Positions 1-33,891 of a DNA stretch of 33,891 nt are shown here, in pieces. Position 1 is the stretch's first letter, and each line of letters opens with the position of its first letter. The DNA is from a virus. A model generated the notes under the pieces. It made no database searches and was not told where the DNA came from. It saw only the letters and a list, made by a program, of their open reading frames with translations. The stretch spans positions 1 through 33,891 of IMG/VR virus record IMGVR_UViG_3300031772_000155; one strand, given 5' to 3'. The translations under genes were made by a program, and so were the position numbers.

Positions 1-2
1 TT

Positions 3-95
3 GAGCTTGGCTTCGACAAGGTTGACGATGCCACTTTCTATCCGACGAGCCTCTGGCAAGCGAAGGAATACCCCGGCCCGGTCTCGGCCCCGTAA
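3..95 (+). CDS. C-terminal fragment of an unknown plus-strand gene (partial)
   Basis: An open frame enters from the left edge and ends at TAA 93-95. About 30 residues are visible, ending EYPGPVSAP. Composition (aromatic residues, Pro, no low complexity) and GC-rich third positions look like real coding sequence. The stop abuts the stop of the convergent hub gene that begins at base 96, with no intergenic space. The fragment is too short to identify. Being next to tail genes makes a virion protein plausible, but this is inference. Confidence 0.6.
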   Translation, partial: ELGFDKVDDATFYPTSLWQAKEYPGPVSAP

Positions 96-1406
96 TCAAG
101 CCCCCGGAAGTTTTTGTGCATCCTCTACTGTCGCATAGACGGTAGAGGATTCTTGTTTTCCAGCACCCACGGTCAGGATGGAGTTCTGGGTCACTGACGG
201 ATTGATGTCCTGTCCCGGAGCCGTGGTTTCCGGTATGAGTTGAGAAGCGGTGTTGGGCTGGGTGATGGTGGTCCGGTCTTGGACGATTTCTCCGCGCCTG
301 AGTGTATACAACGTTTCCAGCGTCTCCTTTTTAACGGTGCGACAGACACCAGCTACGATGTAGTACCCAGACCACGGCGAAGTCTTTTCCTTCTGGGGTG
401 AGAGCACGAAGCGCAGAATGTCGCCCACGCGGATATTCATGCTGCGCGTCAGGTCCGCTGAAATCTCGAAAGTTTTGGCTCGACCAAAACTGTATACATT
501 CTGCGCCAGCGCCGACACTTCCTGCGGCTCGTTCTGGCTCAGGTGGTAGGTCATGGTCTGGACGCCATTGGGCACCTTGTCCATCCGGTAGATGCCGTCG
601 GCCAAGCGCAGGTACTTTTCCGGGTCGCTGACCACTTCGTTGGTCTGGCCGGTGTAGGGGTCGTAGGCGATGCAGCGGGTGCCCGCGATGCCCACGTCAA
701 AAAGCTGCTGGCTGCGGTCGTTCTGGACCATGCCCTTGAAGGGCGTGTCGAAGTAGGCGATTTCTTTGATTTCGGTCTGGTAGTCCGGGGTGTGGAAGTG
801 GAGCACGTTGTCCCGCATGTAGAGCAGGTATTGACCGCGCCCCTTGTCGTTGAGGCAGCGGTGGACCAGTCGGCGGTTGATGAACTCAACATCGGACTCG
901 TTGACCTGAATGTAGGCAAAGGTGCCGACGGTTGGCTCGACGACGGCTTCGACTCCAGCATCAGAGGCCATCTGCTTTACCATGTCGCTGATTTTGCCCT
1001 TGCGCGAAAGTATCTTGGTGCTCCGGTTGACGGTGAACAGCCGGTCGGCGGTGCTTATCTCGAAATTGTGCCCGGCATTGTTGCCCAGCCCCTTAATCAT
1101 CGCGGAGCAGTGGACAATCTGGTGCTCCTGCCACGGGAGCCACATGCTCTTGCCTTCGGTCACAAAGCCGATGCGCCAGCGCACGAGCGGGGTGCCGTCG
1201 GCCATGAGCGATTTGATGGATTTGTCTACAATGTCCACCTGCTGGGTGACGAAGCGGTGGTAGCTAATCGGGATTTCCTCCATGTTCTCATTCAGGGTGC
1301 TTTCCATGTGCTGGATGAGACCGGTGTTCAGGGACAGGGGCTTGTCGGTCGTGCCTTTAAGCTCGATGTCGAAAAGAACCTTTCCGGTGGGTAGGAAATC
1401 AATCAT
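96..1406 (-). CDS. gpD/gp27-like baseplate hub protein
   Basis: A 436-residue protein that resembles the phage late control D / gp27 / VgrG-N hub family, which forms the ring joining tail tube to central spike. Support: the segment ISDMVKQMASDAG (139-151), then NESDVEFINRRL (169-180), the typical 'short linear epitope, then S-D-x-x-F-I-x-R-L' arrangement of D proteins, then a beta-rich region and a Thr/Gln-rich tail (from ~385). The spike gene at 14739-15812 is the expected partner. The ATG lies 1 nt after the TGA of the upstream small gene, so translation is probably coupled to it. No Shine-Dalgarno is visible. Family assignment is by motif resemblance only; the fold is likely, the exact orthology is not certain. 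Confidence 0.65.
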   Translation of the reverse strand: MIDFLPTGKVLFDIELKGTTDKPLSLNTGLIQHMESTLNENMEEIPISYHRFVTQQVDIVDKSIKSLMADGTPLVRWRIGFVTEGKSMWLPWQEHQIVHCSAMIKGLGNNAGHNFEISTADRLFTVNRSTKILSRKGKISDMVKQMASDAGVEAVVEPTVGTFAYIQVNESDVEFINRRLVHRCLNDKGRGQYLLYMRDNVLHFHTPDYQTEIKEIAYFDTPFKGMVQNDRSQQLFDVGIAGTRCIAYDPYTGQTNEVVSDPEKYLRLADGIYRMDKVPNGVQTMTYHLSQNEPQEVSALAQNVYSFGRAKTFEISADLTRSMNIRVGDILRFVLSPQKEKTSPWSGYYIVAGVCRTVKKETLETLYTLRRGEIVQDRTTITQPNTASQLIPETTAPGQDINPSVTQNSILTVGAGKQESSTVYATVEDAQKLPGA

Positions 1407-1407
1407 G

Positions 1408-1719
1408 TCAGCCCTCGTCTATCGCGGTGAAGCGGCGCTCAAGGATGTCCAGAATGTAGCCCGGCACGGTGACATCGAACAGGGCGATGGTCGCGTCGGC
1501 AGGGTCGTTCAACGCTTCCAGCAGCCGCTCGATGGTGTTGGCGTTGGCAAAAACAAGACGGCATTCTTCTCCGGTCAACGTGATGCCGTCATCGTTGTTG
1601 GCCGAGTCCTCGGTGGGGTACAGCACGGCTTTGGATTCGCGGATGGTTTCCACCTGCGAGTCGATGCTTTCGCCGCGCAGTTCCTCAATCAATTGGACCA
1701 AGGCTTCTGGCTTCTTCAT
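1408..1719 (-). CDS. Small acidic protein upstream of the hub gene
   Basis: A 103-residue protein, acidic, with many Glu/Asp and Leu, predicted mostly helical (PEALVQLIEELRG near the N-terminus, a NTIERLLEALND helix at ~60-71). I do not recognise a family. It is co-directional with the hub gene and its stop is 1 nt from the hub ATG, so the two are likely one transcript. A role as a tail-assembly factor or small baseplate component would fit this position but is only inferred. Its ATG is 16 bp from the divergent GTG at 1736, so the space for conventional promoters is very small. The DNA just before the ATG reads TAACTATCCTAG. Confidence 0.6.
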   Translation of the reverse strand: MKKPEALVQLIEELRGESIDSQVETIRESKAVLYPTEDSANNDDGITLTGEECRLVFANANTIERLLEALNDPADATIALFDVTVPGYILDILERRFTAIDEG

Positions 1720-1725
1720 CTAGGA

Positions 1726-1731
1726 TAGTTA
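1726..1731 (+). promoter_or_regulatory. TAGTTA start-proximal element, 4 nt before GTG 1736
   Basis: GATAGTTA followed by CGTT and the GTG of the neck-like gene. Member of the window-wide TAGTTA set described in the findings. It lies in the 16-bp gap between two divergent starts. Confidence 0.45.
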
Positions 1732-1735
1732 CGTT

Positions 1736-2287
1736 GTGAGATTTACCGACAGACGCGAATTTTTGTACGACCCGGAGTTGTTCGGGTTGGCCGACACCCA
1801 GACGGCGCTCAAAATCCACAGCGAGTACATCCGGCGCAGTTCCCCGCGCCCGCTGCCTCGCTTTCTTGAGGTAGACCGCCGCTCGTCCAAAATTGACCAT
1901 CTTTGGCATGTGCCGTTGGACGATAGAACGGTTTTCTCGCGGGTAATCGACATGCCCTCCATCATTCAGTTCGAGAAGCCCGATTGGCGGCTGACGCGGG
2001 TGGGCCTCGTGCCCCAGCAGAAATGCAAGGTCTGGATGGGCAACCTGCTCCTTCAGGAAGCGGATTGGTTCCCGATGCGGGGCGATATGGTCTACTGGAA
2101 CGGCTATCGTCACATGGTCATCAACGTGATTTTGGACCCCTCGGCCTTCTGGCAGCAGACCAATGTGTGGCTGGGTCTGGTTTGTGAAACCGTCATCCCG
2201 GCGGAAGGCGACGCTCGCCCCATCAACAATCCGGGGGTGCCTGTGCCCCGCGAACTGATTCAGACCCGGCCCGTGCCAGAGGTCTAA
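1736..2287 (+). CDS. Possible gp14-like neck/head-completion protein
   Basis: A 183-residue protein starting at GTG. The segment MRGDMVYWNGYRHMVINV (~118-135), followed by an aromatic Phe-Trp-Gln-Gln turn and a WLGLVCE strand, resembles the C-terminal pattern of T4-type neck protein gp14 ('GD-x-x-Y...F-x-x...F-Y-Q-x-x-x-x-Y-x-x-x-L-x-C-E'). The N-terminal half (LYDPELFGLADTQTAL) also looks like the opening of such structural proteins. The position at the head of the plus-strand virion block agrees. The assignment rests on pattern resemblance alone. The GTG start is preferred because it sits 4 nt after the TAGTTA element. No Shine-Dalgarno is present. Confidence 0.45.
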   Translation: MRFTDRREFLYDPELFGLADTQTALKIHSEYIRRSSPRPLPRFLEVDRRSSKIDHLWHVPLDDRTVFSRVIDMPSIIQFEKPDWRLTRVGLVPQQKCKVWMGNLLLQEADWFPMRGDMVYWNGYRHMVINVILDPSAFWQQTNVWLGLVCETVIPAEGDARPINNPGVPVPRELIQTRPVPEV

Positions 2288-2656
2288 TTGTATACAGTGA
2301 GCACGGCGACCACTGACATTTTTCCGACGATTCTGGAGGGCGTACACAACGTATTCCAGCAGCGGCTTGATGACCGCGAGCAGCGGAAGAAGGTCGCGGA
2401 AGCTTTGATGTCTTGGCTCGCTGATACGGCCCGCAAGAAAGACGTGCCGGACCTTGATGTGAAGCTGGCAGGTATGCAGCAGCGGGTGAATAAGCTGGTC
2501 GAGAACATGACCATCGAAATCGAAAAGGATAAGCCTGTAGTTAAGGCAGCCGGTAGTGATGAGGATACGTGGAAAATGTTCCGCCTCGGCACAAGCTGGT
2601 TTGAACCGAACCCGGATTTGATTGAAACGGTCCTGTCCGGGCTGTTTAACGAGTAG
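2288..2656 (+). CDS. Small helical protein of unknown function in virion block
   Basis: Up to 122 residues. The frame opens directly after the preceding TAA with TTG (2288); a GTG at 2297 giving VSTATTDIFP is the other candidate and I slightly prefer it. The protein is mainly helical with many charged residues (LDDREQRKKVAEAL ~25-38, MQQRVNKLVENM ~60-71) and an aromatic C-terminus (SWFEPNPDL). I recognise no family. Position between neck-like and fibre-like genes suggests a small virion or assembly protein. Two window-wide DNA words fall inside it: TGTATACA at its start (2289-2296) and an internal TAGTTA at 2538-2543. Confidence 0.6.
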   Translation: MYTVSTATTDIFPTILEGVHNVFQQRLDDREQRKKVAEALMSWLADTARKKDVPDLDVKLAGMQQRVNKLVENMTIEIEKDKPVVKAAGSDEDTWKMFRLGTSWFEPNPDLIETVLSGLFNE

Positions 2657-2659
2657 TTA
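2654..2659 (+). promoter_or_regulatory. TAGTTA element overlapping a stop codon, 6 nt before ATG 2666
   Basis: The TAG is also the stop codon of the preceding gene. The element continues as TAGTTAAAGCGC then ATG. Confidence 0.4.
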
Positions 2660-2665
2660 AAGCGC

Positions 2666-2923
2666 ATGAACATTCAAAAAGTCATCAGTGAATCCGTGAA
2701 CAACGGCGGCAAGAACTACGTCACCGAAGCCGTGAACCAGATTCTCGGTGAGGACATCAAAACCGGCCAGACGGTCGCCGTTATCGACGACCCCATCTCC
2801 GGCTATTCCGGGGCCAAGGGCAAGGTGAAAGCCGAGTCCGAAGCGAACCCCGGATTCGTGGATGTCGAACTGGAGAACGGCACCACGGTTAAGATGCAGT
2901 CCTCGCTGCTTGTCCCGGTCTAA
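2666..2923 (+). CDS. Small SH3/KOW-like beta-barrel protein
   Basis: An 85-residue protein. The N-terminal third is helical (KNYVTEAVNQILGEDI). The rest reads like an SH3/KOW-type barrel: a GQTVAVIDDP strand, GYSGAKGKV (turn and second strand), PGFVDVELENG, then a final strand ending SSLLVPV. The pattern 'G-x-x-V-x-V...G-x-x-G-x-V...V-x-L-x-x-G' is typical of KOW folds, but I cannot tie it to a known phage protein. It starts with ATG 9 nt after the previous stop and is followed by the 120-bp hairpin region at 2924-3043. A minor virion component or nucleic-acid/glycan-binding protein are both possible. Confidence 0.6.
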   Translation: MNIQKVISESVNNGGKNYVTEAVNQILGEDIKTGQTVAVIDDPISGYSGAKGKVKAESEANPGFVDVELENGTTVKMQSSLLVPV

Positions 2924-2952
2924 GTCCGCGTCGCTGGCCAGTTGTGTATCGT

Positions 2953-3038
2953 TCTGCCTGCCAGCGGCAGACGACATTCGACTTTTGCAAGCCAGCCGTG
3001 TGGAGTCATCGCGCTCTCCACGGCTGGCTTGTTTAGTT
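2953..3038 (+). terminator. Tandem hairpins with probable rho-independent terminator
   Basis: The intergenic space 2924-3043 holds two hairpins. The first is TCTGCC/GGCAGA (2953-2958 with 2966-2971). The second is long: arms 2988-3005 and 3016-3031, pairing CAAGCCAGCCGTG with its complement plus GGAG/CTCC across a single bulged T, loop of about 10 nt. It is followed by TTTAGTT, a short T-rich tail. The TAGTTA element of the next gene lies directly in that tail, so termination and re-initiation signals touch. Confidence 0.6.
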
Positions 3039-3039
3039 A
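3034..3039 (+). promoter_or_regulatory. TAGTTA element, 4 nt before ATG 3044
   Basis: TTTAGTTAAGGC then ATG. Because a terminator hairpin ends 3 nt upstream, a promoter role here would make sense of the arrangement. Confidence 0.45.
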
Positions 3040-3043
3040 AGGC

Positions 3044-5041
3044 ATGGCCGACGAAACTCTGAACGCCAATGACGGAACCCTGAATGTTCGGGCAGGCTCG
3101 CTGGGCGGCACGTCGATGCGCTATCACGAGCTTGCGCTTCAGCGTTGGCTGAACCAACTATTCTACGTCCGTGAGGGTTACCCAGTCCCGGTGGTGTTTA
3201 CGTCGCCGATGGACGCCTTCTCCTATTTCGCCCAGCTTTGGTCTGACTCCAACAACCCTTTCGACTACCTGCTCAACCTCAAGGATGCCAACGGCACTCC
3301 GCTTTATGAGCCGCATCCTTCGCCGATTCGCTACCCGATAATTTCCGTTTATCGCAAGGGCTGGAAGTACCGGCAGTACCAGAACTTTTCGATTCATCGC
3401 TGGCGTCACATCAACTGGCCAACGGTCGCCAACGCTGGTACTGAGCGTTATGGCCCGGAGGCGCAGGGCTGGGATGTGACCAAGTGCCGCCTCGGCAACG
3501 TCACCACGTCGCGGATGCCGATGGCGTGGGACTACCGCTTTCAAGTAGACCATTTTTGCAACCGCCCGGACACGCAGGCATTCTTCATCGAGCAGTTGAT
3601 GCAGGAGTTCTGGCGCACAGGCGGCACCGTTCCGCAGACGTGGGTCACGGTGCCCTACCCCGGCTGGGGCAATCGACGGGTGCGCCTTTACCTCGACGGC
3701 GACATTGAAAACTTGACCCCGGAGGAACCTGAGACGGGCAAGAACGTGGAGTTCCGCACGAGCTTCACCATCGTCGTCGAGGGCTTTGACGTTGACCTGA
3801 AGTACGAAATTTACCCGGCGCTTTGGAATCTGGTCATGCGCTTTGGCCCGGTGGCTCCCATCGAACTGGAGGACTGCTTCAACTTAACCAAGACCACGGA
3901 CCTGCGGGTGACCGGCAGCAACACGACGCTGGACAGCAGGCCGAACGTGCCTTCGTGGGGCACTTGTCAGGAGGTTATCGAAGCGGCAGAGAGCGTGGCT
4001 TCCACACAGACGAACATTTACCTGACTTCGGCCAATGCTTCCTACACGGTCGAAAACGGCCTGCCCATCGTCATCCCTCCGGTCAACACTTTTGGAGTGT
4101 TTACAATCGGTACGACGGTTCCGGTTTATCTCATCACCGGCCACGTCACAGAGAATGGCACGGGCATGGATAATGTGCCGCTGACGATGACCGGAATCGG
4201 CACGACCTACACGGATGTCAACGGCAGCTACGGCATCAACGTGCTTGGACCTTTCAGCGGCGTGGCCCAGCCCGTCTGGTTTGGTGGCGCGTTCACTCCA
4301 CCGTTCCGCACTTACACCGCGCTGGGCACCAATCAATCCGGGCAGGACTACGCCTTCACCGGCACAACGCCGCCGACCTATCTCATCTCCGGCGTGATGA
4401 GCAACAACTTGGTGCCATTCAGCACGGACATTGCCTTTGACAGCCTTGGAACGTTTACATCTGCTGCCGACGGCAGCTATGGCGTATTGGTGCCTTACCT
4501 GTACAGCGGCGTATCCACGCCACTCTCAACCGGGGGCGTTTGGACGCCTGATTCGCGCACCTACGTTCAGGTGGTCGCGGACACGCCCAATCAGAATTTC
4601 GACTTCGCGGGAGCCGCCGTCATGGCCTACGGCACCGATTACGCCAGTGCGAACGGTTCGTTCGTCTACGGGTCTGCCGACCTCTACGTTTACACGATGG
4701 CGGGCGCTTCCCACGTGGCTTTCCTAAGCGGCAGCGTGTTGGACGCGGCAGTGCCGGGCGGCACCTTCTACAGCTACGGGACCAATACCGTGTCGCTCTA
4801 CAGTGGCACGCTGGCCGACACGATTGTTTACAGCTTCGGGACGGATTACGGCACGAACACCATCTCGCTTTACACGGGCACCCTGTTCGATACTTCGGTT
4901 AGCACCGGGACGACGATTGACGGCGGCACGAACTCGGTTTCCCTCGTGAATGGCACGCTGGCCCTCCTGATGATTGAGTCGGGAACGCACTTTGCCCAGA
5001 CAACCATCCAAGTCTCCTTCTTGAATGGAACACTAGCGTAG
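3044..5041 (+). CDS. Fibre-like virion protein with tandem beta domains and C-terminal repeats
   Basis: A 665-residue protein with three regions. Residues ~1-290 form a domain with many Trp, Tyr and Pro (for example NNPFDYLL, RYPIISVYRKGW), like attachment domains of phage tail proteins. From ~361 and ~446 come two related ~80-residue beta domains (YLITGHVTENGTG and YLISGVMSNNLVP, each followed by D-G/N-x-S-Y-G and ending near Y-A-F-T-G / F-D-F-A-G), which look like carboxypeptidase-regulatory/B-repeat domains. Residues ~565-665 carry four imperfect units of type GTNTVSLYSGTL, suggesting a beta-helix or fibre shaft. The function is probably an exposed tail or neck fibre that binds the host surface; that role is inferred. 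No signal peptide, no Shine-Dalgarno. Confidence 0.7.
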   Translation: MADETLNANDGTLNVRAGSLGGTSMRYHELALQRWLNQLFYVREGYPVPVVFTSPMDAFSYFAQLWSDSNNPFDYLLNLKDANGTPLYEPHPSPIRYPIISVYRKGWKYRQYQNFSIHRWRHINWPTVANAGTERYGPEAQGWDVTKCRLGNVTTSRMPMAWDYRFQVDHFCNRPDTQAFFIEQLMQEFWRTGGTVPQTWVTVPYPGWGNRRVRLYLDGDIENLTPEEPETGKNVEFRTSFTIVVEGFDVDLKYEIYPALWNLVMRFGPVAPIELEDCFNLTKTTDLRVTGSNTTLDSRPNVPSWGTCQEVIEAAESVASTQTNIYLTSANASYTVENGLPIVIPPVNTFGVFTIGTTVPVYLITGHVTENGTGMDNVPLTMTGIGTTYTDVNGSYGINVLGPFSGVAQPVWFGGAFTPPFRTYTALGTNQSGQDYAFTGTTPPTYLISGVMSNNLVPFSTDIAFDSLGTFTSAADGSYGVLVPYLYSGVSTPLSTGGVWTPDSRTYVQVVADTPNQNFDFAGAAVMAYGTDYASANGSFVYGSADLYVYTMAGASHVAFLSGSVLDAAVPGGTFYSYGTNTVSLYSGTLADTIVYSFGTDYGTNTISLYTGTLFDTSVSTGTTIDGGTNSVSLVNGTLALLMIESGTHFAQTTIQVSFLNGTLA

Positions 5042-5044
5042 TTA
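5039..5044 (+). promoter_or_regulatory. TAGTTA element overlapping a stop codon, 5 nt before ATG 5050
   Basis: TAG ends the 665-residue protein; the element continues TAGTTATAGCG then ATG. Confidence 0.4.
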
Positions 5045-5049
5045 TAGCG

Positions 5050-6267
5050 ATGAGCACGTATCAACTGCATCAAACGGCACGCGGGCTTTACAAGGTCGCG
5101 GTCGTTGACGCCGCCACCAAAGAAGTTGTTTGGGAACAGAAAGAATGGGGTAAAAACCTCATCCTGAACAACGGCATGGACGCTGTGGCTGTTCGCTACT
5201 GGGCCACCTGCATGAGCTACGCTGTTGCGGGCACCGGCATCATTCCCACCGCCATTTCGTCAGCAGAAGTCACGGCATCGCAAGCGGGCAGCACCGTGAG
5301 CGCCACGGTTGGCAGCTACACGTTCTCCAGTGGCGACATCGGGAACATGATAAAATGGGACGTGGGCGGCGAGGAAGCTCGCATCACCGGCTACACGAAT
5401 CCGCAGTCGGTCACGGTCACGCCTGCTCAGTCGGTGGGCAGTGGAACGTTCGTGGTCTACCAGACCAATCAGACCGGCATGGCCACCGAGGTCAAACGCA
5501 CGACCACTTATCTCCCCAATGCACCGTATTGCCAGACCTCAGTGGATACTTCCACGGGCGTTGTGGCCATGCGCCGTACCTACGATTTTTCAGCAGAAGT
5601 AATTCAGCGCAATTACACCGAAGTTGGTGCGTGCTGGAATCAAACCGCTTTTACCGGCAATACGACTTTTTCGCGCATTCTGCTTCCGCTGGCGGTGACC
5701 GTGAATCCCGGTCAGCAGTTGCGCTTTGTATACGAACTCCAAATTATGGTCGGGCCTATCACCCCGGTCAGCTTTAGCGCGGCGGTGTCTGGCTGGCCGG
5801 TGCTGCCGTCTGTAAACACCAACGCCACTCAGCAGCTTGAGCATCACGGTTTGCAGATGGTAAGCGCAACAGGGTCACCTACCAACGGTACGGGTGGTTT
5901 TACCAACGAACCTTCGGAAATCAGCATTTACGGCGGGTACATGTTCGTCTCGCCCAATTCCACAGCTTTTCAGGCATTCGACACATCGACTGACCGGCGA
6001 ACGACGGGTTACGATGTCAATGCGATGAGCCTGCTGCCTTACACGCCGCTGAGTTTCACGTTGGACAAGACAGCAACCTTTACCGTTGCCCAGTTGAACC
6101 GCACGGATTTGAGGACGGTTGGAATCACGGCCAACTATTCCGGTTTGAATTTGAATGCAGCAGTCGCCAATGGGCTGGTGGTCCTGTTTGCCCAGTCTCA
6201 ATCCAAGAACAATACCCAGACGCTCACTTTCATCTTCCGGTTCACTTGGGGCCGGACGCTGGCTTGA
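5050..6267 (+). CDS. Tail fibre/tail-tip-like virion protein
   Basis: A 405-residue protein. Residues ~33-65 have the pattern common in phage tail proteins: GKNLILNNGMDAVA, then aromatic residues and A-G-T-G followed by I-P-T. The middle is Thr/Ser/Val-rich beta structure, and ~205-240 holds an EVGACW...LPLAVTVNPG stretch like the final beta module of such proteins. The last part ends in an F-x-F-R-F-T-W-G strand. The gene at 9668-10201 has the same N-terminal 'G-x-N-L-x-x-x-N-G...G-T-G' pattern and may be a distant paralogue. A role in the fibre or baseplate periphery is likely from composition and neighbours, not proven. Confidence 0.65.
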   Translation: MSTYQLHQTARGLYKVAVVDAATKEVVWEQKEWGKNLILNNGMDAVAVRYWATCMSYAVAGTGIIPTAISSAEVTASQAGSTVSATVGSYTFSSGDIGNMIKWDVGGEEARITGYTNPQSVTVTPAQSVGSGTFVVYQTNQTGMATEVKRTTTYLPNAPYCQTSVDTSTGVVAMRRTYDFSAEVIQRNYTEVGACWNQTAFTGNTTFSRILLPLAVTVNPGQQLRFVYELQIMVGPITPVSFSAAVSGWPVLPSVNTNATQQLEHHGLQMVSATGSPTNGTGGFTNEPSEISIYGGYMFVSPNSTAFQAFDTSTDRRTTGYDVNAMSLLPYTPLSFTLDKTATFTVAQLNRTDLRTVGITANYSGLNLNAAVANGLVVLFAQSQSKNNTQTLTFIFRFTWGRTLA

Positions 6268-6310
6268 GTTGTAGACAAATGTGTTCCAAGTGACCGAATC
6301 ACGAACCGAG

Positions 6311-6316
6311 TAGTTA
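6311..6316 (+). promoter_or_regulatory. TAGTTA element upstream of the sheath gene
   Basis: Here the gap to ATG 6332 is 15 nt and A-rich (AAGGCAAAGAAAGAT), the longest in the set. The 64-bp intergenic space also holds TGTAGACA (6270-6277). Confidence 0.4.
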
Positions 6317-6331
6317 AAGGCAAAGAAAGAT

Positions 6332-8638
6332 ATGGCAACGATTACTGCGAAAACTTTTCCGGGCGTATACGCGCAGATTATCGACCGGAGCTTCCTCCCG
6401 GCTCAAACGAGCCGATTTAAGCCCGGCCTGATTGGCGTAGCGAGCAAAGGACCGTTCAACACGCCGGTCGCCATCGCGTCGCTTCAGGAGTTCGTGCGGA
6501 ACTTCGGCAATCCCATCACCACCACGTACTCGACCACGGGCGACACATCTGCGGTCAAGCCCGGCGAAGTCACGCCGGTTGGCTTTGGCTACTTTTTGGC
6601 CGACGCCGTGGGCATTCTGGCTGACCTCACCGACAGCATCACTGTCGTCCGCGTGGGCAACCAGTACAATGCCATGCCGACACCGACTGCGGATGGCACT
6701 GCGGGGAGCACCAAGGTTATCACGTCCGGGACCAACAGCGATTTCGTTAAGTGGATGAAGCAGCAGGGTGCTCAGGTTTATGTCACGGTAAGCGACCCAC
6801 CCAAGCACAGCAGCGTCAACCTCCCGGTGACCAGTGCGCTTCTGGGCATGGATGGCATTGGAACGCTCACCGTCAGCACGCCCCTATCGGACACCTACAA
6901 CGGTGCGACCATCAGCTACAGCAACTATCCGAATGCTGCGTGGAACTCTGAGAGCGTCATTTACGGTTACGGCTACGACGACATCACGGCCAGCATCGGC
7001 AAAGTTTACGGTGACGGCAACACCATCGGGGTGAAGGGCGGGTTTGCTTTCAACATCCAGTACGGGTCGGAGACGCTGGACACCCAGAGCCTCTACGCCA
7101 TCACGGACTCAGGTTCTCAGGCCAATCCGACCTACGAGTTCCGTATCAGTCAGGTGGCTGGCAACACGATTTACATGGTGCCGACGGACAACACCCAAGT
7201 CGGCTATCAATCGGTGCCTCTAGGCGACAACTACGACGACGGCAAGCTCTGGAAAGTTACGTCTCGTCCGGCGTTCTTGGTCGTTTCAGCGGTCACGGCA
7301 GGTATCTGGGCCAATGGCGCGGTGGCCAGCCAAGGTCTCTACGTCGTGGTCAAGCCCGGTTCGACTTCCGGCACCAAGAAGCTCGAAGTTTATTGGAACT
7401 CCGGCATCGTCGAGACCTTCGACAGTCTTTCGGCCAATCCGACCAGCCCGAACTTCTATACCACGCGCATCAATGGTCTGAGCGGTTACATCAAGATTGA
7501 CCACGTGTTCGCGGACTACAGCACCAGCGCCTCTCTCACGCTGGCGCAGGCCGGAACACACGCAGCCAACACGGTCAGTCCGTGGGATTCTGCTTACTAC
7601 GGCAGCACCGCAACAACGCCTTACTACGCGCTGCCGTTCGGAGCCGTGAACGCAGGCTGGCTTTACCAGAGCGTTTCGACGGTCATCGACACCGGCTGTC
7701 AGTTCGTCAGCGGGTTGAACGGTGAGAACGCGCAGGCAAGCGACTTCGTGGGCGCAGTGCTGGGCGATGACTCGGTGACCGGCCTGAAGTGCTTCGACGA
7801 CCCGGACAACGTGGACGTGAACATGCTGGCCGCGCCGATGGACGACATTCCCATCAGCGTCATGCAGGAACTTCGCCGGGTGGCCAAGAAGATTAACGCC
7901 ATGTCGCTGGCCGATGTGCCCGCCGGGCTGAACATCTGGGATGCCATCGACTGGCACAACGGCGCGGGCAAGTTTCGTGGCCGTGGCCGCATTGACGACC
8001 CGAACATTGCGGTGTTCTGGAACTGGTTCACCCTTACCAGCCCTTACGATGGTCTGGCCAAGATGGTGCCGCCGACGCTGGGTGCCCTGCGCTGCATGGC
8101 CGCCACGTGGGAGCGCGAAAAGCCGTGGTTTGCGGCTGCCGGTATGATTCGCGGTCAGATTCCAGAAGCTCTCGCTGTTGAGTGGGACCGCATCTCCGAG
8201 GACGCCAAGCAGGCGATGTACGGCAACGGGAACTCCATCAACCCGATTTGGAAAACCAACGGGCAGTTCCTCCTGTGGGGCGACCGCACGTTGCAGCGGT
8301 CGGAAAGCAAGCTCACCGCCATCCACTCGGTCAACCTCGTCAACTGGATTGTCAACGGTCTGTCGGACCTTGGCCGCCAGTTCGTGTTCGACCCGAACGA
8401 CAACGAACTCCTGCTGCACATCCAACTCTCGTTCTCCGAGTTTCTGGACAAAATCCAGAACGAGCGCGGTCTGGAGCAGTACGAACTCGTCGTAGACGAG
8501 CGGAACAACACAGCGGAGACCCGGAACAACCGGTCGGTCGTTGTTGATTTGGCCGTCGTCCCGGTGGACGTGATGGAACGCCTCTATTTGAACGTCACAG
8601 TGCGCGAGAGCGGTGCAATCCTGAACAGCGTAACATAA
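6332..8638 (+). CDS. Contractile tail sheath protein (gp18-like)
   Basis: A 768-residue protein with the features of the myovirus sheath family. The N-terminus (PGVYAQIIDRS, then GLIGVASKGPFNTPVAIAS ~33-50 and LQEFVRNFG) matches the conserved opening of sheath proteins, in which a phage tail protein first wraps the tube. The C-terminus carries the conserved inner domain: residues around EFLDKIQNERGLEQY, then a strand VVDLAVVPVDVMERL and YLNVTVRESG. Residues ~110-480 form a variable outer insertion rich in Gly/Ser/Tyr. Sheath polymers contract to drive the tube through the envelope. The tube gene follows directly, the usual order. Longer than T4 gp18 (659 aa) because of the outer insertion. 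No motif TGTANACA occurs in this gene or the next. Confidence 0.93.
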   Translation: MATITAKTFPGVYAQIIDRSFLPAQTSRFKPGLIGVASKGPFNTPVAIASLQEFVRNFGNPITTTYSTTGDTSAVKPGEVTPVGFGYFLADAVGILADLTDSITVVRVGNQYNAMPTPTADGTAGSTKVITSGTNSDFVKWMKQQGAQVYVTVSDPPKHSSVNLPVTSALLGMDGIGTLTVSTPLSDTYNGATISYSNYPNAAWNSESVIYGYGYDDITASIGKVYGDGNTIGVKGGFAFNIQYGSETLDTQSLYAITDSGSQANPTYEFRISQVAGNTIYMVPTDNTQVGYQSVPLGDNYDDGKLWKVTSRPAFLVVSAVTAGIWANGAVASQGLYVVVKPGSTSGTKKLEVYWNSGIVETFDSLSANPTSPNFYTTRINGLSGYIKIDHVFADYSTSASLTLAQAGTHAANTVSPWDSAYYGSTATTPYYALPFGAVNAGWLYQSVSTVIDTGCQFVSGLNGENAQASDFVGAVLGDDSVTGLKCFDDPDNVDVNMLAAPMDDIPISVMQELRRVAKKINAMSLADVPAGLNIWDAIDWHNGAGKFRGRGRIDDPNIAVFWNWFTLTSPYDGLAKMVPPTLGALRCMAATWEREKPWFAAAGMIRGQIPEALAVEWDRISEDAKQAMYGNGNSINPIWKTNGQFLLWGDRTLQRSESKLTAIHSVNLVNWIVNGLSDLGRQFVFDPNDNELLLHIQLSFSEFLDKIQNERGLEQYELVVDERNNTAETRNNRSVVVDLAVVPVDVMERLYLNVTVRESGAILNSVT

Positions 8639-8644
8639 CGACTT

Positions 8645-9262
8645 ATGCCAACGAGAATGAACTTCAAGAATACCTTCGGTGCGTCAACCGACGCCGAGGG
8701 TATTGACCTGCAACGTGTCGATTTGTGGAAGGTGACCCTCACCTTTCCAGCCGGAGTCGGCATCAAGTGGACGGACGAGGTTGAGTTCGCGCTGGAGAAG
8801 TTTCCGTTCCCGGAACGCAGCCGCGAAATGATTGAGGTCAAGTACATGCAGCAGACGAACTATCTCATCGGCAAGGATATGCCTACTCCTGCCATTGAGA
8901 TTCCCGTCCGCTACGCTTTCCAAGCCCTCACTGCCGAGGCGCTGGAGAAGTGGTACTACCTCGTCTCCAACCCGCAGACCGGCGGCGTGGGCCTCACCAG
9001 TTCCCTCAAGGCCAAGGGCACGATGCGCTGGATGGTGCCGGACATGAATCGTCAGCGCCAAGACCTCGTGAAGAATCCGCCCGTCACCAACAGTCTGGCT
9101 ACGGGCCTGCAATACGCGCTGGAAGGCTGCATCATCAAGGGTCTCCGGTTCACCGACGCTGACATGACTCAGAGCGGCTACGTCAACCTGTTGTTCGGCC
9201 TCCAGATTGACCGTTATTACCCGGTGGATGTCTCGAACATGAAGGTCTCGGTCTCGCCGTAA
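8645..9262 (+). CDS. Tail tube protein (gp19-like)
   Basis: A 205-residue protein directly after the sheath gene, the position of the tube gene in contractile phages. Length fits the family (T4 gp19 is 163 aa; relatives run to ~200). Visible features: an N-terminal D-L-W-K-V-T-L strand, a stretch around FPFPERSREMIEVKYMQQTN, a helix ALTAEALEKWYYLV, and a C-terminal strand set ending LLFGLQIDRYYPVDV, all consistent with the tube beta-barrel with one helix. The ATG follows the sheath stop by 6 nt, without a Shine-Dalgarno; the preceding bases are CGACTT. The stop overlaps the next start (TAATG). Confidence 0.85.
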   Translation: MPTRMNFKNTFGASTDAEGIDLQRVDLWKVTLTFPAGVGIKWTDEVEFALEKFPFPERSREMIEVKYMQQTNYLIGKDMPTPAIEIPVRYAFQALTAEALEKWYYLVSNPQTGGVGLTSSLKAKGTMRWMVPDMNRQRQDLVKNPPVTNSLATGLQYALEGCIIKGLRFTDADMTQSGYVNLLFGLQIDRYYPVDVSNMKVSVSP

Positions 9263-9678
9263 TGGACCCACTGTTTCAAATCGACGATGAAGTTGGCCTC
9301 GAAGCTCCGCCCGTGGGCGAGCTTGGGCCGGGGGAGGCTTTGGGCGCTCCAATGCCCGCTCCTGCGGCTCAGCCAACCACCGTCCTTCTTGTGTGCCCGA
9401 ACTGTGGCTGCAAAGAATGCAGCGGTGATGGCGGTCAAGACCCAGCAGTGCAGATGGCAGATGAGGCCAGTGTGGTCACCTGCCCGGTCTGTCAGTCCCA
9501 ATTTGAACCTCCGTGCGAACAGCCCGGCGCTGGTGCAGAAATTGCACTTCCGATGGAGTCCAGCGTTCATCGCATCCTTGGCCGGGTGTTCGAGCGCCAT
9601 GTCCGTCGTCACGCTCATGCAGTGAAGCGTACGGCTCATCGCACAGAGCTACCAGAATTACCCGGCAATGCGTCCTAA
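9262..9678 (+). CDS. Small zinc-ribbon protein (possible tail assembly protein)
   Basis: A 138-residue protein whose ATG overlaps the tube stop codon as TAATG, indicating coupled translation. The first ~40 residues are acidic and Pro/Ala-rich. Then come CPNCGCKEC and CPVCQSQFEPPC, two Cys clusters that look like one zinc ribbon. The C-terminal ~35 residues are basic and His/Arg-rich (FERHVRRHAHAVKRTAHR). In many myoviruses the gene after the tube encodes a tail assembly chaperone or a small tape-measure-linked protein, sometimes with zinc-binding Cys; that is the best guess here, but I recognise no family. No frameshift signal was noticed. Confidence 0.6.
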   Translation: MDPLFQIDDEVGLEAPPVGELGPGEALGAPMPAPAAQPTTVLLVCPNCGCKECSGDGGQDPAVQMADEASVVTCPVCQSQFEPPCEQPGAGAEIALPMESSVHRILGRVFERHVRRHAHAVKRTAHRTELPELPGNAS

Positions 9679-10201
9679 AGGCTTAGTCACCATCTCGAAA
9701 ATCACGCTCGCGGACGGCAAGCAGTTGTCCACCCAGCAGGCGATTGATTACGGTTGGATTTGTCAGCCGGTGGGCCGCCAGCCCGGTGGTTGGGGTCTGG
9801 AGCGCCATGAAGTGCCGCTGGGCCAAAACCTGTTTGTAGACAATGGCCGCCAGTTGGTCGCCTACGCCTTCGGCTTCCGCGCTCCCATCCAGAATTTCGT
9901 CTGCCAGAACTTCGGTGTCGGCACCGGGGTCACGACCGCTCGTGTGACTGATGTCGCGTTGGAAGCCCCTATCACACTTACCACGGGCCTCACCAAGCCA
10001 ATCGACACGGTGGACTTCCTCTCGGCCTTCGTGGTGCGCGTGGCCTTCACCTTGGGCTTGTCTGACGCCAATGGCTACGTCATCTCGGAGATGGGCTTGT
10101 TCTCCGGCAACAACTCGCTGATGGCCCGTAAAATCCGGGCGGTCAGCATCAACAAGAACTCGGAATTTGCGCCCACGCTCACGTGGCGGTTGCGCTTCTA
10201 A
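9668..10201 (+). CDS. Tail fibre/baseplate-like virion protein
   Basis: A 177-residue protein whose start overlaps the previous gene by 11 bp. It carries a pattern common in small phage tail proteins: GQNLFVDNGRQLVAYAF (~56-72), then NFGVGTGVTTARVTDVALE, and a C-terminal module ISEMGLFSGNNSLMARK (~140-156) followed by alternating hydrophobics ending in W-R-L-R-F. In known relatives this 'E-M-G-L-F...L-x-A-R' module is a beta domain of tail-tip or fibre-attachment proteins. It resembles the N-terminal part of the 405-residue protein at 5050. Placement after sheath, tube and zinc-ribbon genes supports a tail role. Confidence 0.6.
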   Translation: MRPKGLVTISKITLADGKQLSTQQAIDYGWICQPVGRQPGGWGLERHEVPLGQNLFVDNGRQLVAYAFGFRAPIQNFVCQNFGVGTGVTTARVTDVALEAPITLTTGLTKPIDTVDFLSAFVVRVAFTLGLSDANGYVISEMGLFSGNNSLMARKIRAVSINKNSEFAPTLTWRLRF

Positions 10202-10204
10202 TTT

Positions 10205-10558
10205 ATGTACATTCAAGTCACTGATTCGCAGGTGGTCTCCGAGGTCGTCAGCACGCTCTGGAGCACCATCCAGCAGGGACCGGTCAACGCGATGGTCATC
10301 ATCAAGAACTCCGGCGTGAATACGATGAACTACCGCTTTCAGGAGTTCAACGGCACGGCTTGGGTGGACCTCGGCACCAGCGGCAGCGACTTTTACAATA
10401 CGCTTTCGGTGAACGAAGTGAAGCTCATTAAATTGGTCAGCAGCTACCCGCAGGTCCAGATGGTGGGCAATGCCAGCGGCGGCGCGTTCCTTGAATTTGC
10501 CGTGACCCGTTACTCGAACCGTGCGTCCGGCGGCCCGATTCCTATCTTGACCCTGTAG
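10205..10558 (+). CDS. Small beta-rich virion-type protein
   Basis: A 117-residue protein, last gene of the plus-strand virion block. The central segment IIKNSGVNTMNYRFQEFNG (~32-50) is matched in style by FENTGPNTAYIRLMQYNG in the minus-strand gene at 31450-31986, suggesting both share an immunoglobulin-like or jelly-roll module of the kind found on capsid or tail surfaces. No signal peptide or catalytic motif. The ATG follows the preceding stop by 3 nt (TAATTTATG). It is followed after 24 bp by a strong terminator, which closes the block. Confidence 0.55.
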   Translation: MYIQVTDSQVVSEVVSTLWSTIQQGPVNAMVIIKNSGVNTMNYRFQEFNGTAWVDLGTSGSDFYNTLSVNEVKLIKLVSSYPQVQMVGNASGGAFLEFAVTRYSNRASGGPIPILTL

Positions 10559-10581
10559 CCCCTTGGTGCGCCCCCTCCCGG

Positions 10582-10616
10582 AAGGCCGGTCGTATAGCGG
10601 CGACCGGCCTTTTTAT
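10582..10616 (+). terminator. Strong rho-independent terminator between convergent genes
   Basis: An 11-bp perfect stem, AAGGCCGGTCG (10582-10592) with CGACCGGCCTT (10601-10611), 8-nt loop, then a TTTATT tail. It ends the plus-strand virion transcript. The TAA stop of the convergent exonuclease gene (10613-10615) lies inside the T-tract, so the two genes share these bases. Confidence 0.85.
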
Positions 10617-11452
10617 TGGAAATCGTTCCCGCTGGCGGCGTCGTAGAGGTAGCGCAACTCGCGCAGGCGGTTCAACACTTCCGGCATTTCCAGAGCCGCC
10701 ACGTCCGCATCGCTGCCAAAGACCAGTGGCGCGGGCTTGGGCAGCTTGATGCTGGTGGTCAGCAGCGTACGTTCCAGCGAGCCGTAGAACTGTTCGCGCT
10801 GTTCCTCGTTCATGTTGTTCTCCAGTGCGCCAAGGCAGTCATCAAAGGTCATGTCCTTGGTGATACACTTGAACAACTTCTTCACCTTCTCTTTGCCCCA
10901 GCCGCGCACGCCCGGTATGCAGTCCACGCTGTCCCCTTGGATGGCCAGCGCCATCGCAATTTGACAGGGCTTTTTTACGTGGAACTTGTTGCAGACGAAG
11001 GTCTCGCTCAGCACGCATTTTTCGTTCAGGCTGTAGTAGGCCACGTTTTTGTCTACAAGTTGCATCAGGTCTTTGTCCCCGGATGCGACCACGAGGTTGG
11101 TCTTGGGACCGGCATTGTAAACAGCCGAGGCAACCAAGTCGTCGCCTTCAAACTTTTCAAGCTCGACGTTGGCGGTGCCTATCAGGAGGGCAAACAGTTC
11201 CTTGGCGATGTCCCGAAAGTCGTAGTATTCCTGCGGCTTGGGTTCGCGGTGCTTGGACTCGTGAGGGCCACCATCCCAGCAAAACATGGTGCGGTCAAAG
11301 GTCGTGCCTATCTGGCTCGTGACCGGGTTGAGCAGGCTCAGAATGGTGACGGCGGCCAAGCGAAGCGTTTGCTCAGGCTCCGGGCCTATCTTCTGCGCGG
11401 CGTACCATGACCGGGCATACAGGGAGTTAGCGTCTACAATTAAGTCGGTCAT
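10613..11452 (-). CDS. FEN-family 5'-3' exonuclease / flap endonuclease
   Basis: A 279-residue protein of the phage flap-endonuclease family (T5 D15, T4 RNase H, Pol I N-domain), which removes RNA primers and 5' flaps in replication. Metal-ligand motifs are in order: VDANS (D7), CWDGG (D60), EGDD (102-105), SGDKD (124-128) and GDSVD (173-177), followed by the helix-3-turn-helix GVRGWGKEKV (181-190) that grips DNA. Length is normal for the family. The ATG overlaps the TGA of the small gene upstream (ATGA), so the two are translated together. All acidic ligands expected appear present, so it should be active. It complements the primase at 24645 and the SbcD-like nuclease at 32092. Confidence 0.92.
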   Translation of the reverse strand: MTDLIVDANSLYARSWYAAQKIGPEPEQTLRLAAVTILSLLNPVTSQIGTTFDRTMFCWDGGPHESKHREPKPQEYYDFRDIAKELFALLIGTANVELEKFEGDDLVASAVYNAGPKTNLVVASGDKDLMQLVDKNVAYYSLNEKCVLSETFVCNKFHVKKPCQIAMALAIQGDSVDCIPGVRGWGKEKVKKLFKCITKDMTFDDCLGALENNMNEEQREQFYGSLERTLLTTSIKLPKPAPLVFGSDADVAALEMPEVLNRLRELRYLYDAASGNDFQ

Positions 11453-11586
11453 CGGGGGTGTTGAGCGCGTTCATTATCTTCCTGTACACGCTCGTTCCGC
11501 CATTCGACAATCTTTTTCAGCATGTCGTCCGGCACATTTTCCAAATTGAACACCATGCCCTTATCGTCCCACGCCAGAGTGAACAT
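11449..11586 (-). CDS. 45-residue protein coupled to the exonuclease
   Basis: A short frame from ATG 11586 (complement) to TGA 11449, beginning MFTLAWDDKGMVF and ending NERAQHPR. The middle is helical and amphipathic (DDMLKKIVEWRNERV). Its stop overlaps the ATG of the exonuclease as ATGA, the usual sign of translational coupling, and it begins 37 bp after the stop of the gp26-like gene. Composition is coding-like. I recognise no family. It may be a genuine small protein or may act mainly to deliver ribosomes to the exonuclease start. Confidence 0.5.
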   Translation of the reverse strand: MFTLAWDDKGMVFNLENVPDDMLKKIVEWRNERVQEDNERAQHPR

Positions 11587-11623
11587 GGTGAAGTATCGCG
11601 CCTCTCGGTTGGCTAAAGAGGCT

Positions 11624-12397
11624 TCAACGAAAAAAGTCTTGGTCGAAGGTCAGGTTGTGCCGGAACTCCCGGTTGCAGTCCTGTTTGGCGCAGGTGTGGA
11701 CCAAGACCGTGTTCAGATGCGGGCTGAGTTCGCGGGACTGTTCTTCCAGATACCGGGCGTCTTTGGGCGGCAGCGCCTCGAACCACTCCTGAAGCTCTGC
11801 CAGCTTGTCGGCGGTGGAGTCGTTGATGGTGACCACCCGCATCAGGTTGCGGAGGGTGTTGTCGGAAATCTTGGTGCGCTCCAAGGCCGGGCGTTCCATG
11901 ATGATGCGCTCGTCTTTGATGAGCAGCGGGCGCACCTTCACCACGTCTTTGCATTCCGGCAGGGTGATGAGGTCGAAGCCGGGGTAGCCCGGTTTCTTTT
12001 CTGAGACCTTCTCCAGTTCGTCGGGCACCTTGACGCGCTCCTGCTCCTTGGCGTTGCAGTAGGGGCAGACCGACGTGTAGGTGATGGTGTTGTCCTGCGC
12101 CAGCGCCCGCGAGACCAGCAGGATGATGTTGGTCTCGTCGGCCACAAAATCGTCCAGTTGGCCGCCGTTCAGGTCGCACAGCTTGCCGACCAACTCGAAC
12201 AGCACGTTCTGCCGGGCTGAACTCTTGCGGTTGGCTTCCAGAAGGAAGTCGTCCACGCTGCTGTCCCAAGGATAGACCGTGATTTGGCCGTCCGGCCAAG
12301 CGGTGGGGTTGCTGAACCCGTGGGACGGCAGCATGATGGCTTTCTTAAACGCCTGTCGCCGGGGCGTCAGGGACTTGAGGTTGGTTTTGATTGGCAT
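11624..12397 (-). CDS. gp26-like baseplate hub assembly protein
   Basis: A 257-residue protein resembling the T4 gp26 base-plate family, including its cyanophage relatives, which act in baseplate hub assembly. Support: an early L-P-S-H/K-G motif (23-27) followed by P-D-G-x-I-T-V-Y-P-W (35-44), a helical stretch ending LVGKLCDLNG, D-D-F-V-A-D-E (82-88) then IILLVSRALA, and a CPYC pair (111-114) after a tyrosine-containing strand. A second Cys pair, C236 and C241 near the C-terminus, would complete a four-Cys zinc site. It is co-directional with the small protein and exonuclease below. No Shine-Dalgarno; preceding bases are ATCATCTATCT. Recognition is by motif order, not by alignment. Confidence 0.6.
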   Translation of the reverse strand: MPIKTNLKSLTPRRQAFKKAIMLPSHGFSNPTAWPDGQITVYPWDSSVDDFLLEANRKSSARQNVLFELVGKLCDLNGGQLDDFVADETNIILLVSRALAQDNTITYTSVCPYCNAKEQERVKVPDELEKVSEKKPGYPGFDLITLPECKDVVKVRPLLIKDERIIMERPALERTKISDNTLRNLMRVVTINDSTADKLAELQEWFEALPPKDARYLEEQSRELSPHLNTVLVHTCAKQDCNREFRHNLTFDQDFFR

Positions 12398-12416
12398 AGA
12401 TAGATGATGGCACGAG

Positions 12417-12488
12417 TTAGCGTTTCGACAGAATCTTTTGCGTGGCCCTTTTTAGCCACTGGTCAAGAGAACAGAAAATAAACGCTAA
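12417..12488. repeat. 9-bp inverted repeat in divergent intergenic region
   Basis: TTAGCGTTT (12417-12425) and AAACGCTAA (12480-12488) flank about 54 bp between the minus-strand gp26-like gene and the plus-strand gene at 12540. The arrangement would suit a protein-binding operator or a cruciform; nothing else in the space 12398-12492 was recognised. Confidence 0.4.
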
Positions 12489-12492
12489 AATA

Positions 12493-12539
12493 CGTTTTTT
12501 CTGGTTGACGAGCGACTGAAGTATGTCTACAGTGCTCGC
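12493..12539 (+). promoter_or_regulatory. Sigma70-type promoter, leaderless configuration (copy 1)
   Basis: TTGACG (12505-12510), 17-bp spacer, TACAGT (12528-12533), then 6 nt to ATG 12540. A T6 tract lies just upstream of the -35. The 19-mer CGTTTTTTCTGGTTGACGA (12493-12511) is repeated exactly at 13882-13900. The -10 overlaps TGTCTACA (12524-12531). The predicted +1 falls at or next to the A of ATG, so the transcript should lack a 5' leader. Confidence 0.7.
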
Positions 12540-13280
12540 ATGAACGACATCAAAGCCATCGTCCGGGAAATCGCCGACAAGTTCCACGCGCAGCTTGTGG
12601 AGCAGTTCACCCAGAACGCGAACGCCACGATTGCCAACTGGCAGAAGGAGAGCGCCGAGAAGAATTTGACCGACCCGCGCCACCTGTGGCCCACGAGCAG
12701 CACTCGCCAGAACCGTTACGAGTACTTCGCCAATCAGCAGAAGCAGCAGGCCATCACTCCCTACGTCGAGCAGGCCGCCGGGCAGTCGCATTCAATCTGG
12801 CATACGCCCAAGAATTACGTGCTCAAGAGCGGCAATGACGAGCGCATCGCCAAGCAGGCCAAGGACTACGCTGATTACGCCGTGGCCGGTTTTATCGCCA
12901 AGATGGTGGATAAGTTCGAGGGCATCTGCGAAGCCAAGGGCAACTGCACCGTGGTCAAGGCCAACGGCAGCCTCGGCTGGAATGCCATCCGCTTCGAGTT
13001 CGCCGATGGCGCAAGCTTTGACGCCCAGAACAGCATCGTCTCCAAGTGGTCCTCCAAGGGCCGTCCCTTCAACCAGTATCCGACCACCTTCCACAACGTC
13101 ATCCTGCCCGGCGGCGAGCGCATGAAGCTGCCTTCCGAGGCCAAGGTCAAGAAGGCGTTCGTGGCCCCGATTCAGCAACGGGAAGGCACGATTCCGAACA
13201 TCGTGGCTGTTGGACAGGACACCGGATTGTCGCCTTACGAGGCTTTGAAACGGGCCGGGCTTATCGGCAAGCCTATCTGA
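12540..13280 (+). CDS. Unrecognised 246-residue protein with its own promoter
   Basis: A protein of 246 residues, hydrophilic, with Gln/Asn-rich helices at the N-terminus (FTQNANATIANWQKES) and an alpha/beta middle. A segment NGSLGWNAIRFEFADG (~143-158) looks like a compact beta domain, and the C-terminus YEALKRAGLIGKPI is helical. I recognise no family. The start is fixed by the promoter, which leaves 6 nt between -10 and ATG. A host-like sigma70 promoter and a position away from virion genes suggest early expression. It may be followed in frame, past TGA, by 49 further open codons (see 13281). Confidence 0.65.
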   Translation: MNDIKAIVREIADKFHAQLVEQFTQNANATIANWQKESAEKNLTDPRHLWPTSSTRQNRYEYFANQQKQQAITPYVEQAAGQSHSIWHTPKNYVLKSGNDERIAKQAKDYADYAVAGFIAKMVDKFEGICEAKGNCTVVKANGSLGWNAIRFEFADGASFDAQNSIVSKWSSKGRPFNQYPTTFHNVILPGGERMKLPSEAKVKKAFVAPIQQREGTIPNIVAVGQDTGLSPYEALKRAGLIGKPI

Positions 13281-13430
13281 CTGAGCGCCAAGCAGGCTGA
13301 ACTGCTGCTGACCGGGTTGTATTTGCTTCGGCAGCAGCGGTTTCGTTGGCGTCCTACGCTGAACCCTCATTATCCAGACATCCTTGAAGTGGAGGCCATA
13401 GTTAAGGCATGGACCGCGCTAGAAAAATAG
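13281..13430 (+). CDS. Possible 49-codon small ORF or stop-codon read-through extension
   Basis: Directly after the TGA of the previous gene the same frame stays open for 49 codons to TAG 13428-13430. The translation looks protein-like: LSAKQAELLLTGLYLLRQQ, then Arg/Trp/Pro residues and ILEVEAIVKAW. It has no ATG or GTG near its front; CTG 13281 or TTG codons would be needed. The stop context is TGA-C, which is leaky in known read-through cases. It overlaps the start of the next gene by 22 bp. Either a separate non-ATG small gene, a read-through domain, or chance. Confidence 0.3.
   Translation: MSAKQAELLLTGLYLLRQQRFRWRPTLNPHYPDILEVEAIVKAWTALEK
13399..13404 (+). promoter_or_regulatory. TAGTTA element, 4 nt before ATG 13409
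   Basis: CATAGTTAAGGC then ATG, identical over TAGTTAAGGCATGG to the element at 3034, although the two genes are unrelated. Confidence 0.45.
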
Positions 13431-13864
13431 TGGCTGCTCTATTGGAAACCGACCAGTTCGATTCACGCGAATGGCTGCTGGCCAACGACGTGGAGACCGC
13501 TCAGGACGTGCAACGGGTGCTGGTGGGCCGGTTCGGCTTCAAGGAAGGCCCGGAGCACTCCTACATGCGCCACGACACCCAGTTCGCCGCGCATAAGGTC
13601 TATCAGACCCCGGTCGGCCCTCTGACCGTGCTCATGCACAACTACTACGACAACGACGATGAGTGGATTCATCTGGATGTGCGTGAGGCAGGCGGCAGGC
13701 AGGCCACAGGGGCGGGCTACTGGAACATGAAGCTCCCGGCGGACGGAACGGACATCTTCAGAATCGTGGACATGCTGGACAAAAAGCTGGCCACGATGAA
13801 GGACTGGAACGACATCGACAATCTCCGGGTGGAGTTCCGTGGCAAGCTCATTGGGCACGCCTGA
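13409..13864 (+). CDS. Unrecognised 151-residue protein
   Basis: A soluble alpha/beta protein of 151 residues. It opens with a helix (MDRARKIVAALLETDQF), has a central beta portion (HKVYQTPVGPLTVLMHNYYD, ~59-78) and a C-terminal helix pair around IVDMLDKKLATMKDW. No catalytic motif was recognised. Start chosen because of the TAGTTA element 4 nt upstream. It lies between two genes that have sigma70-type promoters, so it may be transcribed both by read-through from 12533 and from its own start-proximal signal. Confidence 0.6.
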   Translation: MDRARKIVAALLETDQFDSREWLLANDVETAQDVQRVLVGRFGFKEGPEHSYMRHDTQFAAHKVYQTPVGPLTVLMHNYYDNDDEWIHLDVREAGGRQATGAGYWNMKLPADGTDIFRIVDMLDKKLATMKDWNDIDNLRVEFRGKLIGHA

Positions 13865-13881
13865 AATTATTTTCAATTATC

Positions 13882-13929
13882 CGTTTTTTCTGGTTGACGA
13901 CAGCGGAGGAATTGTCTACAGTAACTCCC
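13882..13929 (+). promoter_or_regulatory. Sigma70-type promoter, leaderless configuration (copy 2)
   Basis: TTGACG (13894-13899), 17-bp spacer, TACAGT (13917-13922), 7 nt to ATG 13930. The 19-bp block carrying the -35 is identical to copy 1, while the spacer differs, which marks the block as conserved. AT-rich sequence (13864-13889) precedes it. The -10 overlaps TGTCTACA (13913-13920). A GCGGAGGA in the spacer would lie upstream of the predicted +1 and so cannot act as a Shine-Dalgarno. Confidence 0.7.
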
Positions 13930-14742
13930 ATGAACGAACAAGAAATCATCGCCAAGCACGCCGCCCTTATTTCCGCCCGTGACGCCTTCGCCACGAAGCT
14001 CGCCGCCGCCCTCACCGTCGCCGGGTTGACTGTCAAATCGACGATGCCGACCGAACAGTGGTCAACTGGCACGCTCGCCATCACGTCCGACAAGACCAAA
14101 GAACTGGAGCATTACGCCCGGCTTGAAATTTTGCGTGGCAGCCGGTGGAGCAGCACGCCTGATAAAGTTCGTCTCACTTACGCGCAGGATGGCCGGTTCA
14201 CTCGTGGCCAGAAAACCCACTACACCAAGCTCGACGACGCGCTCATCGTCAAAATCGTCGAACTCGCCGTCCAAGGTGTCGCCGACCAGATTAGATTCGC
14301 CGCTCAGCGCAACACGCAGGCCAACCTCGAAGCGCACTACGCCGCCGTGAAAAAAGAACAACTGGCCGGGGTCGTGCTTCCTCCGGGCACCGAAGTCAAA
14401 ATCGTGGCCAGCCAGAACGACACCTACGCGGGCAAATACTACGTCTCCTTCCAGCAGCACCACGGGGCCATTACCGGTCTGCCGTTGACCGCTGAACAGG
14501 TCAAGAAGCTCATGGCCGTCTTGAATGAGATTCAGGGCACGGCTAGTGGCTACGTTATTGTGGGCACGCATCCGCTGGATGGCCGACCGGTGGTTCGCGG
14601 TGTTTTCAGCATGGGCACTGACTCCCCGAAGATGTATGCGGACAAGCAGGCGGCGTTGGCCGACATTCCGCACGTCAGCCGGGATTTCGCCAACAAAGAC
14701 AGCTTGCGCGTGATGCCCTACGCGGACTGGATGCGGATTTAA
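13930..14742 (+). CDS. Unrecognised 270-residue protein with its own promoter
   Basis: A 270-residue protein. The N-terminal region is helical (EQEIIAKHAALISARDAF, then FATKLAAALTVAG), the middle is alternately charged, and ~145-200 form a beta domain (GTEVKIVASQNDTYAGKYY), followed by TAEQVKKLMAVLNEI. No family recognised. The ATG is taken as start because the promoter's predicted +1 falls on it; an upstream in-frame extension to 13894 would run through the promoter. The stop overlaps the convergent spike gene by 4 bp. Probably early-expressed with the 12540 gene, whose promoter is nearly the same. Confidence 0.65.
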   Translation: MNEQEIIAKHAALISARDAFATKLAAALTVAGLTVKSTMPTEQWSTGTLAITSDKTKELEHYARLEILRGSRWSSTPDKVRLTYAQDGRFTRGQKTHYTKLDDALIVKIVELAVQGVADQIRFAAQRNTQANLEAHYAAVKKEQLAGVVLPPGTEVKIVASQNDTYAGKYYVSFQQHHGAITGLPLTAEQVKKLMAVLNEIQGTASGYVIVGTHPLDGRPVVRGVFSMGTDSPKMYADKQAALADIPHVSRDFANKDSLRVMPYADWMRI

Positions 14743-15812
14743 CGGCCAACGATGGTCGTGCTGAGCAAGGCGGGGGTAGGGGCGGGAGGTTGCATCGGAG
14801 TCGGTGTAGCCACGCCAGTACCCCCGCCGCTTTGTACCCCGGTTACGATGTGGGTGTGGGCCGCGTACATCGTGAAGAAGTCCAGCAGGAAGGTGAAAAG
14901 CTGGGTGCCCAGCACGAACGGCTCGTTGCTGCCGGTGCCGAGGGCCAAGAGGGAGAAGTCCAGCGTCATTGGCCCGGTGGACGTGAAGTGGGTCAGCCCG
15001 GTAGAGGTCGTGGTCAGGTCCGTTGCAGTGACGAGCTTGAGCGCCGTGGCAGCGTCCAGCGTGATACTGGCCAAGGCGTCGATGGTGAAGTTTCCCACGC
15101 AGGAGAAGTCGATGTTGTTGGCCGCCGTGGCTGACATGTCCCTGCCGACATTGGTGGAGTGGTCGCTGGTCGTGTTCCACGTGTAGTCGAAGGACGTAGA
15201 CAGGAAGCTGGTGCCAATCAAAAAGTTTACATCTTCGAGGATGTTCAAAGTACACGTACTCAGGAGGTCGTCGATTTCCAGCATGTTGCCCAGCGCGGTG
15301 CTGAGCTTGATGGACCCGTCGAAGCTGACGGGTGTTGAGGAATCGTTCAGGAGCAGGCGGTAGCCGCCGCTGGTGGTCTCGATGACGCCGCCCGCGTTCA
15401 TCTCGATGGCGTGGTTGTAGCGCGTCCACACCGTCCTGTCCGGGGCACCTACGCTGCCGTCCACCCCGGTCTTGTAGGAGTGGAGCTTGAGGCCGCCGAC
15501 GCCCATGACGCCTTCCCGGTCGCTGAATGACTGCATTCCCCACTCCCAGATGGGCTTTTCTGGCTCTCCATCGAGAAACCGGACCCAAACCTTGTCGCCG
15601 ACATCCGGGAGTTGGCTGAAGCCCCCGGAGCGGGCGCTGCCACCTGCGGGCATCCCGGCTGGGAGCGCCCACGGCAGGTCGTTGGTGGCCACGAACCCTG
15701 ACCCGCCGCCGGTTGAGCCGTAAACGTGGGGAACCCGCACTTTGACGCGGCCAAGCTTTAGCGGGTCTTTGTTGTTCTCGACCAGCCCGCCGTATGTGTA
15801 CACGAGGTTCAT
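14739..15812 (-). CDS. Baseplate central spike protein (gpV/gp5-like)
   Basis: A 357-residue protein. Residues ~18-100 form the OB-fold of gp5/gpV/VgrG-type spikes: GRVKVRVPHVYG (21-32), DLPWALPA (45-52), then VGDKVWVRFLDGEPEKPIWEWG (71-92). This is the typical 'G-R-V-x-V...P-W-x-x-P...G-x-x-V-x-V-x-F-x-x-G-D-P...P-I/V-x-x-G' series. Residues ~130-290 are Thr/Ser/Leu/Asn-rich beta structure suited to a beta-helical spike shaft, and the C-terminus is Pro/Gly/Thr-rich. No lysozyme domain is inserted, unlike T4 gp5. It pairs with the hub at 96-1406. ATG is 26 bp from the divergent ATG at 15839. No Shine-Dalgarno. Confidence 0.85.
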   Translation of the reverse strand: MNLVYTYGGLVENNKDPLKLGRVKVRVPHVYGSTGGGSGFVATNDLPWALPAGMPAGGSARSGGFSQLPDVGDKVWVRFLDGEPEKPIWEWGMQSFSDREGVMGVGGLKLHSYKTGVDGSVGAPDRTVWTRYNHAIEMNAGGVIETTSGGYRLLLNDSSTPVSFDGSIKLSTALGNMLEIDDLLSTCTLNILEDVNFLIGTSFLSTSFDYTWNTTSDHSTNVGRDMSATAANNIDFSCVGNFTIDALASITLDAATALKLVTATDLTTTSTGLTHFTSTGPMTLDFSLLALGTGSNEPFVLGTQLFTFLLDFFTMYAAHTHIVTGVQSGGGTGVATPTPMQPPAPTPALLSTTIVGR

Positions 15813-15825
15813 CTGTTGTCCAAGG

Positions 15826-15831
15826 TAGTTA
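15826..15831 (+). promoter_or_regulatory. TAGTTA element, 7 nt before ATG 15839
   Basis: GGTAGTTACGCTAAG then ATG, in the 26-bp gap between divergent baseplate genes. Confidence 0.4.
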
Positions 15832-15838
15832 CGCTAAG

Positions 15839-16708
15839 ATGCCGCGATTGATTAACTTGGCAGACCACAAGAATCTTTGGGGTGCCACTACCACTGCTGG
15901 GCTGGAGCCGCAAAGAAGCGATTTGTGGCTCGTGGACCTGACGGAACTGGTCAAGGGCTTGAACACCCAAGGCGTGTTCGAGGCGCTTGGATTTGCCAAG
16001 GTGCCAAAGTTTTATCCGCAATTTGTTCAATCAATCTCCCTTCCAGAACTGAAGATGAAGCCGGAAGTTTACCGGCGTGATTCGGTGCCTTTCAACATGC
16101 CCTCGTGGGATGAGCCGCTGGACCCGGTGAAAATCAGCTTCCTGCTGGACACCTACGACAACCCCAACCAGAGCATGGTGCTTTCGGTGTTGCAAGCGTG
16201 GCAGGCTATCGTTCGTGCCGGACGCGGGGACCGCAGCAGCCTCTACAGCGGGTCGATTAAACTCGGTGATGTTGGCTTCGTTCCGCTGAACGCGAATTTT
16301 AGGTGGGATTACACCTTCCCGATTCGGGTTGTGCAGCTTCGAGGCGGTGCTGCAATGGAGGCAACCCTGTCGAGGGAGCAGGTTTCAGAGATGAACCAGC
16401 AAATGGTTTACCGGTCGCAACAGGACAGTGACTTTCAAGACAAGCTTCAAGCGGCCTTGGCGGCAGGCGACCAAGAATCCGCGATAACCTATTCCAATCT
16501 GGCAAATCCCGAAGGAAACTTCAATTTTCAGTCAGCGGAACAGCGTCCAATGGACCGCCAGCCGTGGCTGCAAATCGCCGGTAATTGGCTGCTGAAAGAG
16601 TGCTGGCTGGGAGGTTGGAAAATGTCAGACCACAGCTACGGCGAAAGCAAGCTGTCCACTGTAGACGCTACCATTTACGCCGAAGATTTGTACCAGACTC
16701 CCACATGA
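15839..16708 (+). CDS. Tube-fold baseplate protein (possible gp54/gp48-like tube initiator)
   Basis: A 289-residue protein. RSDLWLVDL near the N-terminus parallels D-L-W-K-V-T-L in the tube protein at 8645. The C-terminus WLLKECWLGGWKMSDHSYG with the following S-K-L-S-T-V-D-A-T-I-Y strand is the ending typical of gp19-fold proteins ('L-x-x-C-W-x...S...x-x-x-I-x-A-T-I'). A protein with the tube fold but longer, next to spike and hub genes, would suit a tube initiator or tube-baseplate adaptor like T4 gp54/gp48. Residues ~190-235 are a Gln/Ala-rich helical insertion. ATG 15839 is chosen over an upstream in-frame codon that overlaps the divergent spike gene. Its TGA overlaps the next ATG. Confidence 0.6.
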   Translation: MPRLINLADHKNLWGATTTAGLEPQRSDLWLVDLTELVKGLNTQGVFEALGFAKVPKFYPQFVQSISLPELKMKPEVYRRDSVPFNMPSWDEPLDPVKISFLLDTYDNPNQSMVLSVLQAWQAIVRAGRGDRSSLYSGSIKLGDVGFVPLNANFRWDYTFPIRVVQLRGGAAMEATLSREQVSEMNQQMVYRSQQDSDFQDKLQAALAAGDQESAITYSNLANPEGNFNFQSAEQRPMDRQPWLQIAGNWLLKECWLGGWKMSDHSYGESKLSTVDATIYAEDLYQTPT

Positions 16709-17907
16709 ACATATCGCCTACCAGAGAAGCGTTGGGTGTCATGGCCACGCTTCGCCCGCCGTCGTCCCGGCCTTTGAAGCTGCTCTACAGTTTCAGTTCG
16801 GAAGTGTACACAAACAACGGTTACACGTTCCAGCTTGAGGACGGTGAACCGGCTATCTGCCCCGGCGACGGAACCGTGACCAGCGCGACAAAGCGGTTTG
16901 CCAAGTTCAAGTGCTCTCGCGGTGTGCTCACGGGAACGCCTTCCTACGAGGTCACGATTACGCATAATCACGGCATCCAGACGGTCGTGGCCGGACTGGC
17001 AACACTGGCCATCCGCCCCGGCAATGCCATTGCACGCGGCGACATCCTCGGTCAGCCGTACACGAATGAAATTTTCTTTGCGGTGCGCTACAACCGGGAG
17101 ACATTCAGCCCCCACGAGCTTGGCCGTCACTGGCAGCTTCAAGGCGAATACGTCTTGGGTCAGGCAGGCAATCTACGAGGCGGCCCGGACAAGCTGATTC
17201 GCAATTTTGCCGGGAGCATCTTTTCCACCATCTACGGCGGGATTCGTTACTTCATTGACCGGGTGCGCGGGTTCAAGCCCATGCTCGTCAGCGTGGATTT
17301 CAACGGCAACGGGACCAAGACAGGCTTCGCCGGGCTGGGCTTCACCGATGCGGATTACTGGAACGTCTACGCTGCTGGCGCATTCAACTGGCTCAACAAC
17401 GTCAACGGCTGCTACGGCTACTACTATTATTACTACGCCTACGGCATTTGCGGTCAGACCAAGGTTTTCAACAAGAATCCTCAGACCTTCCTGAAGGATT
17501 CCACGAACACAAAGTCTCCGGTCTGGTTGGAGCGCGTGGCCGCAGCTACGGCGGCTTCGGGAACGTATACAGTCTGGGACGCAATGGCCTCCACGTGGAT
17601 TGGCGGCTGGTCCGGCGGCGTGATACCGGAAGAAAACTTCTTTGCCCTGCGCGGGCTGCCCGCAGGCACTTACCGGCTGGCCTGCTATGCCAGCAATTAC
17701 GGTCGGCCCATCGTCTTTAACACCGCGTTTTACGTCGCGGTCAACAATGGCGTGCCTGCCGTCAAGACGACGGCTGTTACTGCCGTTCCGGCTTTTCTGG
17801 AGAACTACAATTATGTGCTTTTTGACGTGACCGTGCTCGCTGGAGGCATTGTCACGGTGAAGGGTTACGGTTACTTCGATGGCCTTCAAATCGAGCGCCT
17901 GTCCTAA
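16705..17907 (+). CDS. M23-like domain fused to carbohydrate-binding-like domain
   Basis: A 400-residue protein whose ATG overlaps the previous stop (ATGA). Residues ~50-135 resemble the M23/lysostaphin beta fold: CPGDGTVTSA, EVTITHNHGIQTVVAGL (H87, H89), RPGNAIARGDILGQP, and a final NEIFFAVRYN strand. In active M23 enzymes that strand carries His (H-F-E-x-R) and an H-x-H pair; here the strand His is replaced, so catalysis is doubtful and the domain may be structural. Residues ~190-400 open with VSVDFNGNGTKTGFAGLGF and D-Y-W-N, a galactose-binding-like pattern, and include a run of six Tyr (239-244). Probably a tail-tip or baseplate component touching cell wall or glycan. It heads the glycosyltransferase cassette. 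Confidence 0.5.
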   Translation: MNISPTREALGVMATLRPPSSRPLKLLYSFSSEVYTNNGYTFQLEDGEPAICPGDGTVTSATKRFAKFKCSRGVLTGTPSYEVTITHNHGIQTVVAGLATLAIRPGNAIARGDILGQPYTNEIFFAVRYNRETFSPHELGRHWQLQGEYVLGQAGNLRGGPDKLIRNFAGSIFSTIYGGIRYFIDRVRGFKPMLVSVDFNGNGTKTGFAGLGFTDADYWNVYAAGAFNWLNNVNGCYGYYYYYYAYGICGQTKVFNKNPQTFLKDSTNTKSPVWLERVAAATAASGTYTVWDAMASTWIGGWSGGVIPEENFFALRGLPAGTYRLACYASNYGRPIVFNTAFYVAVNNGVPAVKTTAVTAVPAFLENYNYVLFDVTVLAGGIVTVKGYGYFDGLQIERLS

Positions 17908-17913
17908 TCCGTT

Positions 17914-17928
17914 CTAAAAGAACGTGGT
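17914..17928. repeat. Perfect palindrome CGTTCT-AAA-AGAACG at a GTG start
   Basis: The inverted repeat lies between the 17907 stop and the next gene, and its right arm runs into the GTG start at 17924 (AGAACGTGG). The same AGAACGTG context precedes the minus-strand GTG start at 24630 (TTAGAACGTG). It may be an operator or start-context element. Confidence 0.35.
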
Positions 17929-18424
17929 TATTGACTGGCACATATTTCCGACCATCACCGGTTTGATGGTCACGACCATCCCGGAAAGGCATGATTTTGC
18001 CGTGGAGTCGGTTAAGGACTTCCTTGCCCAGCACTGGCCACACAAGGAACTGGTCATCGTGAATGCCACCGGTCTGCCCTTTCCAAAGGTGGAAGGCGTA
18101 TTTGAGATTCCTGCCCGCAGCATGGAAAATCTCTGGGACTTTGGGCTGACCCAGTGCCGGGGCGAGTGGGTAGCGGACTGGCAGGATGATTGCCGGTACA
18201 AGGAGGTTTATCTGCACGCGATGGCCCGTCTGCGGAGCCGGGAGAAGCGAGTCAGCTTGACCGGTTACGGAGGCGTTTGTCTGTCCGACGGGCAAGCGGT
18301 CAACGTGGACAACGACGGCACCGCTTTTAATCTCGTCTTTCGCTTTGTGCCCAAGGCGGGTGGTGTTCCAAGCTGGCTGGACAGGCGGGAACTGGTGACT
18401 CGGTATTATGCCTCCAAAGCTTAG
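17924..18424 (+). CDS. Short GT-A (GT2-like) glycosyltransferase
   Basis: A 166-residue protein starting at GTG. ITGLMVTTIPERHDFAVESV (11-30) is the nucleotide-binding opening of a family-2-like glycosyltransferase ('x-x-x-x-T-T-x-P-x-R'), KELVIVNATG the second strand, and GEWVADWQDDCRY (~80-92) carries a W-Q-D-D that should be the D-x-D metal/sugar-nucleotide site. It is shorter than common GT2 enzymes (~230-300 aa) and lacks a clear acceptor domain, so it may be minimal or degraded. It is first of six co-directional genes whose frames overlap or nearly touch; its end overlaps the next gene by 17 bp. Confidence 0.6.
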   Translation: MVIDWHIFPTITGLMVTTIPERHDFAVESVKDFLAQHWPHKELVIVNATGLPFPKVEGVFEIPARSMENLWDFGLTQCRGEWVADWQDDCRYKEVYLHAMARLRSREKRVSLTGYGGVCLSDGQAVNVDNDGTAFNLVFRFVPKAGGVPSWLDRRELVTRYYASKA

Positions 18425-20384
18425 TCCAAAAGGGCTGTCGGTGTACACGCCGCTTCGCAGGCCGTTCCGGTTCCGTGCGCCTTTTAACGGCTACACTGGC
18501 TACGGTCTGCACGGGTCGTACATCGCCCGGTCTTTTTTCAACTTTGGCTACGATGTTCAAGCGTTGCCGCTCAGCATCGACGATAGCTGCTTTGAGGACG
18601 TGAAGGACTTGGTGAAGGACCAGCCTAGCGATGGTGACGTTCTGCTGCTGGCTCCGCCGTCTACAAAGGTCGGAGGTTCGACGTGGTTTTATACGATGCA
18701 CGAAACCACTCAGATGCCCCCGGAGATGCTGGACAATGTGCGGCAGGCGCAAGCGGTCATCGTGCCCAGCCGGTGGTGTCAGCAGTGCTTTGATGCTCAG
18801 GGTGTCGATGTTCCGATTTCAGTGGTGCCGGTCGGAATCAACTTGGATTTATTTCGTCCACCCAAGCGCAGGCCCGGCATCTGCACTTTTGGTTCGGCTG
18901 GCAATCTCCTGCTGAGCGGGCCAAACCGCAAGAACATGGACCTGCTGGTGACCGCCTTCGTGGAAGCCTTCCGCACGGAAAAGGATGTGCGGCTGTCTTT
19001 GAAGATTCGCCCGGAGTGCCCGCTGCCCGAACTGAACGATTCCCGGATACTGGTAATCCGCCAGCATTTTACCGAACTGGAACTTGCGGACTGGTACAGG
19101 TCGTTGGCGGTCTACGTCAGCCCCAGCCGGTGTGAGGCGTTTGGCCAGATGAATTTGCAGGCAATGGCCTGCGGCGTTCCGGTGGTCTGCTGTGATTTTG
19201 CCGGTGTGACCGATTACCACGACGAGCAGCACGGCTATAATATCGACTACCGCATGGTGCCCCCGCAGGGGGACGGTTATTACAAGACGGGCTTGTGGGC
19301 TGAGCCAGACATGGACTCTCTGGTGGAGCAGCTTCGCCGTGTATACGAAAACCGCCGAGAAGCAGACCGCAAGGGACTGGAAGCTCAGCACGTGGCTTCG
19401 GCCTACGCTTGGAACTCGGTGAACTTGAGGCTGGAGAGCACTTTGAAGCGGGGTGGTTTTTGGAATCCTGAATATCGTCCGCCAAGGCCGGTGCGACCTG
19501 TGGCCCGTGAGCCTGCATCTCCGGTTCTTAACTCTGTGCTCAAAACTGAAGCGAAGCTCAAGAGCCTGTGGGGCAACGAAACGAAGATGTCGCTGCCTGT
19601 GACGACGCCTAAAGTGCCGTTGTGGCTGGCCCGGCGGTCGGGGGGCCGGGAACCGTCTTTTTACATGAGCGGCGATTTGGGTGACATCCTCTACGCCCTG
19701 CCAACGATACGGGGTCTTGGTGGCGGCCAGCTTTGCATTGGTCCGGCCCGTGACCATCCCTATTACTGGCTGCGCGAGCCGATGACGGTAGCGCGTTACA
19801 ACGTCCTGCAACCCTTGCTGGCGCTTCAGGACAGCTATTTGTCGAAGGTGGTTTGGTCGGATGAGATGGCAGGCTGGAAATGCCACGTGGACCTGAACGA
19901 TTCTCGGCGGCTTCACCGGGAGCCTTACTACGTCGTCGAGCGCAACTTGTCCGACGTGGCTTCCTGTTTCTTTGGCCTTGGTCCGGGGCTGTGGCGGCAG
20001 AAGTGGCTGGTTGTAAACAAAGTGACGGCGTTGGCCCGGTTTATCTTCGCCCGGTCTCTCCGGTATCACACCGATTATTTTCCGTGGAAGCAGCTTGTGG
20101 AGAAGCACAGGGCGCACGCTATTTTTGTTGGCCTGCCTGACGAGTACGACCAGTTTGTGGCTGAGTGCGGCCACGTGCCCTACATTCCGACTGCCAATTT
20201 ACTGACGATGGCGCAGATGCTCGCCGGGGCTGAGTGGCTGGTCTGCAACCAGAGCGCCCCGCTCGCGGTGGCTGAGGGTTTGAAGATGAATGTGCTGCTG
20301 GAGCGGTTCGGTCCCGCCGCCAACTGTGATTACGAGCGCGAGGGCCATACCACCAATCCGGCTCGCGTTTTGGACCTATGCTAA
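18408..20384 (+). CDS. Bifunctional glycosyltransferase: GT4-like plus GT9-like domain
   Basis: A 658-residue fusion. Residues ~1-350 look like a GT-B, GT4-type enzyme: GYTGYGLHGSYIARSF near the front, VIVPSRWCQQCF then a P-V-G-I-N-L-D-x-F strand, and the C-terminal donor site YVSPSRCEAFGQMNLQAMACG (~236-256) with the E-x-F-G-x-x-x-x-E/Q-A-M-A-C-G signature; the second Glu of the usual E-x7-E is Gln here. After a Pro-rich linker (~360-415), MSGDLGDILYALPTIRGLGG (~420-439) opens a second GT-B domain like family-9 heptosyltransferases, ending near WLVCNQSAPLAVAEGL. Substrates cannot be inferred. Overlaps both neighbours, so translation is coupled. Confidence 0.75.
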   Translation: MPPKLSPKGLSVYTPLRRPFRFRAPFNGYTGYGLHGSYIARSFFNFGYDVQALPLSIDDSCFEDVKDLVKDQPSDGDVLLLAPPSTKVGGSTWFYTMHETTQMPPEMLDNVRQAQAVIVPSRWCQQCFDAQGVDVPISVVPVGINLDLFRPPKRRPGICTFGSAGNLLLSGPNRKNMDLLVTAFVEAFRTEKDVRLSLKIRPECPLPELNDSRILVIRQHFTELELADWYRSLAVYVSPSRCEAFGQMNLQAMACGVPVVCCDFAGVTDYHDEQHGYNIDYRMVPPQGDGYYKTGLWAEPDMDSLVEQLRRVYENRREADRKGLEAQHVASAYAWNSVNLRLESTLKRGGFWNPEYRPPRPVRPVAREPASPVLNSVLKTEAKLKSLWGNETKMSLPVTTPKVPLWLARRSGGREPSFYMSGDLGDILYALPTIRGLGGGQLCIGPARDHPYYWLREPMTVARYNVLQPLLALQDSYLSKVVWSDEMAGWKCHVDLNDSRRLHREPYYVVERNLSDVASCFFGLGPGLWRQKWLVVNKVTALARFIFARSLRYHTDYFPWKQLVEKHRAHAIFVGLPDEYDQFVAECGHVPYIPTANLLTMAQMLAGAEWLVCNQSAPLAVAEGLKMNVLLERFGPAANCDYEREGHTTNPARVLDLC

Positions 20385-21067
20385 ATCTCTCTAATGTCAC
20401 GCTCTTGGCGATTGACGTGGCTGACCCCGGCAAGACGTTGGAGGCGCTGCTTTACACCATGCGCTACGTTGGGTTCGGCGACGTGGTGCTGGCGACTGAC
20501 TTGGACCGCTGGCAAACGATTCCTGACCGATACCCGATTCGTCTACACCCGATTAAGCAATCCGATGACAAGATTCAAGGCTCCATCCGGTCGTTCTTCA
20601 AGGACTACGAACGGCAGCAAGTCACGCTCCCGGCGGAAATCATCAAAACAGATTTCGTACTCTGTCAGGAGTGGGACTCTGCCGTGGTCAACCCTCTGGC
20701 ATGGGACAACTCGTGGTTCAACGTGGATTACATCGGCGCGGTCTGGCCGCCTTATTACGACCCCGGCTGGCCGCCGACCACACAGGGCTATAACGTCGGC
20801 AACGGCGGGTTCTCGCTTCGTTCAAAGCGGTTCTGCGAATTGATACGCAAGGCGGCGCTGGACTGGCCGGATGACCCCGGCTTGATGTCCTACGATTGCT
20901 GGATGTGTCGGACGATGCGCCCGTGGCTGGAGACCAACGGAATGCGCTTTGCGAGCGAAGAACAGGCGCTTCGGTTCGCCTGTGAGGATGCGCTGTACAC
21001 AGGTCAGTTCGGCTTTCACGGCAAGGCGACCATGAAGATGAACGGTTGGACCTTGCATTGGTTTTGA
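20378..21067 (+). CDS. DUF5672-like putative glycosyltransferase
   Basis: A 229-residue protein overlapping the previous stop by 7 bp. The signature is DYIGAVWPPYYDP followed by GYNVGNGGFSLRSKRFCELI (~134-153), the 'Y-I-G-A-P-W...V-G-N-G-G-F-S-L-R' core of DUF5672-type glycosyltransferases. An FVLCQEWDSAVVNP segment (~94-107) has the acidic pair expected in the sugar-nucleotide site. Length is near that of the family. Position in the cassette supports a sugar-transfer role. What it modifies (virion proteins, host surface glycan or a small molecule) is not shown by sequence. The following gene starts 3 bp after its stop. Confidence 0.65.
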   Translation: MLNLSNVTLLAIDVADPGKTLEALLYTMRYVGFGDVVLATDLDRWQTIPDRYPIRLHPIKQSDDKIQGSIRSFFKDYERQQVTLPAEIIKTDFVLCQEWDSAVVNPLAWDNSWFNVDYIGAVWPPYYDPGWPPTTQGYNVGNGGFSLRSKRFCELIRKAALDWPDDPGLMSYDCWMCRTMRPWLETNGMRFASEEQALRFACEDALYTGQFGFHGKATMKMNGWTLHWF

Positions 21068-21070
21068 TTT

Positions 21071-23131
21071 ATGGAAACAGATACATGTCGAGAGCGGCTG
21101 GCCCCTTATTGCAAGGGGGCGGGTGTAGACATTGGCTTCGGTGGCTGTGCCATAGTGCCGTCGGCTATGTGCCTCGACCGCGAGGAATTGAACCCCAGTC
21201 GGGCCAAGAACCCGCACGCCTCGCCTACCCATCTGGTGGGAGAGGCGGAGTATCTGCGCTGGTTCAAAGACGGCGTGTTGGACTATGTTTACTCGTCTCA
21301 CTGCTTGGAGGACTTCTACGACACCAAGACCGTGCTGGCGGAGTGGCTGCGCGTCATCAAACCGGGCGGGTATCTGGTGCTGTTCCTGCCTGATGAGCAG
21401 GTCTACCGCAGCGTCACCCCGGAGGAAATCAGGAACAAGGCTCACCAGCACGCGGACTTCAGCGTGGAGTACGTGAAGGGCATTTTGCGCGAATTGGGCT
21501 ACAACGAAGCCTGCATCGTCCACGAACTCTGGCCGGTGCCCAATAACCTTTACTCTTTCGATTTGGTGGTCCAGAAGCCCGTGCTTCAGGTGGCCGCCGA
21601 AGCTGCGCTGTGGTCTGATGTGGCAGAGGCTCCGCCGCCCCCGCCGCGTAAGCGCAACGCAGCGAGCTTTGAAAACAAGAGGATTATCCAGATGGGCCGC
21701 TACGGGGACATCATCAACATTCTGCCCATCGCTAAGGACATCGCGGCCAAGATTGGCAGACCGGTGCCCATCATCTGCAAGAGCGACTATGCCGACATTC
21801 TGGATGGCGTGAGCTACGCGGTCGCGGAGCCTGCGGGCGGTGGAGAGTTGCCCACGGATTCAGGTGTCCTCGATACCCACGCCGCGCATCCTTTAAGTGA
21901 GCGCCGCGTCCCCTACAACCTTCAAGCGTGGGAGCAGGTTGGCTACGCTGACCGTTTCCACGAGCTTCTGCCGGTGTTCGACCGGCGGTGTCGAATCCGC
22001 GAAGTGGCCTTGGTGGAAAGCCTTGTCACCTTCGAGAAGCCGGTCATGGTGGTGGCCCTCCACGGGCTATCCTCGGCGATGGCAGAGAACACGCGCAGCA
22101 TCCTCAAGAAGCTGATTCACGAAAGCTTTAACCTTCAGTTTCAAATCGTTGAACTGACGACCAAAGCCCATCGGCCTTATGACCTCTTGGGCTTGCTCGA
22201 CGTGGCGGCGGTGGTCTTGACCATCGACACCATGCTGCTACATCTGGCGACGGCTTCCAACGTGCCGGTCGTGGCCTTCTTGTCCAATCATCCTCCGGTG
22301 TTCTGGCGGGCCAGCGCCGTCAAAGGCAACGTTGTCTACAGTACACCTTATGACAAGGTTGTAGACAATTGGCCGCTGGTGGTCCGGGCCGTGGAGGCGC
22401 ACAAGCGCCAGCCATTGATACCGAACAATCCGGTCTACCATGTGGTGCCGACCGTGGAGCCGAAAAACGAGGGCGCGGCCCGGCGCTATAAAGCTGCCAA
22501 AGATTCATGGCAGACGTTCCACGAGCAGGGCGCGGTGTTTCTGTCTTACAACGACCAGAACGCGCTGCGAGTGTTTACAATGGGCGAACGGAAGTTGCCC
22601 TACCTGAAGGACGCCTTCAAAATGGCCTTGGAAGCTTCCAGCGGGAACAACGACATCATCTGCTTCACCAACGCGGACATCATCCTGACACCGGGTTTTT
22701 ATCACGCCCTGCAAAATCGGATGGGCGTGAACGACTTTTGCTGCTCGTTCCGCATGGAGTTTGAAGCGACGGATACGGCCAAATGTGGTTATCGAACCCA
22801 CGGGCGCGACATGTTCGCTTTCAAACGCCTGTGGCTGGCCCAGCATTTCGACGAGATTCCAGATTTCCTCATCGGCATGGGCGGGTGGGACTATGCGCTG
22901 TCCATGTGGTTTCGGGTGCTCTCAGGCCGGTCGCCAGAAAGTTGCGACCCCTCCCAGTGTATGCCAGACATCGAGATGGAATACGGCTTTGTTTGGCACG
23001 AACGCCACGAGGCCGCGTGGTACACAGAGACAGAGACGGCTTATGCCGAAGCAGCAAATCACAATCGAGCTTGTCTCCGGGCGTTCTTTGAACGTATCGG
23101 TCTGGAGCAGGCGCATAAGGACATCAAATGA
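21071..23131 (+). CDS. Trifunctional fusion: methyltransferase, GT9-like and GT-A-like domains
   Basis: A 686-residue protein with three domains. Residues ~1-180: class I SAM methyltransferase of type-11 style (GAGVDIGFGGCAI as glycine-rich loop, VLDYVYSSHCLEDF, then VIKPGGYLVLFLPD). Residues ~200-450: GT9-like domain opening RIIQMGRYGDIINILPIA, with VVLTIDTMLLHLATASNVP near the end, the pattern of the donor half of heptosyltransferases. Residues ~480-686: GT-A-like domain with CFTNADIILTPGFYHAL (~532-548), where N-A-D may serve as D-x-D, and GMGGWDYALSMW, comparable to the G-x-D-x-x-x-x-x-R region of polypeptide-type transferases. A linker PPPPPRKRN separates the first two. Start ATG has no Shine-Dalgarno (TTGATTTATG). 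Confidence 0.7.
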   Translation: METDTCRERLAPYCKGAGVDIGFGGCAIVPSAMCLDREELNPSRAKNPHASPTHLVGEAEYLRWFKDGVLDYVYSSHCLEDFYDTKTVLAEWLRVIKPGGYLVLFLPDEQVYRSVTPEEIRNKAHQHADFSVEYVKGILRELGYNEACIVHELWPVPNNLYSFDLVVQKPVLQVAAEAALWSDVAEAPPPPPRKRNAASFENKRIIQMGRYGDIINILPIAKDIAAKIGRPVPIICKSDYADILDGVSYAVAEPAGGGELPTDSGVLDTHAAHPLSERRVPYNLQAWEQVGYADRFHELLPVFDRRCRIREVALVESLVTFEKPVMVVALHGLSSAMAENTRSILKKLIHESFNLQFQIVELTTKAHRPYDLLGLLDVAAVVLTIDTMLLHLATASNVPVVAFLSNHPPVFWRASAVKGNVVYSTPYDKVVDNWPLVVRAVEAHKRQPLIPNNPVYHVVPTVEPKNEGAARRYKAAKDSWQTFHEQGAVFLSYNDQNALRVFTMGERKLPYLKDAFKMALEASSGNNDIICFTNADIILTPGFYHALQNRMGVNDFCCSFRMEFEATDTAKCGYRTHGRDMFAFKRLWLAQHFDEIPDFLIGMGGWDYALSMWFRVLSGRSPESCDPSQCMPDIEMEYGFVWHERHEAAWYTETETAYAEAANHNRACLRAFFERIGLEQAHKDIK

Positions 23132-23670
23132 GCGAAAATAAATGTGAACTTCATACCTTGCTTGACCGCTTCTCGGAGTTAATCCAGCCGGTCAGCTACT
23201 TGGAAGTGGGCGTGCGCGAGGGCGACTCTCTAAAGCGCGTGCTCAAACACACCTGTCCAATCAAGCTCTATCTTTGCGACGATTGGGGCCGGGCTGCCGG
23301 GGGCACCGGGAGGGGCAGCCATGACCATATTCAGGCTATGCTGGACGACCAAGCTTTGAACGTGAACCCGGTCTACATCGACGGGGACTCGCACGTGCTG
23401 CTCAAGGAGATTCGCACAACGTTCCAGATGATTACCGTGGACGGTGACCACTCCGAGCAGGGAGCGAAGCAAGACCTGCTTGATTGCTGGGAATTGCTGG
23501 AGCCTAACGGCTTTCTGTTTTTCGACGACATCTGCCATCCGCAGCACATGTATCTTGATGACGTACAAAAGCGATTTCTACACGACACGCCCAACGCCCG
23601 GTGCGTCCTGCGCCACACCTACGGCATGGGGTTTCCGGGTTGCGTCGTGCTCCAGAAAATCATCGTGTGA
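23128..23670 (+). CDS. Class I SAM-dependent methyltransferase
   Basis: A 180-residue protein overlapping the previous gene by 4 bp (ATGA). SYLEVGVREGDSL (33-45) is the SAM-binding loop, YLCDDWG the second motif, MITVDGDHSEQGAKQDL (~107-123) the 'D-G-x-H-x-x-x-x-x-x-D' signature of family 24 methyltransferases, and PNGFLFFDDI the fourth strand. Relatives methylate sugars and are often found in glycan gene clusters, which suits its place here. Length is typical. The last codon and stop (GTGTGA) overlap the GTG start of the next gene. Confidence 0.75.
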   Translation: MSENKCELHTLLDRFSELIQPVSYLEVGVREGDSLKRVLKHTCPIKLYLCDDWGRAAGGTGRGSHDHIQAMLDDQALNVNPVYIDGDSHVLLKEIRTTFQMITVDGDHSEQGAKQDLLDCWELLEPNGFLFFDDICHPQHMYLDDVQKRFLHDTPNARCVLRHTYGMGFPGCVVLQKIIV

Positions 23671-24464
23671 AAACCTTGTTCTGCTGCGGCACGGCCACCC
23701 AGACCACCCAAGGCCAGTCCGGGCTGTGGCGCTGGTGGTTTTACTACCGTCCGCTCAAGGAGCAGTTCGGCGCGACACATTACGCTGTAAACAATGACGG
23801 CAATGTGAACTTGCCCAACGAAGCTTTCATCAAGCACCACGACGGCGAGAAGCCTATCGACCTGTTGAGTGAGGACCAGTTGAACCTCATTCACTGGTCA
23901 AGTTCGCTTCCGCGCAAGAGCCAGTATGCCTGCCCCGGTTATTACCGGAGCGTAAGCACGCTGACTGAACTGGCCTTCCAGCAGAATTTCGACAAAATTG
24001 TATACATTGAATGGGACTTCTGGGTGTTGAGCGCCGAGATGATGCGTGAAATTGCTCGTGTGGACCACGGTTTGATAACCTATTGGTCGCCCCGCTACCT
24101 GTTCCCGGACTGCAACATCATCGTCTGCGCCAGAGACCAAATGAAGGTGCTGAAGGAGTTCTCCGACCGCTTGGGAGCCAAGGAGGACATGACGGCGGAG
24201 ACGATTGCTGAAGTGACTTTCCCGTGGACGGAAGTGCGGAAGCACCGAGTCGGCGACCGCTACCCGGAAGTGACAATGGACTTGCCGCTGGATGTGGAGT
24301 ACTGCGCCCAGTTGCCCAACACTGAAGTTGTACACAGAGCCAAGCTGGTCAGGCTGGCGTGGGAGCTATGCCCGCAGTGCGGCGGGAAGATAGAGTTCAA
24401 CGTCAAAGGAGTCCTGTCCTGCCGGGTCTGCCGCCCGGAGCAGTTCAGTTTGCCACTGGAATGA
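23667..24464 (+). CDS. Putative glycosyltransferase with C-terminal zinc ribbon
   Basis: A 265-residue protein. The GTG start overlaps the previous TGA (GTGA); an upstream in-frame extension would overlap the methyltransferase fully and is disfavoured. VKTLFCCGTATQTTQGQSG is the N-terminal strand and loop, and FDKIVYIEWDFWVLSAEM (~109-126) has E-x-D in the position of a GT-A D-x-D, followed by a strand with SPRYLFPDCNIIV. These suggest a nucleotide-sugar transferase but no exact family is recognised. Residues ~233-255 hold CPQCGG and CRVC, a zinc ribbon that is uncommon on such enzymes. It is the last gene of the cassette and overlaps the convergent small gene by 20 bp. Confidence 0.55.
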   Translation: MKTLFCCGTATQTTQGQSGLWRWWFYYRPLKEQFGATHYAVNNDGNVNLPNEAFIKHHDGEKPIDLLSEDQLNLIHWSSSLPRKSQYACPGYYRSVSTLTELAFQQNFDKIVYIEWDFWVLSAEMMREIARVDHGLITYWSPRYLFPDCNIIVCARDQMKVLKEFSDRLGAKEDMTAETIAEVTFPWTEVRKHRVGDRYPEVTMDLPLDVEYCAQLPNTEVVHRAKLVRLAWELCPQCGGKIEFNVKGVLSCRVCRPEQFSLPLE

Positions 24465-24630
24465 TGGGAGCCATCCGAGGTTGTTCAACCGGCGCGGGCT
24501 GGGGCTGTTGGCGGGCGGCCCATTCGAGTCCAAAAGCCGCTGCTGGAGCTTGGTCCTTGATAGGTATGCCTACTTCGGGAGGCGCGGTAAACTTGCTGGC
24601 GGCGTCGATTTTGTCGTAGAGCGTATTCAC
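24445..24630 (-). CDS. Small Pro/Ala-rich protein
   Basis: A 61-residue protein starting at GTG 24630. It opens VNTLYDKIDAASKF, continues with hydrophobic and Ala stretches and ends with a Gln/Pro-rich tail (ARQQPQPAPVEQPRMAP). I recognise no family. Support for it being real is the TAGTTA element placed exactly 4 nt before the GTG on this strand, and the tight packing: 14 bp to the divergent primase start and 20 bp overlap with the convergent gene. It could equally be a chance frame in a region shaped by its neighbours. Confidence 0.45.
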   Translation of the reverse strand: MNTLYDKIDAASKFTAPPEVGIPIKDQAPAAAFGLEWAARQQPQPAPVEQPRMAPIIPVAN

Positions 24631-24634
24631 GTTC

Positions 24635-24640
24635 TAACTA
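24635..24640 (-). promoter_or_regulatory. TAGTTA element on the minus strand, 4 nt before GTG 24630
   Basis: On the minus strand: GCGATAGTTAGAAC then GTG. The only clear minus-strand member of the set. The same bases, read on plus, immediately precede the primase ATG as TAACTATCGC. Confidence 0.4.
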
Positions 24641-24644
24641 TCGC

Positions 24645-25745
24645 ATGATAGGTCCAGCGTTACGAGCCGAGATTGAGCACACATTCCAAATCGCCACCTT
24701 GCGGTGTACGACGGAGGAACTGGTGTTCCTGTGCCCGGAGTGCGGGGATACCGGTGGCAACCGTTCCGTAAATCTACGGACAGGCGTCACATCCTGTTGG
24801 CGCTGCGGCAAGGGCAAGTTCAACAAGGGCAACTTCGTCGCATGGGCCAAAGCCAACGGTTATCAATTCACCACCGCTGGGGACATGACTGGGGTGCCGC
24901 TGGACGAAGTGCTGGTCGAGCCAGAAACGGCCAAGTCGCGTGTGCCTTACGTCAAAGCTGTCGATTTGCCAAAGGGCTTCATTTACCTCCGCGAAGAACC
25001 TGACAGCGCCTACGCCACGCTCATCGAGCGCATGGCCATCCGAAAGAATCTGACTTACGATGACTTGGAGGCTGCCGACGCTGGGTTCACTCGTGACGAT
25101 GCCCTGTGGGAACCGTTCTGCATTTTCCCTGTCAAGGAACTGGGACAAATAACTTATTATCAAGGTAGAACTTATGTGGATGTGCCGGGCCAGACGACCA
25201 AGAAGTTCCCCAGCCGCAACGAAGTTCCGCACGGCTCGTCCTGCTGGCTCTACAACTACGACGAGTTCCGGGACCGGCAGGTGCCTACGGTTATCGTGGT
25301 GGAGGCTATCCTGAGCACCCTGTCGCTGAAGAAAAAGCTCCGGGAGTTGAATGAGCGCAGCGTGGTGCCCCTGTGCGTGTTCAAACATTCCATTGGCAGC
25401 ATCCAGTTGACAAAGCTTTTGAAGTGCAAATGGCTGAAGGAAATCTGCCTCATGTTCGACCACGACGCCATCGACCAGACGTGGAAGCAGATGGGCAACC
25501 TCGGCAGTCAGGTGAAACTGACCATTGCGGAGATGCCCGCGACCGAGGACAACAAGAAGCTCGACCCAAACGATGACCCGGACGCGGCGATAGCCGCCTT
25601 CGATGCGCGGACGGCGTATACGATGGGCACCAAGACCGGCTCCGAGTTTGAGCGGACCCTGCGGGTGGCTCCGGCCCGAAACATGGCAACCATCGACTTG
25701 AGCAAGTGTATACAACGAACATCCAGTTCTAAAGAGCATGATTAA
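24645..25745 (+). CDS. DNA primase (zinc ribbon plus TOPRIM), no helicase domain
   Basis: A 366-residue protein. An N-terminal zinc ribbon (C30-x2-C33 and C51-x2-C54, CPEC...CWRC) as in phage and DnaG primases; a middle region with aromatic residues; then a TOPRIM domain with VIVVEAILSTL (catalytic Glu at 220), LMFDHDA (D272, D274) and KLDPNDDPD (~306-313) ending the site. These are the three expected acidic clusters. It should synthesise RNA primers. Unlike T7 gp4 there is no C-terminal RecA-type helicase; the helicase is presumably encoded elsewhere. The ATG lies 14 bp from the divergent GTG at 24630, with no Shine-Dalgarno. Overlaps the next gene by 8 bp. Confidence 0.85.
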   Translation: MIGPALRAEIEHTFQIATLRCTTEELVFLCPECGDTGGNRSVNLRTGVTSCWRCGKGKFNKGNFVAWAKANGYQFTTAGDMTGVPLDEVLVEPETAKSRVPYVKAVDLPKGFIYLREEPDSAYATLIERMAIRKNLTYDDLEAADAGFTRDDALWEPFCIFPVKELGQITYYQGRTYVDVPGQTTKKFPSRNEVPHGSSCWLYNYDEFRDRQVPTVIVVEAILSTLSLKKKLRELNERSVVPLCVFKHSIGSIQLTKLLKCKWLKEICLMFDHDAIDQTWKQMGNLGSQVKLTIAEMPATEDNKKLDPNDDPDAAIAAFDARTAYTMGTKTGSEFERTLRVAPARNMATIDLSKCIQRTSSSKEHD

Positions 25746-26424
25746 GCTTTTTGGACATCGTGCGTTGCTGGAGTGGTGGAAGCCGGAAGCGGAGAGCCGC
25801 ATCATCCAGCCGGACATCAGCGGCCAGCATGACGTGCTGCGCTGGGGCAAAGTCGCCACAGTCGGTGACGGCAAATTGACGGCCTCCATGCGCGAGCAGT
25901 TGGCCGGTCGTGGGTTCAAGACCGACATCATTCCCGGCGTGGTCAAAGAGGGCGACCGGGTGTGCTTCGAGTTGAACGACATGATTAAGCACTGTCAGGT
26001 CTACAAACGCTGGCGCGACAAGAAGGACATGATTCAATTGCTCCAGACCGACCTGATTGGCCGTCTGACCGGAGACACCGTGAGCCTCGACAACTTTCAG
26101 ATTCTTGGTGACTTCGTGCTCGTGAAGCCGGAACTGCGTGGCACAGGCGGGTCCATTTTGCTTCCTTCCAGCGTGGAGAAGTCGCCGGAGTTCGTTTACT
26201 ACCGGGTGGTCCAGATTGGTTCGAGCGTGGGCTTGGACATTAAGGTGGGCGACGAAATTATCATCAACCACGGCAAAGTGAACGTCCTCGTGTTCAACCA
26301 TAAGGATGCGCGGGGCGGTCACGTGAACGACGAGTACGGCTATGTCATTAAGGACTACGTTCATGGCGTGGTGTCGGGCGAAGATGTCGGTCTCCAAGCC
26401 GATGGCCACGCACTCCAAGCCTAG
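25738..26424 (+). CDS. Tandem GroES (Cpn10)-like co-chaperonin
   Basis: A 228-residue protein that reads as two GroES-like folds in a row. First: LFGHRALLEWW (4-14), a short SRIIQPDI in the mobile-loop position (20-27), WGKVATVGDG (36-45), VKEGDRVCFEL (69-79). Second: FQILGDFVLVKPE (120-132), GGSILLPSS (137-145, the G-G-I-x-L-P mobile-loop motif), YYRVVQIGSS (154-163), IKVGDEIIINHG (168-179) and an EYGYVI strand. Co-chaperonins cap GroEL; phages such as T4 encode one (gp31) to fold their capsid protein. The tandem form recalls plant plastid Cpn20. Overlaps the primase stop by 8 bp, so one transcript. Confidence 0.7.
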   Translation: MIKLFGHRALLEWWKPEAESRIIQPDISGQHDVLRWGKVATVGDGKLTASMREQLAGRGFKTDIIPGVVKEGDRVCFELNDMIKHCQVYKRWRDKKDMIQLLQTDLIGRLTGDTVSLDNFQILGDFVLVKPELRGTGGSILLPSSVEKSPEFVYYRVVQIGSSVGLDIKVGDEIIINHGKVNVLVFNHKDARGGHVNDEYGYVIKDYVHGVVSGEDVGLQADGHALQA

Positions 26425-26638
26425 CAACGGCGTCTACATTCAGGAATGTCTAGGCCAGTTCCAGTGGGCCAAGGTTCACCCGGCCTCCGGTAAACCTGAA
26501 ATTCGTCGGGAGTGCCCTCTTTGTGGCTGCCGTCAGTTCTGGCACGATAAGGGCAAAACTTGGCATTCCGCCGACCCCAATCCTCAGCCCGGCAGCCACG
26601 ACAAATACCTGCACCACACCGTTAATTGGGGGCCGTGA
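26402..26638 (+). CDS. Small zinc-finger protein
   Basis: Up to 84 residues depending on start: ATG 26384 (MSVSKPMATHSKP) or ATG 26402 (MATHSKPSNG, 78 residues), both overlapping the co-chaperonin gene. Core: RRECPLCGCRQFWHDKG with C-P-x-C-x-C and downstream His (TWHSADPN, GSHDKYLHH), a likely small zinc-binding module. I recognise no family. The frame ends 12 bp before the giant virion gene. Cys-pattern similarity to the protein at 9262 (CPNCGCKEC) is superficial. Confidence 0.5.
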   Translation: MATHSKPSNGVYIQECLGQFQWAKVHPASGKPEIRRECPLCGCRQFWHDKGKTWHSADPNPQPGSHDKYLHHTVNWGP

Positions 26639-26640
26639 GG

Positions 26641-26646
26641 TAGTTA
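26641..26646 (+). promoter_or_regulatory. TAGTTA element, 4 nt before GTG 26651
   Basis: GGTAGTTAGGGC then GTG. The gap and the purine-rich tetranucleotide match other 4-nt members. Confidence 0.45.
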
Positions 26647-26650
26647 GGGC

Positions 26651-29600
26651 GTGGCTGTTATTACACTACTCGCAAACGGCTCGCGCTCGACGGCGCTTCT
26701 GCTAAATGATGCCGTCCAGTTCGTGACCCAGATTGACGGCAGGCCGGTCTTGCCGGATGTCTGGAACGTCTATGTGGGCGTGACGCTCGTATTCAGCGGC
26801 CTCGGCAGTGCGATTGCCTTCACGCCCACACTTTCCCAGCCCCACACCATCCACGTCATTGCTCAAGACCCGGAAGGCTTCCAAGTCGAAGGAGTTTTCG
26901 TTTACTCGGTTTCTGGCCGTCCCGCCGGGGTAGCTTCAATTTTCATCCGGTGGGACCGAGAGGTTTACCGGGAGCGCGACACGCTCATTGGCACCATTTC
27001 GTGGAATGACCCGCAAGGGCTGCCTGCCCGCATCAATTCGTGGACGCTCTGCTGGAATAATCAAGTGATGAGGACCGGCACGGGGAGCGCGGTCTATTAC
27101 GAGGGGCTTTACCACGGTCTTTGGCGGTTGCGGGTTACTGGCGTGGACGCTTACGGCGTGCCGCTGGCCGGGGATGGCACCGCATTCGTCCAGCCCTATT
27201 ACGAGCGCCGGGATGCCACCGTGCCGCCTGTGTTGGATGGGAGCTTGGTCTATTTGGGGTCTGTGTTCTCCGGCATCGTACACGGCGAAGGCGGCGTTTC
27301 CGCGACCCTTCCGTATCAACTGGCCAGCTACGCTCAGGACGCCAAGCTGATGCCGGGCACGACCCACGTCTTTTTCGACCTCGACCCCAGCTTCGACACG
27401 GTGGACGACGAAGTGGTGATTCGGTCGCATACCGGCAATTATGCCCTGATGGGCCTGCTGGCTCCCGGAGCGCCCATCGGCTACGACGTGCTGCCCAACG
27501 ATTACCTGCCTGCCGGAGCCGACAAGCAGATGCGCTACACCATCGACGTGTTCAACACGTCCGGGGCGTTTTACTCAGCGATGAATTTCCGGGTGCGGGT
27601 CCGTTGCTATCGGCTGGTTCCGGCATTGTACCGGTACTCTCAGTGCCCCTATTCCACCCAGCCGGGTGGCGAAGGCCAGCGCCAGCGCCGCTGGGCGGTC
27701 GTATTCAGCCAGATTCAGCTTCAGGGCGGTCAGGTCTACAACGCGCAGGCTCCGGGCACCATCCCGTTGGCGACGCTCACTGCGACTGGCCTGCCCAATC
27801 CGTATGATTCGCTGACTCGCGTGGTCTATACGCAGTCCAACCGCTACGTGGCCTACGAGCGCAGCGAAGCGCCTGACCTCGACGCCAACGCCATTTGTGC
27901 GATTGAGGGTTTGCGGCCCTTCTGCATGGCGGTTCAGGTGCCCGGAAACCTTCCGGCGTTTACAACGCTGGGGAGAGTCGCGGGCAAGATGTACCTTTAC
28001 CTGAACGGCGCGGCCATCACGCAGGGAGCGACAGTGAGAGTACGCATACAAGGCGGCAGCGGGGAAACAGTGTACACAGTGCCCATCACGGCAGATGTTT
28101 ACAATCCCTCCAGCGATGCCTTTGTCTGCGTGGGCGGCGTCGATGTCAGTGTTCAGGACTACCAGTTCGATTTCAACGGCCTCGTGGCGTGGATTGAGAT
28201 GGACGAGACCACAGCGGTTCAAATGCCGCCGGGCACTGTGCCCACTCCTGTTTGGGGGCCGGACTATGTGTACTCCGGGACGTACTTCGGGACCGTGGCT
28301 CGCGGTGTGTCCTTCGACGGAGCCTGCTATAGCAATCCCGTCAAGATGGTTGCTGTCGATGTGGAAAGCGCGTCGGTGGTCCAACAGATTAGCGGCTGCA
28401 CCGACCCCGCCTGCGGGCCGACTGCGGTTTACTGCTACATTTCGGTCTGCGCTCCTTCGGAATGCGTGACGGTGACACAGCCCTTGCACAATCCAGCGCC
28501 CTACGTGGCCTACGGCAGCAACCCAAGCCGGTGCTACGCCAGCCCGGAGTTCATTGCGGAAGGCTCGACTTCTGGTGACTTCATCGCGGTGTCTGGCGAC
28601 CTCTGTGGCGATGCCTATCGCTATACGCGCTGTGACCTCAAGGATACGGCGGTCGTGGTCTACCCCTGCTTGACCGTGCCTCACAGCTACGTTCGGTATC
28701 TGGCTGACTGCTACGCGCTCTCAGGAGCGATTGTAGACTACGGCACCATCGCCACCATCGTCCCAGTCGGCAGCGTGGCTCCAGTGGCGGGCTGTTTGGA
28801 CGTGCTCTGCACAGGCAGCAACGCCAACGGGGATGCGTACGTGTACTTTGACACCCAGACCGACGATAAGATTCCGGTCTATTTCGAGGGGCTGACCAGC
28901 GGCCTGCCAACGTTCGGGGTGGCTCCGGGCAAGACTGACCTTGGAAGTACTTTGACGGATGGCGTGGCGGCTTTGAAGTTCGCCTTTGGACCACGGCTGG
29001 ACATCCTGACCGTAAGCAGCACGGGCGTTCTGGTCGTGGACGTGGGTCTACCTTCGGTAAACAAGCGCATCATTGTCCGGCGCAGCATGGGTGAGCTTGT
29101 ATACGACCTGCCTATCCACACCACATCAAAGGCCATCGCGGTTCAGCCCAATGACCGGCTGCTGCTCGACATCTCGGCCTACGGCAGCTTTACCAAGCGC
29201 CAGCGCGGTATGAGCACCGTGGTCCGCTGGACCCCGCTGATTGACGTTCCGCGAGTGTTCGACACGTCCTATGTCACTGTGTCCGGCACCTACGCCATCA
29301 ATGCGGTGGGCTTTACCGGGGTCACGGATAGGACCAGCTACCAGTTCTTTGGCACCCTCCCCAGCGATACGACTTCAAGCGTCGTGAACCCGGACAGCCT
29401 TGTGACGATTCAAGGCGTGGATGTGCCCACAGCGGAGTTTGCCTTGGTGCGGAGCCGTTCCGTGGGCGAGCCTCCGCCCGGAATGCCCAGTGGGATTCAA
29501 TGGTACGGGGGCCAGACCTTCACTGGCCAAGTCCAGTTCAATTTTTACGCGCTCAGGGGCAAGCAGGGGTCGCACGGTGAGATGGATGTCTGGTTTGGCA

Positions 29601-30739
29601 CCGCCGGGGATTTCCCAACCTACCTGCTGGCTCAGCCTTACCGGGCCTTGGTGCGCGATACTCGTTCTTACCGCTGCGATGCTTCCATGCTGCTGGCAAC
29701 CCGGAACGCTTTTGCAGTAGCGACAGGTCTGGGCGGGGCACAGCTACCGAATGTGTACGCTGAGCCAGTCACCGGGCAAGTTGTCAGTTCCAAGGCGTCG
29801 TCGTTTGCCATCCGCAAAGGCGCGACGACGCTTTACCGGATTCGACAGGACACCGGTATCGCCCGCCACGTGGAAGCAACCGCTGACACTGAAATTGTGT
29901 GGGCACACATCTCTGATTATGGATTCGATTACCCCCAGCGAACGGACATCTCGAACCTCGTCCACAGCTTCAACCCGGATTTTATCGTGGGCGCGGGAGA
30001 CAACTGGCAGTCAGGAGGCACCAACTCCTTGGTCAGTCTCGACAATAAGACCGGAGCGTACTACCACGACTTTATCTTCCCATACATTGGTGCTTACGGT
30101 GCGGGCGCAACCGAGCAGCGGTTCTTAGTGGTGCCCGGCAACCACGACCACACGCCTCCGGGCGGCGGCCCCATCGTTCCGGGCACCTACCGGCTGCCGA
30201 TGTTTTTGAGCTACTTCCAGACCCAGCAGAATTTCGAGGCTGTAAAGTGGCCGGTTCATTTCTTCCTCATCGACAACACGGATTACATGTGGGATGGCGA
30301 CGCGACGGCAACGGGACGGACGGCGCTGTGGCTTAAAGCCCGGCTGGCGGCCTCCACAGCGCCGTGGAAGGTGGTCGTGCTTCATTATCCGCCGTGGTGC
30401 TCTGGCACCGGCCACATCAACTACACGACGCGCCGCTGGCCTTTTAAGGCGTGGGGAGCCGACATCCTGTTCAGCGGCCACGTTCACGTGTACGAACGCT
30501 TCATGCACGCCGACGGCCTCGTAAGCATCGTTTGTGGAAGTTGCAATCCGGCTTACTGGACGCAGTTTAACCCGGCGCTCATCTGGCAGGGTTCGCCCAT
30601 TACCGGCAGCACCTTCGGTTACGGCGTGGCTCCGCAGCTTAAAGCGACCTCTCGAATGCGGGCCACGTCGCACGCGCTGACGGTGGATTATATCGACACC
30701 GGGCTGACCGTCATTGATTCTGTGACCCTGACGAAGTAA
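26651..30739 (+). CDS. Giant virion-like protein with C-terminal metallophosphoesterase
   Basis: A 1362-residue protein, GTG start fixed by the TAGTTA element. Residues ~1-180 are Ig-like beta structure (ITLLANGSRSTALLLND, then IHVIAQDPEGFQVEG). The middle (~180-1070) is Gly/Ser/Tyr-rich beta repeats with a Cys-rich stretch at ~578-720 (CTDPACGPTAVYCY, CLDVLCTG). Residues ~1078-1362 form a calcineurin-like phosphoesterase of purple-acid-phosphatase style, with all five blocks: D1089 (HISDYG), GDN (D1117), GNHD (1163-1166), H1245 (VVLHYPPW), GHVH (1276-1279). The domain should bind two metals and cleave phosphate esters. No signal peptide is visible. A tail fibre or appendage carrying an enzyme is the best reading; substrate unknown. 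Its end overlaps the convergent gene by 29 bp. Confidence 0.75.
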   Translation: MAVITLLANGSRSTALLLNDAVQFVTQIDGRPVLPDVWNVYVGVTLVFSGLGSAIAFTPTLSQPHTIHVIAQDPEGFQVEGVFVYSVSGRPAGVASIFIRWDREVYRERDTLIGTISWNDPQGLPARINSWTLCWNNQVMRTGTGSAVYYEGLYHGLWRLRVTGVDAYGVPLAGDGTAFVQPYYERRDATVPPVLDGSLVYLGSVFSGIVHGEGGVSATLPYQLASYAQDAKLMPGTTHVFFDLDPSFDTVDDEVVIRSHTGNYALMGLLAPGAPIGYDVLPNDYLPAGADKQMRYTIDVFNTSGAFYSAMNFRVRVRCYRLVPALYRYSQCPYSTQPGGEGQRQRRWAVVFSQIQLQGGQVYNAQAPGTIPLATLTATGLPNPYDSLTRVVYTQSNRYVAYERSEAPDLDANAICAIEGLRPFCMAVQVPGNLPAFTTLGRVAGKMYLYLNGAAITQGATVRVRIQGGSGETVYTVPITADVYNPSSDAFVCVGGVDVSVQDYQFDFNGLVAWIEMDETTAVQMPPGTVPTPVWGPDYVYSGTYFGTVARGVSFDGACYSNPVKMVAVDVESASVVQQISGCTDPACGPTAVYCYISVCAPSECVTVTQPLHNPAPYVAYGSNPSRCYASPEFIAEGSTSGDFIAVSGDLCGDAYRYTRCDLKDTAVVVYPCLTVPHSYVRYLADCYALSGAIVDYGTIATIVPVGSVAPVAGCLDVLCTGSNANGDAYVYFDTQTDDKIPVYFEGLTSGLPTFGVAPGKTDLGSTLTDGVAALKFAFGPRLDILTVSSTGVLVVDVGLPSVNKRIIVRRSMGELVYDLPIHTTSKAIAVQPNDRLLLDISAYGSFTKRQRGMSTVVRWTPLIDVPRVFDTSYVTVSGTYAINAVGFTGVTDRTSYQFFGTLPSDTTSSVVNPDSLVTIQGVDVPTAEFALVRSRSVGEPPPGMPSGIQWYGGQTFTGQVQFNFYALRGKQGSHGEMDVWFGTAGDFPTYLLAQPYRALVRDTRSYRCDASMLLATRNAFAVATGLGGAQLPNVYAEPVTGQVVSSKASSFAIRKGATTLYRIRQDTGIARHVEATADTEIVWAHISDYGFDYPQRTDISNLVHSFNPDFIVGAGDNWQSGGTNSLVSLDNKTGAYYHDFIFPYIGAYGAGATEQRFLVVPGNHDHTPPGGGPIVPGTYRLPMFLSYFQTQQNFEAVKWPVHFFLIDNTDYMWDGDATATGRTALWLKARLAASTAPWKVVVLHYPPWCSGTGHINYTTRRWPFKAWGADILFSGHVHVYERFMHADGLVSIVCGSCNPAYWTQFNPALIWQGSPITGSTFGYGVAPQLKATSRMRATSHALTVDYIDTGLTVIDSVTLTK

Positions 30740-31385
30740 GCAGGTCGAAGCGGGCTTCCCACTCAGCCTGCATTCTGACCATTGCTTCGTCTACATTCTG
30801 CACCTTCAGCTTGTCCGCGCCGACGAGGTTGCGGATGGTGAGCAGGACATTTTTGGCGACTTCGTAGGCGGGGTCGCCCATCTCCTTATTGATGGGAATG
30901 TATACAGGCGTGGTGCTGTTGAGCTTGTCGTCGGTCGAGATGATTTGCACCACGTAAGGGTCGTGGATGAAGTCCCCGGCAATCTGCACGTTGGCCGTGG
31001 GTCTTACAATTTCCTGCCCCTTGAGAATGCGCCCATCTGGAAGCGTGATGTCGGGGGTCATGCCGATGACCTCGCGCTTGTACTCCCAGCCGGGCCGGGA
31101 GGTCACGAACGCGATATTCATCGGCTTGCGGATGGAGACATCCACCATGACCTTCCCGATTTCGAGACTGATGGAGGTTGCGCTTTGGGAGACGCAGTTG
31201 CAGCGCCAGCCGCATTGCTTGAGGATTTCGTCTACATAGACAAGGCCGATGCGGGCGCGGGCGTGCAGGTCGGCGATGGTCTTGAGGACGATATTCTTGC
31301 GTTCGCGTTCAACGAGCTTGGCGTCATACTTCACGACGGCTCCATCCGGGGCCACCAGCCAGCCTATCTGCTTGCGTTCAGTCAC
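30711..31385 (-). CDS. Unrecognised 224-residue protein
   Basis: The open frame extends much further upstream on this strand, but that part crosses a terminator and is antisense-phase to the 31450 gene. The coding-like part begins at GTG 31385 (VTERKQIGWLVAPDG). Then come a helical region, a C-G-W-R-C-N-C cluster (~57-63), beta strands (SLEIGKVMVDVSIRKP) and a DITLPDGRILKGQEIV hairpin, ending with a helix NVDEAMVRMQAEWEARF. No family recognised. A G-rich GGGGGG tract precedes the GTG and may or may not help initiation. It lies directly below the terminator at 31397, so it must have its own transcription start or rely on read-through. Confidence 0.6.
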   Translation of the reverse strand: MTERKQIGWLVAPDGAVVKYDAKLVERERKNIVLKTIADLHARARIGLVYVDEILKQCGWRCNCVSQSATSISLEIGKVMVDVSIRKPMNIAFVTSRPGWEYKREVIGMTPDITLPDGRILKGQEIVRPTANVQIAGDFIHDPYVVQIISTDDKLNSTTPVYIPINKEMGDPAYEVAKNVLLTIRNLVGADKLKVQNVDEAMVRMQAEWEARFDLLTSSGSQNQ

Positions 31386-31396
31386 ACCCCCCAAGA

Positions 31397-31425
31397 ACAA
31401 AAAGGCCGCCCCCGATGGGCGGCCT
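31397..31425 (-). terminator. Rho-independent terminator for the 31450 gene
   Basis: Perfect 9-bp GC stem (31403-31411 with 31417-31425, AGGCCGCCC/GGGCGGCCT), 5-nt loop, followed on the minus strand by TTTTTGTTCTT. It lies 25 bp after the TAA of the 31450-31986 gene and 12 bp before the GTG of the next minus-strand gene. Confidence 0.85.
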
Positions 31426-31449
31426 GCGATTTTGGATGGAACGGCTGGC

Positions 31450-31986
31450 TTACCAGCTTCCGCCAGACTGCGGCGGGTTGTTGCCGTTCGGGTTGATGTT
31501 GCCCGGACCCGCATTGATGTTGTGGTCGGTCGTGGCTGGACCACCAGTGGTGCCCCACTTCTTGGTGAGGGTCGCCCGGTCGAAGCCTTCGTCGAAGCCC
31601 CAAGACTTGCGGCCAGAAGCCACGATGTCGATTTGGGCATTGCGGAGGTCCGCCTTGTTGCGGATGACGGCACTGATGTTGACGGTGGTGTTACCCGAAC
31701 CGAAGAAGCCGACGACCTTGCTGACAAGGACGTAGCTCTTGGTGAGCGTTCCACCGGGCACGATGGAGAAGCCGAGGAAGCCGGTTGTGGTGTAGGTCGT
31801 GTCGATGGCAGCGAACCCGGAAGGGGGCGTGGAGCCATTGTACTGCATGAGGCGGATGTACGCCGTGTTCGGACCCGTGTTTTCAAACACGAAATCCAGA
31901 TTGCCGAGGCGGTCGCCTGCCGACTGCGCGTAACCGGCAAACACTGTTGCGTCGGGACCAAAGCCGACACTTGATAGTTGATTCAT
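31450..31986 (-). CDS. Likely abundant surface virion protein (beta-rich)
   Basis: A 178-residue protein, Gly/Thr/Asn-rich, beta-patterned. Segment LDFVFENTGPNTAYIRLMQYNG (~30-51) recalls IIKNSGVNTMNYRFQEFNG in the 10205 gene; next come ATTFLGF-type strands and SKVVGFFGSGNTTVNISAVI (~90-109). The C-terminal ~45 residues turn hydrophilic and flexible (NINAGPGNINPNGNNPPQS). Its own 105-bp leader and a strong terminator make it a single-gene unit, often seen for highly expressed phage proteins such as capsid decoration proteins; abundance is inferred, not shown. No TAGTTA element is present and no Shine-Dalgarno (ATAACAGCGT precedes ATG). Confidence 0.6.
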   Translation of the reverse strand: MNQLSSVGFGPDATVFAGYAQSAGDRLGNLDFVFENTGPNTAYIRLMQYNGSTPPSGFAAIDTTYTTTGFLGFSIVPGGTLTKSYVLVSKVVGFFGSGNTTVNISAVIRNKADLRNAQIDIVASGRKSWGFDEGFDRATLTKKWGTTGGPATTDHNINAGPGNINPNGNNPPQSGGSW

Positions 31987-32091
31987 ACGCTGTTATTTGT
32001 TGTTTGCTTGCCGGGTTAGACCGGCGTCTTTGTTCGTCGTAACAACTCACCGTTCCCACTTCCTGTCTCAGACAATTGGAGACTAATACCC
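31987..32091 (-). promoter_or_regulatory. Leader/intergenic region with palindrome and hairpin
   Basis: Space upstream of the 31450-31986 gene. It contains an 11-bp palindrome TGTCTCAGACA (32064-32074) and a small hairpin GCCGG/CCGGC (32010-32014 with 32021-32025). No convincing -35/-10 pair was found. It is the longest leader candidate in the window and could hold promoter and control sites for a strongly expressed gene. Confidence 0.35.
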
Positions 32092-33126
32092 TTAGATGTC
32101 TCCGGCGGCTATCATCTTGCCTATTTCGAGCACTTCCGCGTCCTCGGACTCAATCCCGGCGTCCTTCGGCGGCACCAGCGCCATGTAACGTTTGGCGATT
32201 CCCTCGAAGGTCCAATCTTCTTGGATTTGTTGTTCTTCCGGCAGCCCTTCCTCGTAGGTGTAGACCGGCTCAGCTTGATGGAAAAGCGGGTGCCGGAAGA
32301 AATCTTCCGCTTCAGCGTGAGAGGTTAAGGCAACCTTGAACCGGTTCTCGGTCTTTTGCTGGGAGACCACTTTGAACTGTGCCAGTGAGACCTGATGATA
32401 CTCCGGGTAGCCCTCCAATGGAACCCACGTGATGGAGCAATCGTCGGTGTCGAGCACGCCTACGCGCTTGGCTTCCCCGGCCTCACCCCAGTCCTGCTGG
32501 AAAGGAGACCCCACATAATGTATACAATCGGAAATGGTCTGGGGTATGTGTACGTGTCCGAGCAGGGCGAGGTTAAAATGCTTGAGAATGTCTACAGGGA
32601 CTCCGTGGAGCGCCGGGCCGGAGTTCATCCGGGCACCGACGACTTGGAAGTGGCCGAACAAGAGCTTGGGGTAGTTCCGGTATTCTTTCAAGCCTTCGAT
32701 AAGCCACTTGGTCAGTTCGCCGTAGTCCTCGGTGAATGAGCAGAAGAAGGCCATGTAGGGGCCGAACTCAAAGATGTCGTAGCCGTCCACTACGTTGAAC
32801 TTGTGCTCGAACAGGCGGCGGTTGTTTATTTCCGCGTTCCGCAGGTATTGCTCGTGGTTGCCGGTCAACTTGAAGTTCCAGTCTGAGTTTGGGAACAGGC
32901 TCAGGCCCGCGCCCAAGACTTCAATCGTGGGCCACGTGATACTGGTGCGGTCATCGGTGGTGTCGCCAAGGTCAATGACCCCGCAGCACTTGTGCTCATC
33001 GTAGATGCGCCGCGCATCCTTGAAAAATTTCTCCATCCGAAGGTGCTGAAGGGTCTTGCCCGGTTCGAGGAAAGACATAGCATCTCCATCCGTTCCCTGA
33101 AGGTCAGCGTAGGTCAATAAGCGCAT
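32092..33126 (-). CDS. SbcD/Mre11/gp47-like recombination nuclease subunit
   Basis: A 344-residue protein of the metallophosphoesterase nuclease group. Blocks in order: TYADLQ (5-10), DLGDTTDD (52-59), TGNHEQY (88-94), LLFGHFQV (155-162), LLGHVHIPQ (188-196) and YVGSPFQQDWGE (204-215), the last being typical of SbcD/gp47 ('Y-x-G-S-x-x-x-x-x-x-x-E'). Usually motif I reads D-x-H; here it is D-L-Q, so one metal ligand may be changed. In T4, gp47 pairs with the ATPase gp46 for end resection and recombination-dependent replication; a gp46-like gene is not in this window. ATG is 28 bp from the divergent 33155 start. No Shine-Dalgarno. Confidence 0.85.
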   Translation of the reverse strand: MRLLTYADLQGTDGDAMSFLEPGKTLQHLRMEKFFKDARRIYDEHKCCGVIDLGDTTDDRTSITWPTIEVLGAGLSLFPNSDWNFKLTGNHEQYLRNAEINNRRLFEHKFNVVDGYDIFEFGPYMAFFCSFTEDYGELTKWLIEGLKEYRNYPKLLFGHFQVVGARMNSGPALHGVPVDILKHFNLALLGHVHIPQTISDCIHYVGSPFQQDWGEAGEAKRVGVLDTDDCSITWVPLEGYPEYHQVSLAQFKVVSQQKTENRFKVALTSHAEAEDFFRHPLFHQAEPVYTYEEGLPEEQQIQEDWTFEGIAKRYMALVPPKDAGIESEDAEVLEIGKMIAAGDI

Positions 33127-33144
33127 ACGTGTTTACAGAACGGA

Positions 33145-33150
33145 TAGTTA
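33145..33150 (+). promoter_or_regulatory. TAGTTA element, 4 nt before ATG 33155
   Basis: GGATAGTTAAAAG then ATG. Together with TGTTTACA (33130-33137) it fills most of the 28-bp divergent gap. Confidence 0.45.
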
Positions 33151-33154
33151 AAAG

Positions 33155-33292
33155 ATGAGCACTCAGAAAAGGAAACCCGAATTGAAGTTGGGCCAGTTGA
33201 TTGGCCTTGTATACGAGAAGATTGGCCGTCAGCACGCGCCGGGTTTATTGGCTTTCCTGTTCCGTTGTGGCTTCGTTCGGAGGACTGATTGA
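33155..33292 (+). CDS. 45-residue basic protein
   Basis: A short gene starting MSTQKRKPELKLGQLIG and ending FVRRTD. Basic N-terminus, then an amphipathic helix (LIGLVYEKIGRQHA) and a hydrophobic, aromatic segment LLAFLFRCGFV that might associate with membrane. The ATG has the TAGTTA element at the standard 4-nt distance, which supports it despite its length. No family recognised. Codon use around GTA-TAC (33209-33214) follows the window-wide TGTATAC bias. Confidence 0.5.
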   Translation: MSTQKRKPELKLGQLIGLVYEKIGRQHAPGLLAFLFRCGFVRRTD

Positions 33293-33308
33293 AGCCAAAA
33301 CAGTCGCA

Positions 33309-33383
33309 TTGACGGCCAATTCGCTTAGGTGCGTTTTCAGGTTTTTCACGCTTTGGTTCTACTACGTGTGGAACTTAGCGTAA
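33309..33383 (+). CDS. Doubtful very short ORF ending in an aromatic hydrophobic segment
   Basis: Between the 33292 stop and the next ATG lies an open frame without ATG, ending TAA at 33381-33383. From TTG 33309 it would give about 24 residues, with FRFFTLWFYYVWNL, a possible membrane helix. The stop overlaps the next start as TAATG, the only reason to list it. It may well be noncoding. Confidence 0.2.
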   Translation: MTANSLRCVFRFFTLWFYYVWNLA

Positions 33384-33580
33384 TGAAACTGTATGAACTG
33401 GCGGTCAATGACAGGACCATCTGCGAGGTCACGCTGGACGTGCCTGCTTGGCTCCCGGTCAAGCCCCGTGTTCCGCGCACATGGCTCAGAATGCTGGCTG
33501 CACAGGCGCTCCGTGAGTTTTTCAGCCGCCCACAGTATTTAGGTTGTGACACGAGAACAGGCAGTCCAATTCTTAATTGA
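33383..33580 (+). CDS. Small protein of unknown function
   Basis: A 65-residue protein from ATG 33383: MKLYELAVNDRTICEV, then a Pro-rich loop (VPAWLPVKPRVPR) and a helix TWLRMLAAQALREFFS, ending SPILN. The mixed beta/helix composition looks coding. No family recognised. The start overlaps an upstream stop (TAATG). It overlaps the following frame by 35 bp if that uses GTG 33546. Confidence 0.45.
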   Translation: MKLYELAVNDRTICEVTLDVPAWLPVKPRVPRTWLRMLAAQALREFFSRPQYLGCDTRTGSPILN

Positions 33581-33891
33581 GCAAGTGCCCGACATGCTGG
33601 CCGAAGCCGGTTTAGGCTGGGCAGCGCGTGTTGGTCAGCAGCCTACTGCTAAGCCGACTTCGGACAAGGTTGACTCCAAGGTAACAACCTTGGCCAATCG
33701 CATGTTCCTCCAGATTTTTTCCGTCCCCTCCTTGCAGGCACATCTCGTCAATGGCGTGGTCATTCCGACTGGAGCCGAGGATGGCACGGTGAAGATTCAA
33801 CTGGATTTTCTGAAACTGCCCAAGGAAGTGTTGCCGGATTTGGAGCGCCTGCTTTCCACGGACTATTTCAAGAACCACCGGCTGGTGAAGT
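33546..33891 (+). CDS. N-terminal part of an unknown gene running off the window
   Basis: An open frame from GTG 33546 (VTREQAVQFLIEQVPD) continues without stop to the last base, about 115 residues. An ATG at 33594 (MLAEAGLGWAA) is the alternative start and would avoid overlap with the previous gene. Composition is coding-like: helices, an Ala/Gly/Gln/Pro/Thr linker (~30-45), then NRMFLQIFSVPSL and VKIQLDFLKLPKEVLPDLERLL. The early linker and folded domain could suit a virion or replication protein. Not recognised. Confidence 0.6.
   Translation, partial: MTREQAVQFLIEQVPDMLAEAGLGWAARVGQQPTAKPTSDKVDSKVTTLANRMFLQIFSVPSLQAHLVNGVVIPTGAEDGTVKIQLDFLKLPKEVLPDLERLLSTDYFKNHRLVK

Follow-up and report, generated by a model that had tools for sequence, protein, structure and literature searches.

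The stretch analysed here (the window, 33,891 nt from an uncultured large tailed phage) carries genes for tail sheath and spike proteins, an exonuclease and a glycosyltransferase along with tail-fibre-like, primase-like, GroES-like and SbcD-like genes, and in this phage and its relatives an eight-nucleotide palindrome, TGTANACA, recurs dozens of times (Table 1). An exact count of TGTNNACA in the window gave 31 copies as compared to 5.5 expected from composition, the first at 303 and the last at 33130-33137. The centres were AT (7), AG/CT (10), AA/TT (9) and AC/GT (5) with no others, bearing out the initial annotation, which had reported about 31 words against 5-6 expected with A-N or N-T centres only. 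TGTNNACA ranked first among the 64 gapped palindromes, and no 8-mer in the window was more over-represented than TGTATACA (7 vs 0.12, order-2 Markov). About 25 of the 31 sites (about 80%) were intragenic and 6 were intergenic, where 0.2 were expected. The word had also been described as independent of reading frame, which was only partly right because, with all three codon phases in use (15/8/2), most intragenic copies sat in the GTA-NAC register. Site density was roughly 0.2-2 per kb in every region. The window also lacked 49 of the 64 six-base palindromes and contained no GATC.

Table 1. Copies of the word and associated promoter elements, in window coordinates.
Feature	Position	Context	In relatives
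TGTATACA	303-310	inside gene 96-1406(-)	kept, G001/G010
TGTATACA	491-498	inside gene 96-1406(-)	kept, G001/G010
TGTCTACA	1223-1230	inside gene 96-1406(-)	kept, G001/G010
TGTATACA	2289-2296	start of gene 2288-2656(+)	kept, G001/G010
TGTTTACA	4098-4105	inside gene 3044-5041(+)	kept, G001/G010
TGTTTACA	4825-4832	inside gene 3044-5041(+)	outside aligned stretches of G001
TGTAAACA	5811-5818	inside tail-fibre-like gene 5050-6267(+)	kept, G001/G010
TGTAGACA	6270-6277	62 bp before tail sheath gene 6332-8638(+)	kept, G001/G010
TGTAGACA	9835-9842	inside gene 9668-10201(+)	kept, G001/G010
TGTCTACA	11050-11057	inside exonuclease gene 10613-11452(-)	kept, G001/G010
TGTAAACA	11116-11123	inside exonuclease gene 10613-11452(-)	kept as TGTATACA, centre change only
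-35-like TTGACG	12505-12510	+ strand, promoter of gene 12540-13280	
TGTCTACA, operator-like	12524-12531	over -10 TACAGT 12528-12533	
-35-like TTGACG	13894-13899	+ strand, promoter of gene 13930-14742	
TGTCTACA, operator-like	13913-13920	over -10 TACAGT 13917-13922	
TGTGTACA	15795-15802	near start of spike gene 14739-15812(-)	TGTATACG
TGTACACA	16805-16812	inside gene 16741-17907(+)	kept as TGTATACA
TGTAAACA	20012-20019	inside glycosyltransferase gene 18408-20384(+)	
TGTACACA	20994-21001	inside gene 20378-21067(+)	
TGTAGACA	21124-21131	5' part of gene 21071-23131(+)	
TGTCTACA	22333-22340	inside gene 21071-23131(+)	
TGTAGACA	22360-22367	inside gene 21071-23131(+)	
TGTTTACA	22572-22579	inside gene 21071-23131(+)	
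TGTAAACA	23786-23793	inside gene 23667-24464(+)	
TGTATACA	23999-24006	inside gene 23667-24464(+)	sole aligned site lost in near-identical contig G002
TGTACACA	24329-24336	inside gene 23667-24464(+)	TGTCTACA in G002
TGTATACA	25707-25714	end of primase-like gene 24645-25745, ~31 bp before GroES-like gene 25738-26424	
TGTACACA	28071-28078	inside gene 26651-30739(+)	
TGTTTACA	28096-28103	inside gene 26651-30739(+)	
TGTATACA	30899-30906	between called genes, within long reverse ORF	
TGTATACA	32519-32526	inside SbcD-like gene 32092-33126(-)	
TGTCTACA	32589-32596	inside SbcD-like gene 32092-33126(-)	
TGTTTACA	33130-33137	immediately upstream of SbcD-like gene 32092-33126(-)	

The initial annotation had proposed that selection acts on DNA and not on protein, and had named codon shuffling and conservation at synonymous sites as checks. 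Codon-preserving shuffles did not refute the proposal, producing a mean of 3.3 intragenic copies and a maximum of 9 in 300 as compared to the 25 observed, and shuffles that also avoided all 49 missing palindromes and GATC again averaged 3.3. The rare Val codon GTA made up 26 of 113 Val codons before NAC vs 38 of 745 elsewhere in the window, and the codon preceding GTA-NAC ended in T in 18 of 26 cases vs 136 of 858 before any Val, in agreement with the codon pattern noticed earlier. The word was likewise retained in the relative G001/G010 (75% DNA identity), where 11 of 12 aligned sites were kept vs 40 of 214 (19%) other gapped palindromes. Synonymous core positions of the sites were identical in 20 of 20 cases vs 10.6 expected (P<1e-5), and the centre bases varied freely. 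Together the shuffles, the kept sites and the synonymous core positions strongly support selection on DNA rather than protein. The word is almost certainly not a by-product of codon usage or palindrome avoidance: although many palindromic alternatives are forbidden in the genome, the constrained shuffles and the intergenic enrichment argue against avoidance, and the codon-preserving shuffles and synonymous core conservation against a codon-usage artefact, and both were rejected. At aligned positions of G006/G005 TGTAAACA and TGTTTACA swapped, a strand flip at conserved places, and the site is therefore read as a palindrome. Both orientations were found on the coding strand (13 vs 6 in the window, 37 vs 27 in G022 and 51 vs 122 in G018).

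The word was enriched in 12 of the 13 clade lineages examined, and in 12 of 13 TGT or CGT was the first- or second-ranked gapped palindrome; the clade-wide form of TGTANACA is YGTANACR. Centre and flanks drifted among relatives, the extreme being CGTAAACG in G018 (96 vs 6.6). In G025, whose capsid protein places it among the close relatives, the word was absent and TTGTTTAA was seen instead near some starts. Coding and non-coding sequence were both enriched in all motif-bearing genomes with dispersed spacing, as expected of a nucleoid-associated protein that binds genome-wide irrespective of genes. The coefficient of variation of the gaps fell within the random range, indicating dispersed, unclustered sites. 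Gaps of 30 bp or less were not in surplus (27 seen vs 34.6 expected), and tandem arrays of the MetJ kind were rejected on this count. A separate word, GTCTATGAC, first noticed in G008, was located in coding sequence and showed no association with promoters. No relevant paper came up when the literature was searched for the palindrome.

A minority of sites, including those at 12524 and 13913 in the window, covered the -10 box of sigma70-like promoters. TTGAC was found 17-20 bp upstream of 22 of 152 promoter-side sites, against a background of ~0.5%, and of 12 of 1160 coding sites. Sites in G020 and G019 were concentrated 2-74 bp before start codons, 6 of 13 genomes had a site no more than 120 bp upstream of the tail sheath gene, and 6 of 8 had one upstream of the GroES-like gene family. 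Sites that cover the -10 of TTGAC-N17-TACANT promoters, mostly 8-17 bp ahead of the start codon, could point to a phage promoter element in the form of an extended -10 that a phage-modified RNA polymerase recognises. We consider this improbable. A -10 element should be oriented, upstream of genes and in most promoters, and the sites were instead symmetric, with palindromic turnover at conserved places, and mainly intragenic, 25 of the 31 window sites lying in genes with no -35 signal. The word is also not the -10 itself, because sibling promoters in G022 with the same -35 carried other -10 boxes without the word.

The reading we favor, with a probability of roughly 0.6, is that TGTANACA is the site of a dimeric, sequence-specific binding protein, most likely phage-coded, that targets some promoters along with dispersed intragenic sites. 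Such a protein would occupy sites over the full length of the viral genome. As the site covers part of the -10 box at some sigma70-like promoters, the bound protein would block RNA polymerase there. Repression alone fails to explain the array because most sites have no promoter, and at intragenic sites the protein might act as dispersed road-blocks or make architectural contacts, in the manner of stoperators or of a nucleoid-associated protein. Binding, repression and the phage coding of the binder are what we infer from these patterns, and the binder may be host-coded instead. Among the candidates offered by the initial annotation, a site for a stoperator-like or condensing DNA-binding protein thus fitted best, modification was disfavored, and a recombination or packaging signal fitted less well as it leaves the strand symmetry, the presence of sites in every region and the -10 placement unexplained.

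The best candidate for the binder, though a tentative one, is a 67-86 aa ribbon-helix-helix (RHH)-like protein. In relatives its gene sits a short way past the SbcD-like gene, and the window stops short of the expected position; carriers include L162 (8259-8558), G022 and G018. The protein was present in every motif-bearing lineage with a contig that covers the locus, including G014 and G027, whose sister contigs have no HU gene. An AlphaFold model (pLDDT 85) predicted an extended N-terminus followed by helices 13-25 and 34-46. Sequence searches against Pfam and PDB gave insignificant matches only, as did Foldseek (best E 5.6), where 2 of 6 matches, at E 9.7, were RHH domains. The RHH-like protein was also found in the outgroup G008/G009/G011, the word not being enriched in G008, the only outgroup member tested, and other core genes showed the same phyletic pattern. 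HU, encoded near the capsid gene, was weakened as a binder because it is missing from that locus in G013 and G020, which both bear the motif. A helix-turn-helix-like 111 aa protein (G015 41031-41366) was set aside, as it is present in just 3 genomes. Pfam annotation of 30 conserved G006/G022 proteins named no regulator.

The main rival reading is that the word chiefly serves the folding or packaging of the phage genome during replication, promoter overlap being incidental. This is possible but doubtful. Most sites are intragenic and dispersed without clustering, the clade encodes HU (PF00216, 5e-21) and a second HU-like gene, and CdbA of Myxococcus, an RHH nucleoid protein, has >500 sites of which ~35% are intergenic (PMC7156744). 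However, the fixed TTGAC spacing and the crowding ahead of start codons in G020 and G019 look regulatory, and the absence of HU from its locus in G013 and G020 weighs against it as well. Methylation or self-recognition by a phage or host methyltransferase would suit a short palindrome in phages under extreme restriction pressure, but a modification site needs neither conserved positions nor enrichment. In addition, the three main DNA methyltransferase families (PF01555, PF02086 and PF00145) were patchy, being absent from most motif-rich carriers, among them a 211-kb record with 122 sites, and absent from G022, G013, G003 and G005, making this very unlikely.

An immunity repressor with operators and stoperators in a temperate phage, as in cluster A mycobacteriophages, would account for operators at promoters together with numerous scattered sites, the anatomy of a stoperator system (PMC9283540). 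It is nevertheless unlikely, as the site is a short strand-flipping palindrome and not an oriented 13-mer, a tyrosine integrase (PF00589) was found in none of 15 records, several near 200 kb and all possibly incomplete, and a near-complete loss of restriction sites is characteristic of non-temperate phages (PMC6286503). This phage appears strictly lytic. In a host look-up, named phages had only distant structural proteins in common with it and the single genome-collection match was a short contig belonging to a Flavobacteriales MAG. Extending the dimeric-binder reading, it is conceivable, though we hold it only speculatively, that a strictly lytic jumbo-type lineage organises and silences its own genome through a small phage-encoded RHH-type protein acting on a palindromic array of tens to ~200 sites per genome that is selected inside genes, site and specificity co-evolving between sister phages.

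Among known systems, MetJ/Arc-type operators are short palindromes of ~8 bp at promoters, bound by RHH dimers and present in few copies, and to our knowledge they form no genome-wide intragenic array. Stoperators of temperate mycobacteriophages are the best-known case of repressor sites arrayed across a phage genome. In cluster A (L5, TipsytheTRex repressor), as here, many copies of a short site lie across the phage genome with some at promoters, and there a single phage protein is proposed to bind them and to block both initiation and elongation (PMC9283540). Those stoperators are asymmetric, monomer-bound 13-bp sites in the short intergenic gaps of temperate phages, oriented with transcription and placed at promoters and between genes, whereas the present site is an 8-bp palindrome with TGTAAACA and TGTTTACA interchangeable, found in both orientations and mostly intragenic even with promoter sites present. 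The clade further differs in that no integrase was found in the 15 possibly incomplete records and in that site specificity drifts within it. SAS/ESAS of cluster K mycobacteriophages is a short repeated word just before start codons that is conserved among relatives (PMC3203893), but as an asymmetric 13-mer that accompanies gene starts and nearly always points the same way it is unlike the word described here. CdbA of Myxococcus xanthus, a small RHH nucleoid protein with hundreds of intragenic and intergenic sites (PMC7156744), resembles the candidate system in combining a small RHH protein, whose binding in the phage is predicted, with genome-wide sites; it differs in being a cellular tetramer with a GC-rich direct-repeat site, and the candidate phage protein has no demonstrated homology to it. 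In the present case an entire clade of large, uncultured and apparently lytic myophages carries a mostly intragenic, selected array with at least three related site versions. The binding code and the way it drifts can therefore be tested, as can a function in silencing, compaction or timing. If the binder is found, this would be a case of a virus that marks its genome in cis, as often as every kilobase, with an operator code usable for typing such phages.

The excess of the 8-bp gapped palindrome TGTNNACA (the word) reported in the initial annotation was confirmed, with 31 copies in the window versus 5.5 expected, and all 31 carried AN or NT at the centre as had been claimed. Among the 64 gapped palindromes TGTNNACA ranked first and TGTATACA was the top over-represented 8-mer of the window; expected counts were based on base composition, an order-2 Markov model or shuffling. 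Little change was tolerated in the core bases. Variants TATANACA, TCTANACA, TTTANACA, TGCANACA, TGTANTCA and TGTANAGA had zero copies in the window and clear relaxation was seen only for the outer T/A pair, to C/G (TGTANACG, 5.6-fold; CGTANACA, 3.1-fold). About 25 sites fell within genes and 6 between them, using a home-made gene caller with approximate start positions, and no clustering of sites was found.

The proposed selection on DNA rather than protein held up in both checks suggested for it. Codon-preserving shuffles gave a mean of 3.3 copies (maximum 9 in 300) versus 25 observed in genes, and the mean was unchanged at 3.3 when 49 absent palindromic hexamers and GATC were forbidden. In G001, a related phage with DNA 75% identical to the window, 11 of 12 aligned sites were kept as compared to 40 of 214 for other gapped palindromes and 18% for random 3+3 patterns. 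Synonymous third positions of site cores in conserved codons were identical at 20/20 versus 10.6 expected, unlike the centre positions of the sites, which varied, and reversing the comparison gave 21/24 versus 12.3. Between relatives G006 and G005 synonymous core positions were identical at 14/16 (8.1 expected), and G004 versus G005 gave 7/8 (5.0 expected), which was not significant. As G002 and the window belong to one species (99.6% identity), independent comparisons are provided by window/G001 and by G006/G005; G001 and G010 are one species.

The window comes from a large phage with a contractile tail and covers a tail and baseplate region, encoding sheath, tail fibre and baseplate hub proteins, an exonuclease, a primase, an SbcD-like nuclease and glycosyltransferases. 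The related contigs, all from IMG/VR and at most 238 kb long, are uncultured and possibly incomplete, and overlap with named phages involved distant structural proteins only. The TGTANACA form was enriched in the window, G010, G012, G013, G015 and G022, while enrichment was almost exclusively as TGTAAACA in G005, G006, G019, G020 and G004, as YGTANACR in G003 and as CGTAAACG in G018 (96 copies versus 6.6). No enrichment was found in outgroup G008 or the closer relative G025 (records L131-L134), which had TTGTTTAA at some promoter-like places instead. TGTAAACA and TGTTTACA took each other's place where G006 and G005 align, which indicates that the site is read as a palindrome. Centre variants were missing in G004-G006 partly because GTAC, GTATAC and GTAGAC were purged.

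GTAC was absent or nearly so in G005, G004 and G006 (L038-L041, L050-L051, L015-L026; 0/115, 0/42, 8/485), as were GTATAC and GTAGAC, and GATC was common there; the window was the opposite, with normal GTAC and no GATC (0 versus 121). Restriction-site elimination was extreme and the missing sets differed between sister phages. In window 1-33891, 49/64 six-base palindromes were wholly missing (all together 120 seen versus 572 expected), and G004 lacked 56/64. In the G020/G027 lineage (L112-L119) DNA methyltransferase matches comprised two to PF01555 and two to PF00145, the latter family having no match in any other searched record. Another dispersed repeat family was present in G010/G001 (L032-L037, L046-L047; AGCGAGCC, 44-51 copies, and AGAGCACC, 38-46, versus 1-4 expected), and G015 (L152-L158) had different, very frequent repeats (GGCTACAC, 149 versus 4.5; CCGGTGTA, 125 versus 6.1). 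The 82% identity of the DUF3008 proteins between otherwise far more divergent phages suggests recent transfer.

Coordinates of promoters and other genes
Feature	Record	Position	Description
Promoter of gene 12540 (12540-13280)	window	12495-12540	TTTTTTCTGG-TTGACG-N17-TACAGT; -10 covered by TGTCTACA
Promoter of gene 13930 (13930-14742)	window	13880-13930	near-copy of the above
Ro60/TROVE protein with vWA domain	L035	1516-3222	conserved in clade (relatives in G003, G006)
DUF3008 protein	L037 (G010)	2560-3381	273 aa
DUF3008 protein	G005	41638-42372	82% identical to the G010 protein

Many intergenic sites lay 2-75 bp upstream of start codons. TTGAC was found 17-20 bp upstream (mostly 18-19) at 22 of 152 promoter-side sites versus a background of about 0.5%, and at 12 of 1160 coding sites. 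In G022, -10-like boxes lacking the word, which we read as TATACT, TACGAT and TAGTAT, occur at other promoters that share the AT-rich upstream region and TTGAC, and the word is therefore better taken for an operator over the -10 than for the -10 itself. In the two tabulated promoters the start codon follows only about 6-7 bases after the -10, and several messages from such promoters would consequently have almost no leader. With the word as operator, a dimeric protein reading TGTANACA would bind and repress there by blocking RNA polymerase, and at intragenic sites the same protein may act as a road-block or architectural protein. A temperate immunity system is unlikely, as a tyrosine integrase was not found in 15 records and restriction sites are so extremely eliminated here; such elimination, when complete, has been reported more often for non-temperate phages (PMC6286503).

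Candidate binders of the operator are a ribbon-helix-helix (RHH)-like protein and two HU-like proteins. The former (67-86 aa, with an invariant Phe-Arg following a short strand) is encoded near the SbcD-like gene in every motif-bearing lineage with a contig spanning the locus, those of G014 and G027 among them. AlphaFold predicted an extended N-terminus followed by helices 13-25 and 34-46 (mean pLDDT 85), a layout consistent with an RHH chain. A fold search returned no significant match, with the RHH proteins PrpA and CdbA being 2 of the 6 matches listed. As the protein was present in G008, G009 and G011 as well, having it is not enough to predict the word. One HU protein (PF00216, 5e-21) is encoded near the capsid gene and was missing from that locus in motif-bearing G013 and G020; the second is encoded in the region of the RHH-like protein.

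Site asymmetry and orientation differed from those of the mycobacteriophage stoperator family, to which the array does not belong. In its anatomy the array resembles stoperators plus operators, or an RHH nucleoid protein system such as CdbA.
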